Shown: positions 1 through 64,000 of the stretch, in pieces
Layout of the letters: each line of letters opens with the position of its first letter
Position numbering within the stretch: the stretch's first letter is position 1
DNA from: Tetrahymena thermophila SB210
Lineage: Eukaryota > Ciliophora > Oligohymenophorea > Hymenostomatida > Tetrahymenidae
Assembly: GCF_000189635.1 (NCBI RefSeq)
Contig: NW_002476417.1
Coordinates: forward strand, 620,001 to 684,000
Length of the DNA: 64,000 nt
Direction of reading: 5' to 3'
Translations under genes and position numbers: made by a program
Notes under the pieces: model-generated
Told to the model about the DNA's origin: nothing
Seen by the model: the letters and a program-made list of their open reading frames with translations, nothing else
Database searches by the model: none

Positions 1-1525
1 TTTATCTAGGAGAAAATGTAAGATATTCTTCAATTTGCTATTTTAAGACTAAAATTTAATAAATTTAAGCAAAAAATAAGCTATATTTTTTTATAAATTA
101 TTTTTAGTTTGTCTGTTTTCTAAACTTAAAATTGCAAATCCAATTAATTTCGCAAGTATCATCTTGATTTAAAATAAAATTTAAACTTTTATCTTCATCA
201 TAATCATCATTAAAATCTATCACAATTTTATATTGCGAAAAAGAGTCTTTCATAAAATATTAAAGAATATCTTTATAGTGATTAGGATAATTAAAAAATA
301 GTATACTTAGATCTAAATAAATAGTCTTTTCTCTATTAATGGATATTATCAAATCTTTTATTTTATTATATTTTGGATTCTTGTCATTCATTTTACCAGA
401 GTATCTCTTTTTTTTTCGTATAAAATATATTTATGAATGCTATTCAGTGGTAATTAGCGTTTTTAAAATTTCTTTAATTAAAATTTCATTAATAATCTTA
501 AATTTGATTTCAAAAGAATTATTATTATCTTAAGAGTTTTATGTAATTAATTGCTTAATTTGATTTAAAGAGTTTTATTATTTTTTACCAATTTTTATTA
601 CAGTAAATGTAGGCAATTACTTAAGAAATTAATAGAGCCATTAAATAATATCAACTGATAATGGAATTAATAATAAAATGTAAATATTTATAAGTTTACT
701 GCTATAAGTACTAAAATTTTGGTTATTTTCAGTTGTAAAAAAACTTAAAAGGATAACAAATAGCATTTATAGAATAATAAATAAGTTATTATGTAACTAA
801 ATTTATCTTGTTCTCGATTTTTAATCTATATTCTTAAAGTTACTAAAACAAATAAAGTTAAGCATAATCATTATGATTAAACAAACTTAATCTTAAAAAA
901 TTTTCTAAATATAATTTACTTAATTTTTTCTCATATGTTAATTTGAAGCATTTCCGTATAGTTTTATTATAAATAGAAGAACCAAGAGCAATAATGAATA
1001 CTTAAATAGTTGAATGATAGATAATTAAAAAAATAGCTTTAATAAACAATTTTAAATTAAGAACATTCTAAATAAATTTTTTAAACTATCCATTTAAGTG
1101 TCTTTTTTAGTTTTCATACATATTTATACTCTCAGGGTAATTACTAGGTGAGATAATTATTCAGCTAGAATCATTACTATATGCTAATCTTCATACATTA
1201 TCAGCAGTTTGAATATAATTAATGATATAAATTTCAAAACAAATTTAATAAGGTATTAAGTATCATTAAAAGAATCTTCATTTAGCATGCCTAAAATTAA
1301 CTTTATTGTATCTTACTCATAATTTAATTTTAGTTATCTGTAAAATATTATTGAATTAACTAGATAATTGGCTAGTTGCAACAAAATTAATACTTTGATT
1401 GAGAAATATTATTTATTCTATTATAAAATAAATATACTCTGAATAAAAGCTATTTATGAAGGAATACTGAGGAAACAAACCAATTTTTCTAAAATTCTAT
1501 TTTATTTGTTTTTTTCTGATTTCAT
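1..1525 (-). CDS. Multi-pass membrane protein, N-terminal part (3' end beyond the window)
   Basis: One uninterrupted frame of 508 codons runs from an ATG at 1525 down to the window edge, with TAA/TAG read as glutamine. The start MKSEKNKQNRILEKLV is followed by at least six hydrophobic stretches in roughly the first 300 residues, e.g. SIKVLILLQLANYLV, FVLKFISLIIFKLLI, YSLLLLVLLFIIKLYG, LIIMIMLNFICF, LFIILQMLFVILLSFF and IYILLLIPLSVDII. A hydrophilic, presumably cytoplasmic, region rich in K, N, D and Q follows (e.g. DFNDDYDEDKSLNF). I found no intron and none is needed. I do not recognise the family. The layout (about six membrane helices, then a soluble part) would suit a ciliate membrane sensor kinase, a cyclase or a P-type pump, but no DKTGT, H-box or cyclase motif is visible in this part. 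It is not a member of the tandem superfamily to its right. I am fairly sure it is coding and unsure of its function. Confidence 0.6.
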
Positions 1526-2010
1526 TTTTTTAGATAAACTTTTTTATTCTTTGAGTTAATAAAGATTATTTTATTTCTTATTTAAACAATTTATTATTAA
1601 ATAATTGTTAAATTCAAATCTTTAAATACAATATACTTAAATATAGAAAAGAGCCACTAAGGATTTTATCAAATTACCCTATAAATGTATTTATATCATT
1701 TAATTAATTATTTTTACATAAATTATTTACTAATATCAATTTAAAGGATTTTTAAAAAGTGAATTACTTTAAAATATAAATAAAAATGATCAATATGAAG
1801 ATTGGGAAGATAATCAATCAATTTGATGAGTGTATTGCCTAAGTGGTTTATATTTGTGTTAAGCATAAATATATACATACATAGATATATACATACAAAT
1901 TACAATATTTTATTTGAGGCATAAATTCTAAGCTTAAGATAGCTCTATAATTCTTAAAAGGAATTTGTTAAGGAATACTGAATAAATATAGCTGTTCCTG
2001 GTTTTAAAAT

Positions 2011-2040
2011 TCCGCTGATTGGATATATTTAATCAGCGGA
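2011..2040. repeat. Perfect 10-bp inverted repeat (hairpin)
   Basis: TCCGCTGATT at 2011-2020 and AATCAGCGGA at 2031-2040 are exact reverse complements separated by a 10-base AT-rich loop. The stem has five G/C pairs, which stands out in such AT-rich DNA. It could be a structured RNA element, a protein-binding site or the end of a small mobile element. Nothing around it decides between these. Confidence 0.7.
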
Positions 2041-2486
2041 GTTTATAAAAATATTAATATATAAATGACAAAATGGCAGTTTATGTATTTTTTTTTTCTT
2101 TTTTAAATCAGAATTTATCAGATATACCTTTAATTAAAAATCAAGGAGAGCATTTTAATTTTTGGTTCCAAAAATTAAATTTTTGCTATAAATTCCTAAA
2201 ATTTAATTAAAATATTCGAATTGAAAAAATAGAAAGAAAAAGAAGGTTTAAGTTAATATTTCATTCAAATATATATGAACTGTAAAACCTTCTATTTTAC
2301 CTTAGAATGTTTTCGAAAAAGCTTTAAAAAAATTTATTTACTGTAAAAAAAATTTTTTTACTCTCAAAATTTGAAAAAAGGTTTCTGTATTTTGATTAAT
2401 TTTTGTAAAATATAAGAAATCAAATATAAAGAAAATAATTAAGATTTAAAAAAAAAAATATTCATTAGTAATATAAAAATTATTTG

Positions 2487-2531
2487 AAATATCACAAATC
2501 ATAAATCATGATATCATGATCTGTGATATTT
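2487..2531. repeat. Palindrome with outer 10-bp arms
   Basis: AAATATCACA at 2487-2496 pairs exactly with TGTGATATTT at 2522-2531. Inside lies a perfect 16-bp palindrome, ATCATGATATCATGAT, at 2505-2520. The element sits at the point where the relic of the left-edge gene stops resembling its parent, so it may mark a rearrangement junction. Confidence 0.65.
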
Positions 2532-2596
2532 TAAATGCAGGAAGAGCTATATATTAATTTTTCTAAAATTGTATTTTTTTGTTTCTTTTATATCAT
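2492..2596 (-). pseudogene. Probable 5' relic of the left-edge membrane protein gene
   Basis: A 34-codon frame begins MIQKKQKNTILEKL, close to MKSEKNKQNRILEKL at the start of the gene at 1525. After about 15 residues the similarity ends and the frame runs into the palindrome at 2487-2531 and a TGA at 2492. Loose nucleotide similarity continues upstream of both ATGs. I infer a duplicated and truncated 5' end. A chance match is possible because the matching part is short and lysine-rich. Confidence 0.4.
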
Positions 2597-2854
2597 TTAA
2601 TTAAATTTTTTTTTTAGATTTAACTAAAATAATTAAAATCATATTAAAAGATTAAATCTTATTCAATTAAATTCCAATTTTGTAATATGCATACTTAAAA
2701 TAAAAATAATTACTATAGATTTTTTTCAAATTTACCCTAAAATAAAATTTATTTCATTAAAATATTTATTAATATCTACAAAAATATAAATTTACAATAT
2801 TTTATATGAAATCTTTAAGGAGACAAATAAATAGGCTAGGTAAGGTAGGTACCT

Positions 2855-5249
2855 TCATAAATTCTTTATTTTTCTATAAAGTAATTTTAATTTAAACATG
2901 AAAACAAGTATTAAAATTAATAGTAATATCAATATGATTAAAATCATCCAGAGTTAATTCAATATTTTTTATTGTATTTCTATATTTTTAGATGGTAATT
3001 AATGTTTAAAAATTTAACTTAAAGGAGCTATTAAGGTTGAATTATTAATTTAGATATAAATTCTAAAATACTCAAACTATTTGTCATCTTCTTTTCGAAT
3101 TTACATCTGTATATTTTAAAAACAAGTCGTAGTTATCTCATATTTTATGCTATCTTTGATCTATTTCAACTTTAGTAAATATTCCTTGAATATAACTATA
3201 TTTTAATTATTCTAAAAATATATATTAACTTTAAAGTAAAACATATTAAATTTAATATTAATTAAAACTACTTACTTCTATATTGTTGAAGCCATTCGTA
3301 AACTCTTAAGAAATAGAGTGCTCACTTGTTGAAAAAAAAAAATAAATTTTTTAATTTTGTAAGCCCAAAATATCAATATCTTTAATTATTTTATTAATTA
3401 ATTTAGTGCTCTCTATTTTAAATTTAAAAGTATTAGACATTAGGGCATATTCATAAGCAGAACTATTAAAGTCTCCATAAGACTCTTGTATATTACTGTA
3501 ATATTTTATTTTTATATGTATTGATACATTCTTATTGTTTACGTCTAAGAAATAAAAAATTTTTTAGAAATAGATATTTTGATGAACCTCAATTAATTCA
3601 TAATTTACTTAGTTATCTTCAATAAAAATATTATCAATTTTATGTGGTACCATTTTTTGCTATTCTTTTGTTATTTAATTTTAGTTATTTTATAAAGAAA
3701 TTATTAGGTTTTAATCTGGTAGTCTACTTAAGAGCAATAATTTTGGTTCCTAAAAAGTGTTGAAGCTCATTTAATTTCGATAAATGTTAGTAATAGAGAA
3801 TTATTTTTCTGATAGAATGAGTGTCAAAAGTATATTAGTAGTTGGCTCATAATTATAAATCTCAATATATTTAACATTTTACAATTAAAAAACTTTTACT
3901 TCTTAGCTTGATTAGAAGTAAAACCTGTGTAAAAAATATCCACTCTACATATATCTTACTTCAAAAAGAACTGGTTTTTCTTCAATTAATTGATATTCTA
4001 AGTATAAATAAGAATTTGTGTCACTCTTTTCTACTTCGAAAATCACATATTCATTTTGATAATTATTTTAAGAATTTATTTGAATATTAAAAGCCTAGTT
4101 TATTTTCAACTATTAAGTTAATCTTTCGTCAGTTAAAATACTTCCTGTAGCATTTTAATTCAATTAATTGCCTTCATTTTAATATATTTGCAAACAAATT
4201 TATTTTTACTATTGCAAGGAATTTTAAATTAAATCATAAAATTGATTTTTATTTAATGATATTTCAGGATAGAGAAAGACATAAGTGTTGTTAATACTTT
4301 TCAATTTATTTTATAAATCAAAGCTAATATCTGTTATTTAATTCTCTTGAGAAAATTAAAAACGCTATGAGCAAAAATAGATCTAAATATTTAATACATT
4401 TTGATGCTAAATCTTAAAAATTCTATTTTAGTAAAAACTCTCAAAGACATAGTTTTAAAAAACCTACTAGTTTAAAGTTACATTTTCCTAATTTATGAGA
4501 TTAATATGACTATATTCAGTTGCCATGAATAAAAATTATTTTGCATTGAAATTTGAGCTTGCTTTTAAATAAAGATAAAGAAATTCAGTATTTTTGACAA
4601 CATTATTTTCTTTAGTTAGCACTCCATCAATTTATGGGAATATTTGTAAATTAGGTTGAGAGCATTCTTCAATTTTAAGATTATAATTTGATAGCCAAAA
4701 ATCAATATAAAACTCATTTTAATTACTTTATTATAAAATTTAATAATTTCGCATCTTATTTATTGATAAAATTATCCATTAATTAGATTTTATTTTAAAA
4801 AGCTTATTTAAATATATAATTTATACTTCTTAATCTATTGCCTTTACTTTTAATTTTTATTAAAACTTTTAGTAATCTTATGCATTTTTTAAAATATAAA
4901 TTGTTAATAAAGCTTTTTAAGTGTAAATATAGGAACCATTAGTACAATTAAATTACTCAAATATAAAGTCTGAATTCTCATTTTCCAAAATAACTTGAAT
5001 AATTTTATTTGTTGAATTAGACAATAAAAGTGTATAGGTTGACATTTCGACTTCTATTTCTTAAATATAGCTTTCATTACCTATTATAAAAAAATAAATA
5101 AACTAAACAAAGGTAAATTATACCATGCATTCTCATTAATTAAACCATTTTAGAGAATTTTAAGAATTTTTTCATTAAGACTAAAGGTCAATTTTTGTGA
5201 AAAAACATTTTTTATTAAATGGCCTTAATTAATTAGAATGGACAGTAAG

Positions 5250-5300
<51 letters not shown>

Positions 5301-8002
5301 GCTTTAGTGTATGATTTATCTTATACAAAATTTTTTAAAATTTACAAAAAAATTATTTTTTAAAATCTGGAATTGAAAAAGAAATAAAAATGAATTATTT
5401 GTAAGAAAATGCTACTTAAATGAATTTGTTTTTGAAAGTTAACATCTTCTTGGTATAAAGCAAGACATATTTCTTGTCCTCTAATAATCGCCTAATTGTA
5501 AAATTTTTTATTAAATTAAAAAGCTTCAAAAGCAGTTTCAACATCTAATGAATATATTTTTGATAATTCTTCTTAGTCGAATATTCTAGTATAAATATAT
5601 TAAAGTTTTCTATAATATTCTGATTATTAGGAGCTACCCCAGCAATAAATAAGCAAATTACTTTTAAAAAAATAGTTATCTAAAATATTATCATTAAGAA
5701 ATTAATCGTCTTATTCATACAAGTATTTATAGTAAACTTAAATCGGGTTAATATAGGTGGTATCACAACAAAATTGAATATCCACACTTTATTCATTTAT
5801 TTGAATGTTTTTATCAAGCCAAATTGTTAATTTATCAAGAGATTAATTAATTTTTTAAATGTGAATCAAGGGTTTATTTTATGTTTAAATAATTTTATTT
5901 TATTGTAAATCAATATAAACATTAATTATATTTTATTTAAATTGATTAATGTTTATTTAAATTTTTCTTTCAAAATTAAAATTATAAATTTAAATTTTAC
6001 TATCAAAATAGTTTCTTTTTAAGCTTAATTATGTTAGATTCATACATAAAATAACTATCGGATCTTCTTGCCAATTTTATTCAATAATTTATTTTTATAT
6101 GTAATATAGATGGTGGTTGCTTGATAATATAGGGCTAAAATAGGTTACATTTTATGATATTTTACCTAAAATTGTAGATAGACTTTAGAAATCATAAAAT
6201 AACTCAATAATAAAATCATTTTCTTTAAATTCTTTTGGCAAATAAAATTTAATTACTTTATTTTTTGATTCTATTTTTTGTTTAAACACTGTATTTCTAT
6301 TTGAAACATCACTAAATATAATATCTTCTAAATAATCTATTTCTTAAAAAGAGAGTGAATAGTATATTTCCAGATGATATATAAAATCACTTGAGTCAGC
6401 CTAGCTATCTAGAGTTATCGATATATCTTAGTTCTCAGTTTGCTCTATTACTTTACACTTTAATTTAATAAAAATTATTAATTGGCTTTACAAAATTTCT
6501 TTATTTATTAATTACTTTATCAGAATATCTAATTGCTAATCTTTTTTTAATTTTTTGCTGATTAAAAATATTTAATTAAATAGGATACGTACTTGTTTAT
6601 ATCTTATTATAAATTTAACCATAAAGCTAATTCAAGTTATCATATGATATTTTAATCCTCATTAACTTATAGCTAACAAATCCAGCTCCTATTTAATAAA
6701 TAAATAAATTAATTAATCAATTCTGTATAAAATTTAAAAAATAAATTCTACCCTCAGCAATTAAGTATTTGTTTTCATACTAAAATAGAGACAAATTTTC
6801 TTCATAATTAATGCAAACATTTCCATTTTCATCTACTTAAGCTTATTTTAAATTTTAACTGTAATCTTTATTATCATCAAAGAGTTTATCAGAAGACCCA
6901 TAAGATATATTAATATCTTATCCTTTTAAATATAGGCATATAGCATGGTCAATTAAAGCTTTGTTTAAACTTAAATTTAGACTATTTTTTTTTTAATATA
7001 AATACTCTAAATAATATTCTTCAACTTCAAAATCTTATTAAATTTTTAGATAAATTATATTTGATTCTTACTCGCAAGTTTGTATAAAATAAAAAAAGGG
7101 AGATTTAACTTTATAATAAACATTAGAAAGCAATTTGTATTATTAATAATTATAACTAATGAAACAACTACCAATCACATAAATATGAGATGTTTCTAAA
7201 TTTTAATAACCTTAATTATAATAAATGGGATGTTATAAGTTTTAGAGTTCATCTATTATAAGGCTTAAATTTTTGGTATATGAAATAATGGTAAAATCCA
7301 ATTTTGTACAGCCATTTTTCTTTATCTCGAAAATGTAGTAAGTCACTCCATATTTAGTTATTTTACTACATTGTTTTATATCTTATACAATAAATACATA
7401 CTTTAATTCTTGTGAATACATAAGCAAGTAGGTTTTAAATTCATACAACATTTCATACTTAATTTATAAAACTGGTTTTTATACCTAAATCTTTATGTTT
7501 TAAGTTTTACCTATTATTTAAAATTATTGTTAAAATTTTAAGTTATTTTAGAATTATTTTTACTTTATATATAATATTTAAACTTATCTAATAAAATAAG
7601 ACTTCTTGCTCTACATTAATCTCCCAAACATTTTATTTATACAATCAAAATGGAATATTTCTAAAATAGCTTAGTTTAGCAAAAGTTATTTTCTTTATAC
7701 TCATTCTCAAAGCAAATTTCTTACTTTTCCTAATAATTTATCCCTAATTCGTTGTATGTTATCCAAAATTGAGTAGAGAATTAGCTGCAAGATCCTTCAT
7801 CTTACAATAAATAAAAAAATGTATAATCTAATGATAATAATTGATTAATAATAATTTTATAAGATATAATCTCTCCCTTAAAGAACGTAGGAGAAAGTTC
7901 TACTAAATAATCAACATCCTCGCTATTCATTTCAATAGTTTTTTATAGGCATTAAGAGACTTGAAGCAGCAAAAATAAAGTGAAAAAGATTGAAATAATC
8001 AT
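2855..8002 (-). CDS. Large type I membrane protein, subfamily A, copy 1 (spliced)
   Basis: The most diverged subfamily A copy. Its start MIISIFFTLFLLLQVSQC is a clean signal peptide. An in-frame ATG seven codons upstream (8023) is an alternative start. Residues ~35-45 read LVELSPTFFKGE, matching LVEYSPKFYEGE in A2. The superfamily cysteines follow: QDEGSCSQF, EICFENE, NNFC and IKCLGDQC. The last intron is at about 3212-3275. The last exon has the conserved EYFRIYIQ strand, then a helix (WMILIILILLLILILVFMF), a basic tail (KLKLLYRKIKNL) and TGA at 2855. Role inferred: a cell-surface or endomembrane protein with a very large lumenal or extracellular part. I do not know the domain fold. An AAAT-type repeat at 5251-5300 lies inside the gene, probably in an enlarged intron. 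I did not map every interior intron, so hidden frameshifts cannot be excluded. Confidence 0.72.
5251..5300. repeat. (AAAT)n microsatellite, about 12 units
   Basis: An uninterrupted run of AAAT/AATA units lies within the A1 gene. At the corresponding place A2 has a 64-bp intron (13009-13072), so the repeat is most likely inside an expanded intron of A1. A low-complexity coding insert is less likely. Confidence 0.9.
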
Positions 8003-8023
8003 CTTATCATTTGTTTAAATCAT

Positions 8024-8824
8024 GTTTTGCATATTAATAAATAAAATTAGGAAATACTTTAATTAGTTATTATTAATATATTAATTAGCTTTTAATTACA
8101 CTCTAATTAGCAATTAATAAATCATATATTAAACTTAATAAGTATTTTAGCTATCTTACAAATTAATTTTTACAATGAAATAAAATTTCTTAATTCCATA
8201 ATCAATTAGTCAGCACTATTACATTTAAAAATTTAAAATGGAGTAAATTTAGTTCAAAAAGCTTTGTAAAATAAATAAAATCTAAAAATTTTCAATTTTT
8301 AAAAATATGATTTAGAATTAGTTATCAATCATAAATATTTATTTATATTTTTAGCCAAAATGATTTTTTAGACAATTTTAAATGCAATACGAATTAAAAT
8401 TTAATAGATAATAAATTCCTTTTTTTCTTTTATTTTATTAAATATGTGAGACAACAACTAAGTAGTTATTATATATTTATTTTATTTATAAAAATCCCTA
8501 ACACTTTAATTAAATCATCAAAATTAATAATTTTTATTCTACATTTTTTTTAAAATTTGATTTTATTTATTTAATAATGAAAAATATAAAAACAAACAAA
8601 AAATAATTTTTAATTCTAATTTTGTAAAAAAATCATTTTTTTTTCCAAATGAAAGTGAAAAAATTTTATTAATTTAAAAATAAAAAAATAATAAGAAAGA
8701 ATGAAAATGATAAATTAAAAAAATTAAATTTATTAATAAAAAAACAGAAATTAAAATTATCAGTAAAGTTATACGAACATTGATAAAATAAAAACCATAA
8801 AAAGAAAAATATTATATATTTCGT
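8024..8824. other. Intergenic, A1 to GST gene
   Basis: About 800 bases of AT-rich sequence between the 5' end of A1 and the 3' end of the glutathione transferase gene. I see no coding frame, tRNA-like block or notable repeat. It presumably carries the A1 promoter. Confidence 0.5.
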
Positions 8825-9436
8825 TCATAAAATTGGATGACGTCCTTCAGAAATATAAGATGCAATTTATGGGATTGACTCAATCTTTTCTTTAAGAGCA
8901 TCAAAGGTTCCTGCAAATTCTTCATATTGTTCTGGCATAAAGCTTTTGAAATTTCTAGCAAAACTTAAAAAGTAAAGATCTGCAACTGTAAAGTATCCTA
9001 GCAAATATTCTTTATTCTTGAGGAATTTGTGAATGTCGTTAGCTTTAGGTAGGATTTAGCAATTAAATATCTTTAATTTTTCTTCTCCTTATTTTTAAAA
9101 TACTTGAAAGAGGCTGGTACAAAGATCAGAGAAGATATTCCTTAGATTATCAACTATGAATCTATCTGACTCTTTGCCTAAAAGTTCGCTCATATTCAGT
9201 TTATTCACTAAATAATCGAATATAGTTTCACTTTCTGTTAGTTTCACATCTCCATCAATCAGATAGGGTAAATTTGGGAAAGGCAAGTCTAGAGAGTATT
9301 TATCTTTTCCAAACCACTAAGCAGGATCAGTGTATAAGGTTTCTTAATATTCAACACCAGAAATCTCAAGTAAATATCTAGAAGGTTAAACCTTACCAGG
9401 GCCTTTCCAATATCCAATAGTGATTTTTTAAGACAT
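8825..9436 (-). CDS. Glutathione S-transferase, mu-type
   Basis: A single-exon frame of 203 residues, against about 218 for typical mu-class enzymes. The N-terminal thioredoxin-like domain begins MSQKITIGYWKGPG, with the catalytic-type tyrosine in the IGYW motif. It continues with RYLLEISGVEY, TDPAQWFGKDKYSLDLPFPN, LPYLIDGD and KLTESETIFDYL (the cis-proline NLPYLIDG loop and the glutathione-binding SE, usually QS). The helical C-terminal domain carries the N-capping box (YFTVADLYFLSFA), and the protein ends SEGRHPIL at TGA 8825. The family conjugates reduced glutathione to electrophiles in the cytosol as a dimer. The gene is unrelated to its neighbours and sits alone between A1 and A2 on the same strand. 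Its coding sequence is less AT-rich than theirs. The start at 9436 puts the tyrosine in the usual position. Confident in family; the exact class and substrate are inferred. Confidence 0.93.
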
Positions 9437-10830
9437 TTTTTATTATTTTTAAATTTTGTTTATTTTATTGATATAAATGATTTATTATTTTAAAGAAAAT
9501 TCATTTCTGGATTTAAAAACAAATAGATAGATAGATTTATGTAACAAATATTATTTAATTATTATAATAATCAAATAAATATTTTATAATATGTAAAAAA
9601 TAATGAAAATATAGATTTGTATTTTTAAAACTAAAATAATAAGATAAAAATATGAGATTACATTAAATTTTTAATGAATTTACAAATAAAAACTTTGGAA
9701 GATATTAGATTTTATTAGATACTTAAATTTCAAATTACTTATTCTCTCAATTTTATTCTAAAAACTGAAGAAAAAAAATTAAAAAACTGTAAAAATTAAA
9801 ATCATAAATATGAAATAAATCTTTTAATTTTATATTTAAACTCTAATATTTTAATAAATTAAATTCTAAATATATATTTCATCATATTTAATACATAATT
9901 CAATGTTTTTTATCTTAAAATAAAATGATTTGTAAGAAATATATTAAAAATGTCAGCACAATTGGTTTATATTAATACAAAATTTTTTTTTTAATGACCT
10001 ATAAATGAATATTAAATTTCATATTTTGAGAAAGACCATAACATATCTTTATTTGATTATTAATTGGTCTTATTTAGAGTAAAAAACAATATTTAAATTT
10101 TCATAAATTTAGAGGGTAAAACAAAATAGATATGATTAGAAATTTTTCTTAAATTTTTCTATTTTTTGCTTTTTTAGATTTTATCATAATTTATAAGATT
10201 ACATAAAAATAGTGATTGGTTTACAAAAACTGTAATGTTTCAATTAAAATTTAATTATAAAATCAAAGAATTACAAAATAATTATTTATTTGTTCTAATT
10301 TAAACTCTTTTCAATTTTAAAATGCAACTTTAGTAGTATTATCTACTTTAAAAAAGTATTCCTATTAACTTTTTTTTCACTTACTTCTTAATTTATGAAA
10401 TTTTCTTCTTTTTTTATATATTCTCAATTATAATATATAATAAGATTAAATAGTACAAGTAAATATTTCTGACTTTTAATTCACACTCAAATTTAAAAGT
10501 AAACAAATTCAATTTATGCACTGCATAATTAATTAATAAATAGCTTAAATAGCCTTGATAAAATATATTAAATTATTTGATTCTTCATTTTATTATTTAA
10601 AGTTTTAGTTATTAGTTTTTAAAAATTTAATTTGAAGTATAAATAGACTTTCTATAAGTTTCAAAAATCCTAAATAAATAAATAAAAATAAATACTTTTA
10701 AATTCATATTTTAAATTAGTAAAATATTTATTTTAAACTTTTATTTATTTAAATAAAATTAGATGAATAAAATTAGATGAATAAATTATTAAATTTAAGA
10801 TTTATATTTAATAAATACAATTTAATTATT
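9437..10830. other. Intergenic, GST gene to A2
   Basis: About 1.4 kb of very AT-rich sequence. The only coding-like item is the short relic frame at 10101-10187. A 14-base direct repeat (AATAAAATTAGATG twice) occurs near 10755-10785. No tRNA, rRNA or long frame was seen. Confidence 0.5.
10101..10187 (-). pseudogene. Possible second 5' relic of the left-edge gene
   Basis: A 28-codon frame reads MIKSKKAKNRKIQEKFLIISIL and ends at TGA 10101. It resembles the first residues of the left-edge protein (MKSEKNKQNRILEKLVCFLS): a lysine/asparagine head, then EK and a hydrophobic start. With the relic at 2492-2596 this would make two fragments bracketing the A1-GST block. The match is short and lysine-rich, so confidence is low. 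Confidence 0.25.
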
Positions 10831-13800
10831 TCATAAAGATTTTGAATTGTTTTAAAGATTTTTGATCTTAATAAGAAATGTATAAATTAGCAGTAGCAAA
10901 ATTATTAAAATTATAGCCAAAATAAATATTTATTATTGGATTTTATAGAGCTTGTTTTTCGTATTAAGCTGTCTTGGCTATTAAAAAATTTGGCTAATAG
11001 GAATAATCATGCTTGAATTGCTAATTTAAATGTATATCCTAAAGTATTACTGCACTTCATAATTACTCCAAATATTTAATTAAGATTTCTAAAATTAAGT
11101 GGTGGTTATCTCATATTCTTAATCAATTTAATTTATTTCCAATACTTTTTCCTTAAGAACAACTAAGTTTTGATATTACTAAAAATAATTTTACTAAATA
11201 TTAAATAAAATAAATATGATATTTATTTACATTTACTGAGTTTACACCATTTAAGTACTCTGAAACCAAAGACAGCTTATTTTTCGAATATAAAAAATAA
11301 AGGTATTTATTTTGCAAATTCTAAATGTTAAAACCTTTCATCGATTCAAATAATAATTTATCAATTTTAAATTTGAATATATTTTAATTTTAAAAAAATT
11401 GCAATGTTTAGCTTTCTTCTTCGTTATTTTTATTTCCAAAATAATAATTTTTATTTATAGAAATACTAATTTTGTCATCCGATACTTCTAATAAATAAAA
11501 TTATTTCTCTAACTATGTTTAAGAGCTTATTTGCTTTATAGTATAGCTTACATTACTACAAAAAATATAAATATTTTTAGGAGAATGAAGTTCAAGGGCT
11601 TACTCTGAGATTTTTGTTGTTGTATTTGAACTATTTTATAAATAAACCACGATACTTTAATTTTCAAATCTACTTAAAAGCAACAAAAATGGTCCTTTTA
11701 AAGAATTTAATTAAATTTTATTTTGATAAATGTTAATATTTTAAAATTGTACTTTAGATAGTATAAGAATCAAATCTAAACTCTTATTCTACTAGTAGTT
11801 GTATATTTCAAGATATTTTAAGCTTTACAATTAGAGCATATGAATTTATTGATGTTATTGAAAGTAAAATCTCTAAATCTAAGTTTTATTAACTAAATTT
11901 CTTAATTCAATAAATACTGGATGACCTTCGATTGACTTGTATTCTAAGTATAAATAGTGATCATCATATTTATTTTCTACTTCTAAAATAATGTATTAGG
12001 TTTCAGAATTTAGTTAAATGTTAAAAGTTTGATTTAATTCTAATTTCTAAATTATTTTTTCTTCTTTTTCTTTTTAAATTACCCCGAATGAAGTTTAATA
12101 ATAATATTATTCTATTTGTAAGCAAAATTTATCTGATTCTAGCCATTAATCCTAACTTGTAGTGTCATACTCATGTTATTCAGCACACATTTCAGGATAA
12201 ATGAAAATATAAGAATTTTTAATATCATTTTAATTTATTTAAGATTCATCTTAAATAATATTATTTTGTCTATGTTAAATACTTTTCGTATAAGTTTAAC
12301 ATTTGGAAATTTAAAAATTCAAAGTATTTGAATAAGCCATCTTAAACACTTTTCTTTGGTATTTAATATCAAATAAATAAAGAGATAAAGTTTGCTTACT
12401 AAAGCTAATACTTTTGTGGTTAATGAATTCTATTTTATTGTAATATCTCAGTTTGAATTAAATGTTTTTATTATCGAAACCTGGACTAGCTTTTAAGTAA
12501 AGAAACTTAAAATCTTTATTTCTGATAATGCTATTTTCTGGAGTTAATGCACCATCAATATTTGAATTTAAATTTTAATCAAATTTAGTGCATTTATAGA
12601 ATAGTAACTCATAAGTCGATAGCCAATAGTCGATTTAAAAGTTATCTTTTTAATTCTCAACAGTAAGTTAATAGTAAAACATTTATTCTATTTGAAATGC
12701 AATCCACTCAGAAGATACTATTTCGAAAGCTTGTTCTATTTTACAAAGTTCAACTTTTTAATTTATGATAGTTATTTATAATTTTCTAATAGCGAATGTA
12801 TAGTCATTTTCAAGTCTAGTAAAAAAGATAATCACTTCTTTATAATTTGAATAAAACTACGATGATCCCTTGCAACTATAGTCATTTATAGAAAAATGAT
12901 AATCATTTGAAAATAATTCAAATTAAATAATTTTATCTTAAACACCAACAAGCTAAATATTTTGATAAGTGAAATCTAAATCTATCACTTAAACGTAATT
13001 TATATCATCTTTTTTGAAGAAAAAAATAATAATAAATTTAAAGAAAAATGTAAAATAATTCTTGGAAATTACCTATAATAAACAACTTATATTCAGATAA
13101 TTAAACAAATTAATTTTTAAATAGAACAAGGCATAATTCGGTCTCTCTTTTTATTGGTTAATTTACCTCTTTTGGTGTAAATTTGAACATATCTTTTGCA
13201 GACTAATTGTCTTATTGATAGAAAGTTTCAAGTTCTTCTTCAGTATATATTCTTGCATAAAGCAAAGCTGAGTATCTATAATATTATTATGATAAAGAAT
13301 CACCCCAACAAAATACGAAGAATATTTCTTGATCTGCAAAAAGTATATTTTACATTACTAAATTTTCAATTAATTAGTTTTATTGTTCATACAAATATTT
13401 GAAATAAACCACTAAAGGATTTTCATAAATCTAATTACAGCAAATTCTTATCAATATATTTTCTGAATTAATTGAATAATCTTAATTAATTTTAAATCTT
13501 ATTTTAACTAATGATCCATAAATGTTTTCAATTTAAAAATCAAAATTTGATTAAATCTTTTCTATTTTTTCACTTTATAAAAGTAAATAAATAGTATTAT
13601 TTCTTAAAAATAACTGCCTAGCATTAATACTTATCACTTAATCAAAATTAAAGTTGTAAACTTATATTTTATCATTAAATAAGTTCTTAATTAACAAAAC
13701 ATCTTTTAAGCCAGTATAAGAAATAATTAAAGGATCATCTTTACAATATATATTTATCTTTTCCTTGTTAATAGTTAATACTTTATCGTAACCAGAATAG

Positions 13801-15992
13801 ATAGGAATAATATATTCGCCTTCTTAACAATTTATTGTAAATATAGTATATTATTAAACTTATTAAAAAATAATTACAAATTAATTATTTTTAAGCTCTT
13901 CAGGTAAATAGATTTTATGCATTTATGTGTATCCATATTAATAGTATTGAAAGTTTGTGTTAAAATATGTCTTACTATTCAAAAAAAAATTATCGTTAAA
14001 TTCTAATATACTAAATTAGGAATAATAATCTATATTTAAATCGTAGATGCTATTAATCGAAGCCATCTAACTTTCTATCTTGATTTGTTAAATAAAATCC
14101 TCTAAATAGATCATCTAGCACTATATTTATTAAAAAAACTTAAATTAATCAAATAAATTAACTTTATTTTACTGAGTTAGGTTATTTAATTACAAATTTC
14201 ATCTTTATGTACTAACTTTTAAAATACAAAGGATATTCATTTTGTTTAATTCTTAAACCATATTGTCCTTAATTAGGTTCTTTTTGCTAAAAGTAAATTT
14301 CTTTTACAAAATATTCATATTCAATAACACCTTTACCTAATTTATATACAAATTTAAATTCATATTAATATATTTATTATCTATCCTCACTAATTACTAC
14401 ACCAATCATTTAAAAAATATTTAGGCTACTACAACCAATATTTTCAAGAAGATTAATTTGGTTCTTTAATTAAGGATACCCTATCTCCGAAATTTTGTAT
14501 TAAATTTTATCTTTATCCAAAATAAAAAATGGTCTTAATTAATATTTTAAGGAAAGATCAGAATATATTTTAAATTTTACATTATTTTTACATTTGGTTA
14601 TGACTTTTTAATCAATACTCTTAATAAATAAATATGGTATTAATCTCAAATTTTTATTCTATAAAATGTATATGGTAAGAACTAAATCTAGTTTTAACTA
14701 ATGAGGATTGTAATAAATTGTTTCTTATAAAAATGATTTACCAATTGCAAATATGTATTAGTAAGTATCAATGCATGCATTTCCTTTCTAATCTATCTGT
14801 AGTTACTTAAATTAACTGTTAGTTTTAAGATCATTTTTTAGACTATCAAAATCAAATTAGTCATTGTTATTCACGTAATATATTTTAATATTTTAATCTT
14901 TTAAATAGAAGCAAATAAAATATGTACCAGAAAAGAAAGCTAAATTTTATTTAACTTAAAAGGGTAAACTATCATGTTCAGAGATTGTTAAAAATCTCTA
15001 TTCTATTTCAAAGGCTAACTATTTATTTAATAGAAGTATATTAGATTCGATTCCGCATAAGTATTGAATTTAATCTACTCCTTTGTTAATATTAAGTTAA
15101 TAAAATATATTTTAATCTAATTTGTATTCAAATTAATCATAAATTATTTTGCATTATCCTATGACAAATATATGGCTATAAATATATTTAATTGATTATT
15201 AAGATATTATATCAAGATTAATAAGATAATCTAAATATAAAAGCAAGCTGTTATATTTTGAAATTACAAAAATGGAAATATCCTCTTAAATGCAATTTAG
15301 ATTTGATATTTCTAAAATGTAGGAAATAGACCCATATCTATTTATCTACATACATTTATTTTACCCATAAAATATATCCTTAATATCTTAAGAGTGAATT
15401 AATAAGTATTTTTTAGAGTTTTTTATTACATTATGATTAATCTTAAAAATTGGTTTATATACTTCTATTTAATCTGGTGCTATTTATTTTAATGAGTTAA
15501 TAAATTTCTTTTTAAAGATTTTATTTTAAAATTAATTTTACTTTATAAATTATAATGCTCCTAATCTATAAAAAAATGATTTCTAAGATAGCATGATTAA
15601 CTAATACAGTTTATTTTAATTCTAATCTTTTTATAGTTTTGTTAAACTTAAAATATGCAAACATTATTTTCTTTGAAAAAGCTTTCTCTGCATATTTCTT
15701 CTTCCAAAATATCATCTTGTGCTTATCTTACAGTAGTTAGCATGATTTAAGAAGTAAATTGGCTGCAATTTCCTTCATCTTAAGCTATAAAATTAAAATT
15801 TTTTTATATTAAGCGATCCAACTATATTAAAAAAGATATTGTTTCTCCTTCGTAGAATTTAGGTGAGTATTCCACTAAACTTTGATGTTATAAATCAACA
15901 ATTTACAATTTAATTTCTTTGCTAAAAGTTACTAAAAAAAAGCTTATGAAAAGCATCAAAAATTGAATGTTATTTAATAAAATATTTCTCAT
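10831..15992 (-). CDS. Large type I membrane protein, subfamily A, copy 2 (spliced)
   Basis: The copy I followed furthest. ATG at 15992 gives a signal peptide ending FLMLFISFFLVTFS. The N-terminal module has LVEYSPKFYEGETISF, AQDEGNCSQF, EEEICRESFFKENNVC and ISQSCYLR. After intron 1 (15480-15541) comes a long exon with motifs seen in all A copies: RYGSISYILEIS, YIYSHIFVIGQCKIIY, GTYFICFYLKDQNIKIYY, and QKGNACIDTYQYIFAIG, partly an internal echo of the HIFVIG segment. Further introns lie at 14121-14172, 13009-13072 and 11179-11230. The last exon has YFRIYIQISNSSMIIPIS, the helix IFILAIILIILLLLIYTF and tail LIKIKN before TGA 10831. If those four introns are all, the protein is about 1,640 residues. 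Function unknown; surface receptor, adhesin or antigen-like roles are all possible. Confidence 0.8.
11179..11230 (-). other. Last intron of A2
   Basis: A 52-bp intron with donor GTAAATAAATATC and acceptor TTTTTAG. Splicing joins ...GVNSVN to QYQNLVVLKEKVLE in frame. The same last intron is found in A1 (about 3212-3275), A3 (about 16975-17022), A4 (about 22251-22301) and both B genes, so it is ancestral to the family. Confidence 0.7.
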
Positions 15993-16626
15993 TATATTTT
16001 TTGACTTTAGCTTCTAATTAGTTAATTTTTAAAGACAAACTATTACTTATTTTGATAAATTAATTATATTAAACTAATAAAGTAGATATTTAGTTCTATG
16101 ATAAAAGCTATTTTTAATTCACCAAACCACTTAATTGTTAAAATATCTCTCTTAATTTAATTAATTAATTTCTATATAATAGTAGAATTTTTCAATTAAT
16201 ATTTAACAATGCTAAACATTTAGTTTAAATTTTAACTGATATAAATCGCTTAATAAAATTCAAATCATCGATTTTTAAAATGAATTATTTATAGTTTATG
16301 ATTTATTTTTAGATTTTAATATTATTAATTAAGCATGTATTTGTTATTGATCATTTTATATAAAGAACTTTGATTTCTCCCTAAAAACCTAAAAAGTAGA
16401 TATTTTTAAAATAAATAATTAACAATTTTGTAGCTAAATTTTCTATTTCAATTAATATAAAATATTTATATTTTTCTCAATACTTATAAAAATTTAATTT
16501 TATCATAATATGCCAAAAAATTTTTCAATAATTAATTAATCATATAAAAATAGCTTAACACAAAAATTACAAGTAAAAAAATATGAACTTAATTAAATTT
16601 AAAGAAATGTAAGTTATTTATTTATC
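15993..16626. other. Intergenic, A2 to A3
   Basis: About 630 bases of AT-rich sequence with TTAA-rich runs (for example around 16150-16170). No frame, RNA gene or repeat of note was seen. Confidence 0.5.
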
Positions 16627-19600
16627 TCATAATGCCTATTTTTAATCTGATAGAATTTTTATCTTGATTAAAAATATAAAAATTAATATGATCATAAATA
16701 TTAATATTACTCCTAAAATTAAGAATTGTATTTGTAGTTCTTACAAATTAATCTCATTTTTTATATCATTTGTTTATTTAAAAATTTAGCTAAAGGGAAC
16801 AATCAAACTCTATTTATTTTTTGAAATATATATTCTAAAGTATAAAAGTTATTTCTCATCTTTTTAAAGATTTTTACAAGAATCCTAATAGAAAGAGGTA
16901 GTGATCTCATACTAGTTCTCCATTTATTTGTAGTCCAATATTTGTTCTTTAAAAATAACTAAATTTTGATTTTACTTAGAATAAAATTATTAATATTTTT
17001 AAAATAATAACAAACTATTTACCTCATCTATAATATTGGCACCATTTATAAATTCTTGCATCAATTGAATTTAGGTTTTTGAATGAATAATATATATATT
17101 CTCATCTTTTAAATCATAAATATTTAAACCTTTTATCTATTTAATTTCTGTAAAACTTATATTAAATTTAAATGTGTTCTATGTTTATGCTAAGTTATTT
17201 TCTTGAACTTATGAAAAATTATCAAAGGCAAAATAATAGCTCTTTTTGATTTAAATTTGGATGTTGTTATCTAATACTTCTAAAAAATAGAATTATCTGT
17301 TAAACAAGTTATTTGAATTTACATTTTTTATTGAATAATTCACTTTATTACTAAAAATAAACATATTGTCAATCTAATCAGTTACTGTATTTTATACCTA
17401 AGATATATTATTTGAACTATTATACAAATGAACTACTATGTTTTAATCTTCCAATCTACTCAAAAGAAACAATTATGGTCCATATTTTAAATTTATATCA
17501 ATTTTTTTTTAATAAAAATTAAAATATTCAAATTAAAATTGTGACAGAATGAGAACTAAATCTACAGTAGAATTCAAATTTTAATTGTATATCTCAAGAT
17601 ACTTAAAATTTTACAATTAAAGAAGTTAGGTTTCTTATTATTTTTGAAATTTAATACTCTAAAAATACATACTATTATTCAAATATCTCAATTCAAAGAG
17701 TGCTGGTTGATAATTAGTAGATTTGTATTCAATATACAAATAATAATTAGAGTGCTTATTTTCTGATTCTAATATTATGTATTTATTTATTTAATTTATT
17801 TATAGGTTAAAAACATAATTTAGCTACAATTTATAAGTAATTACTTCTTCCTCTTCCTCTATTTCTCCTTTAGCATTTTAATAATCTAAATTTTAATTTA
17901 TTTTTAAACAAAGCTGCTAACCTTAATTGAATTATTAATCTTAATTTTAGACATATTCTTATCCATTCTCAACACAAATTTCAGGATAAATGAATAAGTA
18001 TTAGTATTTTATTTAATTCTAATTTTTTAGAAAATCATATGTATTGTTAAAGTTCTCTTTTTATTTAACACTTCTTAAATTAGTTGAGCAATAATTAATT
18101 TAAAAATTCAGTGTTTTCTAATAGCTTATTTTAACAACTTTTCTTTAGTATTTTAAATCAAATAGATAAACAGATACAGTTTGATTACTAATATTAATAT
18201 TTTTTGCATCGATAAATCTTATTTCACTATAATATCTTAGCTTGAACTGAAATTTTGAATTATCAAAACCTGAACTTGATTTTAAAAAAAGATATTAAAA
18301 ATTAATTTCTCTTAAAATGTTATTTTCTTTAGTAAAGAAGCCATCTATTTTTTAGATTAATGGATTTATATTTTCATCATAATTACTACATTTTGAATCC
18401 GATAAATAATTATTTGATTGCCAATAATCGACTTAAAAGTTATCATTTTAGTCATCAATTGTAAGTTAATAGTTAACCCGTTCCTCGATTTCTAATAAGA
18501 CCAATTCTTAAAATTTTAATTTGAAATTTTAATCTATTTAAACTCCAAAGATTTTTTAGTTTATTATTGTTATTTTTATTTATTATAAAGTATATAAACT
18601 ATCTTAAGTATTTCTTTTATAAGATATAGTAGATTATCTTTTGTTAGAAAAAATTTATGTAGAACCATAACAATGTTGACCATTTATGTTGTAATAATTA
18701 ACATTATCACTTAGTGTAACTTAAATAATCTTTTCATTTGTGTCACTAAGATAAATATACTCGTAAAATGCATCTAATTCTATCACTTAAACTAACTTTT
18801 TACTATCTTTTAAAATAAGTAAATAATATAAACATTAATAAATTAATGATTAAGTAAAAGAATTATTAATATTACCCAACAAGAGTTCTTTTGATTAAGC
18901 TATTTCAGCTTATTTATTTTTAAGTAAGAGTAGGCATATTTCTGACTCCCTTTCTATTTTTTAGTCTAAACCTTTAAAAGAAAAGTTGAATTAATCTAGA
19001 ACAGCTTATTTTTCTAGTTAGTAAAATGTTTCTAGGATTTCTTCATTTTGTATTCTTGCATAATACAAAGCTTAATATCTATAATAATATTCTTGATTAG
19101 GATAACTCCAACAAAATAAAAAGAATAATTATTATTTTTCTTCTAAATACAAATCATCAAACTATCCATCTAAATAGATTTATATATCTATATCAAGTAT
19201 ATATTTGTAATAAATTAAAATTGGAGGATCATAAATTTAGTCACAACAAGTTCTAATCACAATATTTTCTTAATCAATTTACTCATTCTGACCAATCATA
19301 AATTATATTTTTAATATTTATTGATTAATAGTTTAATTTTTAAAAGGAAAATTAGTCTCTACTTAAAGTATTTTTTGTTTCCAAATATTTATGTAAATTG
19401 TGTTGTTTCTTGAAATTAACACTTTAGTATTGATTTTAATTTTTTAATCTAGGTTATAGTTTAAAATTTATATTTAATCATTTGAATAATTCTTTATTAT
19501 ATCTAACTGTTGTACTAGATTACAGTATAGTAATAATGGATTTTAAGACCAATATTTATTAGATATTTCCTTTTGAATAAAAATAATTTAACTGTAATAA

Positions 19601-21524
19601 TGTTTTAAAGGGACAATATATTCCTCATATTAAGATTCTCTAATAAATGTAATAGTTTAAGTCATATTTTTTATTAAAATTATAAAATCAGTATTTTTTA
19701 ATTCTTGTGGTAAATTAATCTCAAACGCATATCCCAACTTTGTAAAATATGTAAATTGTGTCATTTAATTTGTAAATTTCATTTTTGGTAATTCATTATT
19801 ATATTAGAATAACTAGTAAGGAATATATTAATATATCTAAGCATTGTAGATGCCATGTGCATAACTTGTATCATAATCAAAAAAAATACTATTATGTGAA
19901 TTCATTTTCATCTCGATAATTTAGCACTTAAATTTATTTAATGTATTTCAATTAATAAACTTAATAAAACTAAATATTTTACTTTGTTAGGATATTATAA
20001 GACGTATTTTACATTGAAATAAGGGATTGTGTCACTCGTAAATTCCAAAGGTTTTAGACTTTATTTAATCCTAAGGCATTTTTACCTTGAAAAAAATGAA
20101 TAAATACTTTGAAAAAGATAGCGATTTAAGAAAATTTCATATTCAAGTATTCCTTTTCCTAGATATTATTAATAAAAACAGAATGAACTTTTGCAAAATA
20201 ATAATAATTTTTGAATGTTATTTACCTGATACTATTATTTTATAATAATTTTTATCTTCTTTATAATATTATTCATCACTTATACATGCATATCCTCTCT
20301 AATCTTTTTATAATTACTTAAAGATTTCTATCTTATACTATTCGTCATCAGAATCTAGATATTTTTAAAATTCTTCCTTTTTATTATAACCCCCATAACT
20401 TACTAATATATGTTCATCATTGAAATAGAAGCAAAGAATATGATTTGATATGCGAATTTTATCTGATAGTATATATGGATTTTACTTGCTGTGATCGATA
20501 AGGATTAAAAATTTTTCTTCAATTAGATAATCTTTTTCTTTATTTAACAATAGTATAATAGATTCCTTTTCACATTCATATTTAATTTTATTACCCTATT
20601 CATAAATGTTGAATGAGTAGAAAACATTCGCTTCTAATAAATGCTCATACTAACTATAAATAATTTTGCAATTTCCAATTACAAATAAATGGCTATGAGA
20701 GTATTAACTTTTAATATTTTTAGTAATATCATTCAGACTTACAAGATGATTAAAGGAAATGTTTAAATTATTGCATTTAGAAATAATCAAAATTATAAGC
20801 TCTCTTTAGTAGCATTATTGTTGTTTTGATATTTCTAGTATAAATGAAATCGATCCATATTTATTTATTTATACACAGTCATTTAGTTAGTGTTCAAAAA
20901 ACATATCTTTTATCTCTTAGGAATTAATCAAAAAATATTACTTAATATCCTATTTTAAATTATATTTAATCTAAAAAATGGGTCTTTCTATATTTATTGA
21001 TCCTTCTACATGTATATCTAATATTTAATTTATTTAATTTTCATTTTATTTTTAAAATGTATTTACTTACATTCAAATCTAATTTCAGCTTATTAAACAA
21101 AAAAGTTGCTTCTAACAAAACAACTTTTGCTCACACATTTTATTAAAATTTTGAACAAATGATTATTATTCAAAAGTTCAAATTTGCAAAAATTATTTTC
21201 CTTGAACATACTTTCTTTGCATATTTCCTGATCATAATTATCCACTTATGATGATTAAATATTTTCTTATATAATCTAAGTTAAAAATTAACTGCAATTC
21301 CCTTCATCTTGAGCTATGAAATAAAAATATGACTTCCCTAAACTTTATATTGATAGCTTATAAGTTAGGGTTTCTCCTTCAAAGAAACGAGGAGAGTATT
21401 CTACTAACTCATGATATGTATTTTGATTTATTTGTAGTTAAATTTCAGAGCATACACTTGCTATTAAAAGACCTAAAATAGTAGCTAAGAATTTGTAGTT
21501 ATGTTAAGTAGATATTTATATCAT
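16627..21524 (-). CDS. Large type I membrane protein, subfamily A, copy 3 (spliced)
   Basis: ATG at 21524 gives a signal peptide with the core FLATILGLLIASVC. LVEYSPRFFEGETLTY, FIAQDEGNCSQF, EICKESMFKENNFC and IKCVSKSCFVR follow, so the full cysteine motif is kept. Introns: 21018-21070 (GTAAGT donor), 20159-20225, and the last one about 16975-17022. The second exon has KYGSISFILEISK, HSHLFVIGNCKIIY and ILCFYFNDEHILVSY, parallel to A2. The last exon encodes LYFRIYISKNKQSLIVPFSQIF, the helix FLILGVILIFMIILIFIFLI and a short basic tail, ending at TGA 16627. Predicted topology: large lumenal or extracellular part, one membrane span, about 15 cytoplasmic residues. It shares only moderate similarity with A2 and with A4-A6, so it is an older duplicate. 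Function unknown. Confidence 0.77.
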
Positions 21525-21893
21525 ATTTAATACAAAATAAAATTGATTATCCTAATTTAATTTATTAAAACCTAATCTTTTTTAACAAATAATTAACAAT
21601 AACAAAAATTGAGTAGTCATAAATTTTCTTAGATACTAAAAATGGTTTTAAAAAGTAAAAATAATATATTTAGTTTTATTGTATGAGCTTCTATAAAAAA
21701 TAATAATATTATATCTTATATAATTAATATAATCTACTTTAATTTGATTTTAAAAATTAAAATTTTTTATTTTTTGTAAAAATAAAAGCAAATTAAATAA
21801 TTTTATACAATAAAATATTTAAACTGAATTCAAACTACCTAAATATATTGTGTATAACAATAAATAATTATTAACTAAATTAATTTAATTTTA
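21525..21893. other. Intergenic, A3 to A4
   Basis: About 370 bases. The part next to the A4 stop (about 21790-21893) is similar to the sequence downstream of A5 (27360-27449) and A6 (about 32670-32750), showing that the duplicated unit includes 3' flank. Nothing else was seen. Confidence 0.5.
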
Positions 21894-24800
21894 TCATATG
21901 TATTTCTTAATATAATCATAACTCTACAATTTTTTAAATCTGAAGTAAAATATTAAAGCTAAAATTGAAATAATAAGAAAAATGACTAAAACAATCAAAA
22001 ATTGTAATTAGAAATTTTTAACTATTTTCTACTTTTCTGAGCTTATAGACTAACTAAATATTTAGCTAAAAGGTAATAATAAATTCGAATTATTCATACA
22101 AAGATATATTCTAAAATATAAATGTTCACTATCCTAATTTTAGAGACTTTATAAGGAACTAAAATAGAAAAAAGTGTTAATCACATATTCTTCATCAACT
22201 TGCTTTTATTCCTAAATGTGTCCTTTAAAAATAATCAAACTTTACTGCAGCTAAAAAAAATTAAATAATAAAAATATAGCTATAATTAAAAAAATATTTA
22301 CATCAATATCATTAATTCCATTTAGGTATTCCGATTTCAACAAAAAATGGTTTCTTGCAAAAACAAAATAAATTTACTGGGTTTGTAGCTTTAAGATATC
22401 TAATATTTTAAATATCTTGAATTACGAAGGATTAATTTTAAATGAAAATGAATTAATTTAAGATTAAGAAAACTATTATATAGAGGTAACTTATTCATCA
22501 TAGGGAGTGTTTTAAATGAAATATTATTTCTTTTTAATCTATATTTATACATCGAAATCATAAACTTCTAAATAGTAAAATTATTTGTTTAAGGAACCAC
22601 TAGAATTAATCTCCTTTATTGTGTAATTAAATTAATTATTAAAAATAAATATATTTTCAGGAGACTTTAATTCTAACATTTCTTTTTACCATATTACATT
22701 TTATTCATATGATAAATAAATTATTAATTTTTCATCAACGAATTTACTTAAGAGTAGTTACTATTGTCCTTTTTTCAGCTATAATTTTATTGCATTCAGA
22801 TAAATATTTGTATAATAAAAAGGCTTTTCAGAAATAATAAGAATTAAATTAAAAGTTGAATTTTATTTTTAGTTATGAATTTCAAGATATTTCAGATTTT
22901 ACAATTAAAGTATTTAAATTTCTTGATATTACTTAAAATAAAAGCTCTATAAAAAAGTTCTATTATTTAAATATCTAAGTTCAAAATTAACTGGACTGTG
23001 ATTAATAGTTTTATATTCCAAGTACAAATAATAATCTTAATAATTTTCTAATTCTAAAATAGTAAATTTATTTTCAGAATTTAATTAAATATTAAATATT
23101 TAATTTAGCTGCAATTTAATTGTAATAATTTCTTCAATAGTTCCAGTAGCATTTTGGTATAAAAATTATTTATTTTAATTTATTTATAAACAATTTTAGT
23201 CTTAATGAGCGAATTCATCTTAATTTTTTTGGGAACAAATTTCAGGATAAATAAATAAATAGTCATTTTAAATATAATTCTTAATTTTTAAAATATCATC
23301 TTAATCTCTACTCGTTGGTTTGTATTTAATATTTTTTTAATTTATTTAGCACTTAGATATTTTAAATGAAAGATAACCATAATTCATTATCTTAAATATT
23401 TTCCTTGAATATTTTATATCAAATAAATATTACGATAATGTTTGCTAATGAATTTCTACAGTTTCTGTATTTATTATACTAAGTTTACTAAAATATTTAA
23501 GCCTAAATTAGATTTTCTAGCTATTTTAATTCTATCCTGCTTTAACATAAATGAAATTAAATTCTTAACTATTGAAGAAATTATTTTTTTATGTCAATAA
23601 ACTTGTTAAGCCATCATTTGGAATTTATTTTTAAGAAATACATTTTTCTTAAGAAATTTAAAAGTTAGATAACTCATAATCAAACTAAAATTAATCATTT
23701 TAATCTTAGGATACAAGCTAGTAGTCTGTCATTAATTCCAGTTCAAAAACAATCCATTCATAAGATATCAAATTAAAACTTGTTCCTAGTTAACCCATCT
23801 TGATTTTTTAATTTATGACTGTAATTTAGATTTTTGTAGACAATTATTGATTATTATAAGAAATCCTTCTTTGAAATTATATTTCAGAGACGGCTTCGCT
23901 TGTATAATATTGGAAACTTTCAAGACATTATTAATAATTAACATAACAATTCAGAAATATATTGTTGAAATTAACTTTGATAATTTTATTTTGAGAATTC
24001 TAAAGATAGAGGTGTTCATATAGTGTTTCTTCTAAATTTATTTCCTAAACATACTTTTTATCATCTTTTTTTAAAATAAAAAATATATTAAAGAAATATA
24101 TTTATTTTGTTGATAACTATTCCTTTTATTGGCTTTATATTAAAAATATTTATTTTCTAAAATTTTATTTCTAATAACTAAAGGTAGATATTATGTTCTT
24201 AAATTTAATAAATTAAGAAACAAAAGAATTTATTCTTCATAAAAGAATTTTAAATAAATTTGTTGATTACCTAAAATTATTTGATGAGCATTCATAGCTT
24301 GAGTCTAGTTATTTGTAAGTAAAGCTAAACATATTTCTGACTCTCTTTCTATTGATTTATCAAGTTATTTTAAAGAAAATTTAAACGTTTTCATCACATC
24401 TTATCTTTCTAGCTGATAAAATTTTGTTAAATCTTCATTGTTTTGAATTCTTGCATAAAATAAAGCAAAATATCTGTAATATTATTAACTCTTTGAATTT
24501 CCCCAACAATATACAATAAATTCTTCGGTCGCCTACCTTATGTTCTCAAAAAAACTATTATCTAAAAGTGAGTCTTCTTTCTCAAAAAGATATTTAAAGT
24601 ATATTGTGATAGGAAATTCATAAACAATAGAGCAACAAGTTCTTATCTCTATGAATTCTTCTTGCTCTTTTTATCTATCATCGTTGATTGCAAAAATTAT
24701 TTTATAGTATCTATGACTAATAGCTTGCATTTAATAAGATAAATTAGTTTCTATATTATTTATGGTTTAAAATATTAAATTTATATAAATAGTATAATTA

Positions 24801-26935
24801 CTAAAAATTAATCTATCCTTACTTATTTTAATAATATTATCTAAGCTATAGTTTTAAATATATATATAATTATCAACGTAGTTCATCTTTATATATAATT
24901 ATTTTTCATTATTAGCTTAAATAATCAAAAGATCATCATCTTATTTCCAGTACTTTTCAGAAATTTCTCTTTCTATCAATAAATAATTCTAAAAATAAAA
25001 TGTAAGAGGCATAAGAAAATCCCTTTATTTAGAATTTTTAATGAAAATATTAATAAATCTAAGACCTTTAAAAACAATCATAAAACTTTTATCTCTTAAT
25101 TCTTATGGAAATTAGATTTTAAAAATGTCACCAATATGTATATCATATCTAAATATAGTATTAAAATGACACGGCTCAACAAATGTTTTTACAAAATTTA
25201 AAAATTTCTAAAATTCTAAATAGTAAGAAATTTTTAAGTCATAAATTTCAACTCCATGAGCAGAAGATGTTTCTTATCTTACTTAATCGACCATTTAAAT
25301 TACACCCATCTCTGAATTAACTATTTAACACTAAATTGAATTGTTTAAATTATAAAATTTTTTTATTATTTAATTTACTTTTTTAGAAATGTTTATCAAT
25401 AACTCCATTTTTTCATGGTCTTCATTTTTTAATAATAAAGGATGTTAGTTCAACTTAATCTTATAACAAATATGCCCAAAATATGCTCCATTCAATTAGT
25501 AATTTTTAACTAAAAAAAAATATTCATATTCAATAAATCCTTTCCCTATTTTTAGCAATTAAAATAAATATTGATTAATTGATAAATTAATTTTGATTAA
25601 TAATTTTTACCATGTGCGAAAATGTAATAATATTATTTTTCAATTATTAAAGAGTTGTTTAACTTGTTATTTGAACATATTTTTCTATTTTAATCTTCTT
25701 ATAATTAATAATACTTTCCGCTTATTCTCAATTAATTTATTAAATTATTTGAATCCAGATCCAATTTATTTGAATTCTCGCCAAAGTATATTTATAGATC
25801 TTAATCATTTAAATAAAAGCAAATTCTATTCATATCTAAAGGGTACTTTTAGTTATTTTGAATTAATTATGGATGATCATTTATTTCCAAAAAGCTTAAA
25901 AACCTTTCTTCAATATAAAAATCCATTTGCTTATTTAATAAAATAATGGTGGAATTTTTTTCACATGAATACTTTATTAAATCAATTTTTTCATTGATTT
26001 TGAATTAATAAAAAATATTAGGCTCCAAAACATGCTCATATTAAGCATACATCACTTTACATTTTTCAGTAAAAAATATGTGGCTATAAATATAGTTTTT
26101 AAGATCGTACAAAAGACTTTTATCAAGACCTTCAAGAGGATTTATAGTAAGATTTATATTTTTGCATTTTGATATAACCCAAATTGTAAGATGTTGATTA
26201 ATGCACGAGTTAGTAGCAATTTCTAAAATAAATGAAATAGATCCATATCTATTAACACTTTTAATACAATTAACAAATTAGTATTAAAAAATTAAATCTT
26301 TTATATCTTAAGAGTTAATCAAAATATACTCTTTAGCATCTTTTCTAAAATATGTAAGGCTATATAAAATCTTCATAATAGGTTAATTTAGGCTAAATTA
26401 TCCCTCTTTTTTTTTTAATAAATTTTATTAATATATTTTATATTTCATTTTGTATTAAATGTTTACATTTAATATGGTATTCCTTATTATCTACAAAAAA
26501 ATAATTTATGATCAAGCATGTCTAATTTAAACATTTTGTACTTATACTTAATAAGATATGAGTTTATTTAATTTAGAATGTACAAAAATTATTTTATTTG
26601 AAAATGCTATCAAAACATATTTCCTATGCTCCTTCCTATGCATCGCTTTAATCTTAATAAAAATTATCCAGCAGCATAAATTAAGTTGTAAATTAGCTGC
26701 ATTACTCTTGATCTTATGCCAAATAGTGGAAATGTTAAAATAATGCATTATTAATTTTTAATATGTAAGTAGTGGTCTCTCCTTCTTAGAGATAAGTTGA
26801 ATACTATCTTTCAAAATCAATATCAATTTTATGATAATTTATTTCTAAAACGACCTTTGAGCATAATATAGTTACAATAAATTGTTAAAAATAAGTAATA
26901 AATTGTGATATTTTTTATTATTTTCTTAATCTCAT
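21894..26935 (-). CDS. Large type I membrane protein, subfamily A, copy 4 (spliced)
   Basis: ATG at 26935 gives MRLRKQQKISQFITYFQQFI and a hydrophobic stretch ending VTILCSKV. The N-terminal module keeps AQDQEQCSQFTTQF, QEICFDSIFKQNNFC. Interior motifs match A2: LEINDHPQLIQNNQK, NRICFYLNDQDLQIYFGENS and YYYIFAHG before an intron whose donor is near 25608. The last intron is at about 22251-22301. The last exon has YFRIYLCMNNSNLLLPFSQIFS, the helix FLIVLVIFLIISILALIFYF and tail RFKKLQSYDYIKKYI at TGA 21894. A4, A5 and A6 resemble one another closely along their whole length, flanks included. The plus-strand open frame at 25593-25946 is antisense to an exon of this gene and is not a gene. Predicted surface or endomembrane protein of unknown function. 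Confidence 0.78.
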
Positions 26936-27449
26936 ATTTTACTTTAATTAAATTTTTCTAATTTGTTAAATAGATTTAATTTTAAAGAAAATTGATATCA
27001 ATTTAGAAATGTACACTTATTACATAAATTATAAAATAAATATTTTGTAGTATACATACCTTAATTATCAAAATAAATAAATACACTTAAGTATAAATGT
27101 TTAGATAATATAATTTACTATTTTTCAGGAAATAACAACTCCTCATTTTTTATCTGTCATTCCCATTTTTATGGATATATTGAAATTTTAGTTATTTTTA
27201 ATTTCATTTCATCCATTTTTATATGTCATTTCCTTGTATTTTGTGGAAATTTCTTAAATTATATAAATTATTTTTCTCAATATCTCTTGAATATATGAAA
27301 GCAGAAGTTTATTAAGAGAATCTAATGAATAACTATTAAAGAGAATTAAAATAAAATAATTTACATTAAAATATTTAAATTGAATACAAACTACCTAAAT
27401 ATATTAAATATGACAATTAATAGTTATTAATTAAGTTAATTAAATTATA
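26936..27449. other. Intergenic, A4 to A5, with an extra segment
   Basis: About 510 bases. The outer parts match the A5-A6 gap (32469-32750), while about 246 bases in the middle (27119-27364) are extra. No coding frame was seen. Confidence 0.5.
27119..27364. mobile_element. Possible small insertion with 9-bp flanking repeat
   Basis: The segment is absent from the otherwise similar A5-A6 gap. It is bracketed by ATAATTTAC at 27110-27118 and 27356-27364. It contains two loosely related blocks, TATCTGTCATTCCCA and TATATGTCATTTCCTT, near 27160 and 27220. It has no coding capacity and no clear terminal inverted repeats. It could be a short non-autonomous element, a retained eliminated sequence if the DNA is micronuclear, or simple indel divergence. 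The flanking repeat is AT-rich and could be chance. Confidence 0.3.
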
Positions 27450-30400
27450 TCATATTTATTTCTTAATATAATCATAATTCTACAATTTTTTAAATCTAAA
27501 GTAAAATATTAAAGCTAAAATTGAAATAATAAGAAAAATGACTAAAAAAATAAAAAATTGTTTTTAGACATCTTTAACAATTTTCTACTTTTTTGAGCTT
27601 ATAGACTAACTAAAGATTTAGCTAAAAGGTATCAGTAAATTCGAATTATTCATACAAAGATATATTCTGAAATAAAAATGTTCTGTATCCTAAATTTAGA
27701 GGCTTTATAAGGAACTAAAATAGAAAAAAGTGTTTATTACATATTCTTCATCAACTTGTTTTTATTCCAAAACGTGTCCTTTAAAAACAATTAAACTTTA
27801 TTGCAGCTAAACAAAATTAATAAATAAAAATACTGATTTAATTGAAAAAAATATTTACATCTATGTCATTAATTCCATTAATGTATTCCTACTTCAACAA
27901 AAGATGGTTTCTTGCAAAAACGAAATAAATTTACTGGCTTAGTAGCTTTAAGATATCTAATTTTTTTAATATCTTGATTTATGAGGGATTAATTTTAAAC
28001 GAAAATGAATTAATTTAAAATTAAGAAAACTATTATATAGAGGTAGCTTATTCATCATAGGGAGTATTTTAAATGAAATATTTTTTCTTTTTAATCATTA
28101 TTTATACATCAAAGTCATCAACTTCTAAATAGTAAAATTATTTCTTTAAGGAACCACTTTAATTAATTTCCTTTATTGTGTAATTAAATTAATTATTAAA
28201 AATAAATATATTTTCAGGAGACTTTAATTCTAGCATTTTTTATTGCCAGATTACATTTTATTTATTTGATAAATAAATTATTATATTTTCATCTAAAATT
28301 TTACTTAAGAGTAGTAACTATTGTCCTTATTTCTGAATTAATTTGATTGTATTCAAATAAATATTTGTATAATAAAAAGGCTTTTCCGAAATAATAAGGA
28401 TTAAATTAAAAGTTGTATTTGATTTGTAGTTGTGAATTTCAAGATATTTCAAGTTTTGCAATTAAACTATTTAGATTTCCTGATATTACTTAAAATAAAA
28501 GCTCTATAAAAAAGTTCTATTATTTAAATATCTAAGTTCAAAATTAACTGGGCTGTCGCTAATAGCTTCATATTCCAAGTACAAATAATAATCTTAATAA
28601 TTTTCTAATTCTAAAATAGTAAATTTATTTTCAGAATTTAATTAAGTGTTAAATATTTAATTTAGCTGCAATTTAATTGTAATAATTTCTTCAATAATTC
28701 CAGTAGCATTTTAATATAATAATTCTTTATGTTGATTTATTTATAAACAATTTTAGTCTGAAAGATCATTTTCATCTGAAGTTTTTTTTGAGCAAATTTC
28801 GGGATAAATAAATAAATAGTCATTTTAAATATAATTATTAATTTTTAAAATATCATCTTAATCTCTACTCATTGGTTTGTATTTAATATTTTTTTAATTT
28901 AGTTGGCACTTAGATATTAAAAATAACTAATTACCATAATTCATTATCTTAAATATTTTCTTTGAATATTTTATATTGAATAAATATAGCGATAATGTTT
29001 GCTAATCAATTTCTACAGTTTCTGTATTTATTATACTAAGTTTACTAAAATATTTAAGTATAAATTAGAATTTCTAGCTATTATAATACTAGCCTGCTTT
29101 AACATAAATGAATTTAAATTCTTAACTATTGAAGACATTATTTTCTTATGTCAATAAACCTGTTTTGATATCTTTTTAATTTTATTATTAAGAAATACAT
29201 TTTTCATACGTAATTTAAAAATTAGATAACTCGTAATCAAACTAAAATAAATTATTTTAATCTTAGGATACAAGCTAGTAGTCTGTCATTAATTCCAGTT
29301 CAAAAACAATCCATTCAGAAGATAGCAAATCAAAACTTATTCCTAGTTAACCCATCTTGATTTTTTAATTTATGACTGTAATTTAGATTTTTGTAGACAA
29401 TTTTTGATTATTGTAAGAAATCCTTCTAATAAATAATATTTCAGAGATGGTGTTATTTGTATAATATTAGAAACTATCACCACATTATTGATATTCAATA
29501 AAGCAATTAAAAAGTCCCTAGTCATAATTAATTTTGATAATTTTATTTTGAGAATTCTAAAGATAGAGGCGCTCATATAGTGTTTCTTCTAAATTTATTT
29601 TCTAAACATACTTATTATCATCTTTTTTTAAATAAAAAATATAAAAAAAAGAAATCAATTTGTTGATAACTATTCCTTTCATTTACATTTTATTAAATAT
29701 AATTTCTATCAACTATAGACTCCTCTAATTTAAAGTTAATAAATTGATAATGAAATGAAAGAATTTATTCTTCATAATAGAATTTTAAATGTAATAAATT
29801 TGTTAATTACCTAAAATGATTTCATAAGTATTCATAGCTTGAGTCTAGTTATTTGTTAGTAAAGCTAAACATATTTCAGATTCTCTTTCTATTGGTTTAT
29901 CAAGTTCTTTTAAAGAAAATTTAAACATTTTCATCATATCTTATCTTTCTAACTGATAAAATTTGTTTAAATCTTCATTGTTTTGAATTCTTGCATAAAA
30001 TAAGGCAACATATCTGTAATATTATTAGCTGTTTGAATTTCCCCAACAATAAACAATAAATTCTTCAGGTGCATACCTTACTTATTCAAAAAATTCGCTA
30101 TCTAAAAGTGAGTTTTCTTTCTCAAAAAGATATTTAAAGTATATTGTGATAGGAAATTCATAAATAATAGAGCAACAAGTTTTTATTACTATGAATTCTT
30201 CTTACTCTTTTTATCTCTCCTTGTTGATTGTAAAAATTATTTTATAATATTGATATCTAATAGCTTGCATTTAATAAGATAAATTAGTTTCTATATTACT
30301 TATGGTTTAGCTTTCTAAATTTATATAAATAGTATAATTACTAAAAATTAATTAATTGTTACTTATTTTAATTATCCTATCAAAGTTATAATTTTAAATT

Positions 30401-32468
30401 TATATATAATCATCAAGATAATTTTTCATTAAAAAAAATTATTTTAAATTTTTAGCTTTAATAATCAAAGGATCATCGTCTTTCCAGTACTTTTCATAAA
30501 TTTGTCTTTCTATCAATAAATAATTCTAAAAATAAAATATAAGAGGCATAAGAAAATCTCTTTATTCAGAATTTTTAACTAAAATAGTAATTAAACTAAT
30601 TTCTTTAAAAAAAATTATAAAACTACCATATCTTAATTCTTATGGTAATTAGATTTAAAAAATATCATCATTATTATTTATATCATATCTAAAAAGAGTA
30701 TTAAAATAAATTGACTATTCATATAGCTTGTAAATATTTTATAATAATTCCTCAAATTAGAAATAGTAAGAAATTTTTAAGTCATAAATTCCAACTCCAT
30801 GAGTAGAAGATGTTTCTTAGCTAATTTAATCTATCATTTAAATTGTACCCGTGTTTGTTTCAACTATTTAACACTAAAATTGCTTAAATTAAAATATTTT
30901 TTTATAAATTACTTTACTTTTTTAGAAATGTTAATCGATAACTTCGTTTTTTTAAATGTAAAATTTAATAACTCTAAAGGATATTAACTCTACTTAATCT
31001 TATAACAAATATGTCCAAAATATTCTTCAATACCTCCCTAATATTAAACTTGAAAAAAATATTCATATTCAATAAATCCTTTCCCTATTTTTAAAAATCA
31101 TAATAAATATTTGCTAATTAAAAAATTAAATTTTATTAATAATTTTTACCATTTGCAAAAATGTAATAATATTATTTTAACTATACAAAAGAGCGGTTTA
31201 ACATGTTAATTGAACATACTTTTCTATTTTAATCTTCTTATAACTAATAATACTCTCCGCTTATTCTCAATTCATTTATTAAATCATTTGAATCCAGATC
31301 CAATTTATTTGAATTTTCTCCAAAGTATATTTAGAGATCTTAATCATTTATATAAAAGCAAATTATATTCATATCTAAAGGGTACTTTTAGTTGTTTGAA
31401 ATTAAGTATGGATTATCAATTATTTCCAAAAAACTTAAAAACCTTTCTTCAATATAAAAATCCATTTGCTTATTTAATAAAATAATGGTGGAATTTTTTT
31501 CGCATGAATATTTTATTTAACTTATTTTTTCATTGCCTTTGAACTAATAAAAAATATTAGGCTCTAAAACATGTTCATATTAAGCATACATCACTTTACA
31601 TTTTTCAGTAAAAAATATGTGGCTATAGATATAGTTTTTAAGATCGTACAAAACGCTTTTATCAAGACCTTCAAGAGGATTCATAGTAAGATTTATAGTT
31701 TTGCATTTTGAAATAACCCAAATCGTAAGCCTTTGATTGATGCACGAGTTAGTAGCAATTTCTAAAATATATGAAATAGATCCATATCTATTAACACTTT
31801 TAATACAATTATCAGATTAGTATTAAAAAATCAAATCTTTTATATCCTAAGAGTTAATCAAAATGTACTCTTTAGCATCTTTTTTAAAATATGTAAGGAT
31901 GTATGAAATCTTAAAAATAGGTTAACTTATCTTCATTTATTCCTCCACTATTAGTTTTAATTAGTTTTATGAATATATTTAATATTTCATTTTATTTTAA
32001 ATCTTTACATTTAAATTCCTATTCCTTATTATCTACAAAAAAATAATTTATGATCAAGCATGTCTAACTTAAGCATTTTATACTTATACTTAATGAGATA
32101 TGAATTTATTTGATTTAAAATGTACAAAAATTATTTTATTTGAAAATGCTATCAAAACATATTTCCTATCCTCCTTCTTACGCATTGCTTTAATCTTATT
32201 ATAAATAATCCATCATTAATTAAGTTGTAAATTAGCTGCATTACCCTTGATCTTATGATAAATAGTGAAAATGTTAAAATAATGCATTATTAATTTTTAA
32301 AATGAAAGTATTGGTCTCTCCTTATTAGAGATAAGTTGAATACTATCTTTCTATATCAGCTTTAGCATAATTTATTTCTAATAGAACCTTTGAGCATAAT
32401 GTAGCTACAATAAATTGTTAGAAATAAGCAATAAATTGTGATATTTTTTAGTATTTCCTTTATCTCAT
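27450..32468 (-). CDS. Large type I membrane protein, subfamily A, copy 5 (spliced)
   Basis: ATG at 32468 gives MRQRKYQKISQFIAYFQQFI and a hydrophobic segment ending VATLCSKV, almost the same as A4 and A6. LSQDQGQCSQFTTQL and GGQEICF follow in frame. The interior keeps the layout of A4, including the exon antisense to the plus-strand open frame at 31210-31485. The last exon encodes the IFLCMNNSN-like strand, the helix around ILALIFYF and a tail ending KKQI at TGA 27450, three residues different from A4 at the very end. Whole-length similarity to A4 and A6, including the 3' flank, points to recent tandem duplication. Predicted single-pass protein with a large extracellular part; function unknown. 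Interior frames were sampled, not read continuously. Confidence 0.75.
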
Positions 32469-32750
32469 ATTTTGTACTTTAATTAATTGTTAATAATTTG
32501 TTTAATAAATTTGATTTTAAAGATAATATAAATCAATGTAATGTGAAATGAAATATAAAATAAGTATTATTTAGTATACATATCTTAATTATCAAAATAA
32601 ATAAATACATTTAAGTATATTTGTTTAGATAAAATAATTTATATAAAAGCAAATAAAAATTTTTCATTAAAATATTTAAACTGAATTAAAACTATCTTTT
32701 TATATGGTGTATAAAAATAAATAATTATTGACTAAATTTATTTAATTTTA

Positions 32751-35700
32751 TCATATTTATTACTTAATATAATCATAACTTTATAATTTTTTTAATCTGA
32801 TGTATAATATTATAGCTAAAATTGAAATAATTAGAAAAATTATTAAAATTATCAAAAATTGCAATTAGACATTTTAAACTATTTTCTAATTTTGTGAGCT
32901 AATAGACCAACTAAAGATTTAGCTAAAAGGCATCAGTATATTTGAATTATTCATATAAAGATAAATTCTGAAATAGCAATGTCCACTATCCTAATTTTAT
33001 AGTCTTTATAAGGAACTAAAATAGAAAAAAGTGTGTATTGCATATTCTTCATCAACTTGTTTTTATTCCAATACGTGTCCCTTAAAAACAACCAAACTTG
33101 ATTATCGCTAAACAAAATTAATAAGTAAAAATACTGCATTTATTAAAAAAAGAATATTTACATCAATGTCATTAATTCCATTTATGTATTCCTATTTCAA
33201 CAAAAAATGGTTTCTTGCAAAAACAAAATAAATTTACTGGCTTTGTAGCTTTAAGATATCTAATTTTTTTAATATTTTGATTTACGAGGGATTAATTTTA
33301 AATGAAAATGTATTAATTTAAAATTAAGAAAACTATTATATAGAGGTAGCTTATTCATCATAGGGAGTATTTTAAATGAAATATTTTTTCTTTTTAATCA
33401 ATATTTATACATCAAAGTCATCAACTTCTAAATAGTAAAATTATTTCTTTAAGGAAACACTAGAATTAATTTCCTTTATTGTGTAATTAAATTAATTATT
33501 AAAAATAAATATATTTTCAGGAGACTTTAATTCCAACATCTCCTATTACTAGATTAAATTTTATTTATTTGATAAATAAATTATTAAATTTTCTTCTACA
33601 AATTTACTTAAGAGTAAAAAATATTGTCCTTATTCCTGATATAATTTGATTGTATTCAAATAAATATTCGCATAATAAAAAGACTTTTCAGAAATGATAA
33701 GGATTAAATTAAAAGTTGTATTTTATTTGTAGTTGTGAATTTCAAGATATTTCAAGTTTTGCAATTAAAGTATTTAGATTTCTTGATATTACTTAAAATA
33801 AGAGCTCTATATAAAAGTTCTATTATTTAAATATCTAAGTTCAAAATTAACTGAAGTGTCACTAATAGCTTCATATTCCAAGTACAAATAATAATCTTAA
33901 TAATTTTCTAATTCTAAAATAGTAAATTTATTTTCAGAATTTAATTAAATGTTAAATATTTAATTTAGCTGCAATTTAATTGAAATAATTTCTTCAATAG
34001 TTCCAGTAGCATTTTGATATAAAAATTATTTATTTTAATTTATTTATAAACAATTTTAGTCTGAAAGAGCATATTCATCTAATGTTTTTTTTGAGCAAAT
34101 TTCAGGATAAATAAATAAATAGTCATTTTTAATATAATTATTAATTTTTAGAAAATCATCTTAATCTCTACTCATTGGTTTGTATTTAATATTTTTTTAA
34201 TTTATTTAGCACTTAGATATTTAAAATGACAGATAACCATAATTCATTATCTTAAATATTTTCCTTGAATATTTTATATCAAATAAATATTACGATAATG
34301 TTTGCTAATGAATTTCTACAGTTTCTGTATTTATTATACTAAGTTTACTATAATATTTAAGTATAAATTAGAATTTCTAGCTATTTTAGTTCTATCCTGC
34401 CTTTAAATAAATGAAATTAAATTCTTAACTATTGAAGAAATTATTTTCATATGTCAATAAACCTGTTAAGCCATCATTTTGATTTTATTATTAATTAATA
34501 CATTTCTCTTAAGAAATTAAAAAATTAGATAACTCATAATCAAACTTAAATTAATTATTTTAATCTTAGGATACAAGCTAGTAGTCTGTCATAAATTCCA
34601 GTTAAAAAACAATCCATTCAGAAGATACTAAGTCAAAACTTGTTCCTAGTTAACCCTTCTAGATTTTTTAATTTATGACTGTAATTTAGATTTTAGTAGA
34701 CAATTTTTTATTTTGAAAACGATTTTTTCTTAGAAATTCTATTTTAAAGATAGTCTTGTATGTATAAAATTAAAAACTTTTAAGACATTTTTATCCAATA
34801 GAGCACTCCAAAAGTTCCTAGTCAAAATTAATTTTGATAATTTTATTTTCAGAATTTTGAAGAAAGATGTTCTCATAAAGTGTTTCTTCTAAATTTATTT
34901 CCTAAACATACTTTTTATTATCTTTTTTAAAATAAATAATATCAAAACAAGAAATAAATTTTGTTGATCACTAATTTCTTTCATTTATGTTTTATTAAAA
35001 ATATTTATTTTATAAAATATTATTTCTAATAATTAAAGACAGGGATTCTATTCTTGAATTTAAAGTGAATAAATTATGAAATTAAAGAGTTTATTCTTCA
35101 TAATAGAATTTTAAATGTAATAAATATGTTGATTACCTAAAATTATAAGATGACTATTCATAGCTTGAGTCTACTTATTTATAAGTAAGGCTAAACATAT
35201 TTCCGACTCTCTTTCTATTGGTTTATCAAGTTCTTTTAAAGAAAATTTAAACATTTTCATCATATCTTATCTTTCTAACTGATAAAATTTTTTTAAATCT
35301 TCATTGTTTTAAATTCTTGCATAAAATAAGGCAGCATATATGTAATATTAATAGCTGTTTGAATTTCCCCAACAATAAACAATAAATTTTTCGGGTTCAT
35401 ACCTTCCTACTTCAAAAAATTCGCTATCTAAAAGTTAGTTTTCTTTCTCAAAAAGATATTTAAAGTATATTGTTACATGGACATCATAAATAAAAGAGCA
35501 ACAAGTTCTTATTATTATGAATTCTTCTTATTCTTTTTATCTATCTTTGTTGGTTGTAAATATTATTTTATAAAATTGAAGACTAATAGATTGCATATTA
35601 TAAGATAAATTTGTTTCTATTTTTTTTATGTTTTCTAATCCTAAATATATATAAATTGTGTAATTACTAAAAATTAATTAATCTTTACTTATTTTAATTA

Positions 35701-37793
35701 TATTATCTAAGCTATAGTTTTAAATTTATATATAATCATCAAGATAATTTTTCTTTAAATATAATTATTTTTAATTATTAGCTTTAATAATCAAAGAATC
35801 ATCTTATTTCCAGTACTTTTCAGAAATTTCTCTTTCTATCAATAAATAATTCTAAAAATAAAATGTAAGAGGTATAAGAAAATCCTTTTATTCAGAATTT
35901 TTAATGAAAATATTAATAAAACTAAGACCTTTAAAAACAATTATAAAACTATTATCTCTTAATTCTTATGGAAATTAGATTTTAAAAATGTCACCAATAT
36001 GTATATCATATCTAAATATAGTATTAAAATGATATGTCTATTCTTTTGGTTTTTAAATATTTTAAAATATCTAAAATTCGAAAAAGTAAGTAATTTTTAA
36101 GTCATAAATTTCAACTCCATGAGCAGAAAATGTTTCTTAGCTAACTTAATCTATCATTTAAACTGTATCCATCTTTAATTCAACTATTTAACACTAAAAT
36201 GAATTGTTTAAATTAAATTATTTTTTAGATAATTTATTTTACTTTTTTAGAAATGTTTATAGATAACTTCATTTTTTCATGGTATTCATTTTTTAACTAT
36301 AAAGGATACAAGCTCTATTTAATCTTATAACAAATATGTCCAAAATATGCTTAAATAACTTAGTAACTTTAAACTTGAAAAAAATATTCATATTCAATAA
36401 ATCCATTCCCTATTTTTAATAATTATAATAAATATTAATTAATTAATTAATAAGTTAATTTTTATTAATAATTTTTACCATTTGCAAAGATGTAATAATA
36501 TTATTTTTAATTTTTTAAAGAGCTGTTTAACTTGTTATTTGAACATACTTTTTTACTTTAATCTTCTTATAACTAATAATACTCTCCACTTATTCTCAAT
36601 TCATTTATTAAATCATTTGAATCCAGATCCAATATATTTGGATTTTCTCCAAAGTATATTTAGAGATCTTAATCATTTACATAAAAGCAAATTCTATTCA
36701 TATCTAAAGGGTACTTTTAGTTGTTTGAAATTAAGTATGGATTATCAATTATCTCCAAAAAACTTAAAAACCTTTCTTCAATATAAAAATCTATTTGCTT
36801 ATTTAATAAAATAATAGTGGAATTTTTTTCGCATGAATATTTTATTTAATCTATTTTTTTATTGATTTTAAATTAATAAAAAATATTAGGCTCTAAAACA
36901 TGTTCATATTAAGCATACATCACTTTGCATTTTTCTGTAAAAAATATTGGCTATAGATATAGTTTTTAAGATCGTACAAAACACTTTTATCAAGACCTTC
37001 AAGAGGATTTATAGTAAGATTTATATGACTGCATTTTGATATAACCCAAATTGTAAGCTTTTCATTAATACACGAATTAGTAGCAATTTCTAATATATAT
37101 GAAATAGATCCATATCTATTAACACTTTTAATACAATTAACAAATTAATATTAAAAAATCAAATCTTTTATATCTTAAGAGTTAATCAAAATATATTCTT
37201 TAGCATCTTTACTAAAATATGTAAGGCTGTATAAAATCTTCATAATAGGTTAACCTATGCTCAATTATTCCTCTATTTGTTTTAATTAATTTTATTAATA
37301 TATTTAATATTTCATTTTATTTTAAGTCCTTACATTTAATATGGTATTCCTTACTATCTACAAAAAAATAATTTATGATCAAGCATGTCTAACTTAAGCA
37401 TTTTATACTTATACTTAATGAGATATGAACTTATTTGATTTAAAATGTACAAAAATTATTTTATTTGAAATTGCTATCAAAACATATTTCCTATCCTCCT
37501 TCTTATGCATCGCTTTAATCTTAATAGAAATTATCTTGCATTAATTAAGTTGTAAATTAGCTGCATTACCCTTGATCTTATACTAAATAGTGGAAATGTT
37601 AAAATAATGCATTATTAATTGTTAATATGTAAGTAGTGGTCTCTCCTTATTAGAGATAAGTTGAATACTATCTTTCAATATCAATTTTAAGATAATTTAT
37701 TTCTATAAGAACCTTTGAGCATAATGTAGCTACAATAAATTGTTAAAAATAAGCAATAAATTGTGATATTTTTTAGTATTTCGTTTATCTCAT
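32751..37793 (-). CDS. Large type I membrane protein, subfamily A, copy 6 (spliced)
   Basis: ATG at 37793 gives MRQTKYQKISQFIAYFQQFI, then the hydrophobic stretch VATLCSKV and LIEINYLKIDIERQYS in frame, as in A4 and A5. The cysteine module and the exon antisense to the plus-strand open frame at 36482-36814 are present. The last exon again has the conserved strand, the IPxS-type turn, a membrane helix and a short tail, with TGA at 32751. This is the last A copy before the B pair. The gap to A5 is only about 280 bases, with no room for another gene. Expression as separate transcripts is assumed, since ciliates do not normally use operons. Function unknown; recent duplicate of A5/A4. Confidence 0.75.
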
Positions 37794-38262
37794 ATTTTGT
37801 ACTTTAATTAAATGTTTCTAATTTGTTTAATAGATTTAATTTTAAAAATAATTGACATCAATTTAGAAACCAAAACTAATTAAATGAATTATAAAATAAA
37901 TATTTTGTAATATTGATACCTAAATTATCAAAATAAATAAATAAATATATTTCACTATATTTTTTAGATAATATAATCTATATCCAAAAAATCTTATTTT
38001 TGAATAAAAAATGGGCTCATTTTCAAATTTTTAATTAATTTTTTTCTAATTTAGTTATTTTTTTATTATTATTTAAGGTATAAAATAATTAAGAACTCTT
38101 AAAAAAATTGAACTTAGCAACAATAAAAAATAATGTTTTTCTTAAAATCCAATATTATAGTCTTAGTTGATATTTAAGACTTAAATAATTTGCTAACATA
38201 AATAGACAAATGATAAAAATAAATACATATTTCTATTTGATTTTAATTATTATTTGTTGTTT
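37794..38262. other. Intergenic, A6 to B1
   Basis: About 470 bases. The half near B1 (from about 38090) is similar to the sequence downstream of B2 (about 43800-43967), so it belongs to the B duplication unit. A short AAAT repeat is present near 37937-37950. Nothing else was seen. Confidence 0.5.
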
Positions 38263-41200
38263 TCACATAAATTTTATTCTTTTAAATTTTATGATTTTTT
38301 AAAAAATGATAATAATTATTAAAGTAATAATAGTCTATATTAAAAGAATAATTATGAAGTTATGATATGCTTTTTAAGTTTTTTCTTATAAATTTTTAAA
38401 TTCCATCTGTAAACTATTATTTAAAATAGATGAGATAGGAAAAAGCTATGAATCTATTTAAAGATAGATTCTTGAAAAAGAATATTTTTTTTATAATTAT
38501 TCAAGTTATATATGAAAGCTTATTTATATTTCATAGTTGATAATTCCATCTTATTTTTAAATATTCTAATTTAGCAATTTCTCTATTCTAATTAACTGAG
38601 AATTCAAACTCTATTCGTTAATAATGCAAAAAATATTATTTTGATTTTAATTTTATAAAATTTACTTCAGAGCATGATAGAGCCTACATTTAAAAGTATT
38701 TAAAAAATATGGATTACTTTTTAGAAAACACAATAACAACCTTGTTACTAATCTGTAAGTTTAATTTAATAATCTCAAATAAATCTTGAGGAATTTACTA
38801 ATTAAAATGTAAAAATCCTTTTCTATGATCAATAAATATTTTATTTTAAAAAGAGTTGTTTTTTAGCAAGTAGTTATTTATTTTATAATATTCTTAACTC
38901 ATATAATATGTGGTTAAATATGAGTTTTCTGAGTTTGTTTAGAAAAGGAAATATTAGTATAATTCTTAAGATAAATCATAAGCATTTTATAGTTTTGTAA
39001 ATTATATCTAATCAGTATTTGAATAAATCTAAATTTAGCTGCTGTTATTATTTTCAAGTAAATCAAATTATTGATACATATCTTCTTCAAGTACATTTTC
39101 TATAAAAACAAATAAAATTTTATTTTCAATTACTTGAAGCAAATAATATTCTGAAACAATTAAATGTCTATCATTTACACTATCCTCAAATGCAACTAAT
39201 TAATGAGGCAGAGGAATAAAGATTATATTCATAGTTTATTCTAATTAAGAAATTATTTCATATACCTAAGAACTTATTATTTCTACACTATAAACTGATT
39301 GCTTCATTGAAATTCTATTAAATCTTAATGAATTGTTTAAATTATCAAAATATCGAATATAAATTATATTTGAAGTTTAGCTTTAAATGTATTCAGCTCG
39401 TATTAAGAAATGTAATATAACTTTTTCATATTAAATAGTATTTATTTATAATATTTTGTGTTGTTGCTAAAAGTCAAATTAGTACACATTAAAGAGTTAC
39501 AAAATTATGTGAGTTTGTTGAGTTAAACTCTCCACACTAAGTGAAATTTATTATTCTTTTATATTAGAGCTACAGTATAGCATTATACATTTATTTATAT
39601 TATTGTAAAGATCATTGGTTTATAAATATTAATCTTTTCTTATTGACATTTAAGGGTAAATGTAAATACATTATTTTAAATTTAAATTTTAAAAATCTAT
39701 CATAGTATTTTCAAGTTTTATGTTATTACTTTAAGAGCAAGTATTTATATATAGTTGGCAATTATTATCCATTTAATAGCAGAATATTTTATTCTTATTT
39801 TAATTCTCGAATATAAAATATTCGATTTATTCTTATTCACTAAAACTAAAGTCACTTAAATTTTCAACTAGTTTAGCTTTTATTTAAGTTGATATTTATA
39901 TTTCATATTTTTTTGCTCCCTCGGTTTTAAAAAAAATAAATACTTCATGAATAAATTAAATTATTGAATTAGTTTCGTTTAGAAAATTAAAATAGCTTTC
40001 AGAATAATATTTTTCTTATGCACATTTTAAAGGATCATCTGCTCCATAATAATACTTTATTGGTAATTCAGAATGACTATTTCTTATTTAGATTCTATAT
40101 TTTACATTGATCTCACATTTAAAATAATAAATAACTTCTTATTAGTCTAAAATGTATATTTAGTTAAACTCCATTTTTAAAAATTTTAACTATGTAAAAG
40201 TGATATATGTTGAAAAATCAATTTGTTCATAATCCTAAAGATATCTGCTATCTATGATTACTTATATGTCTTTTTTATCAAGCGTATATAATGCTGAGCT
40301 AAAATCTAACATATCACATCTATCTATACTTACGAATTTTTTATTTTACTAATGAAACTCAACTAAGTAAGATGTAGGTAATAAAAACTTAAAGTTTCTA
40401 TATCGGCCTTGTAAATAAAATGTTTGCTTCTTTTTATCTTTATCTTTTTATAAATAAAAAAAATTAAATAAATCTGCTTTACATCAAAAACAAGCCATAA
40501 ATTTAATTACTTAATTTATAAGTTACATAGTTATTTTAACTTGTAATAGAAGAATTTGTTTTTAAATAAATTAAAAAACATAGTTCATTTTCAGGTTCTA
40601 TGTATTAATACTCATGTTTAATACTTTAAACATATACACTTAAATCTGACTCTGGGAGTTTATTTAAAAAGATTAAATCTTTCAAAGTATTTATTCTGTA
40701 GTATTTTAATTCATTTATTCTGAAATATTAAATCTAAGTTTAATCATAGCAATAAATAAAATAGCTATATTAACTAAAATATTAATTTAGCAAATAATTT
40801 GATACGAAATTGTAATTCGTTTCAAGAATATAACCAAACGAAATAATTATAGTTTAAATAAAATTATCTAGCTCTTAAATTTTAAAAACAATATTTTCTT
40901 ATGCAATTTAATCGTTTTGAAAAGCTTAAAATTAATAAAACCTTAAATTAGGAAGTTTCTTTATTAACTTATGCTGATGAGAAGAAACAACATCAAATTT
41001 TAAATCTTGTTTTTGTGATATTAATGTTATCTTACCATTTGACTTTTCTTAAATTTCTTGAGCTGGAACAATTAACATATTATCAAAACAATATTAATAA
41101 ACAATTTAATAATCTGTTTTTAATTATCTAAACAAGTTTATTTCAAATACATTTTTTAAAAAGCCTCCAATAATTATAAAATCTTAAATTTTAAATGCCT

Positions 41201-43340
41201 ATCTTATCTCTTTTGTTATTAGAACTTCTTAATTTTATATGCTTACAGGGTATAAAATACCATTTTCATAAACATCATGAGACAAAATCAAAAATTCAAA
41301 ATAATTATTTGACTTAATTTAAATTAGAAAATCTTAATCAGACTCAAGGCCCTTGGGTAAGTTTATAATATGAAGATAATCATAACTATAAGTTAGAATA
41401 TTCTCAAAATAAATTAGCAATTATGGATTAAAAGTTAACTCTGATTTTTACATTTTTTAAATATCTATTTTGTTCAAGTAACTTATAATTTCCATGTGCA
41501 AGTTTTATTTCAATATATTAAGAGCTTCGATATTTATCATTATTTCACTTTAATTAAACTCCTTCTTAAAATATATACATTAGTTATCGTTCATTTCATT
41601 TTCCTTTTTAAAAAATAATTAAGGAATTCATATATTATTTAACAAAATACTTACATGGATTCCTCTTATTTTAAAACCAAAGTTCAACTCCTATTTGATA
41701 TCATCACTAAAAAAATTTATTTTCCTAACATTTTAATCTATGTAAATGTAGTCATTTATCTTAAAACTACTTGCAAAATATTAATTTAAATCTATTTAAA
41801 TTTGATAAAATTTTATATTAAAACTGTAGTGAAGATTCTCATTATTTGGAGCTTTTTTATATTTAAAATTTTTTAATTCAATGAAAAAATTTGTTTTTTA
41901 AGTTTTTATTTTCAAAAATTTAAAAATGAATTTAGTATGAAAAATTTTAGTCTTTCTGTATTTAAATATAGAATCATAATATATCTTATATGTGGTTATA
42001 AATTTATATATAAACCAATTAATAGATTACAAATTATAATATGGCCTTTGTGATTAGAGTATGAGTAAATTTCATCTTCAAAGCAAACTTCTGTACCCGA
42101 TTAATATGTTATCTCTTACAATTATATTTAAAAATCATTTTATTTATTGCCGTTTTTTATAAAATTTTAAACATATTGATCAGTTATTATCTAATTTTAT
42201 GAGTCGAATCTGTAAACTCTATAACCAGGGGAAATAAACTTATAGCAATATATTGTATTACCATGGTAATATGAATAATATTTGTCTAGAATAACTATTT
42301 CATAGTTTTTTATCTATGAAATGTAATAAGAGAAAAAAATTTAATAAAATTAGAAATTTAACTAGAATAGGTATAATTAAGTTTTTTTTTCACATTTTAT
42401 ATCAACAAAAGCTTTGGATTATAACTAAATAATCTCAAATGGTTATATTTTTTATTAAACTTATTCTAAAATGCAATCTTCTTAGTTAACAAAAAAGTAT
42501 TATTAGACTCCGACAGGACTTACTTGAGTAATCTGCTTTTCTATTGTTATTGCCTGCACTTAATCGAATATAATTTACTATCTTGGAAAAGATTGTACAA
42601 CTATAAGTATAATTTATGCTTCACATAAAATTGTATATTAAATTACTATTATTTGGTTTTAGTAAATTTGATAGCTTATGCAGTCTTTGTTTCCAAATAT
42701 ATCTTTTGAATAAGTTAAGATTTTATTAAATTTTCCTTGTATCATAATAGTAGCATCTTTTTTTTTCAAAAAATAGTTTTTTTCAAGATGATAAATTTGT
42801 ACAAAACTATTTGATAATTATCCAATATTTTTAATATCTATTTTTATTAAAAAATAATTTTAAAAATAAATAATTCTTAATATTTAATTTACTAATGTAA
42901 TTTTCTCTTTACACTGAAAAGTAGATTTAAACTGAACATTTTTCTGATAAACATTTAATTATAATTGAGAATGATTGTTCTACTTAGTTATCTATTTGAT
43001 ACACACAGATATTGTTTTGTTAAAATTAAGAATTTCTATCACATATTCTTGATTTACTTTATCCCAATTCTATATATGTTATCATTTCTATATTATTGCT
43101 TTCACACTCCAGTGGCTAAGCGAAAATGATTAAATAATTAATGTAAGCATTATTTTTGTATATTATTTGTGTGATTATTTCAAATTCTTCTGTCTCTTGG
43201 TAGCTTAGTTGTTTAGAATATTCAAATCGCTCATATAATTCTTAATACTCAATGGGTTTTAAGTATATTTTTGATATGTTTAGTTAAATAAGGTTAAAAA
43301 TTATAATGCTTTTTAAAACTATTTAAGAAAACTATTACAT
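38263..43340 (-). CDS. Large type I membrane protein, subfamily B, copy 1 (spliced)
   Basis: ATG at 43340 gives MQQFSQIVLKSIIIFNLIQL, a plausible signal peptide. The superfamily cysteine motif follows: SRICDRNSQFQQNNIC, then IKCLSEKC. A long exon near the 3' end contains NIIFIPLPHQLVAFEDSVND and NVLEEDMYQQFDLLENNNSS. Read straight on, that frame stops at 38531 and would lack a membrane anchor. A 55-bp intron at 38611-38665 (donor GTAAAT after CSE, acceptor AATAG) restores the family pattern: IRIEKLLNQNIQKQDGIINY, YSFSRIYLQIDSQLFPISSI, helix FIIILLIQTIITLIIIIIF and basic tail QKIIKFKRIKFM, with TGA at 38263. Alignment with the A and C last exons supports this end strongly. B proteins are related to A and C but clearly a separate branch. 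Function unknown. Confidence 0.78.
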
Positions 43341-43967
43341 CTTTATGTATTTTAATATTTGTCTCAAATTAATAATTTAATTTGCTTTTTATACAAAATT
43401 AATATCTTAAAAATACAATTTTTAATAACTTTTGAATTATTTTTGATTAAATATTTTCTAAATAGTGAAATTAACAATGTATGTTTGTTTTTCTTTATTC
43501 AATTTAAATATTTATAATAAAATTAAATCTGTGTAAGCTATTAATGTTTTAATGAATGATGTATAAGTTAAAATTTTAAAAATTTAGATTCTTATTATCT
43601 TTTAACATTACAAACTAAATATTATTTTTTAAATTGATTATACTACATTTATTCCTTAATCTAAATAATTTTGAATAATTAGAGGTAAAAAATTAATTTT
43701 TGGTTAATTTTAAAAAAAATTATTTTAATAGTTTCAAATTTTTAGTTTATTTTTTTATAATATTAGAGTAATTAGATATTAATTAATGCATCAAAATAAA
43801 AAGTAATAAAAAAATTGAACTTAGTAATTAAGTAAAGTAAAATAAAGTGTTTTTCTAAAATCCAGTTTTATAGTCATTAATTGATATTTAAGACTTAGAT
43901 AATTTGTTAAAATAAATTGACAAATGATATAAATACGTATTTCTATTAGGTTTTAATTTTGCCATTT
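43341..43967. other. Intergenic, B1 to B2
   Basis: About 630 bases of AT-rich sequence. The part next to B2's 3' end (from about 43800) matches the corresponding flank of B1, and the part next to B1's start is partly similar to the sequence upstream of B2 (49047 onward). No other feature was seen. Confidence 0.5.
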
Positions 43968-46900
43968 TCACATAAATTTTATTCTTTTAAATTTTATGAT
44001 TTTTAAAAAAATGATGATAATTATTAAAGTAATAATAATTTAGATTAAAAGAATAATTATGAAGTTATGATATGCTTTTTAAGTTTTTTCTTATAAATTT
44101 TTAAATTCCATCTGTAAACTATTATTTAAAATAGATGAGATAGGAAAAAGCTATGAATCTATTTAAAGATAGATTCTTGAAAAAGAATATTTTTTTTATA
44201 ATTATTCAAGTTATATATGAAAGCTTATTGTTATTTCATAGCTGATAATTCCATCTTATTTTTAAATATTCTAATTTAGCAATTTCTCTATTCTAATTAA
44301 CTGAGAGTTCAAATTCTATTCGTTAATAATACAAAAAATATTATTTTGATTTAAATTTTATAAAATTTACTTCAGAGCATGATAGAGCCTACATTTAAAA
44401 GTATTTAAAAAATATGGATTACTTTTTAGAAAACACAATAACAACCTTGTTACTAATCTGTAAGTTTAATTTAATAATCTCAAATAAATCTTGAGGAATT
44501 TACTAATTAAAATGTAAAAATCCTTTTCTATGATCAATAAATATTTTATTTTAAAAAGAGTTGTTTTTTAGCAAGTAGTTATTTATTTTATAATATTCTT
44601 CACTTAAGTAATATGTTGTTAAATATGAGTTTTCTGAGTTTGTTTAGAAAAGGAAATATTAGTATAATTCTTAAGATAAATCATAAGTATTTTATAGTTT
44701 TGTAAATTATATCTAATCAGTATTTGAATAAATCTAAATTTAGCTGCTGTTATTATTTTCAAGTAAATCAAATTATTGATACATATCTTCTTCAAGTACA
44801 TTTTCTATAAAAACAAATAAAACTTTATTTTCAATTACTTGTAGCAAATAATATTCTGAAATAATTAAATGTCTATCATTTACACTATCCTCAAATGCAA
44901 CTACTTAATGAGGCAGAGGAATAAAGATAATATTCATAGTTTATTCTAATTAAGAAATTATTTCATATACCTAAGAACTTATTATTTCTACACTATAAAC
45001 TGATTGCTTCATTGAAATTCTATTAAATCTTAATGAATTGTTTAAATTATCAAAATATCGAATATAAATTATATTTGAAGTTTAGCTTTAAATGTATTCA
45101 GCTCGTATTAAGAAATGTAATATAACTTTTTCATATTAAATAGTATTTATTTATAATACTTTATGTTATTGCTAAAAGTCAAATTAGTAGGCTTTAAAGA
45201 GTTACAAAATTATGTGATTTTCTTGAGTTAAACTCTCTAAACTAAGTGAAATTTGTTATTCGTTTATGTTAGAGCTACAGTATAGCATTATGCATTTATT
45301 TATATTATTGTAAAGATCATTGGTTTATAAATATTAATCTTTTCTGATTGACATTTAAGGGTAAATGTAAAAACATTATTTTAAATTTAAATTTTAAAAA
45401 TCTATCATTATATTTTCAAGTTTTATGTTATTGCTTTAAGAGCAAGTGTTTAGATATAGTTGGCAATTATTATCCATTTGATAGCAGAATATTTTATTCT
45501 TATTTTAATTCTCGAATATAAAATATTCAATTTATTCTTTTTCACCACCAAAATTAAAGTCACTTAACTTTCCAAGTAGTTTAGCTTTTATTTATGTCAT
45601 AATTGATATTTCATAACTTTTTACTCCCTCGATTTAAAAAAAAATAAATGTTTCACTAATATATGAAATCATAGTATTAGTTTCGTTTAGAAAACTAAAA
45701 TTGCTTTCATAATAATATTTTACATTTGTACATTTTAAAGGATCATCTGCTCCATAATAATACTTTATTGGTAATTCAGAATGATTATTACTTATTTAGA
45801 TTCTATATTTTACATTCATTTCACATTTAAAATAATAAACAACTTCTTATTAGTCTAAGATGTTTATTTAGTTTAACCCAATTTTTTAAAATTTAAATTA
45901 TGTAAAAATGATAAATGTTGAAATATTAATTTGTTCATAATCCTAAAGATATCTACTATTTATGATTATTTATATGTCTTTTTTATCGTGTGTATAAATC
46001 ATTAAATAACTATCTAATGTTTCACATTTATCTATCCTTACTAATTTTTTATTATACTAATAAAATTCAACTAAGTAAGTTGTAGGCAATAAAAACTTAA
46101 AGTTTCTATATCTGCCTTATAAATTAAATTTTTATGTCTTTATATCTTTATCTTTTTATAAATAAAAAAATTAAATAAATAAATATGCTTTATATCAAAA
46201 AAAAACCAAAAACAATCATAAAAATTTTTAATTTGATTACTTAATTCATAAGTTACATAGTAGTTATCAATGTTAGTAGTAGTAGTTTTTTCTGAATAAA
46301 TTAAAAGACATATTTCATTTTCAGGTTCTATGTACTAATACTCATGTTTAATACTTTAAGCGTATTTTCTTAAATCTGATTCAGGGAGTTTATTTAAAAA
46401 TATTAACTCTTTTAAAGTATTTATTCTGTAATATTTTAATTCATTTATTCTGTAATATTGAAATTTATCCTTTTCCCAGCAATAAATAAAGCAGCGATAT
46501 TAACTATAATATTAATTTAGCAAGTAATTTGATATGAAATTTTAATTAATTTCAAGAATATAACCAAATGAAATAATTATAGTTTAAATAAAATTATCTA
46601 GCTCTTAAATTTTAAAAACAATATTTTCTTATTCGATTTAATCGTTTTCTTTAACTTAAAATTAATAAAACCTTAAATTAGGAAGTTACTTAATTAACTT
46701 ATGCTGATGATAAGAAACCACTTCGAATTTTAAATCTTGTTTTTGTGATATTAATGTTATCTTACCATCTGATTTTTCTTAAATTTCTTGAGCTGGAACA
46801 ATTAACATACTATCAAAACAATATTAATAAACAATTTAATAATTTGTTTTTAATTATCTAAACAAGCTTAATTCATATATATTTGTTGTAAAGTAACCAC

Positions 46901-49046
46901 CAATAATTAAAATATCTTAAATTTTATATTTCTATCTTACCTCTTTTGTTATTAGAACTTCTTAATTTTATATACTTAAAGGGTATAAGACACCCTATTA
47001 ATAAACTACATGAGAGAATATCAAAAACTCAAAAAAAGCATTAGACTTAATTTAAATTAAAAAATCTTAATCATACTCAAGGTCCTCAGGTAACTTTAAG
47101 ATACACAAATAATCTTCATAATAGTTTAAATTTTACTTTTAATAAATTAGCAATTCATCATTAAAAAATAATTAAGATTTTTAAATATTTTAAATATCAA
47201 ATTTGTTCAAGTAGCTTATGATATCTATGTTCATATTTTATTTAAATCTATTAAGAGCTTCAATATTTAAAACCAAATCACTCTTTTATAAATCTTTCTT
47301 AAAATAAATGCATTATTTATCATTCATTTAATCTCCCTTTTTATAAAATTAGTTTAAGAAATTTATAAATAATTCAGCAAAATACTTACATGGATTCCTC
47401 TAATTTTAAAACCGAAGTTCAACTCCTATTAGTAATGACGACTAAAAAAACGTATATCTTTAATATTTTAATCTATGTAAATAACATCATTTATCTTAAA
47501 ACTAATTTTAAAATATTAATTTAAATCTATTTAGATTTTATAAAATTTTATATTAAAACTATAGTGAAGATTCTCATTATTTGGAGCTTTTTTATATTCA
47601 AAATTTTTTCATTAAATTTAAAATTTTAATAATTAAGATAGAAAAAAAAAAATTCATTAATAATTTCAAATGTAGGAACAACTATATGATTATTATATAT
47701 CTTAAATGTGATTATAAATTAAAATATAAGAAAATTAATAAATTACAAATTATAATATGGCCTTAGTGATCAAAGGAATACATTTTATCTTCAAAGCAAA
47801 CTTCTGTACCTGATTAATATATTATCTCTTACAGTTAAATCTAAGAATGATCCTTATGGTTATTTTTGATTAAATTTTGAACAAATTGATCTACTATACT
47901 CTCATTTTATGTTTAGAATTTGTAAACTCTATATCCACTTGAAATAAATTTATAACACATTATTGCATTACCTTAATAGAATGAATTGTATTTTTTTAGA
48001 AAAGCTATTTCATAGTTTTTTATCTATGAAACGTAATAAGAGAAAAACATGGGATATAATTAGAAATTTAACTAGAATAGATATAATTAGGTTTTTTTTT
48101 CACATTTTATATCAATAAATGCTTTGGATTATAACTAGATAATCTCAAATGATAATATTTTTTATTAAACTTATTCTAAAATACAATCTTCTTAGTTAAC
48201 AAAAAAATATTATTAGACTCCTATTCGACTTACTTGAGTAATCTGCTTTTCTATTACTATTACCTGGGCTTAATCAAACAGAATTTACTATCTTGGAAAC
48301 GATTGTACAACTATAAGTGTAATTTATGCTTCACATAAAATTGTATATTAAATTATTATTATTTGGTTTTAGTAAATTTAATAGCTTATGCAGTCTTCGT
48401 TTCCAAATATATCTTTTGAATAAGTTAAGATTTTATTAAATTTTCCTTGTATCATAAGAGCAACACTTTTTTATTTAGTAAAATAATGTTTTTCGAGTTG
48501 ATAAATTTGTACAAAATTATTTGTTAATTATGCCGTATTAGGTAAATCTATATTAATTGAAAAATAATTTTAAAAATAAATAATTTTTTTATTTTTTTTA
48601 CTAATGTAAGTTTCTCTTTACAATGAAAAGTAGATTTAAACTGAACATTTTTCTGATAAACATTTAATTATAATTGAGAATGATTGTTCTACTTAGTTAT
48701 CTATTTGATGCACACAAATATTGTTTTGTTAGAATTAAGAATTTCTATCACATATTCTTGATTTGCTTTATCCCTATTCTATATATGATATCATTTCTAT
48801 ATTGCTTTCACATTCTAGTGGCTAAGCGAAAATGATTAAATAATTAATGTAAGCATCCTTTTTGTATATTATTTGTGTAATTATTTCAAATTATTCTGTC
48901 TCTTGGTAGCTCAGATGTTTAGAATATTCAAATCGCTCATATAATTTTGTATTCTCAATAGGTTTTAAGTATATTTTTGATAAGTTTAATTAAATGAGGT
49001 TAAAAATTAAAAGGCTTTTTAAAAATATTTTAGAAAACTATTACAT
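43968..49046 (-). CDS. Large type I membrane protein, subfamily B, copy 2 (spliced)
   Basis: ATG at 49046 gives MQQFSKIFLKSLLIFNLIQL, matching B1 with conservative changes. YERFEYSKHLSYQETEQFEI and the cysteine motif follow. The 3' part, from about 45540 down to the stop, is almost identical to B1 (38341-39840), whereas upstream the two copies differ much more. The last intron is at 44316-44370. The last exon ends in a helix FIIILLIQIIITLIIIIIFL and tail KIIKFKRIKFM, TGA at 43968. As in B1, ignoring this intron gives a false stop (44236) and a protein without its anchor. Predicted surface or endomembrane protein; function unknown. The mosaic similarity to B1 suggests gene conversion of the 3' end. 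Confidence 0.78.
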
Positions 49047-49729
49047 CTTTATGTATTTTAACATTTTTCTCAAATCAATAATTTAGTTTGATTTTTTTAT
49101 TAATTCAATAGCTATAAAAATACAATTTTTATAAAGCTTTTGAATTAATTTTGATTAAATACTTACAAAATTAAATGATAAAATAAAAACTTTTACCTTT
49201 CTCAATTTTATTTGCATATTTATGATAAAATTAAATTAATGTAAGCTACTTAATGTCTTAATAAACGATTTATGAACAAAATTTATAATTAGGATCATAT
49301 TATCTTTTAATATTTAAAAGTAAATATCATTTCTTAAATTTATTATAATACAATTAATTGTTAGTGTAAATAAGTAAAAAATTTTATTTTTAATTCAAGA
49401 ATTATCCCAAATTTTATTTAAAATTATTTAGTTATGAAATTATTGATTCACTCATCTAATAAATTATATTAAATAAATTTAAATAATTTAAAAAAAAAAA
49501 AGATATATTTTAATAAATATTTTTGAGATAAATAAAAATATCATACTAATTTTTGAGATTAAATTAAATTTATTAATCAAATAAACTACAGAATTAGTTT
49601 AAAAGTACTAATATTAAACACAATATAAATTTAATTAATTTATTTATTTATTAATTTATTTTTTGATTGATTGATTGATTAATTGGTCAAACAAGATGTT
49701 TTTAAATTTTAAGTCTTTTATAAATTTTA
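49047..49729. other. Intergenic, B2 to C1
   Basis: About 680 bases of AT-rich sequence with simple repeats around 49630-49685 (ATTT runs followed by four TGAT-type units). No frame or RNA gene was seen. This is the boundary between subfamilies B and C. Confidence 0.5.
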
Positions 49730-52700
49730 TCATATTATAACATTCCTAACATTTTTAATAATTATTGCTATAATAAATAATAACACCAGTAAAGTTAAAA
49801 ATATGATAGAATAAATTAAAAGTAAATTTTCTTATTTCTGCCTCAACTAAATAATTTTTTACTTTTAAAAGTAATTTTAAGGTATTTCTATTATTGGACT
49901 TAACGGGATAGTTAGATCGTTTGTTTTAGATTAAAAGTATATTCTTATAAACTCAGAGTTTTTTTGAGTTAACATTTGATTATTCACTTCAATTTCATAG
50001 CTAATTTAATTGGTATCTTTTTTATATTCAAATTTGACTATTTTAGAACTTATTACAAAATGAAGTTTCTGCTTCTTTTTATTTTATTTAATTAAATTAA
50101 TTAATAAATAAATATTTTAAATTTGAATAAATAATTTATCAATAATTTTACTTGTATGACTTATTTAGATAGCTAAATATATTTTTGTAGCTGATATTAT
50201 TCTTTTGAACTAACAATAATAAATTCATAATTATTTAATGATTAAAGATCTTCTTTTAGATAGTTTATAGTTTTTCCATCAACTGAATAACTAAAAATTT
50301 TAATGCTTATTTCATAAATATTTTTTTGACTTACTTAATAATTCACTTTTTAATTGTTACTTTATCCTAAAAAAGTGTTAACTAAATCATAATAAGATTG
50401 CTATTTTACATATTAAACTTAAATTGTTGTCATTAATGGATTATTAATTTCAACTAAAAACCCAGCATATTAATTAGATTTATAAAGTTTTATTTTATTA
50501 ATTTTAAATTCTGTTATATAGTTATGAATTAGAATATCACAATCACTTAGCTCTATATTATAGTTAATTTAATTGCTATCTTTATTCTCTAGATAAATTA
50601 TTAAATTGTAATCATTTCTTTTCAATATAAAATATGGCTTATTTTCAACAAAGTCAATTATTTATTATTCTTATATAATAGAATATACTGTTTCTTTAAC
50701 TAAAAGAAAATTAATTAAAGTTATATTCTAAAAAATATCAACTTCAATAAATTAAGTTTATCCTAAATTTATTTCTAAATTTTAATTATTTTTGAAAATT
50801 AAAACACTTTTGTATTATTTATCTTGATCAAAATATCTTACAGAAACTATTATTTAAGGATTGTTTGAAAATAAATAATTATTGTTTAGTATTATTAGAG
50901 TATTATTACTATTAAAATAATCCTTAAATTAAATTAAAAAATAATATCTTTATTTATTTTTTAAGCTTATAATTTCATCTAAACTTAAGAGCTCATTATG
51001 ATTTAAATTAATAACAATTTATTCATTTTCTTCAAGTGTAAAATAATTCTTTTTGTCACTTTTTTCATAATTTGGTTGTTACTACACTATCTGCAAGCAC
51101 ATTTTTTTGTTACTTAGAGTTTTTTTAAAAGTCTATTTTACAAAAAAATAATAAATTTAATAAAGTATATTTAGTTTTATTTTCATTAAAATTTTATAAA
51201 AAAGTTAAGTTAATTATAGAAGTAAAATAAATTAGTAAAAATCTCAATATTATTTTTGAAAAATCAGGAGGGCTTTAGGTTAGTTTATAATTTATAAGGG
51301 TAAAATTTCATTTCTAAAAAAAAAAATTATTTTTACTTTTAAAATTAAAAAAAATAATTTAGTAACCCTATTAATCGAAATTTTCATATAAATAAAATTT
51401 AAAACTGTAACAAATACCTAATCTAAAATTTAAATTTGGTCATCGAAATATGATTCTGAGAGTCTGAAAAATTTATTCACGTGGATCATTACATCAAAGA
51501 GTTTATAAAATTTGAATTAATTAAATAAATTAAAATTTTAATTATTTTAATTATTATAATAAATTAAATTCTCAAAACAAGGTATGATAAATAAGTCTTG
51601 ATTTTAAATATTAACATTAATGAATTGTTCGTTTTTTTCATATTAGTTAAAGAATACGAACATTCTTTAATAAGTTAGAATATTTTTCTAATTTAGCTTA
51701 GCTGTTAAGCGATCAAAGACCTACAAGAATCTGATGCTATAATTAGTATTACTTGACATAATTTAAAGAAAACAAAAGTTTTATTCATCTTCAGAATAAA
51801 TTATTGGATTATCTAGATTAATTAACTATCTTTTTTCATAATTAAAACTCATAGCCATAAATTCTTAACTATTGAGTTCAGAATATTCAAACCAGTATGC
51901 AATTGCTGGTTAGTCATTTTGAGTATATATATTGTAAAGTTAGATTTTATATTTTTGATAGGTTAATATTTAAAATTTAAATATTTAATTCTATCTATCA
52001 ATACTTTTATATTTAGAAATTTCTAAATGATCAATTAAAACTATGATAACTGTTATTTTTATATCCCATTAATATTATGAATTTTCATTTACTTTAGTTA
52101 ATTCGAAATATCTTTATCTACTCTCAGTATTTAATATAAAGTTTTAACTCTAATTTTAAATATTTTAATGGAGAATTTAGTATATTTCTTATGATTTCTA
52201 TTAAATATTTATCAGATAATATTATTAATATTATGATTTAAACTCTTTTTCAAAACTTAATTTAATTTGTTTACAAACATTATAAATGTGAACATTTTTT
52301 TCTTATTCTGGACTATCTATTTAGTTTTAATATTTATTAAAATATGGACGAAATTCAATTAAAAATATTTACTTATTTTGATTTAATAAATAAATTCCTC
52401 CTCAGATTCAAAGTCTAAATGATCAAAAGGTCTTAGTAATAATCCAATAGATCCATTTTGTTTTATGCCATCACAAGAAAATTTGTATTGTTCTCTAGAA
52501 TGTTCGAGATTTTTTAAGTTAAGATTTTATTTTTTTTGATCTTATGGATAAAATATATATTAATAAAAGAAACTGCCTCTAATTTCAAAGCCTTTGTCTT
52601 CTTTCGTCCAAAAGTAATAGAATTTTTGTTGTTGTAATTAACTTAATTATTTATCATTTATTTTATCTATGTAAGAAACATATTCAAAAAAAAATGTTAC

Positions 52701-55042
52701 TGAAGTAGGAATTTTAAAATTCAAAAGAAACACAACCTCAATAGTTTCTTGCTCCTTAGAATCATATTCTAGTATTGTATTTTTTTCTTAATAAAATATT
52801 TTCTATTAATTTATACTAATGATGGAGTTAGATTGATTAGTTTAAATCAATAATTTATCTGAATATAAATCAAATTAAGATTTATTGAGATAAATAAAAG
52901 GTTAAATGACTTAATTGATTGTAGCATAATTATTTTTGAAGACAATTTATGGTAATTTAATTATTTCTACAAAATATTTAGGACTTTCAAAATATATGTA
53001 AATTTATAAGCAACTAGACTTTTCTTAATAATAGTTATCTTATAGAAATATTATTCCCTCATGAATAATATCAATAGGGAGTAGGATATTATCTTATTCT
53101 ATAAAAATATATCCAACAAAAGATCCTATTAATTTTAGCTATAGGATAGAATTATAATGTGAATCAATTGATTGTTATTGATAGAATATCATTAAAGATT
53201 AGTAATAATCATTGATCACAGTTACATCATTTTAAATTTAGATTGCTTTATCTATGATGCTGCTTTGGTGATAAGATTGGTATACTATCCTTGAATTAGA
53301 TATTAATTAATGATCATTAGGGTAAATGTATATATGTTATACTTTATCATTTAGTATTGTTTAGCAGTTATTCATTTTATCTATTAAATCAGTTTTTTAT
53401 TATTTCATAAGATAAAATTTTGCTTATATCTATTTTTAAAATTATTAAAAATCTTGAATTAACTTACTTTTAAAATTTTAAATTGACTTACTTATTCATT
53501 ATCAGTTTGTAAACATATTTTAGTTATTGCACACCCATTATACCTTGGTGTAAACAATTAAAAATAATATAGATTTGATCTTACTGGATAGAAGTGCTTA
53601 AAATTTACATCTATAATATATTTACTAAAGTGATAAATTTCTTAGAAATTCATAAAAATATCCCCTTATATTTTATCTATTTTAAATGAATAAAAATAAT
53701 TAATTAATCAAAAATATAGCTCTAAAAATAAATATATTATTTCATTTTTATTACTCAAAACAAAATAGTGATCTAGCAAATTGTTTTAGTTTTAAAAGCA
53801 GACTTTTTTATTAATTTCATAAGATATTTTTTAAAGTTCAAATTCCTTCTCTAACTCTTCTGGTGTTTTTGATTTAAATGTAACCAAAATATCAGATTTA
53901 AGATATTTATATAAAATAAAATTTTTAGAATAAAATAAAAAACAGGTGTAAAAAAATAAGTTTTCTTCATTAAAATTTTCAGAGAATTTATTAATTGAAT
54001 ATTATTTATCTTCTATGTCTTAATGTGCATCTAGAAAATAAATATTTTTATAATACTTTTTATTAAATAGTTTTCCATCCAAAATTAAGGTAGTTTGATT
54101 GCAATGAATTTATAATTCTACTGAAATTCTTTCAATTCTTTTTATAAAATAAGTATTTTCATACATCAGTTCTATTTCTTATTCACCTACTTTCAAATTA
54201 CAAAAGCCACGAATGAAAAACAAATCTATTCCAAATTAAAAGAAATTATATTTTCTTAAAGGCTATAGCACAAACTATTTCTATATTTATCCCAAGAATA
54301 ACTTATTGTATAGGCCAGAAGATACAAAAACTAATTCTACTTCTTCTTTACATTTTATTTCAATAAGCTAAAATTAATAATTAAATTATACATTATTAAA
54401 GCAAGAGTGATTTTCATCAACAAGTGTAATAATTTTATCTAAATTTGCTTTTTCATTGATAAGATAAAACCTATTTTCTATATCTTCTTTAAATAAGAAC
54501 TTTTATATTATTGTCTTGTATGGTTTTTCTACTTCATCATCTCCTTTAAGTAAGTTTAAATGAAATAAAAGACAACATTTAAAAAGATAAATTTTACTTT
54601 AATATTTTTTTTCTTGTACAACAAAGTACTATCTTGTTCTACAAACATCAGATAAGCATTTTATTGTAAGTAAATAGAATACTTTATTTTCATTTACGTA
54701 CTGATGTAATTTATTGATGCATAATCGATTCTGTTAAAAAAAATTCTCTTAACAAATATCTTTATGATAAGGAAATAAAACTTAGGTTTTCATAGAAAAT
54801 TCACTATCCATAATATCATCATCAACATAAATAATTAATTCATAGTCTTTTAATGATTCTATTAAAGATACTTTTATTTCATATTATATTTCTTAGCCTT
54901 ATTAATATTCTTTTGATAGATCTATCCTCTAAGTTAAATAATGTTCTTTGGTTATTTTTGTGTGCATCTAAATTACTTGTAGACATTAAGTAATTTGCGT
55001 AAATAAAATAACTTGTGTTAGCACTAGAATTTTTGAGATCAT
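49730..55042 (-). CDS. Large type I membrane protein, subfamily C, copy 1 (spliced)
   Basis: ATG at 55042 gives MISKILVLTQVILFTQITQC, a clear signal peptide. The module then reads HYLTQRIDLSKEYQQGQEIQ, KDYELIIYVDDD, KDICQENFFQQNRLC and IKCLSDVC, which keeps the four-cysteine superfamily motif. The final exons encode KIVKFEYKKDTNQISYEIEV, FIRIYFQSKTNDLTIPLSPI, a helix IIFLTLLVLLFIIAIII and the tail KNVRNVII at TGA 49730. The tail exon aligns directly with those of A and B. The gene is about 5.3 kb, a little longer than the A copies, with several small introns not all mapped; one precedes the last exon near 50090-50150. It is clearly more diverged than C2 and C3 are from each other. Function unknown. 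Confidence 0.76.
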
Positions 55043-55422
55043 CTCTACTTAAAAACCTTTCTTAAAAGATATTTTATATTTGTATTTCCAAATTAATTAT
55101 TTGATTAAATTAAGTTAATAAGAAATTATAAACAACAAATTTATTTCAAATTTATGCACTATTAAGGAAATATCAAAAATAAATTACAGCTATATTAGAA
55201 ATTATTTCAAATAAAAAAAACTATAAATATTTCAAAAAATAAAAAATAAAATTAAATGTTTTAACTATTAAAATATTAAAATTATAATTCAAATTATTAA
55301 TAGTCAATAAAAAATTATTTTTTTATATTAATCAAAAGGTTTACAGTATAAAAAAGTTCAGTTTTTATTTACAAAAATTATATTTTTTATTTTAAAGATA
55401 AAATTAAATTTCAAACTTTAAT
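55043..55422. other. Intergenic, C1 to C2
   Basis: About 380 bases of AT-rich sequence. Stretches next to the C2 stop resemble those next to the C3 stop (about 61430-61533), e.g. a shared ACAGTATAAAAAA block near 55345 and 61435. Nothing else was seen. Confidence 0.5.
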
Positions 55423-58400
55423 TCAGATTTTAACAGCTGCAATATTTTTAGTGAGTATTACTATTATAAATAGCAATAATATTAGAAGCAAAAATAAAAT
55501 TGAAAAAATGGATAATAGACTTTCTTTTTTTCCCCTCTACTTAACTATTTTTTGCTTGAACAAATAATCTTAAGATATCTCTATTATTGGGCTTATTGGA
55601 ATGATGAAATTATTTGTTTTAGATATAAAATATATCCTGATAAATTAAGAGTTGTTTTTAGTTAATATTTAATTAACCACTTCAATTTCATAGCTAAGTT
55701 CATTGATATCTTTTTAATATTCAAATTTGACTATTTAAGAATTTATTACAAAATTAACTTTCTCCATCTTTTTATTTTATTTATTTATTTAATTAATTAT
55801 AAATGGTTAAAATATTAATGATTAATTTTAAAAATTTTACTTAAAAAGCTTATTATGATAGTTACATATACTTTTGTAATTGATATTTCTCTTTTGAACT
55901 AATAACAATAAATTCATATTTATTTATTGATTAGATATCTTCTTTTAGATAGTCTAAAGCTTGTTCATCAACAACATAGTTATAAATTTTAATGCTTAAT
56001 TCATAAATATTTTTTTAACATATCTAATAATTCATTTTTTAAATTGAATTGCTAGTTTCTTCTAAAAAAGTGTCAATTAAATTATAATATGCTTTTTCTT
56101 TTACATATTGAACTTAAATTGTTGTAAATTTATTGTTTATAACATTAATTATATATCCAGCAATTTAATTAGATCTATAAAATGGAATATTATTAATTTC
56201 AACATCTATGCTTAAGCTATGTAATAGAATACTATGACTATCTAGTTTAATCTTACGCATTTAATTGTTATTTTCACCCTCTATGTATATGATTAGATTA
56301 GAACCCATTTTTTCATAAATAAATAATTACTTTTAGTCAATAAAGTTAAAGTGCTTTGATTCTTAAATAACTGAATAAGACTTTCCTTAAACTAAAAGAA
56401 AACTGAGGTAAGTTAAATTCTTAAAAATATCAATCTCAACATATTATGCTTTTCCTAAGTTTATTTCTTAATTTTAGTTATTTTCGAAAACTAAAATACT
56501 CTGTTACTATTTATCATCACCAAAGAATCTGATAGATATTATCATTTGAGGAGAGTATGAATATTAAAAATTGTTGCATATTATCATTAGAATGTTGTTA
56601 TTATTAAGATTATTATCTAATTTTATTAAAAGGTAATTACTTTATTCTTTTTTTGAAGTGAGTATTTCATCTAAACTTAAAATCTCATTATAATTTAAAT
56701 GAATGATTAAATCTTCGTTTTCTTTAAGTAAAAAATAATTTTTTTAATTTTATTTTTCATAGTCTATTTATTTTTATACAACCCATATGCACTACTTTTA
56801 AATATTCGTTTCTTATAATATTTCCTATTTTATAAATGGAAAAATACTTAAACTTATTTTACTCTTTAAATTTACTAAATTTATTATAAAGGAATTTTCG
56901 TTATTTTCTAATAAATATAAACTGATATCATTAAATTTTTGGAAAAAATTATAAGCCAAAAAAATTGAAAAATTTTTAAATTAAAAAAAAGTAATATCAA
57001 TTTTTTTTATTCAAAATAACCCAATTTAATTCTAATTTTTATTACATGCTAAACTAAAAAAAAAATAAAAAAATAATTTAACTCTAATTAATGTCAATTA
57101 TTTTTAGAAATAAAAAAATAATTATATATTTAATTTTCTTAAAAGTTTTCCTTTTCTTAGATTAAAATTAATCATTCATTATCTTTTAAATTTTATTCTG
57201 TTTTAAATTCTAAAAATAAAAATTTGAAATAATTAAAAAAGTACATCTTAGAATTTCTTAATTTAATGGTCAAAGCTTGTCTCTGCAAATCTGAATAAGT
57301 TATTCACATGGATTGTTAAATCAAATTATTTATAAAAATAAAGCATTTTATATTGCTTAAAATTATTTTTGTTGGTAGTTTCGATTTCAATGTAATTCAA
57401 ATTCTCAAAGCAAGGTATAAAATATAAGTCCTAATATTAAATGTTAATATTAATAAATTGCTCTTTTTCTTAAAATTCATCAAAGAATATAAACATTCTT
57501 TACTTAGATAGAATATTTTCTTAATTTAATTTAGCAGTCAAACGCTCATAAATCATAGATAATTTTATTGAATATTAAAATTCAAAAGTCAAAGGCTAAA
57601 TAAAACAAAAATTGTATTGTTCTTTAGTTTAAATTATGGAATTATTTTAGCTAATTTACCAATTTTTATCATAATTTGGGTTAATAATAATTAAATTAAA
57701 AAGAGTAAGATCAGAAATTTCGAACCAATAATGCATTATTGTTGAAGAATAACTACTTTAATTATTACTCATTTAAATTTTATATTTTTAATAGGGTAAT
57801 ATTTAAAATTTAAAAACCTAATTTATATTATTAATTTCCTTAGGATAATGCATCTCTAAACTATGTACCAACATAAACTTTAAAGTTATTACCATATCCC
57901 AAAATTATGATTTCTTCTAATCTTAGTGATAAAATTACAATTATTTTTATTGGTTAAAGATATTTAATAAAAAGTTTTGACTTTAATTCTAAATTTTATA
58001 ATTTTAGATTTAATAGTCTTATTATTATTAATCTTATTCTTATCTAATATTGATTTAAAGGTATTGATCTTTTTTTTTATCGTAAATGTCAATATTTAAT
58101 TACATTTATTAGCAAACATTGTAAATCTCAAGAGATTTTTCTTATTCATCATTTTCTTTTTATAAATATTTATTTATATTAATAAAAATGTTGAATCTAA
58201 ATTATAATTTTACGAAGCTTGATTTAATAAACTTCTGTCTCATCAGATTAAGAAACTTAATATTCAAAAGGTTTAATTAATAACCCAATAGATCCTTTTG
58301 GCTTAATACCATTACATGAAAGTTTTTATAACTAATTAGAATATTTAAGTTATCTTAAGTCAAAATTCGATTTCTTTTCATTACTTATTGGTTAGTATAA

Positions 58401-60892
58401 ATATTAATAATAAAAATCACCTTTAAATTGAAAACCTCTTTCTTAGTTATTCCAAAAGTAATAGAATTGCAAGTAATAAAACTAACTATCAAAGTCGTTA
58501 CTTGGATCATTTGTGTAAGAAATGTTTTCAAAGAAAATTGTTACTGAAACAGGAGCTTAAACATGCAATTAAAAAATAATATCAATAGTTTCTTGCTGCT
58601 TCAAATCAATAGAAAGAATTTAATTTGCATGTAATTATAAAATATTTTCATCATTAATTTTAATTATCGAGTTAGATAAACTAGTTTTAATCAAAATTTT
58701 ATCTGAATAAAAATTAAACTAAGACTTTTTAAAAGAAACAAAAGGTTGAATTACTTAGCTAATTTAAGCAAAATTATTTTTGAAGATGATTTATGGTTTA
58801 TTTATTATTTAAATTTTATCAAATATAATTTCTGATAAAAAACAAATTTAATAAAAATTTTATTTTTCTTAGAAATATCTCTCTTAAAGAAATACTTAGC
58901 AATCATCTCCACTTTAACTTTAAATGAAATCAACAGGAATAAACATATTGTTATCTTATGCTAAAATTTATTTAAAGCATCCTTAATATGGTGATAATTT
59001 CAAGATTGAATTATAATATGAATTAATTGATTATTTTTCATATAGTAGTCTTATAAAATAATTATTTACACTTACTTCCATTGCTTCATTATTATTAATT
59101 TAAATTGTATTGTAAATGTTTGTGCTACTTTCACAATAACATTGATATACTATCCTTGAATTGGAATATAATTTCCTATATTCAGGATATATATAAAGAT
59201 CATATATCACATCTTTAAATATCATTTAGCACTAATTAGTTTTATCTAATTCATAAAATTTTCTTTTTGTGTTACTTATAAACGATATTTTAAACTATAT
59301 ATTTAATAACAGTTATATTAAGCTTTAAAATTAATAATTTACTTACTTTTTCACTATCTGTTTATAAACATATTTTAGTCAATGCACATTCTGAGCAAGG
59401 ACTAACTCTCAAAAAATACAAAGATTCTATATTCATTCTAATAGGGGTGAAGTATTTTAATTTTGATTTTATTAAATAAGTAGTTTATTTAAGCAATCTT
59501 TTTATGTGCATAAATATATCTCCTTTGTTTTTATCTATATTTAAATTACACAAGTGATTAGTCAAGGTTCTCAAGTTATAAGTGGTAAATATAATAAATT
59601 ACTTAATACAAAATAATGTTGGTAAAATTAATTTGAATTTTGAAAGCATATTTCCTAGTTAATTTCATAAGATATTTTTTAAATTTGGTATTCTTACTCT
59701 AATTCTTCTGGTGTACTTGATTTGGAATCAATTTACTATGTTGAATTACTTCTCAATACATAAAAATAAAAATTTTTGGATTAAAATTAAAAACAATCAT
59801 CATATTAATAGTCTCTACTATAATAATTTTCTTATTAGATATAATTTATCTAATATTATTCACCTTTTTTTGGTTCTTAAATATAAATAGTTCTAAAAAA
59901 CAAATCATTATAGTAATCTGATACCAGGAATATAGTAGTTTAGTTGCAGTAAATGTATACTTCTCCTATAAATATTTCTATTCCTAAAACCAGATAAGCA
60001 ATATCTGATACTAATTCTACTTCTTATTAATCTGTTCTCAAGCTGCAAGAACCACGAATAAAAAAAATTTCATGATTAAATTATCTAAAATTGTATTTGA
60101 TTTAAGGTTATAGTTCAAAGTTTTTCATTTATTATCCTAAAAATAGCAAATCATACAGATCGGAAGATACAAAGACTAATTCTACTTCTTCCTAGCACTT
60201 GATTTCAACCAGCTAATATTAAAAATTAAATTATACATTGTTATAGCAAGGATGATCCTCATCTACAAGGACTATAATTTTATCTAAATTTGCATTTTGG
60301 TTAATTAGATAAAACCTTTTTTCTAGTTGCTCTTTAAATAAAAACTTTTACAGTATCATTTTATATGGTTGTAATTTTTCCTCGCCTTTTAGTTTAAATA
60401 TTTTAAAGGAAATAAAAAATAATATTTTTAAAAGAAATATTTATTACTTTACTATCTTTTTTTTTGAACAATAAAATACTATCTAGTCCTACAAATATCA
60501 GATAAGCATTTTATTGTGAGTTGATATAATAAGTAATATTAATAGCCATATTGATACATTTAATCAATGCATATTCGATTACGCTAATAAAGATTCTAAT
60601 TACATATATCTTTATTGATAGGAAATTAAATTTGGGTTTACATAGTAAACTTACTCTCAATTATATCATCATCAGCATAAATAATTAATTCATAGTCTGA
60701 ATACTCTCCAACTAAAGATATTTTTATTTCATATTATATCTCTTCTCCTTTTTTATACTCTTTCGATAAATCTATCCTTTAATTTAAATGATAATCTTTG
60801 GTAATCTATGTATGCATCTATATAACTTGTACGCATTAAGCAATTCTACTAATTAAAATAATTTATATTAGCACTAATATCTTTACTATCAT
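55423..60892 (-). CDS. Large type I membrane protein, subfamily C, copy 2 (spliced)
   Basis: ATG at 60892 gives MIVKILVLIQIILISRIAQC, a signal peptide. VQVIQMHTQITKDYHLNQRI and YSDYELIIYADDDIIESKF follow, parallel to C1. The last exon encodes IIPISPIIEISQDYLFKQKI, a long helix (LLSIFSILFLLLILLLFIIV) and tail LTKNIAAVKI, with TGA at 55423. The 3' part (55423 to about 56900) is very similar to C3 (61534 to about 62980), and much less so to C1, so C2 and C3 are the younger pair. Predicted topology is the same as for the other copies. Intron positions inside the gene were not all determined, and continuity of the interior frame is assumed from its similarity to C1 and C3. Function unknown. Confidence 0.75.
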
Positions 60893-61533
60893 CTTTATTT
60901 TTAAAATAAATTTTATTAGAAAGAGTTATTTTTTTGTTTATATATTTATTTATATTTCCAAATTAAATATTTGACTAAATTAAATAAGTTAATTATAAAT
61001 AGAATTCAGATCAAGTAAATTTTAAATTTATGATTTTGTAAAGATATGTATTTTTAATTAGCTTTATCAAATAGTATGTAATATTTAAGTAATTATTGAT
61101 ATTAAAATTTATTACTAAAAGATTAAAAAAAAGAAAATGTTTTAAATAGAACTATAAAATCAATTAAATATAATTTTCTATTTTAATATCCAATCAAATA
61201 ATAGATACAATATCCAAAATAAAAATTTGTAACAAATCATATTAAAGATTTTAAAATCATAGCTAATTTAAAATCTATACAAATAATTAGATGAATACGT
61301 ATATTTTATATACTTGCTGCTCTTAAATATTATAAAAAACTTATTAAACTAAATATATTCCTTTTATATTCGATTTAATTGTAAAAAATAAAAAAATTCT
61401 CTAAAAAATAAAATTTTTTTTTAAGGAAAATATTACAGTATAAAAAATTTAAGTATTTATTTACAAAAAATAAATTTTTTAGTTTTAGTTTAATAATTTA
61501 TTTGAAAGATATAATTAAATTTCTAACTGTAAT
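60893..61533. other. Intergenic, C2 to C3
   Basis: About 640 bases of AT-rich sequence. The end next to C3 resembles the C1-C2 gap. No frame, RNA gene or notable repeat was seen. Confidence 0.5.
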
Positions 61534-64000
61534 TCAGAGTTTAACATTTCCAACATTTTTAATGAGTATTGCTATTATAAATAGCAATAATATTAAAAGC
61601 AAAAATAAAATTGAAAAAATAGATAATAGACTTTCTTTTTTTACCCTCTACTTAACTATTTTTTGCTTGATCAAATAATCTTAAGATATCTCTATTATTG
61701 GGCTTATTGGGATGATTATATTATTTGTTTTAGATTTAAAGTATATCCTAATAAATTAAGAGTTTTTTTTAGTTAATATTTAATTAATCACTTCAATTTC
61801 ATAGCTAAGTTCATTTATATTTTTTTAATATTCAAATTTGACTATTTAAGAATTTATTACAAAATTAACTTTCTCCATCTTTTTATTTTATTTATTTAAT
61901 TATAAATGGTTAAAATATTAATGATTAATTATAAAAAATTTACTTAAAAAGCTTATTATGATAGTTACATATACTTTTGTAATTGATATTTCTCTTTTGA
62001 ACTAATAACAATAAATTCATAATTATTTATTGATTAGATATCTTCTTTTAGATACTCTAAAACTTTTTCATCAACAGCATAGTTAAAAATTTTAATGCTT
62101 AATTCATAAATATTTTTTTAACATATTTGATAATTCATTTTTTAAATTGGATTGCTAGTTTCTTCTAAAAAAGTATCAATTAAATTATAATATGCTTTTT
62201 ATTTGACATAATGTACATAAATTGTTATAAATTTTTTGTTTATAACTTTAATTATATATCCGGCATTTTAATTAGATTATTAAAATGGAATATTATTAAT
62301 TTCAACATCTATGCTTAGATTATATAATAGAATATTATGGCTATCTAACTTAATCTTATTCATTTAATTCCTGTTTTCGTCCTCTAAGTATATGATTAGA
62401 TTAAAACCCATTTTTTCTTAAATAAAAAATTATTAATTGTCAATAAAGTTTAAGTGCTTTGATTCTTAAATAACTGAATAAGATTTTCCTTAAACTAAAA
62501 GAAAATTGAGTTAAGTTAGACTCTTAAATATATCAATCTCGACATATTATGCTTTTCCTAAGTTTATTTCCTAATTTTGATTATTTTCGAAAATTAAAAT
62601 ATTCTATTGCTATTTATCATTATAGAAGAATCTGATAGAAATTATCAATTGAGGAGAGTAGGAATATTAAAAACTATTGCTTATTATCATTAGAATGTTA
62701 TTGTTATTGTTATTATTATGATAATTATCTAATTTTATTAAAAAGTAAGTACTTTATTCTTTTTTTGAACTGAGTATTTCATCTAAATTTAAAATCTCAT
62801 TATAATTTAAATGAATAATTAAATCTTCGTTTTCTTAAAGTAAAAAATAATTTTTTTAATTTTATTTTTCATAGTCCATTTATTTTTATACAACCCATAT
62901 GCACATCTTTTAGAGATTTGTTTCTTATTTGAAATCCTATTTTATAAATAGAATGAGAAAAATTTTTATTTTTTTAAATATTTAAAAAATCACATAATTT
63001 TTTTTTATTAATTATCATGTATAATTTTGAATAAGAATTAAATTCTAGTTTTTATTAAATATTGGACCAAAAAAATTTAATCAAATGTCAATCGTTTTTA
63101 GAAAATAAGAAAAATAATTATTTGACTAATTCTCTTAATAGTTTTCCTTTTATCAGATTAAATTATTTTATCTATCTTTTATTTTAAATTTTATTCTATT
63201 TTAAATTCTTATAATAAAAATTTGAAATAAATAAAAAAGTACATCTTAGAATTTCTTAATTTAATGGTCAAAGCTTTTCTCTGCAAATCTGAATAATTTA
63301 TTTACATGGATTGTTAAATCAAATTTCTTTAAATCATAAAGCATTTTATATTGCTTAAAATTGTTTTTTTCAGTAGTTTCGATTTCAAAATAATTTAAAT
63401 TCTCAAAGCAAGGTATAAAAAATAAGTCCTAATTTTAAATGCTAATTTTAATAAATTATTCTTTTTCTTCTCTTTCATTAAAGAATATAAACATTCTTTA
63501 CTTAGATAGTGTATTTTCTTAATTTAATTTAGCTCTTAGACGCTCATAAATCATAGATAATTTTATAGAATATTCAAACTCAAAATCTAGAGGATAAAAA
63601 AAACAAAAATTGTATTGTTCTTCAGTATAAATTATTGAATTATCCTAGCTAATTTACCAATTTTTATCATAAGTTTAGTTTATAGCAAATAATTCAAAAT
63701 GACTAAGATCAGAAATTTCGAACCAATAATGCATTATCGTTGAAGAATTATTACTTTGATGATTACTCATTTAAATTTTATATTTTGAATAGGGTAATAT
63801 TTAAAATTTAAAAAAATCATTTTTATCACTAATTTTCATTGGATAATACATCTTTAAACTATGTACAAATATTAGCTTAAATATTATTTTCATATCCAAA
63901 AATTATCGCCTGTACTAATAGCTAGGTTTGTTGTTTAACTTCAGATATTTTTAACTGCTTAAACAATCTAATAAAAAGTTTTGACTTTAATTCGAAATTT
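61534..64000 (-). CDS. Large type I membrane protein, subfamily C, copy 3 (5' part beyond window)
   Basis: Only the 3' half is present; the start would lie roughly 3 kb past the right edge, judging by C2. The last exon gives IPISPIIEIS, DYLIKQKIVK, the same hydrophobic helix as C2 with few changes, and a tail KNVGNVKL at TGA 61534. Further in, segments such as the exon around 63240-63420 match C2 at 57240-57420 closely. The copy shows no obvious break in the parts sampled. Same predicted role as C2: single-pass membrane protein with a large extracellular or lumenal region and unknown function. The array may well continue outside the window. Confidence 0.72.

Follow-up and report, generated by a model that had tools for sequence, protein, structure and literature searches.

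The Ser proteins, or i-antigens, of Tetrahymena are GPI-anchored surface proteins built from repeating blocks of 6–10 cysteines, and genes of one subtype often sit side by side in tandem arrays. The mating-type proteins MTA and MTB are reported to contain a growth-factor-receptor domain and five membrane helices, their genes lying head to head (PMC10901506). Species-specific tandem clusters in Tetrahymena, of LRR and other genes, are described as products of tandem duplication and fast evolution, the LRR genes having 90-bp exons (PMC6564038). SID-1 proteins are reported to have 9–12 predicted membrane segments (PMC3324469). No publication on the giant-protein family described here was found in the accessible part of the literature, which is not searchable by sequence.

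We report the analysis of a stretch of 64,000 nucleotides from Tetrahymena thermophila SB210 (contig NW_002476417.1, positions 620,001 to 684,000; the window), in which a minus-strand row of eleven gene models, running from 2855 to 66880, encodes predicted proteins of 1,511–1,648 residues in three branches, A, B and C. An earlier note had described an eleven-gene, one-strand tandem array, and this description stands with four corrections: the C1 gene overruns the window, a GST gene intervenes, A1 has a one-base gap in exon 2 and the family continues elsewhere. Two more full-length models, D1 and D2, were found on another contig, bringing the family to 13 models at two loci, and an exon-1 relic lies upstream of C1 at about 67418–67633 in window numbering (tblastn with C2, E 1.7e-10). 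The local expansion proposed in that note is thus seen as eleven models in a row, with A1 possibly disrupted and the GST gene between, together with the relic.

The proteins share a common layout. All eleven window models possess one strong membrane helix, which is C-terminal (19-residue Kyte-Doolittle mean of at least 3.15) and is followed by a tail of 9–16 residues, at least two of them basic; D1 and D2 have a C-terminal helix and short tail likewise, by eye, and B1 and B2 carry one extra borderline hydrophobic stretch near residue 211 (means 2.03 and 2.29). Of the signal peptide ascribed to every copy, a hydrophobic N-terminus passes the cut of 1.9 in four of the eleven (A5, A6, C1 and C2), and in the other seven the stretch falls below that cut and was seen by eye alone. 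The four-cysteine N-terminal motif also holds in part, its first three cysteines being present in all 13 models, D1 and D2 included, and the fourth in ten; it is absent in C1, C2 and D1, where an exon junction is uncertain. Ten cysteine columns are invariant across the 13 predicted models, eight of them in about the first 400 residues and two in the membrane-proximal part, among 23–27 cysteines per protein of ~1,500 residues. The homologous last exon, with its RIY strand, P-x-S turn, helix and short tail, is borne out by the conservation of R (13/13), I (12/13), Y (13/13), P (12/13) and S (13/13). Intron positions and phases are common to the branches, and the last intron, also claimed to be shared, is in phase 0 in every one of the 13 models, although it was placed by hand at homologous splice sites in A1, A3 and A6 and where tails had merged in A4, C1 and C2, and false introns behind it were removed from D1 and D2.

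Like the Ser family, then, the locus encodes surface-type proteins in a tandem array, but Ser proteins are GPI-anchored whereas the array proteins end in a membrane helix and a tail with basic residues. Rather than the hydrophobic stretch to the C-terminus of a GPI signal, a basic tail is present in 11/11 window models and, by eye, in D1 and D2, as judged without a GPI predictor. As to the cysteine repeats of Ser proteins, profile self-comparison found no internal repeats in the array proteins, but 11 of the 13 models do have 6 or 7 cysteines within some span of 120 residues, a count in which the published Ser spacing pattern played no part. MTA, MTB and their MRC partners resemble the array proteins in being large, membrane-bound and long and diverged on the extracellular side. 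MTA and MTB differ, however, in their five helices and head-to-head genes against one strong helix and one strand here, and the six MRC partners described with them also differ in layout (PMC10901506). The LRR clusters share tandem duplication and fast evolution with the array but are described with 90-bp exons (PMC6564038), whereas the array genes have six main exons and showed no LRR in our Pfam scans.

Gene models were built with the ciliate code (NCBI table 6), in which TGA is the sole stop, and all lie on the minus strand. From left to right the row begins with A6 (2855..8023, 1511 aa, including a doubtful 4-residue exon), the GST gene (8825–9436, also minus strand, one exon in the model) and A5 (10831..15992, 1648 aa), whose exon 2 holds ~110 residues more that may be an unspliced intron. 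A4 (16627..21524, 1534 aa) is the clearest model of the array and, like A3 (21894..26935, 1536 aa) and A2 (27450..32468, 1538 aa), has six exons; the main exons of A1–A4 measure about 165–1,800 nt. The end of exon 4 was taken from A3 in both A2 and A1 (32751..37793, 1520 aa), and an extra exon-4 intron in A1–A3 was dropped because the same stretch is coding in A4–A6. Exon 2 of A1 has one base fewer than in A2 and A3, and since the model crosses this gap solely via a 32-nt pseudo-intron, A1 may be a frameshifted pseudogene or reflect an assembly error. B2 (38263..43340, 1535 aa) and B1 (43968..49046, 1555 aa) again have six exons. In C3 (49730..55042, 1609 aa) exons 1 and 2 are merged, probably across an in-frame intron; in C2 (55423..60892, 1564 aa) exon 5 is in two pieces, a split that recurs in the remaining C models and in D1 and D2; and C1 (61534..66880) lies within the window by its 3' part (61534..64000), its start being 2,880 bases beyond the right edge. 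No RNA families or tRNAs were found within the window.

The alignability of A, B and C, which the earlier note had named as its refuting test, was examined with HMM profiles. A and B match with 97.2% probability (E 3e-11, 556 columns), and A and C at collinear places with 51.0% and 37.6%; B and C reach only 27.0%, in the N-terminal part, so that the case for joining them depends on A and on the introns common to the branches. Six comparisons with reversed sequences gave at most 0.6%, and 12 with four large neighbouring proteins, assumed to be unrelated, at most 0.7%. Judged by these collinear matches, the failing controls, the cysteine columns and the shared introns, the three branches are homologous, and the proposal of one family in three diverged branches is upheld.

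The 3' part of B1 (43968..45090, minus strand, upper edge approximate) is nearly identical to its counterpart in B2 (38263 to about 39370). This tract covers ~1.0 kb of coding sequence in the membrane-proximal quarter, with a longest identical run of 258 nt against 114 nt at most in 300 permutations; intron identities, from first to last, are 87, 74, 84, 92 and 96%, and the flanks are 77–78% identical. On this pattern of identity the tract is a recent gene conversion. Identical runs of 135 nt in C1/C2 and 120 nt in A1/A3 are also longer than in all 300 permutations, while those of A1/A2 and A2/A3 were matched by 12 and 26 of the 300; as the permutation is blind to uneven constraint, we claim conversion for B1/B2 alone.

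The array is less constrained than two nearby duplicated families: omega under M0 is 0.449 in A1–A3, 0.504 in B, 0.451 in C1/C2 and 0.354 in C1–C3, as against 0.196 in a TerD trio and 0.246 in a pair named aldo-keto reductase by eye, both on the same contig. Divergence of the introns (0.12–0.22) is about equal to dS (0.16–0.19, from earlier models), and dS is therefore a fair neutral yardstick. Within A1–A3, change is concentrated in the middle third of the ectodomain, whose limits were picked after a first look at the site results. Omega is 0.65 there, with 0.39 and 0.31 on either side of it; 160 of its codons vary in amino acid and 31 are synonymous-only, as against 196 and 100 elsewhere (Fisher p 1.6e-5, odds ratio 2.6), and 17% of its sites fall in a class with omega 5.2. 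This region spans late exon 2, exons 3 and 4 and the beginning of exon 5 (A1 residues ~390–890); the counterpart of A4 exon 4 (18876..19926, minus strand) belongs to it.

For A1–A3, M2a improves on M1a by a 2dlnL of 16.8, a value reached in none of 60 plain null simulations (highest 7.3), with 0.24 in the TerD control; C1–C3 gave 22.5, without a simulated null, and weaker region tests that spread past the middle (8.7 in it, 8.1 behind). The A1–A3 signal vanishes, however, once the 121 of 1,412 codons with at least two nucleotide differences are dropped. A null with double mutations near the observed adjacency reached the statistic in 0/70 simulations, and one with an exaggerated double-mutation rate in 4/45. 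Pair tests gave 50.5 for B and 19.2 for C1/C2 but also 8.3 for an ordinary control pair, and are therefore untrustworthy. The site-class test thus favours positive selection in the A1–A3 middle, in dependence on multi-difference codons, and of the selection for diversity suggested earlier the regional concentration persists while the positive-selection signal goes with those codons.

The earlier statement that the extracellular part holds no named domain agrees with our searches, in which no domain was credibly matched. Pfam was run on the A4 model, on sets of 25 and 15 exon pieces and on the consensus sequences of two branches, NCBIfam on 25 pieces, and three alignments were compared with PDB sequence profiles, C-branch exons 4–6 being covered through the consensus. 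None of the Pfam scans matched a growth-factor-receptor cysteine-rich domain. The best nominal rows, TIGR04561 (3.7e-4), DUF4064 (0.0014) and the MG_279/MG_280 family (0.0028), each rest on at most three of the 25 pieces and are probably hydrophobic-helix matches; a likeness to the pre-peptidase C-terminal domain, noticed by eye, had no support in Pfam. Two predicted structures, both low in confidence, consist largely of beta strands, and their weak fold matches, to SID-1/SIDT and other beta-sandwiches, are leads only and prove nothing.

Taken together, the helix and tail layout, cysteine columns, shared introns, raised omega, regional excess and B1/B2 conversion suggest a lineage-specific family of diversifying single-pass binding proteins of the cell surface or secretory pathway, an explanation that we hold tentatively and a little below an even chance, with the surface location read from the predicted layout. 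The ectodomain would be a chain of beta-sandwich modules, and its variable middle, fast-changing as in receptors or adhesins, may be where something outside the cell is bound, be it prey, competitor, symbiont or other cell; the tail being too short for signalling alone, action would be by binding and adhesion or via a partner, and duplication with conversion would hold anchor and scaffold alike as the binding faces diverge. Counted against it are the dependence on multi-difference codons, the weak coding scores, the possibly broken A1, the relic and the want of a recognised binding domain. A serious rival, which we regard as possible but doubtful, is a structural or housekeeping membrane family of the cortex, vacuole or another organelle that drifts under relaxed constraint, with neutral birth and death, occasional conversion and a middle that is a tolerant spacer. 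The overall omega below 1, the codon sensitivity and the weak coding scores would fit this, as would A1 and the relic as products of birth and death; yet the ten other copies, with D1 and D2, are modelled stop-free over ~1,500 codons (which does not prove them intact, since a gene finder can place an intron over a stop), the cysteines are invariant and splice phases common, and the odds ratio and high-omega class of the A1–A3 middle sit poorly with a tolerant spacer.

It is improbable that these are proteins of cell-cell recognition in conjugation, for mating or self-recognition, with one specificity per copy. Large surface-type proteins in diverged branches would suit such a role, and between D1 and D2 lies a large gene on the plus strand whose product, by eye, has cysteine repeats and more than one membrane segment, a layout like the one published for MTA/MTB (PMC10901506); but the first 523 residues of that gene's product had no Pfam match at 0.01, and the array proteins depart from MTA, MTB and the MRC partners as set out above. 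Very improbable indeed is a SID-1/SIDT-type chain of beta domains on a single anchor, serving as a receptor for RNA or lipid uptake or capture: the predicted beta-sandwich layout is weakly alike in two separate places, but no sequence likeness was found, and SID-1 proteins have a multi-helix membrane domain where the array proteins have a single strong C-terminal helix (PMC3324469). An unlikely reading is a ciliate-invented recognition repertoire in which thirteen giant ectodomains share a beta-module architecture not described before, perhaps SID-1/SIDT-like chains freed from the transporter; constraint, joined in at least one pair by conversion, would keep scaffold and anchor similar as the central face diversifies.

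If diversifying binding proteins they are, the family would be another diversified surface repertoire beside the GPI-linked Ser antigens in a genetically tractable ciliate, with a new ectodomain architecture, and would offer a handle on why free-living protists need surface diversity. Even under pure drift it would illustrate cleanly how a tandem array expands while gene conversion acts on it and a delimited region changes fast.

The per-codon coding scores of the array (0.104–0.132) are among the weakest of 33 predicted genes of at least 200 residues in a 144-kb stretch, which may point to low expression; three further large genes of that stretch score in the same range.

The earlier note had described an array of eleven minus-strand genes for giant single-helix membrane proteins, in three branches (A1-A6, B1-B2 and C1-C3); this observation was right, and the family is somewhat larger than described. 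A whole-genome search using single proteins (pieces of A4, A6, B1, C2, C3 and D1) placed it at the array and at one other locus, on contig C33, where two full-length relatives lie (D1, C33:111041-116262; D2, C33:125024-130277). Upstream of C1, at about 67217-67639 in window numbering (which runs past the right edge), a lone minus-strand exon-1 relic of a C-type gene retains the front of the cysteine motif. Because the queries were single proteins and not profiles, further, more distant copies may exist in the genome.

The window covers C130:620001-684000 in an assembly of 101 Mb in 445 contigs, and its G+C is 17-21% in 2-kb steps. Minus-strand frames stay open for up to 1,106 residues with TAA and TAG as glutamine, dozens of in-frame TAA and TAG codons lie inside exon matches of the array family, and a ciliate telomerase RNA is found on contig C67 (162 bits). 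The sequence of this RNA agrees with that of Tetrahymena thermophila, and the genome is here called no more than Tetrahymena-type. Genes were modelled with a small purpose-written hidden-Markov gene finder, having exon, intron and intergenic states and TGA as sole stop, trained on the window and then on the 144 kb surrounding it. Each array copy was forced from its own start to a stop after the membrane helix, and model tails and some false introns were afterwards mended by homology. The models are predictions made without transcript support. Doubt attaches to the reading frame of A1, to exon 2 of A5 with its roughly 110 extra residues, to exons 1-2 of C3, to the middle part of D2 and to small exons in A6 and C1. 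In A1 (window 32751-37793), exon 2 has a gap of one base relative to A2 and A3, which may mean either a pseudogene or an assembly error.

Six main coding exons recur across the family. Introns (residue.phase) near 474.0, shifted in A5, and near 1419.0, placed partly by hand, occur in all 13 models; those near 150.1 (absent from C3), 415.1 (absent from A5) and 824.1 (phase 2 in the B2 model; placed from A3 in A1 and A2) occur in 12 of 13, and extra small introns in some models are taken for errors. Exon 5 is split at about residue 1080-1170, in phase 0, in all five C and D models and in none of the eight A and B models. Ten cysteine columns are invariant throughout the 13 models (A4 residues 102, 113, 130, 199, 220, 300, 347, 396, 1064 and 1124). 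The four-cysteine motif previously noted (A4 residues 102, 113, 130 and 135) is present and is the front part of this larger cysteine framework, its first three members being found in every model and residue 135 falling outside the invariant ten.

Between-branch BLAST, run with low-complexity masking on the earlier gene models, gave values down to 5e-8 for A3-B1, 1.7e-8 for A6-C3 and 2e-4 for B1-C3. Profile comparisons between branches are collinear, that of B with C alone being weak (27%); the controls fail. The tree, built with D1 and D2 models from before tail correction, splits the family into C+D, B and A, with A1-A3 as recent copies, and gene order on the chromosome tracks these branches; the branches are long, so their deep order is to be read as unsure.

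Left of the window, six related plus-strand genes of 528-588 residues (loci L009, L010 and L011) form a row at C130:597781-613924, on the same contig, and one of them matches Pfam TerD with its first 200 residues. Next to this row and within it are two copies that look by eye like aldo-keto reductases. These nearby genes served as evolutionary controls, giving an M0 omega (dN/dS) of 0.196 for three TerD copies and 0.246 for the two aldo-keto reductases; for close copies in the array, M0 omega is 0.449 (A1-A3, 1,412 codons), 0.504 (B1/B2) and 0.451 (C1/C2), and for C1-C3 it is 0.354. The whole-gene comparison of M2a with M1a (2dlnL) yields 16.8 for A1-A3, a value as high in 0 of 60 null simulations, 22.5 for C1-C3 (without simulations), 0.24 for the TerD control and 8.3 for the control pair. 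By part, omega in A1-A3 is 0.387 (residues 0-390), 0.653 (390-890) and 0.305 (890-1500), and M2a gains 21.4 over M1a in the middle only (0.9 and 0.0 elsewhere). The limits 390 and 890 were picked after inspecting site posteriors, which leaves the regional p-value dependent on the data. The corresponding three values for C1-C3 are 0.0, 8.7 and 8.1.

Two findings weigh against the A1-A3 signal: it is gone once the 121 multi-difference codons are dropped, a step that also discards the most changed sites, and adjacent differences are in excess, within codons and over codon borders. When double mutations enter the null at a rate for which three trial sets show 163-167 adjacent differences inside codons (156 observed), 0 of 70 simulated sets come up to 16.8, the highest value being 15.9; with the rate doubled (mean 227), 4 of 45 do. 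These results are read as pointing probably, though without proof, to diversifying selection. The earlier note's interpretation is plausible and partly supported. Tandem, fast-evolving, surface-type families are a kind already known in Tetrahymena (PMC6564038, PMC4136848); literature searches did not find the array family itself.

The final 1.0 kb of coding sequence in B1 and B2 is a recent conversion tract (window 43968 to about 45090 and 38263 to about 39370, respectively): of the full 300-nt blocks, the last three hold 5, 6 and 3 differences and the earlier ones 15-68. C1 and C2 differ at 18 and 14 positions in the final two full blocks and at 20-60 earlier, and block counts show no drop in the last blocks of the A pairs.

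Within the array, a minus-strand glutathione S-transferase gene, modelled as one exon (window 8825-9436; Pfam GST_N and GST_C_3), occupies the gap between A6 and A5. Left of the array, two minus-strand reading frames (window 2-391 and 1696-2502) have no Pfam match at 0.01 and may not be genes. Between D1 and D2 lies a large plus-strand gene (C33:118529-123905) with, by eye, cysteine repeats and several membrane segments, whose first 523 residues have no Pfam match at 0.01. Three more large plus-strand genes (L014-L016, about 1,180-1,680 residues) lie at 92273-109419 in window numbering, and two of them are similar by eye to the gene at C130:615095-619596, left of the window.
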